Source: Polytrichum commune (taxonomy: Eukaryota > Streptophyta > Polytrichopsida > Polytrichales > Polytrichaceae). From it: 64,000 nt of DNA. The position numbers were made by a program, and so were the translations under genes. Below are positions 1-64,000 of this stretch, piece after piece; position 1 is the stretch's first letter, and each line of letters opens with the position of its first letter. The notes below the pieces were generated by a model. It made no database searches, was not told the origin of the DNA, and saw only the letters and a list, made by a program, of their open reading frames with translations. The stretch covers positions 18,199,666 to 18,263,665 of the forward strand of contig OX485807.1 in NCBI GenBank assembly GCA_950295325.1. The letters run 5' to 3'.

Positions 1-24
1 CGATTTCATCACGGTATTTCTTGT

Positions 25-450
25 AGGTTTAGGTGAGGCTATGTCGATGATCCCGGATATTGGAGCTTGCTGTCAATTCCAAGTAGCTAGCCTATTCTCG
101 GAGGTGAGGAAGATTGTGGGAATCCTATAATAGAAGTAGGGAAATTGCTCTCGGACCACCCCATATTAGAAGCGGTGAATCACTTTCAACAGATATCTTG
201 ATGATCTGTGTATGTCATGGTCAGTACTAACATTCTCAGTATGCAGTTTCACTTTGATTCTTGTTTGGGAGTAGGGGCTATGGTCTCGGATGGAATTTTC
301 TGCTAATTATTCCAAGCAGTCCATTCTCGGAGGTGAGAAGGATTGTGATGAATCCTATGTAAGAAGTAGGGACATTTCTCTTGGATGATCACCTGTAAGA
401 AGCTGTGAATCATAATCAAAAGATGTATTGGTCTCTGTACATGCCCATGG
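25..450. repeat. imperfect tandem duplication, about 180-bp units
   Basis: Two related blocks (about 30-215 and 270-445) share landmarks in the same order: TTCTCGGAGGTGAG, an AATCCTAT segment, AGAAGTAGGGA, and a GAAGC.GTGAATCA segment. Seen directly. No coding function was recognised. The rest of 451-1027 holds no exon I can support, although the missing first exon of the downstream phosphatase gene should lie here or further upstream. Confidence 0.45.
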
Positions 451-1027
451 AATCGTCGAGGGTGTTGTAATTTATGACAGTCTTGATGATATATGATGTC
501 ATCGAACATAGTCTACAGACGAAATGGAAACCGTAGAAGATTTAAACGACATGCTGCATCTACAGTGCAGTTTTTACCCCAAGAGCTGCGACAGAATGAA
601 ACTAAACGAAGTTTTTGCTTAGGTTCTAAAACACTTTTCGAATTCTGGCGGCATGAGCGAGGTGTCAATATTTTATACGAGCAGGATGAGCAGGATTGAA
701 GTATAAGGTGTATTGTGGTGCAGGGAAATATCTTCCCAGTTCTCGATCACCGAAGAATTTCACCAATGGGTTCTATACCGAGTGTAATGTCACTGTTTGA
801 GACATTATCAACACAGACATGCCTTCTTAGGTGGAAATCACATATCAGTGTCTATCCTGTGACAATTCTAGCGACATTTCCGATAAGAACGAATGTCAGT
901 TGTTGACAAATACTAATGTTATTCTGGGGTTATTCTCGAAACCAGAATCGTAGGAGTTGATATTTTAGTGAGAGATTCATCCACGCGCGCATCAAGATGC
1001 AACAATCAATTAATAAATTTATCTCAG

Positions 1028-4000
1028 GTGCATGTGTCATTGGCAGGGCCGAAGCATATGAAAGTGTCATGGATGGCCTACGACAGCAATGTCACCTCCA
1101 CAGTGGAGTATGGCACCGAAGCAGGCAACCTTGGGGAGATTAGCACCATGGGTGTCACCAAAACCTACAGATTCTTGTGGTACAGTTCAGGATGGATGCA
1201 CCATGTGGTGTTGGGACCTCTTCGTGACAGCACGACCTACTTCTATCGATGCGGTGGATTCGGTCCAGTGTTGAACTTCACCACGCCTCCTCCTCCCGGA
1301 CCCAATGTTTCTGTCAAGTTTGCTGTTGTAGGTAATTGCTCATAGCTCATGATCTCTGAACCCCACAAATATGGATGCATTAACTTATCCCCATGCATAT
1401 TTTCTAATTATATGTCAGGTTTGCAATTGTGAAATGGTGCCATTAAAGAACTGCATTCGGTCCGATTGAAACTCTGCAGACATCAGTGAAGGGCTAGGGT
1501 TATAGTTGATAGTCTTCATAGATATTGACACTTTGCTACGAACTGGGATCAAGAGAGTGAATTATTGTTGTGTGGCACAAGCGATTAGAGTTCGAAGATT
1601 ATGTTGTTGTAGGTTGGTCATGACTGATCATCTTAGAACCTTCAAAATGTGGATACATTTACTATCCCCATTTACAATTCCTTCTATGTCCTTGCAATTG
1701 AGCAATGACGCTATTATTAGAGGACTGCGGGGTGGTCGAAACTCTGCAGACATCCATGAAGGGGGTTATGGTTGATACTCTGCATTACCATAGGTATTGA
1801 AACTTTGCTACAAACTAGGATCAAGAGAGTGAAATGTTGTTGTTTGCCATAGGTGACACTAATTTGCTACGACCTGGGATTAAGAAAGTGATTGTTATGT
1901 GATTTAGTAAAATGTAAATGCACTTCCTTGCATGTCCTTGTAGTTGTGATGAAATGGCAGTAGAGGACTGCGGTCCGAAATTCTGCAGATATCAACGAAG
2001 GACCGGAGTTAATTTGGTGCAAAGTCATCTGCACCATGGATGACACTAATTATTTTCTACAAATGACTGGGATTAAGAACGTGATTGTGTTGTGTGGCAC
2101 AGGTGATTTAGTAGAATGTAGATGCGTTCACCCTATGCACTTTACTTCTATCTCCTTGTAATGTGATGAAATACCAATAGAGGACCGCGGTCCGAAACTC
2201 TGCAGACATCAATGAAGGGCTGGGGTTACTTGGTTGAAAGTCATCTGCACCATAGATGGCACTCATTGCTACGAATCAATGGGGTTAGGGTTAGGGTTAT
2301 AGGATTACGGTAAAAGTGCGTGGGGTGAGTGCATTCAGTAAGATGTGGTTGTACTCACCCCATGTACTTTGCTTCTATCTCCTGGTTATGTCATCTGCAC
2401 CATAGCAAAACACCAATTTGCTACGAGTTACCGGGATTGAGAATGCGACTGTAGTTGTGTGGCACACATGATTTAGGTGAAATGTGGATGCATACATACA
2501 CCCTTCTATCTCTTTGGAATATCCTGGTCTGCCAATAGAGGACTGTGGTCCAAAACCCTTCAGACGTCATCCGGGTGTGGGGTTAATTTGGTTGAAATTA
2601 GTCATCTGCACCATAGATAGAGAACACAAATTTGCTACGAAATACTGGGATGGATTAAGAACGTGACTGGGTTTGTTGTATGGCACAGGTGATTTAGGGC
2701 AAACAAACTGGACTGTTTCCACATTGCAGCATGTTGCAAACTACGACTACGATGTGCTTCTGCTTGCAGGGGACTTGTCGTATGCTGATTACATGCAGCC
2801 GATGTGGGATACATTCGGGAAGTTAGTGTCTCCATATGCGAGTTACAAGCCCTGGATGGTAACCCAGGGGAATCATGATGTGGAGAACATTCCCCTGCTC
2901 GTCAACAGCTTCCGATCCTACAACACCCGGTGGAACATGCCCTACCTCGAGAGCGGATCCACTTCCAATCTTTATTACTCATTTGAAGTTGCCAATGTCC
3001 ATGTGCTCATGCTTGGCTCCTACACCAACTTCGGTCCCAATTCTGCCCAGTACAAGTGGCTTCAGGTACATTTCTTTTCTTAGTTGACATGATGCCTATG
3101 ATCATCTGCTCCTGTAATTTTTTCCAAATTCATGGACTACTTCCTCATTGCAATGACCCTATATTTTATCAGATGACCACTTGTTTTTGTTGTCTTCTTC
3201 ATCTTCCTGGGATATTATATAGAGATATCCCCTAAGTCAACATGAGTTTTGGTCTGGAGTTGGTTATTTTGCATACAACACCTTCCATGTTCGGTAAGCA
3301 CATGTGGCTTCAGGTTGTTTTTTCTTAGCTAACATGCCTATGATCATCTGCAGGGTCAATTTTTTCCAAATTCATGGACTGTTTGGACCCATTGCAATGA
3401 CTCTAAATCCTATTATGTGGTCACTTGTTTCTGTCGTCTAAGGTCTTGTTCGTCTCCCTGATTTATGAGTTATCCTTGAACTCAACATGAGTTTCGGTCG
3501 GGAGTTGGTTGTTTTGCATACAGAACCTTCCATGCTCGGTTAGTTTTTGCAGTGTATGCTTGGAGGTGGTAGTGTGGAGGGTTGAACAAAGAACATTCTT
3601 CATCGGTTTTCTGAGGGTTGAACTCTTGGCATACCAGGATGTGCTAAAATGAGTCTGGCCCTCAATGAATTGAAATAGGTTTCTCTTCATTCAATTTCAA
3701 ATGCTACCTCCCGAGCATATCATTGATATCATATGTAAAAATACCAGTGGAAAATCATTGGGGGAACAACCAACTCCCGGAAAAAGTCCCATATGAGTAA
3801 ATGGATTGGATTATTTGCTCCAAATTCTTATTATCCCAGGAAGTGCATTATGGTATGCAGTCACGCAAGATTGGGGTTTTGTTGCAGATTATTATTATCC
3901 CAGAATCAACATACAAGTATAACTTAGTCTCTGATGCTACGTGCAGGACATATTGATAGTTGCTAGGGCTGACGGATCAATCCATGACTTGGGGATGCAT

Positions 4001-5391
4001 GACAGGCGGATTTGGAGAAGGTGGACAGGACTAAGACGCCATGGCTGGTGGCCGTTCTTCATGCACCTTGGTATAACAGCAACTCTGCACATCAGGGAGA
4101 AGGTGACAAAATGATGGGAGCCATGGAGACTCTTCTCTACAATGCTGCTGTGGACATTGTGTTTGCTGGACACATTCATGCCTACGAGCGTTCGGTACTT
4201 ATTCTGATACTTTCTGCACAAGAAACACAGCTTTGATGTTTTAAGATTTTGATCTACATTGAAGTGTAGATATTCTTGATGTGTCAGCATATTATGGGTA
4301 AGGTAGATGGGCCTTATTTAGTTACTTTTTGCTGTTTGTTACCTTATACTACTCAGAGTCGCGAGGTTGCAATTCCTGTGCGTCTACAAATGTATCTGAA
4401 GAAGCCAGCACCGATCCCAGAAAAATTCTGGAGCTTATCTCGAACTGTTATAAATCATCAAAGGCCACTCCATGGGCAGCCATAAGAATGTCACATAGGT
4501 AACCCCCAATTATATTGATTATTGAGCCTAAAATGACTAAAAAAATTTGAGCATGTAGTCCAGTCTCTTTTAACACATGTCTAACTGGTGTCCGTTCTTA
4601 GATCTATACCTAGCCACCCACCACTCAAATATAGGTGTCCGTTTAAGAATAAGTAACCAAATTAGGCCTGCTTACCTTGTAGGCATAAATTTGAATGCTA
4701 CCCAAGATTGTTGCAATGCTTTTTCTGCTTGGAAAGTGTGGTAGAATCAATCTGAAGGGAAGTAACAAGCACTTCTGGACCTGATGAATTTGGAAGAAAA
4801 TTGAAGTCAGGTGAAAGTTTGCAGCTTGTCGCTTCAGTACTCAAGTGGTCGGCTATTTGTGATTGCCACTATTTGTCAATAGGGTTTTAGGTCTTACCAG
4901 ATTGCAAGTGGTAACCTGCGTGATCTGTAGTATTAGACATCGAGCTAACTAGCAATTGATTTTGAGCTATCAACAGGGTCGAGTGTACTTGAAAAAGTCG
5001 AATCCATGCGGCATGTTACACCTCACAGTTGGTGATGGCGGAAATCGCGAAGGTCTTGCCACAATGTAAGTCCTATTCAAAATGTGCACACCTTCATTTA
5101 ACTAATTTCATGCATTCGTGTAACAGAAATCCTGACACTTCCTACCCAAAATGTGACACTGATTGATGAAGGTTGTGGTGTGGTGTTTGCAGGTGGCTAG
5201 ATCCGCAGCCACCGTGGTCTCTCAAGCGCGAGTCAAGCTTTGGATACGGGCAGCTCAATTTGGTGAATGCCACACATGCGCATTGGAGCTGGCACAGGAA
5301 TCAAGATGTGGAGGAATTTGTGGCCGACGAGATCTGGATCACCAGCCTGACAATGGGGACACAATGTGCACAGAAAAAGAAAGAAAGATGA
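1028..5391 (+). CDS. purple acid phosphatase (metallophosphoesterase), 5 exons, N-terminus missing
   Basis: Hydrolyses phosphate monoesters at a dinuclear Fe(III)-metal centre; plant members are usually secreted or vacuolar. Exons read as about 1028-1331, 2689-3065, 4003-4194, 4977-5065 and 5193-5391, all with AG/GT borders. All five metal-ligand motifs of the family are present in order: GDLG (joined across intron 1), GDLSYAD, GNHD, VLHAPW and GHIHAYER. Exon 1 encodes the N-terminal fibronectin-like domain (VHVSLAGPKHMKVSW). The last exon has the conserved WLDPQPPWS and FGYGQL segments. No ATG or signal peptide was found upstream of 1028, so a first exon is missing from my model or lies in unrecognised sequence. 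The final residues and the stop (TGA 5389-5391) fall at the edge of a 5S-derived repeat, so the C-terminus may have been reset by that insertion. No internal stop was seen. Confidence 0.85.
1440..2640. repeat. degenerate intronic tandem repeat, about 5 units of 220-350 bp
   Basis: Lies in phosphatase intron 1. A landmark reading roughly GAGGACTGCGGTCCGAAA followed by CTCTGCAGACATCAATGAAGG recurs near 1449, 1722, 1964, 2181 and 2537, each followed by a CACTTTGCTACGAACTGGGAT-like block. The short GGTTAGGGTTAGGGTTA run near 2282 is inside one unit. Confidence 0.6.
3054..3530. repeat. tandem duplication of an exon-2 end and intron start
   Basis: About 230 bp beginning at the exon end GTGGCTTCAG|GT (3056-3067) is repeated from about 3304. 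Both copies carry the block ATGCCTATGATCATCTGC and TTTTTTCCAAATTCATGGAC. The second copy preserves a potential GT donor. Seen directly. Confidence 0.6.
3470..3715 (+). repeat. dispersed repeat, copy 1
   Basis: About 245 bp shared with 11520-11775 in the same orientation (for example GAGTTGGTTGTTTTG, GTGCTAAAATGAGT and TGGCCCTCAATG). Class unknown; no ORF of note. Confidence 0.6.
4500..4690 (-). repeat. MITE-like dispersed repeat, copy 1 (reverse)
   Basis: About 190-bp element present four times in this window. Here it is the reverse complement of the copies near 6600 and 7950. It shares the complement of GGACACCTATATTTGAGTGG and the segment TTAGATCTA.ACC. It lies in the intron before exon 4 of the phosphatase. 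No TSD was identified. Confidence 0.55.
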
Positions 5392-5765
5392 CTCCAATGT
5401 TGCCACTGGCGTGAATTATGGTGTTGCTTCCTCTTCAAGTTGGTCTAATTTGTATGAGTAATCCCAAAACATGCATCACGAGAGTTAGAGGGCCACTAAA
5501 GAATACTGCTGCCTTTCAAAGATGAACAGCTTGAACTTGTGTGGACAAGCTGGCCTACACCTATCTCATAAGGGCAAGCCCCTAGGTTCTCCGACATGGT
5601 TGGTTGAAAGTATCCAGTTCATACAGATACGCCCTAATGATTGGGTGTGACCACAGGTGGTAGGGTGCACCGGAAATCAAGTGCTAGGAAAGTCACCCAT
5701 CCAAGTACTATTTCAGAGTTCCCATGGGGATCCGAATTAAGGCCTTGGATTTGAGCCACCCTTCA
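5380..5765 (-). mobile_element. 5S rRNA-derived SINE-like repeat, copy 1
   Basis: About 385 bp, homologous over its whole length to 8765-9157. Read on the minus strand, the first about 90 nt resemble 5S rRNA: GGATCCCCATGGGAACTCTG followed by AGTACTTGGATGGGTGAC matches the 5S GGATCCCATCAGAACTC and AGTACTAGGATGGGTGAC segments with the middle deleted. A unique body follows, ending in a pyrimidine-rich tail. 5S-headed SINEs (SINE3 class) and 5S-bearing Cassandra TRIMs are both known families; no LTR ends were seen here, so SINE is the better guess. It abuts or overlaps the last codons of the phosphatase. Confidence 0.5.
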
Positions 5766-6599
5766 ATGTGCATAAAAGTTATGAGGCATCTGACATTCAG
5801 ACTGCCTTGTAACATGGTCATGATTCAACTATTGTAGAGGTATTCATTGGGCGGCAAAATATAGTACCACAAAAGAATAGAATGCACGGCTGCTGCCCTG
5901 CCTTCTACAACAAGGCATCGCTTCTATTATATGCAACAATAAATTGAAGTCTGTCATAAATGCACACTAGAGAGTTTAGGTTCTGAGCAATGCAGCTGAC
6001 TTTGAAAACATTAACCTACGTTAATTTCTTGATTTGATAAGCCTTATGCTACATTCCTTCAATGCATTTTGCCAGCATAAATTCCTTCATGGAATAATTT
6101 CAGGAGTGGGTAAACCCTGTTGTGTACAATTTGAGTGCGATAAGATGCTGTATCAATGCACATCTGCACATCTGCACATTAAATGCGAAAATGTTGGAGC
6201 TCAATAGCTTCTCTTTAACCTGGAAAGGGTTACCTGGCCTGCTATTGGTCATATTTGCCCTAACATTGCTTTGATTAGCAGGGTAAGGACCAAGGTGTGG
6301 CAGGTTGAACAGTGTTTGATTCAACAGCTAGGTCTGAAAGAGATCCCCTTTGTGGCCAAAAAAATGGTTAAGCACATTACATGTGTTTGTGCATTGTACA
6401 AAAAAGTTTGAGAATGCAGGGAACCACAATCAATCTCATCTTCTATGCTCACAAGAAATTTGACATTGTGAGTGATGTAACAAGAGTAACTTTGATCCAT
6501 AACTTTCTTGTATTCACATGTGAGCTGTTTTTGCAGGCATGAATACTGCAAGATTCATGTACATTGTTGTGTCTCTAAGGTACGTGGTCCTTTCATGGT
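5766..6599. other. intergenic, no gene recognised
   Basis: AT-rich sequence between the phosphatase end and the transporter 3' end. No exon-like or RNA-like segment is recognised. Confidence 0.5.
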
Positions 6600-6760
6600 C
6601 TCATTTTTTTAAACAGAAAGCTATATTTGAGGGTGTGCGGTTTAGGTGTGGAACTAAGATCGGACACCAAAAAGACATGTTTAAAGAGATTGGGCTACAT
6701 GCTCAATATATGTTAAATCATTCTAGGCTCAATGGTCAAGATAATTGGGGGGACATATAT
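6600..6760 (+). repeat. MITE-like dispersed repeat, copy 2
   Basis: Same family as 4500-4690 (inverted relative to it) and 7945-8135 (same orientation): GGAACTAAGATCGGACACCA, GGGCTACATGCTCA and ATTCTAGGCTCAA. Confidence 0.5.
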
Positions 6761-6948
6761 GACCATTTAATGTCGACGAGAATCTTCACTTTGACAATGA
6801 TAAAGGTATTCATATGAGCTCTGAAAACTACAAGGAAATGACTATGGCCACAATTTGGTTTTGCCAATCATCTCGCACAGATACTGGGTTCCATATCCTA
6901 CAAGATGTAGGTGCAGAGCTGAAAGCACCTGTTTGATGCCCACTTACC

Positions 6949-9900
6949 TTAAACATCAGCAAACCATTTGTAGTATTTGGCATCAAGAACTACTTGTCGA
7001 ACTGAGGAAATGCATCCTAGGAACCCAACTAGGCTAAACATTACGACAATGCTCCAGTGGAGCCAGAATTTGGGTGTTCGCGGTGAGGGCCCAAAGGTGA
7101 CTGCATAAAGTAGGAAGGGAAGAACAAAATCTAGTGGTGTGAAGCCAAAGGAACCAATGACGGCATTAATGTCGCCAAAAAATGGAAGTGCTGCAGAAAT
7201 GAAGGTGGCCAGCACAACATATGACGATCGCAAGAGAATCCGTGGAACAAGATTTCGCATGGAAAATTTCCCCTCTTTTACGTCGGAGGAGTGACCTTCA
7301 AATATCTCAAATGTTGGTTGCGAGTAGACCTGCATGCACCCATCAGCATCAATTTCATGCTCAAACCTTATGTAAGGTGAGTGAGCCTAAAATGGACGCA
7401 CCCACTTCTCCTAGCATATTAAACAGGTGATCACCACAAGATGATTAGCAATTCCAAGCTGAGGTCATGGCCATTTTCCTCATAATTTTTGGAGCTCATA
7501 TAAATATCTAATTTAATATCAAAATGAAGATTCTCTTTCTTAGATGTTCATACAGATCAACCCAAGTATGTTGACTACTGAACCTAAAATAGAGCTCAAA
7601 TTTTGAGAACGTAGTCCAATGCCTTTTCTAAAAATGTCGTTTTGGTGTCCTCTCTTAGATCTACACCAAACCCCACACCACTCAAATACAGGTGTCCGAT
7701 TAAGATAAGTAACTCAATTAGGACCGCTTACCTTACTATGACCTTGGACTGCTACGTCAGCAGCTTTGAGACTGGGATTATTTTTGCAATGAAAACCTAG
7801 TGGTCAACTATGAGGTTGTAATTACCGGCACAGGAAATGAAATTGTGAGGCTCAATATTGAAGCAGGTGTTGAAACAAGGTGGCTGGGAGAGAGAGTTTC
7901 AACCTTTAAAACTGCATCAGGATGTGATTTATCAACTGGAAGTGATACTAAGGTAAATGACCCTAATTTGGTTACTTATCTCAATCGGACACCTATATTT
8001 GAGTGGTGGGCGGTTAGATGTGGATCTAAGACCGGTCATCAAAAAGACAATATGTTTTTAAACAAGATTGGAGTACATGCTCAGAAGTTGCTAACCATTC
8101 TAGGCTCAACACTCATCATAATTGGGGAGGGAACCGGGGAACTACCTAGTCATTTTATGCCTCTGGCACTTTTGACATTGAAAAATCATAGCTGCAACAA
8201 GGGAAAATTCCATGGAGTGTTGCTAAAATCGCAGATCACATTTGTGGAGCCAAGAAAATACCTAACTCTGACAATGATGGCAAACAACAAAGACTACGCA
8301 TTTAATACACATTTACTTTATCATAATAACATGAAATGCTTACCAGTGCTACAGCAAATAGCTGGGCGAGAACAAACATGTTGGCCAGATAGATGAGCCA
8401 GTTTGGAACCAGTGAAGGGGTATCTCTCGGTGCAAGGTTGGTGAGTATATAGCCTGCTGCTTGGTTACCAAACGCCCAGTACCCCGAAATTGCGACTGAG
8501 AAGAATGTTGTCACTACCACTGCATAGCAGATTAGAAGGCCCTTGAACATTTTCTTTCCAACTGGTGGAGCCAAGGTTGCCTGAAATTGTAAAACATTGG
8601 CAGTGTAAGGATTCACTTGTCTGATGTTCTGCATGTAACCATTTATATCATCTGTAACAAACTTTCAATCTTGTGGAGTGGGAATGAAGCATAAGTTTGC
8701 AGAAAGCCGCACAAACTCAGATCAAAACATCAAGTGACCCACCAAAAGTGGCATATAAGATGCAAAGAAGAAAGGTAACTCCGATGTTGCCACCAGAGTG
8801 AATTATGGTGTTGCTTTATCTTTGAGTTGGTCTAAGTCTGTATGTAATCCATCCCGAAACGAGCATCACAAGAATTAGTGGGCCCCAAAGACTACTGCCT
8901 CCTTTCAAAGGTGAACACCTTGAACATGGCCGGATAATGAACCTATCTCCCGCAAGGGCAAGCCCTTGGTTCCCACATGGTTGGTGGAATATATCCAGCT
9001 CACCCGGATACCCCCATTATGATTGGGTGGACCATAGGTTGTATGGTGCACCAAAAATCAAAGTGTTAGGAAAGTCACCCATCTGAGCACTATTCCGGTC
9101 ACCTCAGAGTTCCCATGGGATCCTGGTTAAGGCCTTGAGTTTAAGCCACCCTTGAGATCCAAATCTACATACTAAGCAATCACCAGAGTTCAGCAGTTTG
9201 TTCACAAACCAAGGGGGTTTAGATAATGCACCTGTATCTCTGGAATGATGCCATTACCAAATGTTGTGGTGATGATGGCAAGAGAATCGAAAACACCAAA
9301 AACCTTCGAAGCAGGAGTGCCCACAACAGAATAGTCTTTTTCTGGTGCTTGACTCGAATTACCTGCCAATATGTAATAGGGATTATGATTTATCTCAATA
9401 CTTTACAAGTCCAAAGCACAGTCATGGACGCTGAAACACTGCAAAGTTTGAAAGCAAAGCATGATTTGGGATGGCTTCTGACAACTTTGTTTGCAAAGCT
9501 GATTTCTTATTTTAATGCTTCCACAATCGGTTATGGAACAAGTTCATAGTCCCAAAGTTGCAAAAAACACTACCTATTATTAAATACTCTTTTCTGCCTT
9601 GGTGTTTAGTTATTTCCCCTTCGTCACAACATAACACAAATCATAACTCTTCAAGGTATCATGGATACTGGGAAAGCGCTTCTGTACCTGCATAAATGCA
9701 GCCCCCCACCACACAAATAGTGTAGCCCAGACAGAACAACAAAGATGCCAGGTTGATGTAGCGCAATGAATGAAATGACGGCATTTGGGAGAGAACTAGC
9801 ATGACAATCCCAAACAACACAATGAACTCATAGAGTGGTCTTGTGCTATGTGGTTCATAGATGCCATATATCAACTACAAAATCCAAACCAATGTAAGGT

Positions 9901-12141
9901 AAGAACATACTAAATTGTTTTTGCAAAACTATTGCTAAGAAATGTTTGATTGCAATTTTTTTTCAATTCTTGGTGTAGAGTTCAAGTAAGCAAAAGATTG
10001 ATGACACAAGGGATGGGAAAATCAGAAGAACTGCAATCACAAGTGAACTACTTTGTTCCTAAAGAAGGAAGTGATTCACAAAGTTTACCTAAATAATCAG
10101 GCACTTCAAATGGCATTGCAATGCCCTTCTCATGTTTAATATCTGCTTTCAGTAATGCGAAAGGGGTTTCAGTCGGGTAATCACCTTCATACTTTGACCG
10201 CCAATGATCCCACTGCCTATGACAGTGCCCAAGCATACAACAATTTGAATTATTGCTATAGCATAGTAGCCCCAATACCCTGCCAAATTAAACAGTTGGA
10301 AATCTCGGTCTTGTTAGTTCACGAGTACACTGCCACAGGATGTGTCTACACTTCCTATTTGTAAGTGCAAGTTTGAGAATGCGAAATTACATACCAAATA
10401 TATATCTGCCCAAATCGCGGAACCGGAGGAATCGGTGGCCCTGGTGGTCAGCATACTCCAGGACTTGTGAGATAATTGTGTACGCATAAAATGAGACACC
10501 TGCACAAACAACAAGTGCCAAAATTCCAGCCACCCATCCCAAATCGCGCAGAGCAAATGGCAAGCTCAGAAGTGCGGGTGCGGCTATTGATGTTGTCAAA
10601 TGAAAGCCAGCATGTTTCCAGGTCCCTGTTTCACACCCCAAGCAGAAACAGTCAGAAAACCTACTACAACCAATGGCAGGGTGACATGTGTTCATTTTGA
10701 ACAGCCATGGTAAGGTCGTGATTAGAGGTGATAATCTGCCTCCTTGTGTCCAATCGGGAATAATAGACATGTCCATGAAATCAATTGGCCTAAACATTAC
10801 ATCCTGAGTAGAAATTCCAACTTCTTACAACACTATGGAGGCACATAATTATGGAGATGCAGGGGTCCCAACACAAGATGGGTGTTTTCTAAGGAGTGGA
10901 GGAATAAAACAATCTCCAAACAATCTCCTACTGGTCATTGCTTCTTGTGAACTACGGGGAGAAAGCACCAATTGCAGGTGAACTTGAATCACATGTGGAT
11001 ATATGTAGTGAGTAGGGATTCAAATAATTTCCAAGTAGGTTAGTCACCACAACACTTAGATGCTTAAGAAGTGGAGCCAAGTAGGTGAGTCACCACAACA
11101 CAAGATGGGTGTTTTCTAAGGGGTGGAGAAATAAAACAATCCCCTATTGGTCATTGGATTGGTCATTGCTTCATTTAAACCTTGTGAACTACGGGGAGAA
11201 AGCACCAATTGCAGGTGAAATTGAATCACATGTGCATATTTGCATGTAGTGAGTAGGGATTCAAATAATTTCCAAGTAGGTTAGTCACCACAACACTTAG
11301 ATGCTTGAGAAATGGAAGGTTGGCGCCAAGTAGGTTAGTCACCAGAACACTTGGATGTGTGAGAATAGCACACTTATAAGAGAGCATCAATCTTGTTCAC
11401 AAGGATAATCTTCTCCTTTGCACTTGAGCCATGTGACTAGGGCATAGGTACTTTGCTTTTGTCAGGAAGTGGATCCCTTGCCCTTTTGCTAAACCTTTTT
11501 GGCATGAGAAAGTGGATTTATCATTGCCAATAGAGTTATCCTCTAACTCAACATGAATTTTGGTCAAGAGTTGGTTGTTTTGATACAACACCTTCCATAC
11601 TCGGTAAGTACTTGGTTGCATGCTTGGAGGTTTGAATGAAGGACATTCTATATCGGTCCATTCAGTGTCGAACTCATTTTGGCATGCCAAGAGGTGCTAA
11701 AATGAGTTTGGCCCTCAATGGACCTCATAGAATAAGGTTGCTCTTCATTCGGATTCAGAGACTACCTCTAAGCATGCAGCACCAGTGGACAGAAATTATT
11801 GATATTGTATACACAACAACCGATAGGAACTCAGAGGGGACCAACTCATGAAAAAAAGCCTCATTGAGTTGAAGGATAACTCTACTGAATCAAGCCCATT
11901 TTCCTTCATAAAAAAACTGGCAAAATGTACAAGACACTTGGACGCAAAATAAATAGGCCAAAGGTGAGGAAGAAATTTGTGAACCTTTGGACTCCAGAAC
12001 AAACAAAGCTCCTCCATCAGTATTCTCTGGTGCAATCTCAGTTAGTGAGAATGCGTTCCCATCATCTTCCAATGAGAAATTTTGCAGTTTTGTGTATCCC
12101 AGTCCTTTCATCTCGACTTGCTTCGGAATGGTATTTTGCAT
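6949..12141 (-). CDS. GABA/amino-acid transporter, GAT1-like (AAAP family), 7 exons
   Basis: Integral membrane secondary transporter of the amino acid/auxin permease family. Closest in memory are plant GABA transporter 1-like proteins, expected at the plasma membrane. Exons (minus strand) are about 12141-11985, 10625-10395, 10279-10185, 9873-9687, 9365-9229, 8581-8344 and 7330-6949, giving about 475 aa with no stop or frameshift. Diagnostic segments in order: DGGALFVLESK, GFHLTTSIAAPALLSLPFAL, LGTVIGSGIIGGQSMK, QMPSFHSLRYINLASL, APEKDYSVVG, TTFGNGIIPEIQ, FFSVAISGYWAFG, LPFFGDINAVIGSFGF and the C-terminal YKWFADV. The start is the in-frame ATG at 12141; a second ATG 10 codons downstream is possible. 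Several introns contain repeats. Exact substrate (GABA versus proline or other) is not decidable here. Confidence 0.9.
7555..8135. repeat. foldback pair of the MITE-like repeat (copies 3 and 4)
   Basis: 7555-7740 (reverse) and 7945-8135 (forward) are inverted copies of the same about 190-bp repeat around a 200-bp spacer, inside the last transporter intron. Shared text includes GGACACCTATATTTGAGTGG in the forward copy and its complement in the reverse copy. It may be one foldback element of about 580 bp. Confidence 0.5.
8765..9157 (-). mobile_element. 5S rRNA-derived SINE-like repeat, copy 2
   Basis: Second copy of the element at 5380-5765, same orientation, in a transporter intron. On the minus strand it carries GGATCCCATGGGAACTCTGA and, after a short insertion, CAGATGGGTGAC, corresponding to the 5S internal-control-region part. 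Confidence 0.5.
10865..11345. repeat. two-copy tandem repeat, about 235-bp unit
   Basis: ACACAAGATGGGTGTTTTCT starts both units (about 10870 and 11099). Each continues through GAACTACGGGGAGAAAGCAC and ATAATTTCCAAGTAGG. Located in the first intron of the transporter. Confidence 0.7.
11520..11775 (+). repeat. dispersed repeat, copy 2
   Basis: Counterpart of 3470-3715 (GAGTTGGTTGTTTTG, GTGCTAAAATGAGT, TGGCCCTCAATGG). In the transporter first intron. Confidence 0.6.
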
Positions 12142-13715
12142 CCTCAATATTGCACCTTTTGCATAGTTACTGACCACGAAATTGGTGAGGTTGAGGCCAA
12201 CATTCTGAAAGGGGAGGAACAGCAATCCTGAAAAGATCGTACAAAATTCCTCAATGTCCAGACCAGTATTGGACTGATAGGTATATAGATGCATGCAAGG
12301 TATCAAATACACAATATCAATAATTGCATCTTTTACTTATCAAATAATACAGTCAAATATTGATACTTGGTGGATATCACAAGAAAATATGAGAGAATCA
12401 TTGCACACCTGAGTTATCATCTGCTTCAAAACCATCCTAATATCATGTTGACAGCAGGATCATTTTACCTAAGTATGAAGGTTCTTGTATGGTATATAGA
12501 TGCAAAGGGTATCAAAATCAAAAACATCCTCAAATACCTATACCCTATTGGTATCAAAAAATGCAACAAACAATTTATGTATACCCAAATGGTATGTAAA
12601 AAAAGAGGTGATACGGGACCAGTCCAACACTGGTCCAGACCTTTACCCAGCTTGCAAATGCACTTCTGGAATCCCCAATAAGTTGGATTCCTAAATTTTC
12701 GGGTCCTCCATAAACCTATTTCTTTGTTAGAGAAATACTAACTATCCTGGTAAGTGAGTTCAGAGCTAGGCTTCAAATTTGAAAGAAAAATATCCAATAC
12801 ACTATAGATTCTTCGAGCAAAAGCTCTCTAGTCAAGTTGATTTTTGATGGTGTGCGGCTATATCGACAACGTGGAACCCACATTCTCTGATCCATGCGTA
12901 CAAAAATCTCCAACAGGCTCACTTGAATCTATTGTTTGATCTATTGGTTGATCTCCATACCATGGATGGTGTTTCGTTGTTCGATTCTTCCATTTCGTGA
13001 GCTCCAAACCTCATTTTCATCTTAAACCCTTGCAACCTAGACTCCTCTTAACTTATGTCATTGAATGTGGATTAAACTCCTCTTAAAACTCTTTTTCGAT
13101 TCCAAAGGTAAAAAAAGTTGTTGTTTCACGGCTAACAACCACGAGCACTCACTAGAATTGCTGGAAGACTTTTGTGAGAAAGAGAAATGTTTCCAAGAGA
13201 GTGATCTCTGCCATATAATAAAAATTCACTCATAAATCTCGGTGGACTCTTATAAGTTTTATTTCAAATGCCTCAACCCATCTTATTACATCCCAGAGCC
13301 ACACAATCTCCGCCGAGGAGAATCTTAAGCCCTTTTCTTAGCTCCTTCAACGAATAGATGGACACATGCAACATAGAAGTTTTTCTTATCATCATGGGTG
13401 CAAGCCAGCAAAAGAACAGTTTGACTTACAAGCAACTTGGAAAATTTGTTACACCACTAACTTAACTTATTTTGATGGAGAGACTCACACTTGCAAGCGT
13501 TCGAATGTTTATGATTCTTCACCCTTCTCTCCCCATGATTTCTCCAACTCGGTCTTCTTCTGCACCAGGGTTAACTTGCTTGCAAGAACGATCATATTGT
13601 TCTTCCAGAGCATCCCAACTTCCCCCAAAACTGCAAGCCGCAGCATATTCGGTGAGACTGGTCATCATAGAGGCCTCAAAACTTCTAGGACCAGCAACCT
13701 CTGTGATTTTCTAAT
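12142..13715. other. intergenic, no gene recognised
   Basis: Upstream of the transporter start codon; contains its promoter by position. Scattered short ORFs show no family resemblance. The segment 12830-13700 read on the minus strand looks like degraded retroelement material, but I could not define LTR ends. Confidence 0.4.
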
Positions 13716-14475
13716 GCAGTCTAACGTCCTTAATACGACACTTGTTTATACAACACCCTCGATATTACGACACATTTTTGCGATACCAAACTTTTAAGCT
13801 CAAAACTCCCTCTTTTAAACGACTACAACACTTGATTATGCGACATTTAGAATCTCCATTTTGTCATATTAAAGAGGTTGTTAATGTTAAATTTTCTTTC
13901 ATCTATGTTATGTATATCTTAAATACATCCATTTTCACTTGGGAATACTTGGGAACTTCACTTATCATTGGGAACTTAATGATAATTAGGGTTACTAGTG
14001 GAGAGTGGACATGGTTAGAGAGGCCTCCTACATAGTATGTTGCCTTGTACACAGGTGATATAGTATCACCAATATTTTGATGTTAAACGTCATGCATCAT
14101 TGTTGTCTAGTTTCTTATTAGAGAACTCTTTATATTTTGGTGTTAATGAAATTATTAACTTCAAAAATTAGTAGGGAATTTAGATAAGATGGCAATTGCT
14201 AACTTGGGTAGGCAACACCATAGACCTTTGGACTCCTATTTCAAGACTTCTTGAGAATATTTGTATTTGTTTGGAGTTATAAGTTATTATTTCGTACCAT
14301 CTATATTGCTTAAACTCGTTGTATATATATTTTTAAGCTCATATTACTTATGTTTTTGTATTCCCTCAATAATATGACAACTATACGCCATTTGTCATAT
14401 TAATAAGAAGACAACACCTCGATAATATGACCTTTTTGGTGATTTCCAAACATGTCATACTAAAGAGGGAGAACA
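13716..14475. mobile_element. possible degenerate pogo/Tigger-type nonautonomous element
   Basis: The left edge begins CAGTCTAACGTCCTTAATAC, then CCCTCGATATTACGACAC. The right edge has CCTCGATAATATGACC and ATGTCATACTAAAGAGGG. Such CAGT and CCTCGATAAT-ACGAC text is typical of pogo-like termini. Terminal inverted repeats (TIRs) are imperfect and no TSD was confirmed. Confidence 0.3.
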
Positions 14476-14529
14476 ATTTGGCACATGACATTTCTCATAA
14501 GCCTATGAAATGAAATTGATAAAAAGAAT

Positions 14530-14858
14530 AAAAAGAACGTGGGGTATTACACCGACATGCGTTGTCTGTTCACCAACCCCCTTGCCCATTTATGTGTGGA
14601 CATGGGGACAAAGGTGGCTTGGTGCCTACTTGTAACAAGTGGACCGGATGTTAGTGTTAATCTATAGGTTGATTGTTTTAGTCTCATTGTATTGGTGGTT
14701 AGTTCTTTTCTAATTTTCTTTTGTAAGCATGATGTGTGTTAGATATTTAATGGTTGTTGTGAGATTTTTTCCATTAGTTTGTTGATTTTGTATTGTGGTA
14801 TTTTGAGGTTGATTAAGTGCTCAATTGTTGGATTGTGTATGGAGACCTTGATGGTTGC
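14530..14858 (-). mobile_element. LINE (minus copy), C-terminal end, 3' part of split element
   Basis: Reading the minus strand from 28480 to 28425 and then 14858 downwards gives a continuous frame (VLPPIIIAATIKVSIHNPTI then EHLINLKIPQYKINKL). This is the C-terminus of the LINE polyprotein whose upstream parts are at 28425-29424 and 30372-30590. The MULE at 14870-28424 separates them, with 14859-14869 as TSD. Confidence 0.6.
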
Positions 14859-14869
14859 GGCGATAATGA
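14859..14869. repeat. left 11-bp TSD of the 13.6-kb MULE
   Basis: GGCGATAATGA here is identical to 28425-28435. MULEs make 8-11-bp TSDs (established). Confidence 0.85.
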
Positions 14870-14990
14870 GGGAAGCTAGCATGTGAGCATTGAGCAGTGA
14901 GCAGTGAGCAGTGAGCGGTAACATGTGAGCAGTCAGCAAAAAAATGACCAATTATAGGATTTGAAAAGAAAATATTCCAAAATATTTGGA
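14870..14990. repeat. MULE-1 left TIR with GAGC subterminal repeats
   Basis: GGGAAGCTAGCATGTGAGC, then repeated GAGCAGT units and GAGCGGTAA. The inverted counterpart is at 28330-28424. A second, looser match (AATATTCCAAAATATTTGG) extends the similarity to about 14985. The short repeats are plausible transposase-binding sites (inference). Confidence 0.8.
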
Positions 14991-15261
14991 TTATATATTA
15001 TGAAAATAACATTGTGGGAAAAAAAAATATTGAACTCGGCCCTATTACCATGGAATTCAAGAAGTTTGATGATCCACGGTGATAGGCATTTTATTGACAT
15101 GTCAAGTACGCCATTGAAATGGCGAGCACTTTATTGTGACAAACATCTATTTAGTTGTACCATCAGTTTGTGCTACATACATTTCATATGGATGTACACA
15201 AATATTTCTATATATGTAGAAATGATGAATAATTGCATCCATGTCCTTCACCCCTATGCCA

Positions 15262-18200
15262 CTACACCTTTTCTGCAACACCCGCAAGCTCAAGAAGTCG
15301 CATCACCTCATTGTAGCTAAATGTCGGTGCATGAATGAACTTGTCAGTGGCGTAGTCAACTTTGCACAAATACCTGAACACATAATACAAGTGCTTGCAT
15401 GAAACCCACTGACCCCTCTTTCCCACTGCCAAAGACAATATTTTTGCAAAGTCCGGGCAAGTGCATTGCGGGATATCTGCAATGGAGATAAGGTACGTCT
15501 TATCCTCTTTGGAAACTATGGTTATGATGCATCCATATCCAGGGTATGGAATGGGAGTCACACCAACCACATAGTACCCATCCATATGTAACGCGCTCTC
15601 CCACTTATTCCTATGCTATGATAATGGTGCTGCCATGTTTCGTCGAACTGCCTTGGAAAACCGTGTATTTGGATGCACATCTGGGTTTGGAGGAACACGG
15701 AAATGTGAACGAGGGATGGGGAGGTTTGTCATTGTTCTTAATCGACGACGTGGTGACAATGCCTCTTTCTGTTGGAGTTGAAACCCAGCATCTTCCAATG
15801 CAAACACCTCCTCCCGTGTAAGGTTTGTACCAACCTTCACCGGCCACACCTTAGGGAGATTTGGCCAATCAAACACCCATTTCTTCTTGCTCCCCTTCAC
15901 ACATCGATTAATGTCATCTGCACAAAACCAAAAATTTGTTGGAACGTGGTTGTTGGAACGGTATTCCTTCTTCATGCCTGTGTATGTTGGCGCAGGTGTG
16001 CCATGTGTACTTTTCCCAACTTTAGCCCTACATGGATGTCCAGTATTTGCCTGCAATGCTTGACACTCTTTCTTGGACGGATAAGGCAATCGTGAAATAT
16101 GCCATTGGGATTCATGACACTCTAACTCCAACACATTAGTGGTGTGAGACACCACATTTTCATCATGCTTGAAGGAATCATCTATGCGTGCCCTCTTTCA
16201 CCTTGTATTAGGGTGAGGGATGGAGTAGTTCACTTTGTCAGGACGATGAGAATCATACTCAGATCCAGGTGATAAGTCTAGTTTCCTCTTGGTTGATCCA
16301 AACAACTCAGAGCCCTCCAGTGCACAATTCCTTGTATTAAGATCCTCTGCCCCAGGGTATAACCTCATTGCCTCTGCAAGAAGCTTGGGATCACCGGTGT
16401 GTGCTGCAGCTTTGAGCTTCAATGATGCTTGATCTGGCCTTTTCCCTGAAGAACCCCCTTTAAGCCAAGAACGATAATTTGCGATCTGCATGAATGCGCG
16501 GATCATGTCATCCACGGTTGCCTCGTACAAACATGTCATTTTGTTCCCTGATTGTTGCAACCACTTGTTATGTACTGTTTCTGCTAGGTTGCAAGTTGGC
16601 ATCTCAGCACGTTGATCCAAAGTCAAATCCTGCAATACATATTGGGGATATTTTTAGTTTAAAAATGAACTGACACAACAATTTCATCAGTAATAAAAGA
16701 GGGGCACTTGTATATAAGAAAAACTTACAATGAGCATATGACCTCCCCATTGTCTATATCGATAATGCCAAAATCCCAACCATTCCGACAAGCTGTATAT
16801 GCCCTCCTCGGTGGTTGCCCCTGATGACAACCACCATGCCCGTATTACATGGTATTTGATGTCGGCGTCCTCCAAACTCTTGGCATCCTTGTAATCTTTA
16901 CAAAGTTGTTTGTGTTCATGCTGCAATGAAGGTCGGATGTGTTTTTGTGTTATTTTATCCAAATTAGCAGACCAATGAAAAAAACATGCACGCTCACGAC
17001 CCTCGAGGGGAACAGATGGGTCACCATCCCCGTAAATCTTCCTCACAGCAATCTAATTTGCTTGTGCACTGTCCGCCATGAATCCTTTGAAATTAACATT
17101 GGGAATACCATTCTCCAACATGACAGCATTTAAATTTTCCCAAAAAATGATCTGGGCCCGAGCATCCTCCGATTGCATATCACAACATGCTATTGTGAGA
17201 ACCTTGCAATGTTTGCTATCGTAGACATGACACGCCATTGTAGTCCAGTCTCGCAAACGCTTCACATGGTCAAACATGATCCACGAATTTTTCATGTCTC
17301 CTCCATACTGCATGCGCTTCACCAAATCGACTCCGTTTCCAGCAAGATCCACAGACATCTTAAACACAAAGACCTTATCTTTGGATTGCCCTGGAAACCG
17401 ACTATCATGTACATATTTGAACCCAGAGTGGTTTTTCAATGCTATGATGCTATCCAAGGAACCCATTCCACTGCGAATGAAACGTTTGGAACCCGCCACG
17501 AAGTTCCTACCGTTAGGGGAAGCCAAAGTGGAGAATTTATCCATTACCACCTCCAAGGATGCTCCATGAAGATGGTTTTTTTCTCCTAGGAGAGGGGATT
17601 TGAGGAGGTAATATGCCAAAAATTGTTTACTGGCAGTTATAACAATAGCTGAGTTCTTTGCGGTTGGAGTTTTAGCCACCTCATTTGCCACACACTGATA
17701 AGCCATGTCTAGTGATTCACGACACACTCCAATAGACACAGGGTGGTTATGAACACCCAAGTGGATACAAACACGCGACATGCTTGACGATTGTGAATGG
17801 ACGTATATAATTTTTGCATAGCAAACATCAAGACATATAGGAGCGGCATGACAAACCTTGCATTGAACCTTAGATTTCTCTGGCGGTTCAGTACCAACCA
17901 TGAAAGGAGTGGATGTTGTACCGATCCATTCGGTAGAGTTGCGAACTCCACCATTTCGTGAAAGATACTCACACGAGTCGTTAGGGCATTGGAGATGACC
18001 AACGCATGAAGACCTCCGAAAAGTCAAACCAAATTCATTCTGAATGTTTGTTGTTTTGGTTCTGCACCAGGCATGTCCATCGTAAATCTTGTCCATGCCA
18101 TCCATTGCCTTGCCATAAGCATCTGGAATTCCAGTCTTGACCGGCGGCAAAATGAAAATGACATCCCCATTGAAAGAAGACGGCAAATACTTCACATCCT

Positions 18201-18870
18201 CTATAATAATGTTATCAAAGTCAATATTTGTGAGATCTGATTTGGATCTTCTACGACACTTAGTGATTTTAAGGGCTTCCAATATATGGACATTAGCTAT
18301 GGATGACGTAGGATAAACATGAGGTTTTTTGGAGCGTATGTGCTGTTCAAAAATACTCGAGCTCAGTGGCTTGTAAGGGGAGGATACATTGCCATGCGGA
18401 GTTTGTACAGAAGATGGAGAAGCAAAAGAACATGGAGCTTGAAATGGATAAGATGAAGTCCCTGCAATGTCTACTCCTTGGATGTTATCTTCATCTGAAT
18501 CACTAAGGACCACCACATCATCTACCTCCAATTTAACCTTGCAAAGAGAATGAATTTGCGGTGTGGCCGTGATGGATTCATTTGTCAACAACACTGTGGA
18601 TGCATCCATTTCCAATTCGGACAATCCTATGACTTTATACGAGCCCGCGCCCAATGACCAAAAAGAACCACTATCCACTATTGATTTTTGCATCAAAATT
18701 GTTTCGCACAACTGACCAGTTTCTTGGAATAATTCTTGTTCCACATACATGGTACCAAGACGGAAGCTAAACTTTAGACTAAGCAAATTCTCTTGGACCA
18801 CTACAAAACCATCTGCACCCAAAGGAAGAGTGAAAGGAACAGAACAATCTCCCGCTCGAAGAGAGGCCAT
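15262..18870 (-). pseudogene. MULE-1 SWIM-domain Mutator-type transposase, broken by three in-frame stops
   Basis: DDE/RNase H-fold transposase of the MULE group; cuts and pastes the element by its TIRs. Exons are 18870-16729 and 16629-15262, with a GTAAGT donor and TGCAG acceptor at the same position as in MULE-2. Domains: N-terminal region with VKLE (residues 112-115) and an acidic-flanked VVVLSDSDED SIM (about 119-128); Cys/His zinc-binding blocks (SSCVGHLQCPNDSCEY; CIHLGVHNHPV); the MULE core with DSKHCKVLTIACCD, FMADSAQAN and CFFHW; and a C-terminal SWIM zinc finger (CTCPDF ... VSCKHLYYVF). Premature stops are TAG 17053-17055 (Trp in the sister copy), TGA 16198-16200 and TAG 15616-15618. 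No frameshift seen. The start ATG at 18868-18870 opens MASLRAG. Confidence 0.85.
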
Positions 18871-19338
18871 CGGAAGATAAATAAATTCAATGCAAACTCA
18901 TAAGAATGAAGAATGGAAATGATGCATGACATAGATATTAAATAATATGGACACAAACAAAAATAACAATACATATTTGCAACCTTTGTATATTCATAAC
19001 ACAATTTGAATAGTACTAGTGTATCCATTATTAGAATTCACGTGGCATACATTTTAAAAAACTTAGAAATATTGCAATGACAGCTCAAGTAGGGTTTGAA
19101 ATAATGCAAGGCTCTTATGTACCTTAAATCAGAATGCCACCACATACAATGTATTTATACACAAATTCAAAATGTGTGACGGCCAAAAATAAGCTATGAC
19201 GTATGAAAATGTGAAACCCTAAGATTCCAATAGTTACGGCATGTTGTTGTTGTTGTTGTTGTTGTTATACAACAATCAAACATGAGACGTTCAATTTCTA
19301 TTTGTTTTGCAAATTAATTTCCAATTTGATTTGTGCAA
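18871..19338. promoter_or_regulatory. divergent promoter region of MULE-1
   Basis: 468 bp between the start codons of two head-to-head genes, so it must hold both promoters if the starts are right. It is AT-rich, with a TTTATACACA TATA-like site near 19154 and a (TTG)n run at about 19242-19266. Position is seen; promoter function is inferred. Confidence 0.5.
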
Positions 19339-20045
19339 ATGTTCAATGAAGATGTGTCCGCACATTCACAATTCTCAACTCCCTTGAAGAAACGCAGACG
19401 GAAAGGATCCTCCAAGTATTCGACGCGGAAAGCATTAGAGCGGTCGAGGATGGGGAAGAATTTGACTAGAATTACAAAACACGGCATATGTGCGACCACA
19501 CGAACTCTAACATTTGAAGACGCGGACCTCCTCAAAGATGGGATTGATACGGAACAACCCAACATCTATGCACATGAGGATGTGCAAATTATTAGTGAAA
19601 CAAGGCTTGATATCCAAGACATTGAAGAAGAAGTGGAGTCCCAACCCACACTAGAAGTAATTATTTGACCTAATATCTTCTTATTGTTAATTTCCTAGTC
19701 ATTGCCTAGAGTGGAAGTCGAATCTCATTGGTTATTGAGTTTAGGGTTTGGAATGGGGTGTTGGGAAGGAGAGGGCGGGTTCTCATTCCGTACGGCCTCA
19801 CTCGATGGCAAAGAATGCTAATGGGAGGGGTAGCACCACAATACCTCTCACCGCCACTTCTCCCCGACCACCATTGTTGCCATGCCGCAGATCAATGCGA
19901 AGACCCATCGGAGTGGCCAAGGAGAAACAAGTCCGGAACATACATGAGGTGACATTGGAGTTAGTTGAGGAGGGCCAAATGGAAGAGGACAAGGAGAGAG
20001 AAGATGAAGACAAAGACGACAATGAGGGTAGTCAATTGAGGGAGG

Positions 20046-20096
20046 AGGAGGAAGAAGAAGAAGAAGAAGAAGAAGAAGAAGAAGAAAGTGGAGGAG
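20046..20096 (+). repeat. (GAA/GAG)n purine microsatellite
   Basis: Long GAGGAGGAAGAAGAA run encoding a poly-Glu tract in the putative second exon of the MULE-1 methyltransferase gene. Confidence 0.8.
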
Positions 20097-20317
20097 AGGG
20101 CGAGGAGGACGGCAAGCATCATGCCAAGGAGGATAGCAAGAGAGAGGGGGATGATGGAGAAGCGGACAAAACCTCTCCAATCCAGGTTTTCTCCCCCAAA
20201 CCCTGATTTTACATATAGTTGATGAGATCCTAGTGTTTCCAAGTCCAATAGGTTATATGTTGTCAACTTGAGGGATGGAGGTGTTTATAACCAATTGATT
20301 TTTGATGTACCTGTAGG

Positions 20318-20388
20318 GTGATTGGCCACCAAGTGGCTTAAGTACCATAAAGCAACTTGCTTTTGTCCAATCACCCCCTCCCCCTCCC
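20318..20388. repeat. short foldback (hairpin) element
   Basis: GGGTGATTGG near the left end and CCAATCACCC near the right end form imperfect inverted arms around ACCAAGTGGCTT ... AAGCAACTTGC. Possible mini-MITE. Confidence 0.4.
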
Positions 20389-20466
20389 CCCTCCAATCAG
20401 TGCTCGAGAAATTGTTGGGCAGAACAAAATTCTGCCAAATTTTTGGGTTTAGGGTTATTTAGCAGA

Positions 20467-20608
20467 CCCATTAGTCTTTCGAATTTGAAGCTAGAGGTGT
20501 CAGAAAAGCTACCACAGGGATAACTGGCTTGTGGCAGCCAAGCATTCATAGCGACGTTGCTTTTTTATCCTTCGATGTCGGCTCTTCCTATTACTGTGAA
20601 GCAGAATT
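20467..20608 (+). repeat. 26S rRNA fragment, copy A
   Basis: About 142 nt match plant 26S rRNA domain V next to the peptidyl-transferase centre: AATTTGAAGCTAGAGGTGTC, CCACAGGGATAACTGGCTTG, CATAGCGACGTTGCTTTTT, TCCTTCGATGTCGGCTCTTC and GTGAAGCAGAATT. A few substitutions; no flanking rDNA. It is a dispersed fragment, not a functional rRNA gene. Confidence 0.9.
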
Positions 20609-20639
20609 TCTAGAAAATCAGTAAGCTAGAAATACCATA

Positions 20640-20760
20640 ACCCGTGAAAATAAGGTGATTTGCATTGAAGATATGGTCTGACAATCATGAGATAATTTTC
20701 CAAGATAGACGAGAAGGATTCATGAAGAATGCAAGAACCAACCTAAAAATTTTATGCACA
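20640..20760 (+). repeat. LINE reverse-transcriptase fragment fused behind rRNA copy A
   Basis: GATAATTTTCCAAGATAGAC and GAGAAGGATTCATG parallel the plus-strand LINE at 32455-32500 (CAAGATAGACAAGAAGGATT). In frame it reads NHEIIFQDRREGF against KHQILQDRQEGF of the LINE. The same tail recurs after copies B and C (21815-21885 and 23400-23480). Confidence 0.6.
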
Positions 20761-20766
20761 AACTCT

Positions 20767-20884
20767 AAATGCACATACTTGGCAGAATTCTGCAAGTGCA
20801 GAATTCTGTCAGGTGTACTTTCGTTGCCGAAGGTACACCTGACAGAATTCTGCACTTGCAGAATTCTGCCAAGTATGTGCATTT
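20767..20884. repeat. 118-bp near-perfect inverted repeat with EcoRI-type cores
   Basis: Arms of 57 bp around a 4-nt loop (TTGC) with one mismatch. Each arm holds two AGAATTCTG cores. It separates chimeric units A and B. It would form a long hairpin if transcribed. Confidence 0.9.
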
Positions 20885-20900
20885 AGGGTTATTTAGCAGA

Positions 20901-21000
20901 CCCATTAGTCTTTCGAATCTGAAGCTAGAGGTGTCCGAAAAGCTACCACAGAGATAACTGGCTTGTGGTAGCCAAGCATTCATAGCGACATTGCTTTTTT

Positions 21001-21037
<37 letters not shown>

Positions 21038-21042
21038 GAATT
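20901..21042 (+). repeat. 26S rRNA fragment, copy B
   Basis: Same 142-nt 26S domain V fragment as copy A (434 bp upstream), with slight differences (ACCACAGAGATAACTGG). The unit continues to 21109, is interrupted, then resumes at 21815. Confidence 0.9.
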
Positions 21043-21109
21043 TATACAAAAACAGTAAGCTAGAAATACCATAACCCGTGAAAATAACGTGATTTGCATT
21101 GAAGATATG

Positions 21110-21814
21110 AGAACTTAATGGGCTTAGTCAACATGCATGGGTGAGGTGAGTGGAGTGGGTCCAGCTCACCACTTGCCTTCTTCACCCGGTGACTTCATCG
21201 CCGAGATCATCTTCACACGACGTAAAATTCATGGGGACCTCGGCACTCATTTAGGGAAATAATTGGGCTTGCAAATGCCCGCCACCAGCCGGCTGGGGTA
21301 TATGTGATGCCTTCTACATTGCCAATCACCATCTTTCGTTGTCTCGTCCGAATAAGTTATGGCAGCAGGATGACTACTATCGCTTCAACACGAGAGGAGG
21401 ATTGGACTCCCTGGTGTCCTGTTATGTCCTGTCCTTTAAGTAATTGAAGCACCTGAGTCTCGTGATCTTGTCCATGTCGACAAGACTTCTCGTCACACAA
21501 GCTAAAATCTAACCAAACAATCCCAAAGACGTGCAATCAACTCCTAAAGGCCAAGCTAAACTCCTCCCAAATCCGTCCAATACAACTCACTCGTGTTTCA
21601 AAGCTCGCTTCAGAAAATCCAGCAGTTCTTGTGGTAGATCTGATTGTGTGGATCGGAAGTCTTGTGGAATTAAGGATGTTTTTTTACGCAATTTTCTCGA
21701 CTGTTTGTGTGTTGAAATCGGAGGATTCGAACGTAAGCGTGCATGTTGGTGTCGTCGGGCAGCAGCAGCAGTGACTGCCCGGATGTCTTTACTTGATCCA
21801 CTCAAATGTCTGGT
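21110..21814. other. about 705-bp insertion inside chimeric unit B
   Basis: Unit B reads GAAGATATG up to 21109 and continues GGTCTGACAATC at 21815, whereas unit A is contiguous across this point. The interrupting sequence has no recognised coding content and no clear TSD. Confidence 0.4.
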
Positions 21815-21907
21815 GGTCTGACAATCATGAGATAATTTTCCAAGATAGACGAGAAGGATTCATGAAGATTGCAAGAATCAACCTAAACATTTTATGCACA
21901 AACTTTT

Positions 21908-21961
21908 ATGCACAAACTTGGCAGAATTCTGCAATTGCAGAATTCTGCCAAGTTTGTGCAT
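21908..21961. repeat. 54-bp perfect palindrome with EcoRI-type cores
   Basis: Perfect inverted symmetry about 21934/21935 (GCAA|TTGC), with TTGGCAGAATTCTGC in each arm. Same position in unit B-C as the 118-bp hairpin in A-B. Confidence 0.9.
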
Positions 21962-21979
21962 TTAGAGTTATGGAGCAGA

Positions 21980-22079
21980 TCCATTAGTCTATCGAATTTG
22001 AAGCTAGAGGTGTCCGAAAAGCTACCACAGGGATAACTGGCTTGTGGCAGCCAAGCATTCATAGCGACGTTGCTTTTTT

Positions 22080-22116
<37 letters not shown>

Positions 22117-22121
22117 GAATT
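21980..22121 (+). repeat. 26S rRNA fragment, copy C
   Basis: Third copy: GAATTTGAAGCTAGAGGTGT, CCACAGGGATAACTGGCTTG and TCCTTCGATGTCGGCTCTTC. The unit runs to 22194 and resumes at 23400. Confidence 0.9.
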
Positions 22122-22194
22122 TATACAAAAACAGTAAGCTAGAAATACCATAACCTGTGAAAATAACGTGATTTGCATTGAAGATATGGTCTGA

Positions 22195-23399
22195 TAAGGC
22201 TTTACTCGATGGAGTAAAGCTGATGAATAGCTGAGTTGGGAAATGATTCTTCCGTACCTTGTCTCTCACGATTTATGAGCTGGAGCATGATCAACTTACT
22301 CTTGTACAGTCTATATTCCATAATCATAACCATAAACTGGTGGCCTCTTCAAATTGGTAGTCTCGTGGGGGGTTCCCTCACCCCCACGAATTAGTTTCTG
22401 GTGTCGCATTTATATTAACTGCTTATGAATAACTTTGTCATTGTCCATGCTTACTGGGGGAGCCTCAAATTGCTGGGTAGGATGCGTGACACTCAAGAAA
22501 TTTGTTGGAAATAATTCAATGAGCTGTGGAAAGGAGCTTTCTGTGAAGTCCTTGATCAGGTCTTTAATCAAAGCTTCAACACACCACCTGTACATTAATG
22601 GTTATGTATATTCAAGGCATTATGATAATATGTAAAGTTAGTCCTTATTTAACTTCAGGCGATTTTCTTGAATGTGTTAAATTACTAATTTTTGCGTGAA
22701 CCATTTGTCCCATTTCCTTAATCAATTGTTACAAACCCACAATGATATTCTAGGTCTTTGTATGTAATTCTCTTTGAAACCGTTAGGGTCAGGAAGGAAA
22801 TACAGTCTGACAATGTTGTGTCTTGAATCGCTATTGATGTTGGCAATGTTTTTGTCTGCATCTGGATCCTTCATGCATCTCATTACCTGCAGCATGAATC
22901 TTTGCTTTGATGCAATCATTAGCTGTGGAAGACATTTTGTGATGATTTCACATGCTTGAGAAGAAACTGTAGTCAATTGCAGTTCACTAGAGCTTGGAAT
23001 GTTCAACACTGTGTTTTAGTTGTGGTCACATATCTTGCACGTGCTACTCTGGGCTTAGCTGGTACTTCTGCCTGTCCACAACCTTGAGGTTCTTGAGCTT
23101 GTGTTGCTAGGTATATTAGTATATGCTTGTGGTCTTCTGGTTCAAATTGGGCCACAAAACCAATTTGCATTTAACAATTTCGGTTTATTCCTAATTTCCA
23201 AACAGCATGTGGTGATGGTGAATAGGGAATTATTGGACACTTCTGAGTTCAAAAGCTTAGAATTCAACATTTCTTACTTCAGAGGAGAATTGATCACAAG
23301 TTTCTCCAGGATGGGACGTTTGGATACATACCATGCATGCGTACTTGATAATAACTTACCGTTGCTGCTCGATTGTTGTATTTTATGTGTTGTTGTATC
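22195..23399. mobile_element. 1.2-kb insertion in unit C, flanked by a 19-bp direct repeat
   Basis: CATTGAAGATATGGTCTGA occurs at 22176-22194 and 23400-23418, exactly flanking 1,205 bp that interrupt the unit. A 19-bp TSD is the size made by target-primed retroposition. The minus strand has exon-like ORFs at 22595-22410 and 23009-22722 of unknown family; no poly(A) was seen. A captured gene fragment is possible. Confidence 0.5.
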
Positions 23400-26300
23400 C
23401 ATTGAAGATATGGTCTGACAATCATGAGATAATTTTCCAAGATAGACGAGAAGGACTCATGACGAATGCAAGTTGTCAAAATACTTATCAACCTAAAACT
23501 TGAAAGTAGCTCACACAGCTATGTTCATACTCATAAATGTTAGTTTCTCATCAACTAGCGAAGGAACCATTATATAGCACAATGCAGTGATACACACTTC
23601 ACTTCCTTGCAATTCTATGATTCACAAATTACACGTTGATATCTTAGGTTTTGCTTCATTCGTTGCAGGTATATTTTCTAGATTTATCTAAAGTGGATAT
23701 GTTAGTATTCTCTAAAGTCTTGACCTCCAATCTGTTGTTTTTTCAAACTCAACTAGGGAGGTTTTTGGAGATAGTCACACTTGATCATAGTGTTTCCAAG
23801 TTCAATTGGTCACGTGATATGTGCTAGATTTGCTTTGTTTAGTGCAGGTACATTGTTAGAATTCATAGCATATTATGAACATGTTGTCCAATTTTGTTTT
23901 GGTGAGTTCAACAAAGTTGGTTCAATGGGTTTCTAATTATTTTTCTTTGTTATATGGATGTTAATGTTCAAGGTTTGGAAGACAAGGATTATGATGCCCG
24001 TAGGTTGAAAAGAACGGATTTTAATTCTATCATTAACCAACTGCGGGCGACCCCATATGAGAAATCGCGATTTTGTGTCCCATTGTGTCGTCTTGTGGTT
24101 TTACCATTGGTTAGACCAATCCTTGAGGGTGATGTTCAATTACTAGAGACTGAATTTTCCAATGGATACATGGAAGGAGATCGTGTTTTGTATGTGTCGA
24201 TTGCCAAAAATGATGGTTCTTCTCTTGATGTTACGGATGAGACAATTAGCTCTTGGGACCAACATTGGCAACGTGCAAATCATCGTTTTGAGAAAGAATT
24301 GGATAAGGACAAAGATTTGCATAAATTTAAAGGTAAAATGTTTTATGTTTGGGAGGGTAACCATCGAGTGACGGCGTGGTTACGCCACATTGAACGCCAT
24401 CATTCTGATGAAGAACGATGGCATTATTCAGTGGATTGCATTTTTTTGGATCCAAAAGGCTCGGTCGGAGTACTCCTCAATGCTATGAATGATGTCAACC
24501 GGTTAGTAACAATCATCATATCCCAACATTTTATTTGATATTTCTTTTTTGTTTCAAGTTCATTTTTAATCATTTATTTGTTGTATGCATATCAGATCCA
24601 CTGAGAACGATAATGTGAAAACCAATTTACCCCACAAGCTTCATCGCATACGAAATATAGGCATTTTGAAGCTTGATGAATTTAAAGATCTTATTTCTTC
24701 TGAAGACTACGCAAATTGCGTAAAAAAAAATCAAGGACTCCGTGGTACCCTTTGACGATCGATGTGTTTGCAACTTTGGTTTACAAGGTACAAATTTAAA
24801 TTTTGTTCGTTTTTAATGTTTGCTTTTAAAAATGTTAAGTGTGTAATTGCTATTGGTTTATGACTCTTATCTACAGAGAGAGGTGGTGGCTGCTGCTGAT
24901 GAGGCATCCAGGTTGTACAAAGAAAAGACTCCAATCAAAAAACAATCTGCGAAAGGAGAATGGGAAGAAATGGCCAAAGCTACAGCTGCAGTTGTCAGGT
25001 CGTTTAGGAAAAAAGAATTTGAGAAGATGCTCGCAGTAGCGGATCCTACAAATGGAGATGATTTCATGGTGGAGGTATGTTCTTATGCGAAATTTTCTAA
25101 AATCATTGTAATGTGTTTCAATTTTGTTTTGTTTTGATTTATGAATGTTTTTGTATGCAGATAAATAAACACTGGACATCCAACTCTAAACCAGAACTCA
25201 CGTTGGAGAAGCTTCAGAAAATAGCCACTACTCGTGTACCTGGCCAATTTAAAGCTAGATGGCTCAAATGGTGGAATTCTAGTTCTATGTCCCGGGTTTC
25301 CCTACATTTGACTTCAAATGATACCAAAGACTCCGAACTAGATGTATGGTTGTCAAAAGCATCATTTTGGGCTCAGGTACCTCTATTTTCATTGATAATA
25401 ATTAGTTATTTTGAGAAATGTATGATTTTGTATTGGGATGGATAATGTATTGATGTGTTGATATGTTTTTTTATATAGGTGGAAGCAGCTGTTGTTAATG
25501 AATTTGAATCCATGAAAGCTGAAATTGGAAATATCGAAGTTAACACAAGCGTGCTATCGCTTCCAGATTACATTGAAAAGTGGAGAATTTTGCTATGGGG
25601 AAAAACATTTTTGACAATAATGAAATGAAATCCTTCATTTACAAAATTTACGCAGCTCACAAAAATTCATGAAGCAGATTCAATCATTAAGCGTGTTCTT
25701 TACAGGTTAAAATTGTATTGAAATTTGATTATTATTATGCTTATCACAACGCTTTATTCTTGATATAATTTAATTATGAAAGTCCATTTATTTTTTTTAT
25801 GGTTATTTGTTTGAAATTAATTTTAACTTCTTCTTATTGAAATTTGGTGTAGGTATTTACGACGAGAATTGATAGCAAAGGGAGCTATTCTTGAACAAAG
25901 TTTGCCTCAATACTTGGCAGCGTGGGTTGATAAATCAAGTGATCTTTGTATTTTCGAAGCATCACATATGGAAACATGGCCTCTAAGAATTTTGCAGTCG
26001 TGTCCATGGTTTTTAGAATGTGCGCTCACATTTTGTACTGCAGAAGAAAAACAAGAAAGGAACTCTATTGGCGATGATGTTTCTCTTCCAACCTTAACTC
26101 CTTCAGAAGTTGTTCATATTGTTGTTCCAGAGGTTCGTGGAAACCGCAAATGCGGTTTGAAAGTAACTGACACTTCTTCTCAAGAAAATGTGGTTTTAAG
26201 ATCATCAGGAACAAAAACACCTATGGTGTCAGGAGCATGTGCAAGTGAGGATCATGTGGACCTTTCGCAGTATGATAATTGTGTGCAGATGACCGGGATA

Positions 26301-27834
26301 TCAACATTGGAAGTATTGCCTCGGACCTCTGCTCAATTTATGTTGGAAAACACTTCCGTTCTTAAGGTTGTTACTGGAGAATCTCCCGGTGTGTTGTTAA
26401 AGACAAACGAATTTATCAAACAAGTAAGCATTTTGCCAACATTTATATATTTTCACGTTGTCAATTTTGAAAAAAAAATTTAAGTTTGATTATAAGCGAT
26501 ATTGATAATTTTTTATTGTTTGCAACAGTTTGACGATTTGAGAACTGCAAATGTGTCCAATGACACATGCCCGCATCGAGGTTTTGATCTGTTAATTGCA
26601 GACTTACCTGAAGGTCTCCCTGTGCCGCATATTTCTTTTCCTCCTTCAGTTGTTCCAGAATGGAATAAGCATAACACCACCGAAATTGAAGCAATATTTG
26701 AATTTGCATTTTCGTTCCTTCACGACAATGCATTCATTTTGGTGTTCATTTCGGAATGTAAACATGTACGTCAAGATGTTCGTACATATTCGGCTACTTA
26801 CGGCTTCACTTTATTGAAAGATTGGTGGGGTGTAAATGGCATGAAATTGTGCTCTGGTATCGATATTTCTGCCACAGTAAGTACAATTTTTCTTCTCAAC
26901 ATTTTCAATGGATTTTGAATTTATGCAAAATCAATTTTTTTAAAAAACTAATATGTGTATGTTGTTTGTTTGTGGCAGTCACGCAAGTTCCGAATCTTGT
27001 TATATTGCCGTGAGAAGAATGCACATGTGAAAGTATCATTCAACAAAAATCTTGAGTTCGAAAAGCAAGGTGTATGTGTTGGTGAAGACGATGTTTATTT
27101 TAATTACACAACTGAAAAAACTCAACTAATTAATGGTTTTGTGCCTTGGCGAGGAGCGCGTGAAAAACATCATATCTTAATGCAGATGTTTATTGAGGCT
27201 TTATGTAAGCCTGGAGCGGTAGTCATTGATGTCACAGCTTCTTCCGGTGGGTTTACAATCTTAATATCTACCATCAACATTCAATTTTTCTACCTTAATG
27301 ATTCAATAAACTTTCTTTCATCCAATGCATTGTAATGCTTATAAAACATATACTGAATTTTTTTTTTTAATTTTCATTTCAGGTGCCTCTGTCCACGCAT
27401 GTCGTAAAAGTGGACGCCATCTTGTTGCTTATGAGGCAGATGATCTAATCTTCAATAAGATACTTCAACCGTTTCGCGAGCTTTCATCTCAAAACCCCGT
27501 AGTTGGTCAATCATCACAACCACCTTCATTGGAGGAGGAGGATGAACCTCCTCGCAAAGTAGCAAGGAAATCACGTTTGAGTACGTGAGTTTTGCCCAAC
27601 CTATTGGAATTTATGATTATTTGTGAACTTGTATATCGTCAAAGTTACTAACCCTCATTGTGTATATCTAAATGTAGTGTTGGCAAGATGATGGAGCAAT
27701 TGTCATCTCCTCCGAGGTCGTTGTTGCTTCGTGTATATGCGGAGAGCATTGCTCTTGCACAAGCGGCCACATCAACACACGTCGGCCAAAGTCTCGCAAG
27801 TTTAATTCCGATGTGGAGATGTTCTTTCATTTAG

Positions 27835-28424
27835 AGGCATCAGAGGACAATGGAGGCATTTAGATAGTTGAAAATATCATCCACCATATGTTGGATTGGA
27901 TTGGATTGGATTGGATATGGTTGGTTTGAAATGTGAAATGACATTGAATTTGGCATTCCAATAAAACAAAACAAAAATTAAATCCACTCTTTGCATTATT
28001 TTTGAATTACCACAACTAGTGGAGACTGATTCTATGTGAGCAAATTCCTCTTATTCATAAACGATATGCACAAATAATTTAGTCCCCCCCCCTCCCAAAC
28101 GCCTCCATCAATTCATTTCTCAATACTTGAAATGTGTTTGCATTTGTTGTGTTGAATCTAGCAACAATGTTGAGATTCATCATGAAATTCTCATGCTAAT
28201 CTTGTGGTTATTGATTTTGAAAGTGGAAACGTAATAAATTCATTAGGTTCGTTGCATTTTGTTTGCACTACCCACTTCTAATATTATAGAGAAATACATA
28301 ATCAATTATGCCAAAATACCACGGTTATAGGATAATATTGGGTGTAATTCCAAATATTTTTTCCACCCTCCCTTCTCAAAACTTACCGCTCATTGCTCAC
28401 CGCTCACATGATAGCACCCCCCCC
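27835..28424. other. MULE-1 right terminal region
   Basis: Non-coding sequence from the methyltransferase stop codon to the element end. Contains a (TTGGA)n run at about 27893-27916, a poly-C run near 28083, and the right TIR (about 28330-28424) with TTACCGCTCATTGCTCACCG and CTCACATGATAGCACC. Confidence 0.7.
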
Positions 28425-28435
28425 GGCGATAATGA
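28425..28435. repeat. right 11-bp TSD of MULE-1
   Basis: GGCGATAATGA, identical to 14859-14869. Confidence 0.85.
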
Positions 28436-29424
28436 TGGGAGGGAGGACATTCCATCCTTGTTGTGTTGGTAGTAGTTGGAGTATGTCATATTTTTCTAGT
28501 TTCCAGGATGTTGCTGCTTCTTAGAATCTATCATTGCAATATGTGAATTTTGAGGTTGGCATTGGGGGCAATTGGTGGTTTGGCACTAGGTGAGTGCATG
28601 ATATATAGAACACTTGGGCATAGTCAGGCGGGGCATTTGCATTGTGGGAGGTAGCATGTGCATGGGAGGATCCATGATGGGATAGTGTTATCGGGCATTC
28701 TTTCCTTGTGGGTTCCTACATTTATTAATGTGAAGCAACATGTGTTTGGGTGCACCATGAGGGTGTTAGTTAGTTCGTGGGTTGCCTTGTTATGTCTATT
28801 GATTCATAAGTTGTTTATATGTTTACTTATGTAGCATGAGAGTAGGTGTAGGCATGTGTCATTTTCTCTAAGGTTGCAAAGGTTACATAACGGGGAGATA
28901 TCATGTCTTAGTACTTCCTTTCTTCCACATATGTCCATATATTGACCATATATGAATTTTAGTACTTGTGATAATTGTGCGTCTATAATCCATTTGGCGT
29001 CCTAGAAGGTGTTTGAGATGTTTGGGTGGAGGTTTGTGTTTAGAGAGGCATTTGTTAAGGCATGGGTAGGTATTAGCTACTAGGAGAGATTATGGCACTT
29101 TTATATTCTTTGTCTATGTATCATTTGAGGTTTTGGACGGAGCTGTCATGTTGGTGGGATGGCAGGCCAAAAGGGTGTTTGGTGGCTTATTTAGATGAAA
29201 GAAGGTTTATTGGATATGGGGTTTATGTGAGCCTTGTTTGGCAAGTTTACCTGCTTTGTTGTTACCCGATGTGTTTGTGTGCGATTTGCCTTTATGGATT
29301 GTAATGTTATGTGGGGAGGACTTGAGGGTGGCTATGATATGTGCAATAAGTAGTTTGTTTAGGTGGTTGTATTATGAGGAGGGGTGTTTAGTGTGGTTAA
29401 GAAGAAGATAGATATTGTTTAGAC
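28425..29424 (-). mobile_element. LINE (minus copy), RNase H and C-terminal region
   Basis: The minus strand encodes a degraded RNase H end (KSHTNTSGNNKAGKLAKQGS; compare AHANIKGNEEADTLAKEG in the plus-strand copy at 59070-59130) followed by C-terminal sequence that continues at 14858. Many stops. The TA-flanked element at 29427-30369 interrupts it; across the TA the frame reads TIFSDSLNNIYLLL. Confidence 0.55.
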
Positions 29425-29426
29425 TA

Positions 29427-30369
29427 CCGTAGTTTAATAGCAGGTTCGGCACAAAATAATTCTAAAAATAGATGCCTAAACTTTTGGAATATTATTGGCA
29501 TGTTTTGCCGAATATAAAATTAATAATTTTTCAAAATGGCCGAAAAGTAAGAAATTTTTACTTCTCACTAGAGTTTTACTTACAGTAGAAGCATATGTGA
29601 ATTTTGAAAGAGAGAAGGTGCTCCTTTTGTAATCAAGCTCACTTACATTAGTCCACAAAGAATATGGGTTAAGAAGTAGCAAGACTCTAGGTGAGGCTTT
29701 TCAAATGTGTTGTACACAAATTTTTGGAGTCCAATTGAGCATAGAAGATGAAGTTTTATAGAATTTTGTCCAACTAACAAAAGTTGAGAAATCAATCCTT
29801 CTTCCACCTCCAACAAGTTTTGTGTCAAAATAAGTCTTTATGCAAAAGATATGGACAAAACATTGCAGCCGTGTAAAGATCAAAAAATTAAAATGCGTTC
29901 ATAACAGTTTTTCGGAGCTCATTTGTGCATAGAAGATCAACTTTTTTGGAATTTTGTTGGTCTAAGAAAAGTTTAGAAATCAAGTAATCTTTCACCTCCA
30001 ACAAATTTTATGTCATTTGAAGACTCTATGCAAAAGTTATGCGTGTTATAAAAATGAAGTCTAACTCGGTGCTTCACCTCAAAGTTTACATATCCCATAT
30101 GCATTGTTGAACACAACTCCACTCTACTTGCATAAAGCACAGAGCATTCTCAACTCTTCACTCACATCTTACTTGTCATTCAATACAAGAGAGGTGTACA
30201 AGATATAAGCTTAAATAGAAAATTAAAAATGAATTTAAGCCAAATTTTTAAAAATTAAAAGAGAAAATTGCTGAAAATATGAATATACTATTTTTAGGTG
30301 CTGAACCTACTTTTTGAACTTTAATTAATTATTCGGCTAACATGTGTCGAACCAGCTATGAACCTACGG
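29427..30369. mobile_element. 943-bp Tc1/mariner-like nonautonomous element
   Basis: TIRs of about 27 bp: the left end starts CCGTAGTTTAATAGCAGGTT, the right end read inward starts CCGTAGGTTCATAGCTGGTT. Flanked by TA (29425-29426 and 30370-30371), the TSD of Tc1/mariner elements. AT-rich, no significant ORF. Excision with one TA restores the minus-strand LINE frame. Confidence 0.7.
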
Positions 30370-30371
30370 TA

Positions 30372-30590
30372 TCGGAGAATATGGTTGTGTCCGTGGTAAG
30401 GGATTTGGTGTGTTATACTACTCATAATGTTGCATAGAGTCGATCCAAAAGTATGTTGGGGTAGTTTGGGAGTCTAGCAGCTATATGTGTTTGTAGGGGT
30501 CTATTGAATGTTCAAGAGCATCTTATGTTTCCGTTTCCTTTGTTAGTTGGTGGTGTGAACAAGTCGTCTATGTAGTTTTCTTGAGCGGCC
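30372..30590 (-). mobile_element. LINE (minus copy), interior fragment
   Basis: The minus strand reads PLQTHIAARLPNYPNILLDR then LYATL, placed just upstream of the RNase H part in 29424-28425. Truncated at about 30590, where it abuts the plus-strand LINE near poly-G/poly-C runs. Confidence 0.5.
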
Positions 30591-30629
30591 GGGGGGGGGG
30601 AGGGGGGATTATCTTAGTGGGTGAATGAT

Positions 30630-33600
30630 GGTTACCCCCACCGCCACCCCCACCACCACAACATAGCCAAAATACTAACCACCACACTCAAATCATAACA
30701 TGGAATGCCTCACCATTAAATACAACCCAACGTATAAGACATTATTCACCACTCACACAACATACTAGCCATAATCATCATACAAGAAACTAAATTGATA
30801 ACAACAAAATCAACCAAATACATTCAAAACCTATTCCCACAATATAAACTAATCTTTAATAACACACATGCGCTAACCAAGTTCATCCAACATAATTATC
30901 CACATAAAAAACAACCCACTAAAACCGTGGTTGTTACTCCATATGTACATGTCATCACATGAAGAAGACATTAGATTAATCCCCAATATAATGCACACCA
31001 TAAATACACAGATAATTGCACACCCAAACCACACACACACACCCTATGTGGTGATTTCAACATAGACATTGCACTAATAAGTAGGCAAAATGAACATGGT
31101 ACCACCTTCCCACAAGAAGAGGATCTTATGTGGAGAACACACATCGATAATCTAGCACTTACCTATATCCCCACCAACACAACATACTCATCAATCACAC
31201 TCCAAGAACAAAACCTAAACTCTGACCATTTACCAATTATTCTAAAAATACCACCCAACACCCTAATAACCCGAGTACCGCATTTTTCACCACTCCAAAC
31301 AACCAAAATTCTAAATTCCATTCCACAAGAAAACCTTGAAAATTTTCACACCAAGTTTTTTGAAGAAAACGCAATCCGACTTAATGAAATAACCATCCTA
31401 CTATCTAATGATCACTTAACAAATGACCAATAGCACCAACCATGTACACAAATGGACAATATCACCCAAAAGATTTCAAAAAACATAGAAGAGATGTGTT
31501 GCATCACCCCCATACCTATACTAACCAACAGAACGACTCAACAAGGAGGTTACCTGCCCAGAAAAACCCAAAAAACATGGAAACAACACATAGCAACCTA
31601 CCACCTAATAAGGAAAACAATATACATCATAAAAAATACAATGAATTGGTGCATGCACCCAATAATTGCTACACTAAGGATCATAGCTGCATACACGTAC
31701 CCCTCCCCCCCCCGAAGACGACTTATTGCTAAACACATGGATTAAAGAAATAGCAACATTAGCCAAAACATCAAAATTACAAGCCAAAAAAATCACCACT
31801 AAATGCACCAAATAATGCATTAAGAAAGTCATATCCAAATATGGGAAACTATATGAAACCAATACCAAGAAAATAAATAAGAAATATATTTAAAAACTTT
31901 GAGATTCCACCACTAGACCACATCACTGACCGTAATAATAATATACTCATGAACCTAGAAGACATAACAAATGAAATACACATACAACAATCCCTCGGTA
32001 ATAGACCCACCGTACCCACATATTATTACTTACCAAACCACCCCCTGGAGAATACGTGCGCAGTTAGACTATACACACAACACGATTTAGAAGAACTTAT
32101 TCTTGAAAAACGTGGTGACCCACAAACACCCTTACATACATATTTTGATCTAGAAACTTACAACCGCTGCCTCAAAAAACCTAGTAACAAAACTCCAGGC
32201 CCTGGTAGAATCCCCAACTCCATACTAAAAAACATGCCCCAATAATTCTAACATATATTGTTCTTACTATTCACACACTGTTATAAACAAAAACAAATCC
32301 TAGCCTCTTGGAAAACCAACCTAACAATACTACTCTATAAAATATAAAACAAAAATAAAAATACCTCCCTACTACCCAACCATAGATCTAAAGCACTTGC
32401 TAACACTATATACATCACTCTAACATTCATATTTTCAACATATGGAGAGAAACACCAAATATTACAAGATAGACAAGAAGGATTTACAGCAAAAAAATGC
32501 ACATAAAGACAAATACAAATGCTAATAGAAGCACTAGAAGATGCCCAATTCACCAACCAAGACATTTATTACCTTTACATTGATTTCAAAAATGCATTTG
32601 GATCAATAAATTATACACACCTATTAGCTATCACGAAATACTTAGGATATCCAAAAGACGCAATCAAAGTAATAGGTAACATATACTCACACTCCAATAC
32701 CATTTTTACTAGAGAATACTTCGGCCAAACAAAAGAAATACCAATACAAAGAGGTACTATACAAGGAGATACCCTTAGCCCGTACTTCTTTATCATATTT
32801 TTGGAACCACTGCTAAGATGCTAAGGAAATTATGGATACACCTTTGGAACATCTAAAGCCACAATTAGCTTTGTAGCATACACAAACAATTTAATAGTAA
32901 TTACCAACAAACTCACATCACTACAATCATAACTAAACAAATTAGATAAATATTGTGAATGGGCCTGTATGGACCTTGGAATATCAAAATGTCCAGTCAC
33001 AAGGTGTCCAAACAAATCCAAAATGAACCAATAAACATTTAAAACACAAATACAAACCGCCAATATCGCATATCGAAACCAACCCATCCCAGTGCTACAC
33101 CAAAGCGAATCATATGTATACTTAGGAATCCAATTCGTCCTATCCCTCAAATGGAAAATACAAATACACATCACAACCACCAAAGTTATCAGCCAATGCA
33201 ATCAATTAGCAAACTGTCCAACAACAATCAAACAAAAATTCAATATGGTAGGTACAATTTTCAGAGCAAGAATTTTATACAACTTCTATGCAATACCATA
33301 CTCACTACCCAAAATCGTAAAGCTAGATAAAAAAAAATAGCAATTCAACAAAATAAAAAATGGACTCCTTAACTGCACACCAAACATGGTCACCCAACTA
33401 CCCCATGATATGTTTGGAATGAAAGCATTCTCACTAAAAACGCCTACCTTAGGTGTATCGGAGAACAACTCTAGAATGCATTAAATGACAAAGACAAACT
33501 TGGAACAATACATAGGGGTTTGACACACTATATACTAGCTAAATATGGGGGTGCAGAAAGTATACCCAGGATCAAACACTACAATAATAATTGATCACCC

Positions 33601-33805
33601 ACCAATAGAACAATGTACCTTATCAAAGCACAAGTGAAGCCCATCTCAAAAGCAAAATAGAAAAATTTCCCCTAGAAGCAACACCACTTGAAAGAGAATG
33701 GCACAAACTATCCACAACACCACCACCCCAAAAACTTTCTTCTTAAAACCTAAAATACATACACAAATTACTCCTAGAAAACATATATGACAGAAAACAA
33801 CTCAC
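30630..33805 (+). pseudogene. LINE (plus copy): AP-like endonuclease and reverse transcriptase
   Basis: Non-LTR retrotransposon polyprotein with many stops and shifts. Endonuclease signatures are CGDFNIDIAL (about 31050) and SDHLPIILKI (about 31220). Reverse-transcriptase signatures are QDRQEGF (about 32475), YLYIDFKNAFGSI (motif A, about 32572), RGTIQGDTLSPYFFIIFLEP (motif B, about 32750) and a motif C that reads AYTNNL instead of the expected A/YADD, so the catalytic pair is lost. The frame continues KQLTLPNGTHLMSHIEYSNY across the insertions at 33806 and 35152 into 57153. The minus copy overlaps the plus copy only in its C-terminal half. Confidence 0.8.
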
Positions 33806-35115
33806 CTCGGGGGAGGCACTGGCGAAAAACGTAGGAACTACGTGCGATAAAATATAGGGTCTTGTATAAAAATTTGGCGTAAAATTTGTAAAATTATTAG
33901 ATGTAGTATAGGGTGCTCTGGGATTGTGAAACATGATTATATGTAATATAGCATTTGAAAAAACATGATTAAATTACCTGAGTGGTACATATAAAATAGC
34001 ATGGAGAAAAAGCGATAGTTTCAAAAATTAAATACTTTGCCACCAAAATATGGCATGTTCTATATAGGAAGGGTTCAAAAGATAAGGGTGAAGGTTGGTA
34101 CCAAGTGGGGAAATTGTTGGCAACCCATTGACTTGATGAAACGTGCAGTCCAGAACGGAAATAGAGAAACACTCTTCCCAACTGCTATGGCTTACCTCCA
34201 TTGGTTCAAAAAACAGCCGGGTCTCAACAAATATAAGTATGTTGAGAGTGATTGTGTGTGGGTTGATGTGGATGCTATTATCTCAACTATGTCTCTAGTG
34301 TATGAATCAACTAGCAAAATCTACACCTTAGATGAGGTAGATGCAAACTCATTGAGTGAGTTCATTTCAAATAAAAAATAAAACCTGCTAAATTTGTACT
34401 ATCTCACACATGTGGAGATATAATTTGGAAAAGGGCTGAATGATCATTAGTATATCTTGAAATGTGTAGTAGTCATTTTAGTTCGAGTACCCTCATATCT
34501 CCCACATGTGTAAATGGTAGCCTAGCTAGTTTAGGTGGATTTTGCTTGCATGGCGTGGGATTTTCCTCCAATGTGTAGGATTGGAAGATCAAGGCATCAA
34601 CTGTAGGGCTTCTGCAAACCTTGTAAATGTGACTTTGAGACACATGTGGCTGGCCTGCTCCCTAAGACCTCAAGGTTTCTAATTGTGTTATCCAACACAA
34701 CTTTTATTCGTTGGCTCGTGTTGCTTAATGACACGTAATTGCAATCTTTTGTTGTTATTGTTTAGTGTTTTGCTTTGCCCGGACTTCAATGTGACCCTGA
34801 ACCCTAAACCCTAGTAAATGTTTGTTTCTCTTACTCTGTACACGTGCTTCTAATGAGAATTCTACTGTATCATACACTTTAAGGAATGGGGGCAATCATG
34901 GGAAAAAAAATTACATATAAGTAATATAGGGTACCATAAAATCAACCATCCAAGAATTTATAATTACCAATAGGGTGCAAATAATCACAACAATTTACCA
35001 TTATTTCAAAAATTAGTATCCCTTATAATCCTTTCTCATAGGTAAATAGCCCCCATTTTAATAGGTCATTATCGCAGGTGTATGCAAAATATACAAGGGA
35101 GTGCCCCCCCCCGAG
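33806..35115. mobile_element. 1,310-bp TIR element with 8-bp TSD
   Basis: Ends CTCGGGGGAGGCACT (left) and, read inward, CTCGGGGGGGGGGCACT (right), flanked by CAACTCAC at 33798-33805 and 35116-35123. The 8-bp TSD fits hAT-like elements, but the termini are not canonical hAT. The LINE reading frame is restored on excision. Contains one 114-codon ORF. Confidence 0.75.
34037..34381 (+). CDS. hypothetical 114-aa protein inside the 1,310-bp element
   Basis: ATG at 34037, stop at 34379-34381. The protein opens MPPKYGMFYIGRVQKIRVKV and contains KWGNCWQPIDLMKR and YVESDCVWVDVDAIISTMSL. I do not recognise the family. The even hydrophobic pattern and ends that do not coincide with repeats suggest a real or formerly real domain, perhaps captured host sequence or the remnant of the element's own gene. 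No cysteine or histidine metal motif, no signal peptide. Confidence 0.4.
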   Translation: MPPKYGMFYIGRVQKIRVKVGTKWGNCWQPIDLMKRAVQNGNRETLFPTAMAYLHWFKKQPGLNKYKYVESDCVWVDVDAIISTMSLVYESTSKIYTLDEVDANSLSEFISNKK

Positions 35116-35142
35116 CAACTCACTCTACCAAATGGCACACAC

Positions 35143-35151
35143 TTGATGTCA
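35143..35151. repeat. left 9-bp TSD of the 22-kb MULE
   Basis: TTGATGTCA, identical to 57144-57152. Confidence 0.9.
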
Positions 35152-35215
35152 GGGAAACTTAGTAGTGTGAGCGTAGAGCAGAGAGCGGAGATTGGAGAGC
35201 GGAAAATTTAGATTT
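35152..35215. repeat. MULE-2 left TIR
   Basis: GTGTGAGCGTAGAGCAGAGA then GCGGAGATTGGAGAGCGG; the counterpart at 57080-57143 is inverted. GAGC-spaced repeats as in MULE-1. Confidence 0.85.
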
Positions 35216-35531
35216 TGTTGGGTAATTTTAGGAGAAGCAGTGCCTTTTTCCGTGGAATTAGAGATAGTTTGAATTCTATATTTGGAAAGGCACCCCATTC
35301 CCGTGGACATAATAACCCAAAATTGTTCGAGAAACCAACGGATCCTATAGGCGTGGAAGATTGCATTTGTTATCAAACATCTTATAGTATATGTTTCATA
35401 TTAAATTAGGGTTGACGTCACAAATTGAAATCAAAATACCATACACAAAATATTTTATTGGCCAACAAAATGTAGCCAACCTCAAGACTTACAAAAATGG
35501 GTAGTCAGTTCAAGTAGCTATATACTCTAGT

Positions 35532-36134
35532 CTAGAACATGCCATAGATCTCCACCGCACCATAACAGCCTTCCAATTCATCCCTAAGCTTAGCCAAAGA
35601 ACCCAAAGACAAATCCCCCAAGTCCGACCTCAAAATCCTCTTGGAAATTTTTGGGTTTAGGCGGCGGCTCTGTGAGAACAACATGAAGTTCAATTTAAAA
35701 AGTTTGACGAGGTTATGTTCACGTGGCAAACACAACAGTGGAAGAGCATGTGGACCCATGGAGTACTCATGCGCCGCCAAACGAAGAGCATTGTACTCCA
35801 CAGTGCTATCCACAATCCTTTTCCATGCTTTGCAACATAGCCTCAATTTGCCGATTACCAACAAACGACGTTTGGTGTCAAAGGCCCTCTCCCGGCTCGC
35901 ATAATCCTTTGCAGCACCCACCACTAAGTTGGGAACTAATACGGACAATTGTACATCTAGGTCCAGATGCAATACGTGTGGCACGATGACGTGGAATGCG
36001 CGCGTACTTGCGTTACCTGATGAGTCACACAAGGAGACACATTCATAATAAAAGAAAATCAGAAATTGGGGTAAGAGGTCGAAACTTCCAGCCTCTCGGA
36101 ACTGAGACATTTGCCTAACTACATAATCCAACAT
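35532..36134 (-). CDS. hypothetical 200-aa protein in MULE-2, possibly F-box-like
   Basis: ATG at 36134, stop at 35532. An upstream mini-exon (about 36255-36185, MLSSCLAIGG) with a GTAAGT donor could be spliced to it. The segment LRLCCKAWKRIVDSTVEYNA resembles the LR.VCK.W...V... half of an F-box, but a full F-box was not found. The remainder is leucine-rich without a recognised domain. Same strand as, and downstream of, the methyltransferase gene. Could be a captured host gene fragment, as MULEs often carry. Family assignment is weak. Confidence 0.4.
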   Translation of the reverse strand: MLDYVVRQMSQFREAGSFDLLPQFLIFFYYECVSLCDSSGNASTRAFHVIVPHVLHLDLDVQLSVLVPNLVVGAAKDYASRERAFDTKRRLLVIGKLRLCCKAWKRIVDSTVEYNALRLAAHEYSMGPHALPLLCLPREHNLVKLFKLNFMLFSQSRRLNPKISKRILRSDLGDLSLGSLAKLRDELEGCYGAVEIYGMF

Positions 36135-36289
36135 AAATAAGAAATAAAGTTCAAAATGTATGGTAAGGGCCGAATCAACTTACCTACCCACATGATTCCG
36201 AATGTGGTGAGAGGGCTTGATTCCTCCAATAGCCAAACATGAACTCAACATAAATGAAATCTGGAATTTGGCCGAGAGTTAGCCATAAT

Positions 36290-37600
36290 CATATGTACTA
36301 AATAATCATAATTTCAAGTGTAAAGCACTCACATTGAAAAACAAACATTCAACCTCACAAGTCTAAATTCTGGCCTACACATACATACCCAAATTCAAGT
36401 ATAAAGCACCTACCCTCACAATACCAGATTTCAAGTGTAAAGCATTGACATTGAAAAACAAAAATTCAACCTCACAAGTCTAAATTCTGGCCTAAACATA
36501 CATACCATAATTCAAGTATTAAGCACCTACCCTCACAATACCAGATTTCAAGTGCAAAGCACTGACATTGAAAAACAAACATTCAACCTCACAAGTCTAA
36601 ATTCTGGCCTAAACATACATACCAGAATTCAAGTATGAAGCACCTACCCTCACAATACCAGATTTCAAGTATAAAGCACTCACATTGAAACACAAACATT
36701 CAACCTCACAAGTCTAAATTCTGGCCTAAACATACATACCAGAATTCAAGTATGAAGCACCTACCCTCACAATACCAGATTTCAAGTATAAAGCACTCAC
36801 ATTGAAACACAAACATTCAACCTCACAAGTCTAAATTCTGGCCTAAACCCTCACAATATCAGATTTCTAGTATAAAGCACCTACCCTCACAAATCCAGAT
36901 TTCAAGTATAAAGCACCTACCCTCACAATACCAGATTTCAAGTATAGAGCACTCACATTGAAAAACAAACATTCAACCTCACAAGTCCAAATTCTGGCCT
37001 AAACCCTCACAATACCAGAATTCAAGTATAAAGCACCCACCCTCACAAATCCATATTTCAAGTATAAAGCACCTACCCTCACAATACCAGATTTCAAGTA
37101 TAGAGCACTCACATTGAAAAACAAACATTCAACCTCACAAGTCCAAATTCTGGCCTAAACCCTCACAATACCAGAATTCAAGTATAAAGCACCCACCCTC
37201 ACAAATCCATATTTCAAGTATAAAGCACCTATCCTCACAATACCAGATTTCAAGTATAGAGCACTCACATTGAAAAACAAACATTCAACCTCACAAGTCT
37301 AAATTCTGGTCTAAACCCTCACATTATCAGATTTCTAGTATAAAGCACCTACCCTCACAAATCCAGATTTCAAGTATAAAGCACCTACACTCACAATACC
37401 AGATTTCAAGTATAGAGCACTCACATTGAAAAACAAACATTCAACCTCACAAGTCCAAATTATGGCCTAAACCCTCACAAGACCATAATTCAAGTATAAA
37501 GCACCCACCCTCACAATACCAGATTTCAAGTATAAAGCACTCATATTGAAACACAAACATTCAACCTCACAAGTCCTAATTCTGGCCAATCCAGCCACAT
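36290..37600. repeat. minisatellite, about 100-120-bp units, about 11 copies
   Basis: Tandem units sharing AATACCAGATTTCAAGTATA, AAGCACTCACATTG, ACAAACATTCAACCTCACAA and TAAATTCTGGCCTAAAC. Some units are deleted internally (higher-order AB/A pattern). Non-coding, between the 200-aa ORF and the methyltransferase gene. Confidence 0.9.
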
Positions 37601-37799
37601 AAACATAAAGAAAAGGCCGAACCTCCAACATGCAACCTTCTTCAAATGTGTATCCTCCAACATCCAACCTTCTTGAAGTGTGGAACCTCCAAAATCCCGA
37701 GCTTATTGTTAAGTGGCCGAGAGCTAGCATTAAGGTCCATTTATTATGGGGTTGGTAGTATTCCAATGTGAAAAGGGTGAACAAGGATGTGACCATCAT

Positions 37800-37985
37800 T
37801 GGTGTGATATTAGTTTCGATTACACAAGATTAATGAGATGAATCCTTACTTGATTGGGAGATCGGCAATAATACAAAATCTTATGATCAGGGAAGCAATC
37901 ATGGGGTGATATAAGTTTCGATTACACAAGATTAATGAGATGAATCCTAACTTGATTGGGGGATCGGCAATAATACAAAATCATA
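37800..37985. repeat. two-copy tandem repeat, about 100-bp
   Basis: TTCGATTACACAAGATTAAT, GAGATGAATCCT and GGCAATAATACAAAATC occur at about 37815-37882 and 37916-37982. The following 38040-38110 is rich in AACCCC/AACCCT runs without being a telomere array. The rest of 37986-38689 has no recognised gene. Confidence 0.7.
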
Positions 37986-38689
37986 TGATTGGGGAAGAAA
38001 TCTTTATAATGATGAATATAAAGCCACATGGACATATTTGGTGCATAACCACAACCCCCGAACCCCTAACCCCAAACCCTCAACCCCCAACCCCTTAACT
38101 TGAGTAATATCAACCCTTGAACCCAACTAAGAATCTGATGCATACCCCCAACTCGTGGACCCTCTCGGAACCGAGAGGGTCCCGACATTGTCCAACCATT
38201 AACTTGCGACACATCAACCCAACCACCAAAGAATCTAACCGTCAACCCGAACCTCTCTAAAGAATTAAAATTAAACACCAACACAAGTAAAATCAGGAGT
38301 CCAACCGAAACCACTTAGCCAAACAAAACTTTTGTGCATATACGGAACACTCAACCCCCAACCCCTTAACTTGAGATTCAACCCGTCTACCCGAGATTAC
38401 GTAGAAAACCAAAAATCTGGTACATTCATGGTCCAACACATGAATAAGACACATTTCAACTCAAACACCAAAGATTACATCCACGAGCTCAAACATATCT
38501 AGAAAATTGAAATCAAACACCAACATAAGATGAATAAGGAGTTGAATGGGGTTTGCAAGAGGAGAATGGAAATCCAACAAATAAACTTAATGGAAAATTT
38601 AAAAAAACAATACATATGGGATGGACAATTTGTTACCGCACGAGGCGTAGTCAAGAATGTGGACTACCATGTCTATCACTATCCTCACC

Positions 38690-41600
38690 CTAATCGGCCT
38701 CTATATCAAGGAAATCCAATACTAGTTTGTTAAAGGGGCGGGTACGACTAGGAGGTGGGGACGGTGCTTCCGCCAAGAGATTGGCAAGCTGAGCAGCATA
38801 GGAAGGGAGTTCAAACGTCGTCGAAGGCGTTGCAAACATGTCCGCATTAAGAACGCGGATGGGGCTGTCATTTTGAACTCTGCACATGAAGGAAGAAAAA
38901 CAAATGAGCAAAAGTCCAAAGGTCGAAGACGAAGAGATGGAAATGCAAATAAGTTAGAATACAAGAACAAACTTACTCACAGAGCAAATCGAAATTGCGC
39001 TTCGCCATCTTCCGGGGAGGAGGAGCAAAAACGGAGCCTCGGTGAGGGGCGGCGGGTCGAGAGGTGTGTTCTTGCTTAGGCTCACGAATGGGGAGGATGA
39101 TGGACTTGAAGATATCAACATCCGAGTCAAGCGCCACAATATGACGTTGAATGGAGCGGCATGCAATGATGGAACCTCCTAAAACAAGACAATTCGGATA
39201 GGTGAGGATAAGAGAATGAATGTAAAATTAACAAAGTATGAAAAAAGTTAAAACATAAAAAATCAAGGGCATGAAAAACAAGGAAAGTAAAGATCGAACC
39301 AAGGCCACATTGCCAATCAAATACAATGTCGTCCTTGTCCGTGAGGGCGGAGAAAAGGATGGAGAAAAACTCGGGACGTTTTTCACGAGCTCCTCTCCAA
39401 GGTATCCCGTCGTCCCTTACGGATTGGTTCTTCACATCAGTGAAGCTATTGAGCCAACCATCTCGTTTAAGATTGTAGCCCATATCCTCGAAGTCCGAGG
39501 TCCGGACTTTCAAAACCGATTCGTTGCGCACAAGTACTTTGATGAAAAACTTGCGAGTCTGCAAGAAAAATGAACGGTGCATTTAAGAAAATACAAAGTA
39601 GCCGAATCCTCCTACCTCTCAAACCCGAGACCCTTAGTCTAGACACATTATCAACCTTAAAACAAAATCAAAAGCTGGTCCAAGTGACCGAATCCTCCTA
39701 CCTCTCGGAACCGAGACCCTTAGCCCACTCACAATATCAACCACACACAAAGGCCAAAATCTGGTATATGTGCCAAATCCTCCTACCTCTCGGAACCGAG
39801 ACCCTATATCTATACACATTATCTACCTTATCACAAATCAAAATCTGGTCCAAATTTACGAATCCTCCTACCTCTCGGAACCGAGACCTTGTATCTATAT
39901 ACATAAACAACCTTATAACAAATCAAAATCTGGTCCAAGTGGCCGAATCCTCCTACCTCTCGGAACCGAGACCTTGTATCTATATACATAAACAACCTTA
40001 TAACAAATCAAAATCTGGTCCAAATGGCCGAATCCTCCTACCTCTCAGAACCGAGACCCTTAGTCTAGACACATTATCAACCTTACAACAAAATCAAAAT
40101 CTGGTCCAAGTGGCCGAATTCTCCTACCTCTCGGAACCGAGACCATTATTCTAGACACATTATCAACCACAAATAAAGTCAAAAATATGGTATATGTGCC
40201 GAATCCTCCTACCTCTCGGAACCGAGACCCTTAGTCTAGACACATTATCAACCTTATAACAAAATGAAAATCTGGTCCAAGTGGCCGAATCCTCCTACCT
40301 CTCGGAACCGAGACCCTTAGGCAATACACATTATCAACAACAGATAAAGTCAAAAATCTGGTATATGTGCCGAATCCTCCTACCTCTCGGAACCGAGACC
40401 CTTATTCTAGACAGATTATCAACCTTATAACAAAATGAAAATATGGTCCAAGTGGCCGAATCCTCCTACCTCTCGGAACCGAGACCCTTAGTCTAGACAC
40501 ATTATCAACCTTATAACAAAATGAAAATCTGGTCCAAGTGGCCGAATCCTCCTACCTCTCGGAACCGAGACCCTTATTTTAGACAGATTATCAAACACAA
40601 ATAAAGTCAAAAATATGGTATTTGTGCCGAATCCTCCTACCTCTCGGAAAAGAGACCCTGTATCTATACACATAATCAACCTTATAACAAATCAAAATCT
40701 GGTCCAAGTGGCCGAATCCTCCTAACTCTAGGAACCGAGACCCTTTATCTATACACATTATCAACCTTATAACAAATCAAAATCTGGACCAAGTGGCCAA
40801 ATCCTCCTACCTCTAGGAACCGAGACCTTGTATCTATACACATAATAAACCTTATGACAAATCAAAATCTGGTCCAAGTGGCCGAATCCTCCTACCTCTA
40901 GGAACCGAGACCTTGTATCTATACACATAATAAACCTTATAACAAATCAAAATTTGGTCCAAGTGGCCGAATCTTCCTACCTCTCGGAACCGAGACCCTT
41001 AGGCTATACACATTATCAACCACAGATAAAGTCAAAAATCTGGTATATGTGCCGAATCCTCCTACGTCTCGGAACCGAGACCCTTATTCTAGACAGATTA
41101 TCAAACACAAATAAAGTCAAAAATCTGGTCCAAGTGGCCGAATCCTCCTACCTCTCGGAACCGAGACCCTGTATCTATACACATAATCAACCTTATAACA
41201 AATCAAAATCTGGTCCAAGTGGCCGAATCCTCCTAACTCTAGGAACCGAGACCCTTTATCTATACACATTATCAACCTTATAACAAATCAAAATCTGGAC
41301 CAAGTGGCCGAACCATCTACCATTTCAAACCCGATACCATTAGTCTAGACACATTATCAACCTTATAACAAAATCAGAATATGGTCAAAGTAGCCGAATC
41401 CTCCTAACCTCTCGGAACCGAGACCCTTAGTGTATACATATTATCAACCACAAATAAAGTCAAAAATCTGGTATATGTGCCGAATCCTCCTACCTCTCGG
41501 AACCGAGACCCTTAGTCTAGACACATTATAAACCTTATAACAAAATAAAAATCTGGTCCAACTGGTCGAATCCTCCTATCTCTCGGAACCGAGACCCTTA

Positions 41601-44600
41601 GTCTAGACACATTATCAACCTTATAACAAAATGTAAATCTGGTCCAAGTGGCCGAATCCTCCTACCTCTCGGAACCGAGACCCTTAGCCCACTCACAAAA
41701 TCAACAAGAAACAAATTCAAAAATCTGGAATATGTGCCGAATCCTCCTACCTCTCGGAATCGAGACCCTTCACCCACTTACAATATCAACCACAAACCAT
41801 TTCAAAAATCTGGAATATGTGCCGAACCATCTACACTCTCCAAATCACAATGGATGAAGGCGAAAACGAAGTACCAATTCTCCAGGAGTAGTAGGCGATT
41901 GAAGGTCGAGGTCATTCATGCCAAACCAGTCCTCGGCAACATAAAATTCCTCTGTGTGAGCCCAGTTATGAATTGATCTCGAAACTTCAGGATCGGCAGC
42001 GTGCGCAAAGACGAGGACACCATCGTCATGAAGGTTGGCATTCGCAAATGCAAACAAAACCTCGAAGTAAGTGGAAGAGCGGATGTTCCACTGAGGAACA
42101 TCCGAGGATGAGGCCGAGATGCCCGGCACACGTAGGTTCTCGGGCACATCTGCGAAGAGGAGATCAATGCCTGTGTGAACCTTAGGCTTGGTGTTGGGAC
42201 GAGTACGGCCCGCTCCAACCTGAAAGGAAAAATGGCTAAGAAAGTGAAAAACCATAACAAATGTTAAATTACAATGAATGAAAGACAACAAAAACAAGAT
42301 GAAACACAGACCTTGGTTAGGAAGTCTTGTATGCGGCGGTAGGCAAGAGGGGGAACCTTCGTCTTCATGAGATCTTCAATGAGCTCTCCCATGTCCACAT
42401 TCTCAATCAAAGAAAGGCTAGATGACCTCTCTGAGGAAGTTGCCGATGTATCCGGTGCAACAGCCTTCCTCTTGCGAGGCACGGAAGGGATGGTTGCGCC
42501 GCTATGAGAAGGAGCGACAACATGTTCCGAGGGGGGAACAGAAGGAGTGGCGGAAGGACTTCCAACCACGGTGGTGGTTGGAGCAACAGTGCGTTGAACG
42601 GAAGCCTTAGTGTAAGAACGAGTAGAAACTTGAGAAGAGGCATGAGGGACAAGCTTCCTACCCTTGCCCTTACCTTTGATGGGCGGAACATCCTTCTCAA
42701 TGGATTGTGGAGCGGGCATATCTTCTTCCGGCTCCTCCTCCAATTCAATCACCTCATGCGCAAAGCTTACTAGGCTGTTGTAAAGGGATTCTTCCTCATC
42801 GGGCACAAATCCACGAGAGCAATCCAAGTACCAACCACCAGCCTCCAAGTGCACGTGTGGAAACTTTGCAACTTGCATGGCCGTATAGACACACAGATTG
42901 GAGTTCACGTCGACCCAATCTAAGAAGAAGGTTGGCAAGCACGAAGGAGGCAAAGCATTCTTGAGAACGAGCTCACGATGAATGTACCTGGAATATGGAG
43001 AACATGACATAAGAGAATGGTGGTGAAGAATGAAGGAAATGAAAATCATATGCACGAAATGAGAATTGAGAAATTTACCGATAAGCAACACGTTTGATTG
43101 CTACTGGGCCTTCATCGAACTCCGTGAGGTCAAGGCCTTTAAGAAATTTCAAATCGCCTTTATCGTCAAAATATACACGGAAAGCCTTGTCCCACAAAAG
43201 GAGCCTCCAATGCTCAACATAATTCGACGGTTGCAAAATCTCCGGAGAAATCCAATCAATGTCACCCGAGCACTCGTTCTCAAACGATGCGATCTCGGCC
43301 TCAACCCCTTTCTCCAACTATGTGAAGAGAGACCAAAAGTTAGGAATGGCAAAGGAAGAAAAAACAGACCAAAAACAAAACAAAAATGACGATGTACATG
43401 TGCCCAGAATGAAGCTTTGTTAAGCCAGTCATCAAGGACTTTCTCACGGAGAGGAAGAGCCGAGGGGAATTGGTTTTTGATTTTGACATCGGCGGGAGAA
43501 TTCCACCACCGAAGCCACTTGGCTTTGAAGGAGGCGTCGACGTGGGTGGTTGCCACCTTTTGAAGTTTCTCTATAGTCATATCGGAGACGAGGAATGTGG
43601 AAAAATGACGGTCAATCTGCAACAAATGCGACTGTTAGAAGAGATAGAACAAGTAGACAGTGAAGATGGAAGAACAAGCCAAAAAGAAGGAAAGAAAGGA
43701 GGCACACCTCGTAGAAGAAATCATCGCCATTATCCTTATGGGCGACGGAAATGAACTTCTCGAAATTTCGAGACCGAATACTTTTGATGAGTCTATCTTG
43801 AGCTTTATTCATAGTATCCCAAATCTCGGGAGCGGACCGAAGTGACTCGGGTGTCCTCTCGCGGTACAACCTTGCAGCAGTGTCGGCTGCGTTTGATAAC
43901 TCTCTCTAAAAACCAAACTAAAGAGTGTAAGTGTATGGCCAAAAATGAGAAAACAAAATAATCTGGTATAAGTGCCCAAATCCTACTACCTTTTGGAACC
44001 GAGACCCTTAGCCCACTCAAAATATCAACCTTATACAAAATCAAAATCTGGTCCAAGTGGCCGAATCATACTACCTCTCGGAACCGAGACCCTTAGCCCA
44101 TTCACAATATCAACCTTACACAAAATCAAAATCTGGTCCAAGTGGCCGAATCCTACTACCTCTCGGAATCGAGACCCTTAGACTAGGCACCCCCTCAACC
44201 AAAACAAATCCAAAAATCTGGTTTAAGTGCCCAAATCCTACTACCTCTCGGAACCGAGACACTTAGCACACTCACAATATCAACATTATACAAAATCAAA
44301 ATAGGGTCCAAGTGGCCGAATCCTACTGGGTCTAGGAACCGAGACCATTAGACAAGGCACCCCCTCAACAACAACAAATTTAAAAATCTAGTTAAAGTGC
44401 CCAAATCATACTACCTCTCGGAACCGAGACCCTTAACCCATTCACAATATCGACCTTATACAAAATCAAAATGTGGTCCAAGTGGCCGAATCATACTACC
44501 TCTCGGAACCGAGACCCTTAGCCCATTCACAATATTTTCCTTACACAAAATCAAAATCTGGTCCAAGTGGCCGAATCATACTACCTCTCGGAACCGAGAC

Positions 44601-47600
44601 CCTTAGCCCATTCACAATATCGACCTTATACAAAATCAAAATGTGGTCCAAGTGGCCGAATCATACTACCTCTCGGAACGGAGACCCTTAGCCCATTCAC
44701 AATATTTACCTTACACAAAATCAAAATCTGGTCCAAGTGGCCGAATCATACTACCTCTCGGAACGGAGACCCTTAGCCCATTCACAATATTTACCTTACA
44801 CAAAATCAAAATCTGGTCCAAGTGGCCGAATCATACTACCTCTTGGAACCGAGACCATTAGAAAAGGCACCCCCTCAACCACAACAAATTTAAAAATCTA
44901 GTTTAAATGCCCAAATCCTACTACCTCTCGGAACCGAGACCCTTAGCCCATTCACAATATCGACCTTACACAAAATCAAAATCTGGTCCAAATGGCCGAA
45001 TCATACTACCTCTCGGAACCGAGACCCTTAGACTAGGCACCCCCTCAACCAAAACAAATCCAAAAATCTGGTTTAAGTGCCCAAATCCTACTACCTCTCG
45101 GAACCGAGACCCTTAGCCCATTCACAATATCAACCTTACACAAAATCAAAATCTAGTCCAAGTGGCTGAATCATACTACCTCTCGGAACCGAGACCCTTA
45201 GCCCACTCACAATATCAACCTTACACAAAATCAAAATCTGGTCCAAGTGGCCGAATCCTACTACCTCTCGGAACCGAGACCCTTAGACCAAGCACCCCCT
45301 CAACCATAACAAATCCAAGCTAGATACCCTCAAGCAAATACCCTTAGTGTAGACACAATATCAACATTAAACAATATCAAAAACAAAGGATTGGAGAAAT
45401 ACCTTATACAAGAATTTGACGAAGACGTCCAAGGTAAGGGGATACCAAGTGGGATGTTTATCCATTTTACCTTGACACGTCTTGTAGTCGGCGGGAGAAA
45501 TGAGGTCCTTGAACTCCTCAAGTTTCATCTTACCGAATGTACGAATGCGGAGTAACTTGGCGGGAAGGTTGTCCTTGACATGGTCATGCTCCGTGGACCT
45601 ACAAAAAGAAGAAGAACCAAATAAGAAAAACATTCAAAACAAACAGCAAACAAGAGAAACCAAAAATTCAACAGACTTACCAGTTGATATCATTCATCGC
45701 ATTAAGGAAGACGGCGGTGCAGTTTCTTGGGTCGACAACAATGCAATCGACGGAGATGTGCCAATCTTTGTCCATGGAATGGTGCTTGTTAATGTGTCTA
45801 AACCATGCTGTCAATCGATGATTTCCCTCCCACACGAAAAACATCTTCCCAACAAGGTGAGAGAGGTCGGAGTCATTTCGAAGCATGGAATCAAACTCAT
45901 CACTAGCTTGCTGCCATAATAAACTCCAGGAGGCACGAATGTCGTCGGAAACATGAAGGACCTCATCAAGGTTGTTGTAGGGAGAGACATACATCGCACG
46001 GTCACCTTCACGGTAACCCATAACGAACTCGTTTTGCAAACGAGCTACATCGACCTCGCTTATGGGCCGAACAAGAGGAAGACAATGCAAGCGGCACAAA
46101 GGAATGGAGAAACGTGACTTTCCAAGAGGTTTCATTCTAACCCGATGTATGACAGCATTAGAGTCTTCTTTTTGAGTTCTCCGAATCAAGAGCTCAGTCT
46201 CATCAGGGTTGGACTCATCAAGAGGACGTACAGAGTCCTGATCAGCAGATGAATCATTCTACAAGGTTGAACACAATAACATGAGATAGAGGCCAAAATT
46301 ATAGAAAAGAAAATACCCCAAGTGATTGGAAAGCAAAGGAGGAGGTTTGTAAGTACACACCTCTTTCCGTACAACATCAACTATGTTCCTAACTCCCAAC
46401 AACGGAGCATCCAACTGCACATGAGGCTCCTCTGTAGATGGCTCCTCGGAGAGAATGAGATCCATAGCTTGCGATTCCTACGGAATAAGGAGGACACACC
46501 AAAGCAAGGAAGTCAAAAATATGGTCCAAAGAGCCATATCCAGTTGGGTCTCGGAACCGAGACCCTAACCCCACTAAAATATTGATCCACAAAATAAATC
46601 AAAATTTGGTTTGGAGGGCCGAATTATTGTACCTCTTGGAACCGAGACCATGGGCCTACACAAATACTCTTCCACAAAAAATGCAAAATCGAGTGAGGAA
46701 AGGTGAAATACTCCAAGGTCTCGGAACCGAGACCCTTAGCCCATAAATATATTGAATCACGAAAAATACGAGAATCTGGTTGAAGGGGACCATTTCTTAT
46801 ACCTCTCGGAACCCAGACCCTTGGCTTACACACCATCGACATTAAAGACATTATCAGATTCTGGTTCAAAAGGCCGAATCCACTACCCTCACGCCCCTTA
46901 TACTATTAACCTAGTGATGATCAACCACCAAAAACATCAAAATCTGGTGTAAAGAGAAAAATCCCCTACTTTGAAGGAACATAAACCAATAAAAAACACA
47001 AAATGCGTAAAAAAAACCTATTCCAAGTGGCCGAATCCTCCTACCTCTCGGAACCGAGACCATGAATCTATACACATTGTCAACCTTATAACAAATAAAA
47101 ATCTGGTCCAAGTTTCCGAATCCTCCTACCTCTCGGAACCGAGACCCTTAGTCTAGACACATTATCAACCTTATAACAAAATCAAAATCTGGTCCAAGTG
47201 GCCGAATCCTCCTACCTCTCGGAACCGAGACCCTTCGTGTATACATATTATCAACCACAAATAAAGTCAAAAATCAGGTATATGTGCCGAATCCTTCTAC
47301 CTCTCGGAACCGAGACCCTTAGTCTAGACACATTATAAACCTTATAACAAAATCAAAATCTGGTCCAACTAGCCGAATCCTCCTACCTCTCGGAACCGAG
47401 ACCCTGTATCTATACACATTGTCAACCTTATAACAAATCAAAATCTGGTCCAAGTTTCCGAATCCTCCTACCTCTCGGAACCGAGACCATTAGTCTAGAC
47501 ACATTATCAACCTTATAACAAAATCAAAATCTGGTCCAAGTGGCCGAATCCTCCTACCTTTCGGAACCGAGACCCTTAGTCTAGACACATTATCAACCTT

Positions 47601-50600
47601 ATAACAAAATCAAAATCTGGTCCAAGTGGCCGAATCCTCCTACCTCTCGGAACCGAGGCCCTTAGTGTATACATATTATCAACCACAAATAAAGTAAAAA
47701 ATCTGGTATATGTGCCGAATCTTTCTACCTCTCGGAACCGAGACCCTTAGTCTAGACACATTATAAACCTTATAACAAAATCAAAATTTGGTCCAACTGG
47801 CCGAATCCTCCTACCTCTCGGAACCGAGACCTTGTATCTATACACATTGTCAACCTTATAACAAATCAAAATCTGGTCCAAGTTTCCGAATCCTCCTACC
47901 TCTCGGAACCGAGACCCTTAGTGTAGACACATTATCAACCTTATAACAAAATCAAAATCTGGTCCAAGTGGCCGAATCCTCCTACCTCTCGGAACCGAGA
48001 CCCTTAGTCTAGACACATTATAAACCTTATAACAAAATCAAAATCTGGTCCAAGTGGCCGAATCCTCCTACCTCTCGGAACTGAGACCCTTAGTGTATAC
48101 ACATTATCAACCACAAATAAAGTCAAAAATCTGGTATATGTGCCGAATCCTCCTACCTCTCGGAACCGAGACCATTAGTCTAGACACATTATCAACCTTA
48201 TAACAAAATCAAAATTTGGTCCAACTGGCCGAATCCTCCTACCTCTCGGAACCGAGACCCTTAGTGTATACATATTGTCAACCACAAATAAAGTCAAAAA
48301 TCTGGTATATGTGCCGAATCCTCCTACCTCTCGGAACCGAGACCCTTAGCCCACTCACAATATCAACCACACACAAATTCAAAAATCTGGTCCAAGTGGC
48401 CGAATCCTCCTACCTCTCGGAACCGAGACCCTTAGTGTATACATATTATCAAACACAAATAAAGTCAAAAATCAGGTATATGTGCTGAATCCTTCTACCT
48501 CTCGGAACCGAGACCCTTAGTCTAGACACCTTATCAACCTTATAACAAAATCAAAATCTGGTCCAAGTGGCCGAAACCTCCTACCTCTCGGAACCAAGAC
48601 CCTTAGTCTAGACACCTTATCAACCTTATAACAAAATCAAAATCTGGTCCAAGTGGTCGAATCCTCCTACCTCTCGGAACCGAGACCCTTAGTCTAGACA
48701 CCTTATCAACCTTATAACAAAATCAAAATCGGGTCTAACTGGCCGAATCCTACTACCTCTCGGAACCGAGAGCCTGTATCTATACACATTATCAACCTTA
48801 TAACAAAATCAAAATCTGGTCCAAGTAGCCAAATCCTCCTACCTCTCGGAACTGAGATACTTAGCCCACTCACAATATCAACCACACACAAATTCAAAAA
48901 TCTGGTCCAAGTGGCCGAATCCTCCTACCTCTCGGAACTGAGACCCTTAGTGTATACACATTATCAACCACAAATAAAGTCAAAAATCTGGTATATGTGC
49001 CGAATCATCCTACCTCTCGGAACCGAGACCCTTAGTCTAGACACATTATAAACCTTATAACAAAATCAAAATCTGGTCCAAGTGGCCGAATCCTCCTACC
49101 TCTCGGAACCGAGACCCTGTATCTATACACATTGTCAACCTTATAACAAATCAAAATCTGGTCCAAGTTTCCGAATCCTCCTACCTTTCGGAACCGAGAC
49201 CCTTAGTCTAGACACATTATCAACTTTATAACAAAATCAAAATCTGGTCCAACTAGCCGAATCCTCCTACCTCTCGGAACCGAGACCCTTAGTCTAGACA
49301 CCTTATCAACCTTATAACAAAATCAAAATCTGGTCCAAGTGGCCGAATCCTCCTACCTCTCAGAACCGAGACCCTTAGTCTAGACACCTTATCAACCTTA
49401 TAACAAAATCAAAATCTGGTCCAAGTGGCCGAATCCTCCTACCTCTCGGAACCGAGACCCTTAGTCTAGACACCTTATCAACCTTATAACAAAATCAAAA
49501 TCTGGTCCAAGTGGCCGAATCCTCCTACCTCTCGGAACCGAGACCCTTAGTCTAGACACCTTATCAACCTTATAACAAAATCAAAATCTGGTCCAACTGG
49601 CCGAATCCTCCTACCTCTCGGAACCGAGACCCTTAGTCTAGACACCTTATCAACCCTATAACAAAATCAAAATCTGGTCCAAGTGGCCGAATCCTCCTAC
49701 CTCTCGGAACCAAGACCCTTAGTCTAGACACCTTATCAACCTTATAACAAAATCAAAATCTGGTCCAAGTGGCCGAATCCTCCTACCTCTCGGAACTGAG
49801 ACCCTTAGTGTATACACATTATCAACCACAAATAAAGTCAAAAATCTGGTATATGTGCCGAATCCTCCTACCTCTCGGAACCGAGACCCTTAGCCCACTC
49901 ACAATATCAACCACACACAAATTCAAGAATCTAGTCCAAGTGGCCGAATCCTCTTACCTCTCGGAACTGAGACCCTTAGTGTATACACATTATCAACCAC
50001 AAATAAAGTCAAAAATCTGGTATATGTGCCGAATCCTCCTACCTCTCGGAACCGAGACCCTTAGCCCACTCACAATATCAACCACACACAAATTCAAGAA
50101 TCTGGTCCAAGTGGCCGAATCCTCCTACCTCTCGGAACTGAGACCCTTAGTGTATACACATTATCAACCACAAATAAAGTCAAAAATCTGGTACATGTGC
50201 CGAATCATCCTACCTCTCGGAACCGAGACCCTTAGCCCACTCACAATATCAACCACACACAAATTCAAGAATCTAGTCCAAGTGGCCGAATCCTCCTACC
50301 TCTCGGAACTGAGACCCTTAGTGTATACACATTATCAACCACAAATAAAGTCAAAAATCTGGTATATGTGCCGAATCCTCCTACCTCTCGGAACCGAGAC
50401 CCTAAACCCACTCACAATATCAACCACACACAAATTCAAAATCTGGTCGAACTGGCAGAATCCTCCTACCTCTCGGAACCGAGACCCTATATCTATACAC
50501 ATTATCTACCTTATCACAAATCAAAATCTGGGTCAAGTTTCCGAATCCTCCTACCTCTCGGAACCGAGACCCTAAACCCACTCACAATATCAACCACACA

Positions 50601-51981
50601 CAAATTCAAAATCTGGTCGAACTGGCAGAATCCTCCTACCTCTCGGAACCGAGACCCTATATCTATACACATTATCTACCTTATCACAAATCAAAATCTG
50701 GGTCAAGTTTCCGAATCCTCCTACCTCTCGGAACCGAGACCCTTCACCCACTCACAATATCAACCACAAACCATTTCAAAAATCTGGGATATGTGCCGAA
50801 TCCTCCTACCTCTCGGAACCGTTACCCTTACTCTATACACCCCCTCACCCACAAACAAATTCAAAAATCTTGTCCAAGTTGCCGAGTCCTCTTACCTCTC
50901 AGATCCGAGACCCTTATTCTAGACACCCCTCACCCATACACAAATTCAAAAATCTGTTTCACGTGGCCGAATGTTCCTACCTCTCGGAACCGACACTTAG
51001 GAGTACCCACATTATCAACCCAACATAACTTCAAAATCTGGTTTAAGTGCCGAATCCACACATCCAGCCAAAACTTCAAAATCTGGTGTAAAGGTTGAAT
51101 CCATACCTCCAAAAGAACCTTCAAAATCTGTTGTGAAGGCCGAATGCTCTCTATCTAAGAAAACCCCACAATCGGTGTATGTGTCCAAACCCTCTAAGCC
51201 CTCCGAATCGTTACCCTTAGTCTCGACACTATCTTATCCAAAAGTCTTGTCTAAGTGGCCGAGTCCTCGGAAACACATCCTCGGTATCCCCTAGTTCTAA
51301 GTGGCCCAAGACTATAGCCTCTCGGACCCTAAACCCTTCCCACATGATCATCCCACTATACTTTTAAACCATGTCAAATATACCTAAACCCAGGGGCCCT
51401 TTCACCTTAACACCGACATTAAACCATTCCGAAATGTGACCATGAACTACCCTCTCGGAACCGAGAGATACTCCTTAATAGAAATATACAACATGTCTGC
51501 TTTGTGACCTTTACACACATATACATTATTTCCTGAAGGTGGCCTGGATTTCAACAATAACGCAAACATTCATGTCGTGTTTCCATTCCACTCAATCTTC
51601 AAATACCCATTATTCATATATCCACAACATCAATCTTACTATAAGAATGGAATCATCTCTTGTCTCCTCGCGAGACCCGCTTTGATTGGAACAGTTGAGA
51701 TGCTCGCTCTCTGCCATAGATGGTGCGGCTGAATCACTGTCCTCCCGGTCTTCCTCTATCGCCTCGAGATTTAATTGTCTTTTCGAAGATCCTCTCTTGC
51801 TCTCTCCACCTATGTTTTGCAAGTCTGTTGGGGTGCCTCTTCCCTCTATGTATGATTCCTCCTTCTTCAGTTCTCTCCGTCTCCTCTGTTTCGAATTGCT
51901 GAAACTCGTGCCTCCTTTTCGCTTCTTTCGCTTCCTTCCTGTATCTATTGTGGAATCTGTATTGTGCTCTGGTTCCTTCAT
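38690..51981 (-). CDS. MULE-2 ParB-domain/N6-N4 DNA methyltransferase fusion, intact, 12 exons
   Basis: Predicted exons (minus): 51981-51640, 46477-46361, 46258-45681, 45598-45403, 43905-43708, 43616-43398, 43317-43079, 42987-42312, 42219-41875, 39558-39300, 39178-38981 and 38877-38690. All have AG/GT borders and matching phases, giving about 1,184 aa without a stop. N-terminal basic NLS-like RKRKKRKGG; ParB-like domain in exon 3 (CRLHCLPLVRPI; FVWEGNHRLTAWFRHI); a middle helical region; a low-complexity linker with KGKGKGRK and PRKRK; then the methyltransferase: motif-IV position IDLLFADVPENL (exon 9), the conserved PWRGAREKRP (exon 10) and motif-I position VFDWQCGLGGSIIAC with QRHIVALDSD. 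The motif-IV tetrapeptide is DVPE rather than D/NPPY/F. Predicted nuclear; methylates DNA if active. Start is the only in-frame ATG before the NLS. Introns 1, 4 and 9 hold the palindromic minisatellite. Confidence 0.8.
39590..41830. repeat. palindromic minisatellite array 1 (intron 9)
   Basis: About 26 units of about 85 bp, each with CTCTCGGAACCGAGACC, then a variable part (TAGTCTAGACACATTATCAA or alternatives) and ATCTGGTCCAAGTGGCCGAA. Core TCTCGGAACCGAGA is a 6-bp inverted repeat with AA between the arms. Confidence 0.95.
43955..45320. repeat. palindromic minisatellite array 2 (intron 4)
   Basis: About 16 units of the same family, distinguished by CCTACTACCTCTCGG and AGCCCATTCACAATATC variants, so this array expanded independently of the other two. 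Confidence 0.95.
46500..51290. repeat. palindromic minisatellite array 3 (intron 1)
   Basis: About 55 units; 47000-50800 is highly regular (about 85 bp, mostly near-identical) with degenerate edges. Local higher-order repeats (for example 170-bp dimers at 49780-50400) show recent amplification. Confidence 0.95.
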
Positions 51982-52200
51982 GTGTGCGTCACAGATCCCC
52001 TCTGCTTCCCTTTTCCTGCTCTCTACTCTCTCAGCATCCCTTTCCTTCGCTTCCAAAAGGACATTTTCCCAACCCTCTCTGACCTATATAGTGCCACTGT
52101 TCAAGGTTTAGGGTTTACAATTTTTGGTCTTTGTGACTACCCTACCCTTTTTGATCTATTTTCATATTCCCCCCTCTCTTTGTCCGTGGCTTCGTCGTCC
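51982..52200. promoter_or_regulatory. divergent promoter region of MULE-2
   Basis: About 220 bp between the two opposed start codons. A symmetrical CTATATAG at about 52084-52091 could serve as a TATA box for either strand, though it is better spaced for the plus-strand transposase. Function inferred from position. Confidence 0.45.
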
Positions 52201-55200
52201 ATGGCTTCCTCGTCCACCGTGCCCTCTGTATCCGAAATGGTTGAGCTCCGTGCCAATGGCCTCGGAATCCCTATTCTTTTTCCCGTCGATGCCAACGGTG
52301 TTGCATCTGTCTCTTCTCTTCACCTTAGTATCAGATTTTCTTTGCAAGATAGTACAATATGGGTCGAACGCGAGATTTATGATATTACTACTTCCATGTT
52401 GTCATTGACCGTCTGTGAGAATCCTAGGGTTGCCGACAACAGATCCTCAACGTGGGAACTCTGCTCTGGTAAATACAGGGTGTACGGACTCCCAGGTCCT
52501 TGCACGAATGGATCCACGGATTTCCGTACCCCTCCCCATTCCTCTGCCTCCACTTTCAACATTCCTCCCCTCGTCAAAGTTAAGATTGAACCCGGTGTTC
52601 ACACTGTCATCCATCTTTCCGATTCCTCCGATGGTGATGAGCCCCCCGTATCCACTCCCATTCGCGAGCCATCCCCCTCCTCCCTCCATTCCGCCGCTGT
52701 TACCCCTCCTCTTTTGTCTCCTCTTCCTCCCTTTCCAACCAAACCCCCCTATTCCATTCTTCAATGTCTACGTTCTCTTGCTTCCATGCCCGGTAGGAAG
52801 AACATCCTCAAGAAGCTAGATTATGACACCTTACAAATTCAAGAGGTGAATTTCCTGCCGCCACGCTTTGATGGTGATCTCATGTTTGTCCTACCCCCAC
52901 TCGGTCTTTCTTCTTCTCATAAGAAGGCCCAATCCATGGACGGCATGGACAAACGCTATGACGGCCATGTTTGGACTAAGACCCAGACCACCAATATCAC
53001 CAATGTCATGGGCCTTGTTTTTCGCTCCTCCAGTTGTGTTGGCCACCTCGAATGCCAAAATCCTCAGTGCGATTACCTGCAACGTGCTCATCGGACTTCC
53101 CTCGTCAATGATACTGATTTCGACGGTTTCACCAAGGATCCCTTCCCCGTTGGTGGTCCCTTGCCTTTGGGATCCACTCTAATGTGCCGGATCTGTAAGG
53201 AGCCTCCCAAATGCATTGCACCATGTCACGCCAAAATCTTCTACGTCCACGGCAATACCACCACTCAGCATGCCTGTATCCATCTCGGCAACCATCATCA
53301 TCCCGTCAAGGTTGGCAATTGCAGAGATAGCCAACAGCGCATCGACGCCCTCATCGAGGAGCTCGTCGAGCGAACGCCCCAAGCCACGCATAGCAAAATC
53401 GTCCTTGAAGCCAGCAAGGACCTTGTGGGTGAGTTCCTCCTCCGCAATGATACTGATCCTCATAAACTCCTTTCTTTGGAAGAACTTGAGCCCGTTTTTG
53501 ATCGTTGCAAGGAGTTGCATTCCCCCCACCTCCGAAACAAGGTTACCACTTTCAAATACTTACGTAGATTGGGGGTTATGGATGGCATCGCCAAGCTTCG
53601 AGGTGTCAGCACCTGGGCCTATGTCCAGCGGAATCAATTCCCAGGCCAGGGTGACGATACGGACAAGGTTTTCGTTTTCAAGATGTCCGAGGTCGGCCCT
53701 GGTAGTGGGGTCGACTTGGTTAAGCGCATGCAACCTGGCGGGGATCTCGAGCACGCTTGGATCATGTCCGACCATGTCAAACGCGTCGCCAAGTGGACCA
53801 CCATGGCCTGCCACGTATACGACGGTACCTACCAGCACGTCATGACCATCGCTTGCTGCGACTTCCAATCCGAGGACAAGGATGCTCAAGTTCTTTTCTG
53901 GCATAACCTCAACCACGTCATGGCCCGCCATGGATTCCCGAAGCCCCACTTCAAAGGCTTCATGGCAGACAATGCCCAAGCCAATTGGAATGCCGTCAGG
54001 ATTGTTTACGGGTCCGGAGACCCCAAGGTTCCCATCGATGGGCGTGAGAGAACCTGCTACTTCCATTGGACCCAGTCTTTGGAGAAACACACCAAGCTCT
54101 ATATCAAGCATGACTTGCAAGACCAACACAAACGTCTCTGCCTGCAGTATCGCGACGCATCCTCTATGCTCGAGGCGGAAACGAGGTACCTCGCCATCAA
54201 GGCCTAGTGGGCTTCGTCTAACTGCACCTCCGAGGAGGGGCTCAAACACCTTCAGCTTTGGCTGGCCTTCTGGCACTTTCGTTATCCACAATGGGGTGGC
54301 TTCATGGAATTGGTGCGTCTTTAGTGTTATTCCTCTTTGTTTTCTGTTTTTTTTTTTTTTTCAAGCTTTTCTTATTTCTTGCACACCCTTTCCATTGCGC
54401 AGGAGAAAATCATGACCGCCGAGGAATTTGCACAAATGCCCAATTGCAACCTTGCCGAGTCCATTCACAACAAATGGCTCCAAGCTTCCGGCAACAAAGG
54501 TGGCGATCTTTACGTGGCCACTGTGGATGACTATATTCAAGCCTTCCTCCAAGTTGTGGCGTACCATCAGTTTCTTAAGGGTGGCGTTGGGGGCGATGGC
54601 CCTAGCAAAGAAGAACTCAAGCTTCGTGCTGCTCAACGTCGTGCTCAACGTACTGGTGACCTCGCTGTCCTTCAAAAGGTTCTTCTCGACATGCCTGGCG
54701 GTGAGGAATTTTGTACTCGTAGTCCCCACCTTGAAGGTGCCGAAGTCTTTGGCTCCCAGAAACGCAAGCCTGACACACCCATTGGTGCTGATGATGAAAC
54801 CCACCGCCCCGACACCCTCAACTTCTCTCGCCCTCGTGTCGCTCAGAGAACCACAAGATCTCACGCTTCACCTTTGCCTACCATCGTCGAGGAGTCCTCC
54901 CCGACAGTGATCGAGGTTCCACCACCCCCTCCTACTGGATTGGATTTCTGTCGTGTCACTGCCGTACAAGAATCCAATGTGGACGAGAAGCTCTGGCATA
55001 TTGCTCGCGTTCCTTACAATTCCTCCAAAGCATGTTGGGCCATGCATACTGTCACCAAGAAGAAATGCACTGCCAAAATCGTCTCCAACTCCAAGAGCAC
55101 CCCTGCACCGGCATACGTTGGAGTTTGGAACTATTACAAATTCACAACACCTAAGGTCGAGAAGTTTTTTTTTTGCCCGGACGACATTGAACGTTGTGTC

Positions 55201-55859
55201 AAAGGATCCCGTCGCAAGTGGGTCGACAAATTCTCCGCAGACCAAGAAGGACCTCCAATCCCGCCCGTGTGGCCTGTCAAAATTGGTACCAACCTCACTC
55301 GTCCGGAGATCCTTAAGCTTGAGAACGCCGGCTTTCAGCTCCCACAAAAAGAGCGCATCACGCCCACTCGCCTCTTCACCACATCCACTCCTCCACTCGA
55401 CCTCTCTGGAGTGGACGTTCCTGCCAACCCAGACTCGTATCCTTCTTCCAGACAGTCCAAGACTACGAGACGGTCTGCCACCGCACCATCAGCAAAACAA
55501 ATGCAGATGGTCGCATCTGCCCGAGCTATGGAAGGGACCATTTTGAAGGTGACCATGATTCCACGACCTGGATTTGGTTGCGTTATCATGTTGCAGTCCA
55601 AACCTGCACCTACTCAATCAATTACCAACTCACAGTCAGTTCCCTGCCCGAGTGTAATTGCCCAGCCTTCAAGGATATGATATCAAAGTTTGGCCGTAAA
55701 CGAAATTCGTTCCTGCATTGTAAGCACCTCTACTTCATATTTGTCAAGGTCTCTAATGTAGACCCCGAAGTTGACTTGTTCATTCATGCCCCTACCTTTA
55801 GCTTCAATGAGGTCAAACTCATCCTCGAAGGGGGCCTCTTGACACAGTCTACTTCCTAG
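52201..55859 (+). pseudogene. MULE-2 SWIM-domain Mutator-type transposase, one stop and one frameshift
   Basis: Exons 52201-54312 and 54403-55859. Same architecture as the MULE-1 protein: VKIE (residues 127-130) and the SIM-like TVIHLSDSSDGDE (about 135-147); zinc-binding SSCVGHLECQNPQCDY and CIHLGNHHHPV; transposase core with YDGTYQHVMTIACCD, FMADNAQANW and CYFHW; basic/aromatic FFCPDDIERCVKGSRRKW; C-terminal SWIM finger ECNCPAF ... LHCKHLYFIF. Lesions: TAG at 54205-54207 where the sister copy has Trp (IRAWW), and a frameshift between about 55590 and 55625 just before the SWIM finger. Coding sequence is GC-rich at third positions, unlike the AT-rich MULE-1 genes. Starts MASSSTVPSV; upstream in-frame sequence reads as 5' UTR. 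Confidence 0.87.
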
Positions 55860-56076
55860 AATTACTCTCATCCTAGCACTACATTTTGTCCTCATGGATG
55901 TGGTCAGTTCTGGACCGAATGTGAACTCATAATTGATTGCTATAATAAATATAATCTCATAGATTATTTTTATTCCCTTCAAAATTTTGTATTACAATAT
56001 TCAAATGTGTCATGTGTCTCTCTCCCGGTTGAACATTTCATTTTCAATTTTAAGGTGTTACCTATCTCTATCAAAT

Positions 56077-56589
56077 CTACTTCCGTTTCGCCAACCTTCT
56101 AGGTGTTTCATCGTCCCTTCTTGATGGAGGTAGACCCGGTCGAAGCAAATCAATGTATGACACCGTTTTATCCCTCATTCGATCCTTCAATGGACGAGGA
56201 TGCGGCAACAATCCTCTCATCCTCTCGCGAAATGACAAAGACCTCGAAGATTCGCCTACTACCTTCACCTCATCCTCCCCGTTCGTCGTCTTGTCTTCAT
56301 TCAAATCAGCGTCTTCATTCATATCAACGTCCTTCTCCTGCACATCCGCTCGCGTTTTATTTTTCTTTGCATATTGTTTCTGCTCCTCCTGCATCCTCCA
56401 CCTCCAAGCTTGTGTGGACTGCGAAAATGGAGTGAGTTCGTAGTCATCACTACATTGCTTTCCAGCACCTTTGTCATGTTCCGGCGATGGATTAAAAGGA
56501 ACATGGGGATCTCCTAGACTCCTAATCTCCTTCTCCCATCCTAGGCCAGCGAACGTGTCTTTCTCCTCTCCCATTGTGTCCCTAAACAC
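56077..56589 (-). CDS. hypothetical 170-aa charged protein near the MULE-2 right end
   Basis: Convergent with the transposase, ending in PRRLAKRK at 56077-56100. Contains FAGLGWEKEIRSLGDPHVPF, an acidic stretch (DVDMNEDADLNEDK) and SLSFRERMRGLLPHPRPLKD. Looks disordered and nuclear. No family recognised and no counterpart in MULE-1. Could be captured host sequence or an accessory protein; coding status unproven. Confidence 0.4.
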   Translation of the reverse strand: MFRDTMGEEKDTFAGLGWEKEIRSLGDPHVPFNPSPEHDKGAGKQCSDDYELTPFSQSTQAWRWRMQEEQKQYAKKNKTRADVQEKDVDMNEDADLNEDKTTNGEDEVKVVGESSRSLSFRERMRGLLPHPRPLKDRMRDKTVSYIDLLRPGLPPSRRDDETPRRLAKRK

Positions 56590-57079
56590 TCTACATCCGT
56601 ATTGGGTACGAGTCTACCTTATGTCCTTATATATTTTGAGCTGAAGATAATCTCTTCAAACAATAATTGTGCGAGTCCAAGCTCTATAGTTGACTCACAC
56701 ATAGGACAAATATAAAAGTGATGGAATAAAAAACTAAGCAAGGTGGTCGCCATTTGTATTTTCTTTGACTAAATCTTCAATTATACCAAACTCGATAAAA
56801 TCATTTTAAAATCTTCTTTTTTGGAATCACCCTTGGTTTAAATCATATACTTATCTATTTTATCATAATTCTTATATCATTTTTGCACTTCCCGTATTCT
56901 AAATTTAACGACTACATTTCAAATTCAGATCATTTTCATTTAATGTTGGACCTATCCATTCCACAAAAATAGGTCATACATTTTTGGTATTTTTGGTAAA
57001 TTCTGGAATATTCCAGGTATATTCTTTTCTATTTAAATTTTTGCTAAATTTAGTCTGACAAGTTTGCTATTTTTTCTTC

Positions 57080-57143
57080 ATCTCCGCTCTCCGCTCTCCA
57101 AATCTCTGCTCTCCGCTCTACGCTCACATAGCTGTGTCGTCCC
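57080..57143. repeat. MULE-2 right TIR
   Basis: CTCCGCTCTCCGCTCTCCAA ... CTCTACGCTCACATAGC ... GTCCC, inverted relative to 35152-35215. Confidence 0.85.
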
Positions 57144-57152
57144 TTGATGTCA
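57144..57152. repeat. right 9-bp TSD of MULE-2
   Basis: TTGATGTCA, identical to 35143-35151. Confidence 0.9.
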
Positions 57153-59600
57153 CACATTGAGTATTCAAATTATTAAAAAAAAACCCACACACTTGATAAA
57201 ACAAGCATTAAAAACAACAAAGCAACTATTCTGCCACCCAAGATGCAATGAAAATTGTCAAGAAACATGCCAAGACCATCACTCACCACATACATTAAAA
57301 CAAAAATACATTATATTGGAACATAACATAGAACCACTAAATAGAAAATTCTCACACACCCACCTGATCCACCACATCTAGCACATTTGACCACACCTGC
57401 ACACATAAAAAAAACAACCCAACAAGATACCCTATACACTCAATAATAGACCACTACATAAAACCAACCAAAGGTAAACACAAAATTATTTAAAAAAACA
57501 AAAAAAAACCAACACACATACCTATGCCAATGGATACTACCCAATGGCACAATCTACAAAAAAAAATCCAAAAAGAGTATTATTTCCTTATAATCTCCCA
57601 AAAGTCATACATCACAACACACGTATAATACTCATATACTATACCAAAAAAATACAATATACAAAAACACCATAAAAATGAATTTTTACCCAAAACAAAG
57701 ATCCAAGACACATACCTCCACCCCTAAACATCCCTCTTGTGAAAATCTCAACACATGAATGCAACCCTGTAAAACATATTAATACTAATACAAACAAAAT
57801 CCAAGTACAAAACAATACCGCCCACATACATGATGAAATAGACAAACACCTTATCACCATTCCCTACAACAGACATGTATGGTTGTGGAACCAATACAAT
57901 TGAATGCTACACCAACCACACTACTCAATACCCCCCTACCCAATCATTTGAAATTGAAATAACATGGCTATATCAAAGATATAAACACATAATCCCAAAA
58001 TATGACCCACTCAAAAATTCATACCACGCCCTACCCAAAGCACTACTAGACTACATTACAACGTCCTTTAAAATTACATACTCCTACTTCTCCTCACAAG
58101 TCACATGCTCAACTCATCTAACAAAGTTCTTCTCACCATTTCCTAGAGATAAAATCTTTGGGTCTCTTGGTAACGCACTCTCACACAGATGGCAAGGAAT
58201 AGGTTATGCTCACCCTCACAATAAAATTGAAGCCCAAACAATCATCCACTGGGCCAGACTAGCAGCTAAACATGACCCACATACCATCACAATACTTACC
58301 ATCCCATATATAAATTGGTATCAAAATTTCACCTCACATTTAGGCCCCTTCCTAGACACATATGTAATTACTCACATATCAACATACACTACTAAATACA
58401 AGGAACCAACAAAACCACAAGAATTCAACGAGCCACATATAGAACCACTCATTATAAGATTTTTTGAGTACATCACCAAAATAATAGTATCGGTACTACA
58501 AAACAACTAGATACAATTAAAATTATATGCAACAACCTTAACATAACCCGCATAATCACACAAATTGCCCTTCCTACCCCACAAAATATAGAAGTCAACA
58601 AAAGTAAAACATGGAATGCCCTCACCTACCCAATCCCAAATACACACCCACATAACACAATCCCACCAAATCCCAACTATGAAAATGAAGTACCCCTTAA
58701 TATTATTTTTGAACGGTGAGATCCTTTAACCCTCCAAAAAAAATAGGAGATATTTGGCCACGGGAAGAAGTTGGATACATTATATATAGCCATGAAAAGA
58801 ATATTAAACTTGCAATACAACTACCAGGCCTGTAAAACATATTTAGGGCGGAATTAATGGCCATTCACCACACCCTCACAATAATAAATAAAGATTTCCC
58901 AAATGAACATGTACATATCTTCACATACTGCCTAAATGGTCTATATGTGATCAAAAACCAAATAAAACACCCCACACTACACAACAACCACCTTGATAAA
59001 ACCATCATAGAATAAATAATTAACTCCCTTATACAAAGAACTCAACCCATAACATAATACAAAGTAAGAGCACATGCAAACATCAAAGGAAATGAGGAAG
59101 CCGACACACTTGCTAAAGAAGGTACGTCAAAAGAACACTCCAATGCCTCACAACCACATGAATTTGCCCACTCAACACCGTACTACTACCAAAGAGACGA
59201 ATGGCCATCAATGGGAATCACTCCCGACAAAGGACCTATTAGATTCCTAGAAAAACATCTCACGAAATACGATAAGAATATAAATCTAGAATTGATCCCT
59301 ATACTGTATCCCAACATAGATAAATGAATAGCCAACGAGAAAATAAATAATGAGCTATCAAATAAATTTTGGACAAACAAAAACATAATTAACTCTCAAA
59401 AAAACGTGTCTTCTAAAACTGAGATATGGTCAATATATGGGGAATGCCAGGAAACAATTGTTCTTTGGTAAGGAAGCCTTTCCATCAATCACATGCCCTA
59501 TATGTAACTCCCCATACCCTAATACATGGCTACATGTACTTCTAAAGTGCAAACAACACCACACACATGCCCTCCAAACCAAAAGACACAAAAAAGAGTA
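57153..59600 (+). pseudogene. LINE (plus copy), C-terminal half: methyltransferase-like domain, RNase H, zinc ribbon
   Basis: Continues the frame from 35151. Features in order: a Cys/His block LFCHPRCNENCQETCQDHH (about 57220); a 211-codon open stretch 57875-58510 with FGSLGNALSHRWQGIGYAHP and ITILTIPYINWY; an RNase H region with FRAELMAIHH (about 58845), HIFTYCLNGLYVI (catalytic Asp replaced by Tyr) and VRAHANIKGNEEADTLAKEG (about 59070); and a zinc-ribbon-like CPICNSPYPNTWLHVLLKCK (about 59500). The 57875-58510 domain resembles the FGS/NPPF/IP.W layout of PCIF1-type RNA adenine methyltransferases (inference, weak). Several stops; not functional. Confidence 0.7.
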
Positions 59601-60021
59601 CGGGACATACTGAGGTCTTTAAAAACGGTCAACTAGTAAAAGACTCGCAATGTCATTTTAATAACTTCAAACCTACAAATCATTTTCTGACCAACTCAAT
59701 TACTAACACCAAATAATTACTACTACTAAATAGACTATTCGGTAGTAAAACAATATAAACCAACTAGTGAACGTTCTTACCACTAATTGCATTAGGGACA
59801 GATTTGACGTCCATTAGTAAACTGACATTTTTTGGCCTTTTGACAATTTATGACCAACTAATCAGTTTTTGACGGGTTGGTTTACCATGAACATGTATGT
59901 TCTTAAAACATAGTGCTAACTACTACCTTAACAAAGGCAATCAACGTCATCGCCATACAACATGCTCACCCTAAACCTCTACAACGCATAAGGGTGGGGG
60001 TTTATGGCTGACACTTGCGTT
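59601..60021. other. unassigned sequence after the LINE end
   Basis: Contains several GACCAACT/AGTTGGTC-like words and TTTTTGACGGGTTGG that hint at a decayed DNA element, but I could not define termini or a TSD. Confidence 0.3.
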
Positions 60022-60455
60022 GCTGGAATTTTTTTTGTTAAAATGACGATGGCCCGGACGATGATAATTCCACGAGAGATTTCTGTTTACTGTGTCCTAA
60101 GGAATAGAGTTCCCGGGTATGGACAACATAACATTCCCGGGTATCGATGACCCATATTGTTTGAGGGACTGGATAGGAGCAAGTATAAGATGTAATATGG
60201 AAGCTCCATTGTCAGGCTGTGATATGAACAAGGCACAATTTGAGTTGCAGACGTGCTCCTCGACATCTGATATAAAGGATGAGAAATGTGCTTGATGAGC
60301 CTAGTCTTTTTGATAAAGTAGATTGTTGTGTGACAGCTATTTTGAAGTTATCATGCCCATGAAGATATCGAATGGAAGAAACCCAGTTCATGGATCGATC
60401 TAAGCAACATGGATCGGTGATGAAGGAATTAGAATGCAACTTTCGATCGATCAAG
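60022..60455. repeat. 430-bp direct repeat, copy 1
   Basis: Nearly identical to 62577-63012 (TTAAAATGACGATGGCCCGG, GGAATAGAGTTCCCGGGTAT, AACATGGATCGGTGATGAAG). Starts after GTTGCTGGAATT and ends at GCAACTTTCGATCGATC. No TG..CA ends. Confidence 0.85.
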
Positions 60456-60775
60456 AGTGCGGTTGTGCCCAAGAGTGCCGGAGTTGTTGAGTGGATCTCC
60501 GACGGAGAGGTTATAAAATGCTTGAGGAATCTGGACATAAAGGACCCCCGGGGAGTTCTCGATGTGTGGTAACACTCTTCGGAGATAACTTGGGCGCAGG
60601 ATCATGTCTGCGTCCATAATGTCGACGATGTACTCAACCGCCAAGAATTTCAACCTGTGGTTCAAGTTCCCGCACTTCAAGTGGTGTGGGATGCCTTCCT
60701 TCTTCTCGCTCCTTAGATACTCAACTTGACCTTCTGTCTCCACAAAAACCGAGTTGCAAACACTTTGAGCTGCAC
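60430..60775 (-). pseudogene. glycosyltransferase family 2 (cellulose-synthase-like) exon fragment
   Basis: The minus strand reads KCGNLNHRLKFL, YIVDIMDADMILRPSYLRRV and VLYVQIPQAFYNLSVGDPL. These match the GNLN.AL, D-x-D (DAD) and VQ.PQ.FYN motifs of processive GT2 enzymes. A splice acceptor precedes it (ATTATCAG, about 60776). Downstream the frame runs into the 430-bp repeat and loses similarity, with no QxxRW motif or membrane segments, so this is a fragment. Presumably from a host gene carried here by duplication. Confidence 0.65.
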
Positions 60776-60890
60776 CTGATAATTCAAATAAACTATAAAT
60801 GAGAAATTGCTTACCAAACTTAGAAATGCTCAATCCATTTGAGGTTGTTAGCCGAGTTTTATGGGAGTTTGATATACACCAACAAATCAT

Positions 60891-62576
60891 TCAACTAGGA
60901 AGAGCACACATAGCGTTCGGACTTGGACATTATCAAGCACTAGAATTTGATGGAATATTACAATGTCGGCCAAGAGAGCAAATGCAAATCGATATTCATT
61001 TGCAAATCCAAATTTACATGTTAAATTTTATGTAATATATGAAATGGATTAGACATGCAATTGCATATTGATGACATCAGATCGTCACCTCCTACCTCCT
61101 TTAAACCAATATGAAAATCAGAGATGAGCCAGAGACACCATAATCATCTATAATTTGAAATAATGTTTAGTTGTGAAGGTTGGCTAAACTAGGATCTGTA
61201 AAGTGTTTAAACCTAAATGAAGCAAAAAAGACTAATGAACAAGAGTTGTGAAGGTACATAAGAAGATACAAGTGTGAAGTAAAATCTCAAGTTTTACAAG
61301 AGAAACGGCTTGGGGACAACTTCATCATGTTTAGAGGTATTGAATCACGAGAACTTAATCGACCTCAAATTTTCTTCAGGAGTTGATTCAAGCAAGAGGT
61401 GCTTTGTTGTTGTTGTTGTTGTTTATCCTTCAGTCAAGGACTCATCTATTGCTACATAATCTAAGCTCATCAAGAACATAATCTAGTACTCAAGCAGTTG
61501 CCCATTTCCCCCGCTCACCCACATGTCACACACAACACCAACAACACCAACACTAATGCAAGCCCAAGCCCCCTTGTGGCCCTCAAACCCTCGGACTAAA
61601 CCATGCCCTAAGTCCCCCTATAAGTTGGCCTTCTCTGAAAAATTTAATAAAAATATATATGAAAGAGAATAGATAGTTGGGGTCTGGATGGTGACCCTTG
61701 CATAAGAAAAAGATACTTATAATAAATTCTAAAATTAATTTTTGAAGGTAAAAAACTTTTCTAATTAGAACGTTTATGACATCATCGGATTCCTCTCAAC
61801 GTCTTCTTTCTATGCATGTTGTTTGTCTTTGCATAATAACAAATTGTAAACTCTTAGATGCATTAGAAGAAGGGAATAATAAGGAGCTGCTTTTGAAAGA
61901 AGAGTTGCCACCCTGGGCTCGCAACACTAATGGACACACATACTAGTAGTACGCTTGAGAAGGGTTGGATGAAAATCGCTAATCGATTTGAAGAATTTAA
62001 CTTCGGAGGCGAGATGAAGGAAGATCGACCAATTTGAAGCTGATGATAACTTCAAAATAGCTTTCAAACAACATAACACTTATTATCCAATGGAAGATAT
62101 TCTCATGCCCATGATCATTTGTTACCTTCATAGGCATGATAACTTCATGTGGAATTGAGAGTAGTATCCTCGCCAACGCCCACAAGAGGTGGAAGAATTC
62201 CACGAATTGCAATCGTGTGTGTAGACTAGGGAGACTAGGGAAGTTGGATGGGGGGGGGGGGGAGGAGGTGGAGATTAAGAAGAAAGAGGAGTGGGGGAAA
62301 GGGATGTTCAATTTTGTCACCGATAACGAGAGCAGTAGGGGCGCCGTTCAATTGCCCAACACGCCTGCGCAGGATGGGAAACCTCGGCCAAATGATCTCG
62401 ATACAATTACCACAAATTTAAACACATTTATCTGTTTCTGGAAATGATGATGATGGTATTTCTCTTGTAATTTGAGGGAGGATTCCTCGTCAATGATTAC
62501 TTGTATTGCTCTCTAAAATGGACTTTTGTGTGTATGTAGCTGCTCCCTCGTGAAATTTTGAGAGAGAGTTTCTTGT
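60891..62576. other. intergenic, no gene recognised
   Basis: AT-rich. Includes a (TTG)n run near 61405 and a poly-G run near 62252. A 103-codon ORF at 62136-62447 has no recognised domain and spans the poly-G run. Confidence 0.4.
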
Positions 62577-63012
62577 GTTGCTGGAATTCTTTTTGTTAAA
62601 ATGACGGTGGCCCGGACGATGATAATTCCACGAGAGATTTCTGTTTACTGTGTCCTAAGGAATAGAGTTCCCGGGTATGGACAACATAACATTCCCGGGT
62701 ATCCATGACCCATGTTGTTTGAGGGACTGGGTAGGAGCAAGTATAAGATGTAATATGGAAGCTTCACTGACAGGCTGTGATATGAACAAGGCATGATTTG
62801 AGTTGCAGACGTGCTCCTTGACATCTGACATGAAGGATGAGAAGTGTGCTTGATGAGCCTAGGTTTTTGATAAAGTATATTGTTGTGTGAAAGCTAATTT
62901 TGAAGTTATCATGCCCATGAAGGTATCGAATGGAAGAAACCCAGTTCATCGATCGATCTAAGCAACATGGATCGGTGATGAAGGAATTAGAATGCAACTT
63001 TCAATTGATCGA
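62577..63012. repeat. 430-bp direct repeat, copy 2
   Basis: Second copy of 60022-60455 in the same orientation, a few percent different (for example GACGGTGGCCCGG). It lacks the adjoining glycosyltransferase exon. Confidence 0.85.
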
Positions 63013-64000
63013 GACTTCGTGATAAGTACTGCATGACTAACACATGGTGATCTAATATCTCATGGTGGCAGCTCCCCCAGGCTTCAGATTAACAGTTTTC
63101 CCTAGATTACTTGTTTAATGAAGTACAAATTCTAATGAATAAGTTGGTATATTATCATCATCTCACAAACAGGTGTTACATGTTTGGAAAGAGCAAGGGA
63201 GGCATTGAGAGTAATGCATTGATACCATAGTCATGGGTGTGACATGATGTCTCAATCAGAAAAGGCGAGGCTACAAATTTACACTTGTAAATATGACATA
63301 TTTAAGTAAGTTTGGACATATTTTCAAATTTTGAACTTTGTGGTTGCTCAATCCTATGGGGGGATCCATCGATACACTTCAACACAAAAATGTGCCTCAT
63401 TTTTAACTACATTATAACAAAAAACGGTGGCATAATCTAATATCTCTAGTGTCAATGGTTGTTTCAAGTATAATTCATAATCGTATTTGAGAAAATCCTT
63501 GAGGTGGAGGTAATCAAGTTTCTATCCTAAGAGATGGAAAGACGTCCACACTTTAGCAAGAAAAAAACTCCTCGATATCATCAAATGCAATTTTGGATGT
63601 GGTTGGGTTGTCATGACAACCCTAGATACTTTGAGCAATGGTCACACAAATCAATGTCCACACATAGTAGTTGTTTAACAAAAACCGAACAATTGCTACA
63701 CAAATCCAAAAACTTGCTCACTAATCATTGCCTTTGTGAATCCTTCTATAAAACTCCTTCAACTAGTTTGATCATCTTTCATCGCATCATTGTCTTCACT
63801 ATCACTAGCATGACCATCAAACTCCTCTGCCTCTACATCCATAAATGATAAGATACGAATAGCATATGCCTTGCTTAATAACTTGCCTCGGGATCACACA
63901 CAAACTCGCGGCTATGACTAAGGTTCTCTCTCTCTCTCTCTCTACACTTTGATTATTCCTTGCCCACAAATGAACCTGCACGGTAACTTTATCTAACCCC
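63013..64000. other. intergenic, no gene recognised
   Basis: No exon or RNA gene recognised. A (CT)n microsatellite lies at about 63927-63943. Confidence 0.4.

What the first reader, a model, noticed from the sequence alone, without database searches (positions are those of the whole stretch)
14870..57143. MULE lineage that encodes a ParB-like/N6-N4 DNA methyltransferase alongside its SWIM transposase
Seen: two TSD- and TIR-bounded elements (14870-28424 and 35152-57143) each carry a SWIM-type MULE transposase head-to-head with a multi-exon gene encoding basic NLS, GNHR-containing ParB-like domain, and a permuted methyltransferase fold. The protein pairs are clearly diverged, yet order, orientation and intron positions are kept. 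Known: ParB domains fused to N6/N4 methyltransferases occur in phages and bacterial mobile elements; MULEs normally carry only mudrA-like and sometimes mudrB-like genes. Inference: an ancestral MULE captured a phage- or bacteria-type methyltransferase and kept it, perhaps to mark its own ends, escape host silencing or promote excision. I know of no description of this architecture.
Basis: partly seen in the sequence, partly recalled or inferred. Interest (0 to 1): 0.95.

Follow-up and report, generated by a model that had tools for sequence, protein, structure and literature searches.

The report
Transposon carrying a methylase and palindromes
A large family of jumping genes, apparently from a plant, carries its own DNA-methylase-like gene, and many copies hold repeated mirror-image sequences inside that gene that look like docking sites for the protein, as if the jumping gene tags itself to escape silencing.

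Summary
Two TSD/TIR-bounded elements each carry a SWIM/DDE transposase head-to-head with a multi-exon gene for a GNHR (ParB-like) plus permuted amino-methyltransferase protein (37% identical, shared introns). It is a transposon family: 150 scored ParB-exon matches in this 408-Mb genome; 12 of 20 sampled loci have a transposase within 9.9 kb, always on the opposite strand; two further complete elements; dN/dS 0.08-0.32. Not wholly new: PMC12477816 reports a ParB-like plus N4C/N6A methylase gene opposite the transposase in an Ectocarpus Sola1 element and cites green and red algal relatives. At 12 of 20 loci the stretch 5' of the ParB exon holds repeated copies, mostly in tandem arrays of differing units, of one palindrome, TCGGNNCCGA, whose arms follow the protein subfamily. 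In the 12 loci with a transposase, 175 copies lie on the ParB-MTase side, none beyond. Best reading: self-recognition for anti-silencing, like Arabidopsis VANDAL/VANC. Binding and methylation are inferred. Weak points: motif IV is D[VLI]PE, not DPPY; the ParB call rests on a motif; genome-wide background of the palindrome unmeasured.

The parts
14870..28424 (.). Element 1 (decayed copy), TSD GGCGATAATGA at 14859-14869 and 28425-28435, TIR GGGAAGCTAGCATGTGAGC.../GGGGGGGGTGCTATCATGTGAGC...
15265..18870 (-). Element 1 transposase, SWIM CxC...CxH near the C-terminus; three in-frame stops (by eye)
   Evidence: catalytic layout from homologues
19339..27831 (+). Element 1 ParB-like/methyltransferase gene (exon 1 NLS 19339-19656; exon 3 23972-24502; exons 4-8 24597-26423; exon 9 26529-26876; exon 10 26979-27248; exon 11 27385-27585; exon 12 27679-27831); two frameshifts
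24356..24367 (+). GNHR box (ParB-like) of element 1
26601..26615 (+). Motif IV equivalent, DLPEG in place of DPPY, element 1
35152..57143 (.). Element 2, TSD TTGATGTCA at 35143-35151 and 57144-57152; TIR GGGAAACTTAGTAGTGTGAGCGTAGAGC.../GGGACGACACAGCTATGTGAGCGTAGAGC...
52201..55856 (+). Element 2 transposase: D541, D590, C619xxH622 (residue numbers of the 52201 ORF), later NxAE, SWIM CNC...CKH; stop at 54205, frameshift near 55.6 kb
38693..51981 (-). Element 2 ParB-like/methyltransferase gene, 12 modelled exons, open; first in-frame Met 51981
45680..46258 (-). Exon 3, GNHR ParB-like domain, element 2 (GNHR at 45826-45815)
38976..42219 (-). Exons 9-11, permuted amino-methyltransferase domain, element 2 (DVPEN at 42150-42136; motif I DWQCGLG at end of exon 10)
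47022..51057 (+). Intron 1 tandem array, 85-bp unit x about 47, with TCTCGGAACCGAGA palindromes
43960..45290 (+). Intron 4 tandem array, 85-bp unit x about 16, same palindrome
39596..41770 (+). Intron 9 tandem array, 85-bp unit x about 25, same palindrome
38157..38182 (.). Isolated palindrome with 12-bp perfect arms, GGACCCTCTCGG AA CCGAGAGGGTCC, just 3' of the last modelled exon; further isolated copies in intron 1 at 46549, 46719, 51453

Best explanation
A divergent, MULE-like DNA transposon family carries a divergently transcribed ParB-like/amino-methyltransferase gene as a selected accessory function. Its protein recognises a bipartite palindrome (TCGGNNCCGA plus subfamily-specific outer arms) repeated in arrays inside its own gene. 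From those sites it modifies or occupies the element's DNA, so that copies stay expressed or escape host silencing. This is the logic of VANDAL/VANC, with a bacterial-type fold. Shown: the gene pair, the family, selection, the arrays, and the match between palindrome variant and protein subfamily in the sample. Inferred: which protein binds, that it methylates, and that the effect is anti-silencing.
For: Gene pair and boundaries; two more complete elements among five loci extended. 150 scored ParB-exon matches of 1287 candidates. Opposite-strand transposase at 12 of 20 sampled loci. dN/dS 0.08-0.32 in 10 of 12 comparisons, the other two saturated. Palindrome with arms of at least 6: 3 or more copies at 12 of 20 loci, at least one at 16 of 20; none in 28.5 kb of window flanks, in element 1, or in 52084-57143 of element 2. 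In the 12 loci with a transposase 175 of 175 copies lie between ParB exon and transposase (60.8 kb), 0 in the 58.0 kb beyond. 24 of 42 arrays, in 8 of 14 unit families, carry the core, arms 6-12 bp. Among all 256 four-base arms with a 2-base spacer TCGG ranks first: 14 of 20 loci against 4 for the next. TCTCGG type at 9 of 14 loci with 76-89% ParB identity and 0 of 6 with 63-66%; CCTCGG type at 6 of 6 and 1 of 14. Precedent for TE-encoded factors with tandem target motifs in introns: PMC5735166 (passages).
Against: No binding or methylation data. Motif IV is D[VLI]PE in all four copies read, so catalysis is uncertain. 8 of 20 loci have fewer than 3 full palindromes and 4 (L013, L015, L016, L024) have none; L014-L016 hold arrays that keep one arm only. 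Of five stretches read 3' of the ParB exon only one (L033) has the palindrome. In element 2's own array another block (AAATCAAAATCTGG) is as conserved as the palindrome, which ranks 4th of 85 windows, and that unit's palindrome is not exceptional by itself (shuffle p 0.077). Element 1 lacks it. The 20 loci were picked by hand along the 150 listed, not at random, and the genome-wide count of the palindrome did not complete.
Confidence: 0.5

Rival explanations
1. The methyltransferase half is catalytically dead; the protein is only a DNA-binding anti-silencing or regulatory factor that uses the old fold to recognise sites.
For: Motif IV is DLPEG/DVPEN/DIPEN/DIPEN instead of DPPY in 4 of 4 copies read.
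Against: Motif IV is conserved in its new form rather than decaying, and motif I is kept. L034 against L035, exons 3-11 pooled, gives dN/dS 0.26 (the methyltransferase exons were not tested apart, and L035 has one stop). The best PDB hits are annotated DNA amino-methyltransferases.
Confidence: 0.3
2. The palindromes are sites for the transposase or a host transcription factor or architectural protein, unrelated to the ParB-MTase.
For: No direct link to the protein was measured. Palindromic dimer sites are common for host factors (general knowledge).
Against: In the 12 loci with a transposase none lies on the transposase side; GAGCGGA repeats next to the TIRs are better transposase-site candidates. 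Both arms change together with ParB subfamily, unlike what a fixed host factor would impose.
Confidence: 0.2
3. Neutral intronic satellites in which palindromes arise through hairpin-driven repeat expansion.
For: 18 of the 42 arrays lack the core, and one (L020) has a different long palindrome.
Against: The same core recurs in 8 of 14 unit families that do not align over 40 bp or more and leads all 256 alternatives; the centre dinucleotide varies while arms are kept.
Confidence: 0.1
4. Host gene captured by chance (Pack-MULE-like cargo without function).
For: Element 1 also holds LSU rRNA-derived pieces, so the lineage can carry foreign sequence.
Against: 150 scored copies, divergent layout in 12 of 12 loci with a transposase, dN/dS well below 1.
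Confidence: 0.02

Closest known systems
Sola1-1_Ec32 of Ectocarpus (PMC12477816, passages read) and the green and red algal cases it cites (Iyer 2011; Petroll 2025; texts not held)
   Same: Giant DNA transposon (21.5 kb) with a 1104-aa protein of ParB-like plus N4C/N6A methyltransferase domains, transcribed opposite to the transposase; self-marking proposed there
   Different: Sola superfamily in a brown alga; here a SWIM/DD-CxxH transposase with 9-11 bp TSDs in a genome with plant-like flanking genes, with arrays of a shared palindrome. Homology to the Ectocarpus protein could not be tested (sequence not held)
VANDAL MULEs with VANC anti-silencing protein, Arabidopsis (PMC5735166, abstract and passages read)
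   Same: Transposon-encoded accessory protein; short motifs in tandem repeats in introns and other non-coding parts; motifs differ between related families
   Different: Motifs in the passages read (YAGTATTAY; AGTTGTCC/AC) are not described as palindromes; here the accessory protein has ParB-like and methyltransferase features. No sequence comparison with VANC was made
DNMT-encoding retrotransposons of dinoflagellates and charophytes (PMC5890265, abstract read)
   Same: Transposon-borne DNA methyltransferase; self-methylation proposed
   Different: C5-cytosine enzymes in retrotransposons; here an amino-methyltransferase-like domain in a DNA transposon
Bacterial ParABS and ParB-methylase fusions of phages (recalled, no call)
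   Same: GNHR-type box; clusters of palindromic sites recognised by the protein as in parS
   Different: Profile search does not establish ParB homology; introns, basic N-terminus and eukaryotic transposon setting

Membership tests
MULE superfamily | 8-11 bp TSD and terminal inverted repeats | tested here: met
   11, 9, 10 and 9 bp in four elements (the last read by eye from the printed flanks)
MULE superfamily | DDE core with CxxH between second D and E, SWIM finger (recalled definition) | tested here: met
   D541 in 63, D590 in 65, C619 and H622 in 63 of 67 aligned rows; E and SWIM seen by eye in el1, el2 and P0008
MULE superfamily | Profile match to known MULE transposases | tested here: not met
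   No MULE, Mutator-DBD or SWIM model among families matched at E<=1 by the 37 members scanned, nor by the pieces; hence 'MULE-like' only
ParB/Srx-type domain | G-x-H-R box (recalled definition) | tested here: met
   G in 104, N in 106, H in 103, R in 93 of 122 aligned rows, rows with gaps included in the 122
ParB/Srx-type domain | Profile or fold match | tested here: inconclusive
   ParBc not among Pfam matches of 46 members, no PDB hit, no NCBIfam ParB, one of 46 hits a PHROG ParB at E 0.052; model pLDDT 42.7
Permuted amino (N6A/N4C) methyltransferase | Motif I at the C-terminal side, motif IV at the N-terminal side | tested here: met
   PF01555 positions 164-214 of 221 (el1), DpnA 171-223 at E 1.7e-4; motif IV placed by eye
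Permuted amino (N6A/N4C) methyltransferase | Catalytic motif (D/N/S)PP(Y/F/W) | tested here: not met
   DLPEG, DVPEN, DIPEN, DIPEN
Transposon ParB-methylase accessory class (Ectocarpus type) | ParB-like then methylase, in a TE, opposite strand to transposase | tested here: met
   compared with the text; ParB part with the caveat above
Transposon ParB-methylase accessory class (Ectocarpus type) | Common descent with the Ectocarpus protein | not testable with these tools
   sequence not held
VANC-like anti-silencing system | Family-specific motifs in non-coding tandem repeats of the element | tested here: met
   met at 12 of 20 sampled loci and in element 2
VANC-like anti-silencing system | Protein binds motifs and removes silencing marks | not testable with these tools
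   needs ChIP or EMSA and methylomes

The most novel reading that the evidence does not exclude
A eukaryotic transposon family has built a parS-like self-recognition system: a ParB-like methyltransferase and its dyad sites, kept as fast-changing intronic arrays and co-evolving by subfamily, which loads on the element's own DNA and methylates or shields it against host silencing.
Probability: 0.42. Interest if true: 0.92.

Novelty: new variant of a known kind. Interest (0 to 1): 0.8.

Why it matters
In the one text I could read on TE-borne ParB-methylases (PMC12477816) the self-marking role is a proposal from domains alone. This family adds a candidate other half: a repeated, dyad-symmetric, subfamily-matched site in the element itself, with many copies of the gene under purifying selection. 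That makes it directly testable whether transposons use adenine or N4-cytosine marks, or targeted binding, to evade silencing.

Tried and rejected
Spliced 938-aa protein as database query: no relative, probably because the database holds exon-sized open frames; exon 3 alone found 161. No relative by the ParB exon or transposase in IMG/VR or by the long alignment in GTDB contigs. ParB part in phages and plasmids: nothing but two hits at E 8. The element 1 methyltransferase piece matched 354 phage records at E<=10, best 8e-4, many annotated as DNA methylases. AlphaFold of exon 3 and of the transposase with two-sequence alignments was unusable, so no fold search was run. Profile searches of ParB exon and transposase against the PDB: nothing. 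The idea that the palindrome marks every element was rejected: element 1 and 4 of 20 sampled loci lack it. The genome-wide count of the palindrome, a transposase census and an exon 9 search did not complete.
Full report
What is there. Element 1 (14870-28424) and element 2 (35152-57143) are bounded by GGG-starting inverted repeats and 11- and 9-bp target site duplications. Each holds two divergent genes. The transposase shows D541 and D590 followed by CxxH and a later NxAE, and a CxC...CxH SWIM finger; the D-D-CxxH positions are kept in 63-65 of 67 aligned rows. No Pfam MULE model recognises it, so I call it MULE-like. The partner gene has a basic first exon, an exon with a GNHR box, a middle region, and exons 9-11 with a permuted amino-methyltransferase domain. 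The two proteins are 37% identical over 953 columns with exon ends at equivalent places for exons 3-11.

Domain identity. The methyltransferase half is supported in element 1 by PF01555 (E 1.3e-4) and PHROG DNA methyltransferases (5.6e-8), in element 2 by a PHROG methyltransferase at 0.004 with no Pfam hit, and with a four-copy profile by DpnA in the PDB (1.7e-4), ahead of N4-cytosine enzymes at 0.06-0.4. The equivalent of DPPY reads DLPEG, DVPEN, DIPEN, DIPEN: conserved but non-canonical, so activity is open. The ParB assignment rests on the GNHR box, conserved through 122 aligned rows; profiles gave one weak ParB hit (E 0.052) and the structure model was poor.

It is a transposon family. The window lies on a 52.9-Mb contig of a 407.8-Mb assembly; exon 3 has 150 scored matches of 1287 candidates, 62-100% identical, about 109 of the 150 without an internal stop (my count of the list; element 1's own exon is not among them). 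In the protein database 66 transposase and 161 ParB-exon relatives were found, and two contig lengths (674632 and 318782) occur in both lists. I took 20 of the listed places, spread by hand along the ranking, and read 9.9 kb 5' of the exon: 12 of 20 carry a transposase, 12 of 12 on the opposite strand, 2.3-7.0 kb away; in 8 none was found within 9.9 kb. Of five loci also read on the 3' side, two gave complete elements: TSD AGCTAATAGC, 12.8 kb, and TSD CTCGGGTGG, about 16.7 kb, read by eye from the flanks; in the other three (C1:49k, C3:36M, C7:39M) both ends were not found. Exons of ten copies give dN/dS 0.08-0.32 in ten of twelve comparisons, which are not independent; two had saturated dS. 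One of the ten copies (L035) has a stop. dS of 0.021-0.045 between some copies means recent spread.

The palindrome arrays. Element 2's introns 1, 4 and 9 hold about 90 tandem 85-bp units, and TCTCGGAACCGAGA occurs 62 times exactly in the window, all between 38163 and 51466. At the sampled loci arrays often have other unit sequences: 42 arrays (40 from the loci, 2 from element 2) fall into 14 families by alignments of 40 bp or more, and 24 arrays in 8 families carry TCGGNNCCGA with arms of 6-12 bp; unit-shuffle p runs from below 0.004 to 0.077. 12 of 20 loci hold at least 3 copies with arms of 6 or more (7-33 copies), 16 of 20 at least one; dinucleotide shuffles gave at most 1. In the 12 loci with a transposase all 175 copies lie between ParB exon and transposase; none in the 58.0 kb beyond. 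In element 2 that interval is introns 1 and 2; elsewhere I did not map exons 1 and 2. TCGG is first of 256 possible arms, 14 of 20 loci against 4 for the next and 244 copies against 48. Outer arms follow the protein: TCTCGG/CCGAGA at 9 of 14 loci with 76-89% ParB identity and none of 6 with 63-66%; CCTCGG/CCGAGG at 6 of 6 and 1 of 14. One locus (L027) has TGTCGG/CCGACA as well. Both arms changing together with a free centre is what a dimer site does.

Against. L013, L015, L016 and L024 have no full site; L014-L016 have arrays with only one arm; element 1 has none; of five 3' stretches only L033 has any. In element 2's array a second block is equally conserved. A single unit's palindrome can be chance (p 0.077 for element 2). 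The genome-wide background was not measured.

Mechanism. Arabidopsis VANC proteins, encoded by VANDAL elements, bind short motifs that form tandem repeats in introns and other non-coding parts of their own element, with motifs differing between families, and cause loss of methylation across the element (PMC5735166, abstract and passages). The layout here is similar. I infer that the ParB-MTase is the targeted factor; whether it methylates, shields or recruits is unknown. GAGCGGA repeats next to the TIRs are the better candidates for transposase binding.

Novelty. PMC12477816 (passages) describes a ParB-like plus N4C/N6A methyltransferase gene opposite the transposase in a 21.5-kb Sola1 element and cites green and red algal cases, so the protein class is known. 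Ten full-text searches of the held open-access library listed no title on a MULE-like carrier or on such dyad arrays, but some lists were cut at 10-20 rows and only a few papers were opened; Iyer 2011 and Petroll 2025 could not be read. Translated flanks look like plant purple acid phosphatase, amino-acid transporter and cellulose-synthase-like genes (by eye), and the seven contigs whose lengths I saw above 42 Mb sum to about 406 Mb, so a land plant with seven chromosomes, perhaps a moss, is my guess.

Noticed in passing
window 20519-20698, 20961-21002, 22040-22081: Pieces of large-subunit rRNA (LSU_rRNA_eukarya, best 65.9 bits, E 2.3e-14) lie repeated inside element 1's big intron, with a long hairpin at 20778-20873; possibly an rRNA-derived repeat element or captured fragment.
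   Followed up: partly
window 35535-36179 (-): Open frame of 215 aa at the methyltransferase end of element 2; no identity or counterpart sought.
   Followed up: no
window 36311-37587: A second tandem array (117/156-bp units) near element 2's end that lacks the palindrome core.
   Followed up: no
window 30620-33850 and 57840-59630: Broken LINE-like reverse transcriptase and RNase H reading frames flank element 2 (by eye; no search).
   Followed up: no
L014, L015, L016: Loci 86% identical to element 2 in the ParB exon have 75-bp arrays that keep CTCTCGGAA but not the opposite arm: loss of dyad or a half-site variant.
   Followed up: partly
L020:7070-8045: 78-bp array with a different long palindrome, GGTTTGGGTCGATCGACCCAAACC, in a ParB-exon locus.
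   Followed up: no
window 39596-51057 and L011-L019: A second shared block, AAATCTGGTC, recurs in arrays of several loci with the TCTCGG-type or half-site arrays, absent from the CCTCGG-type loci apart from one reverse copy in L025.
   Followed up: partly
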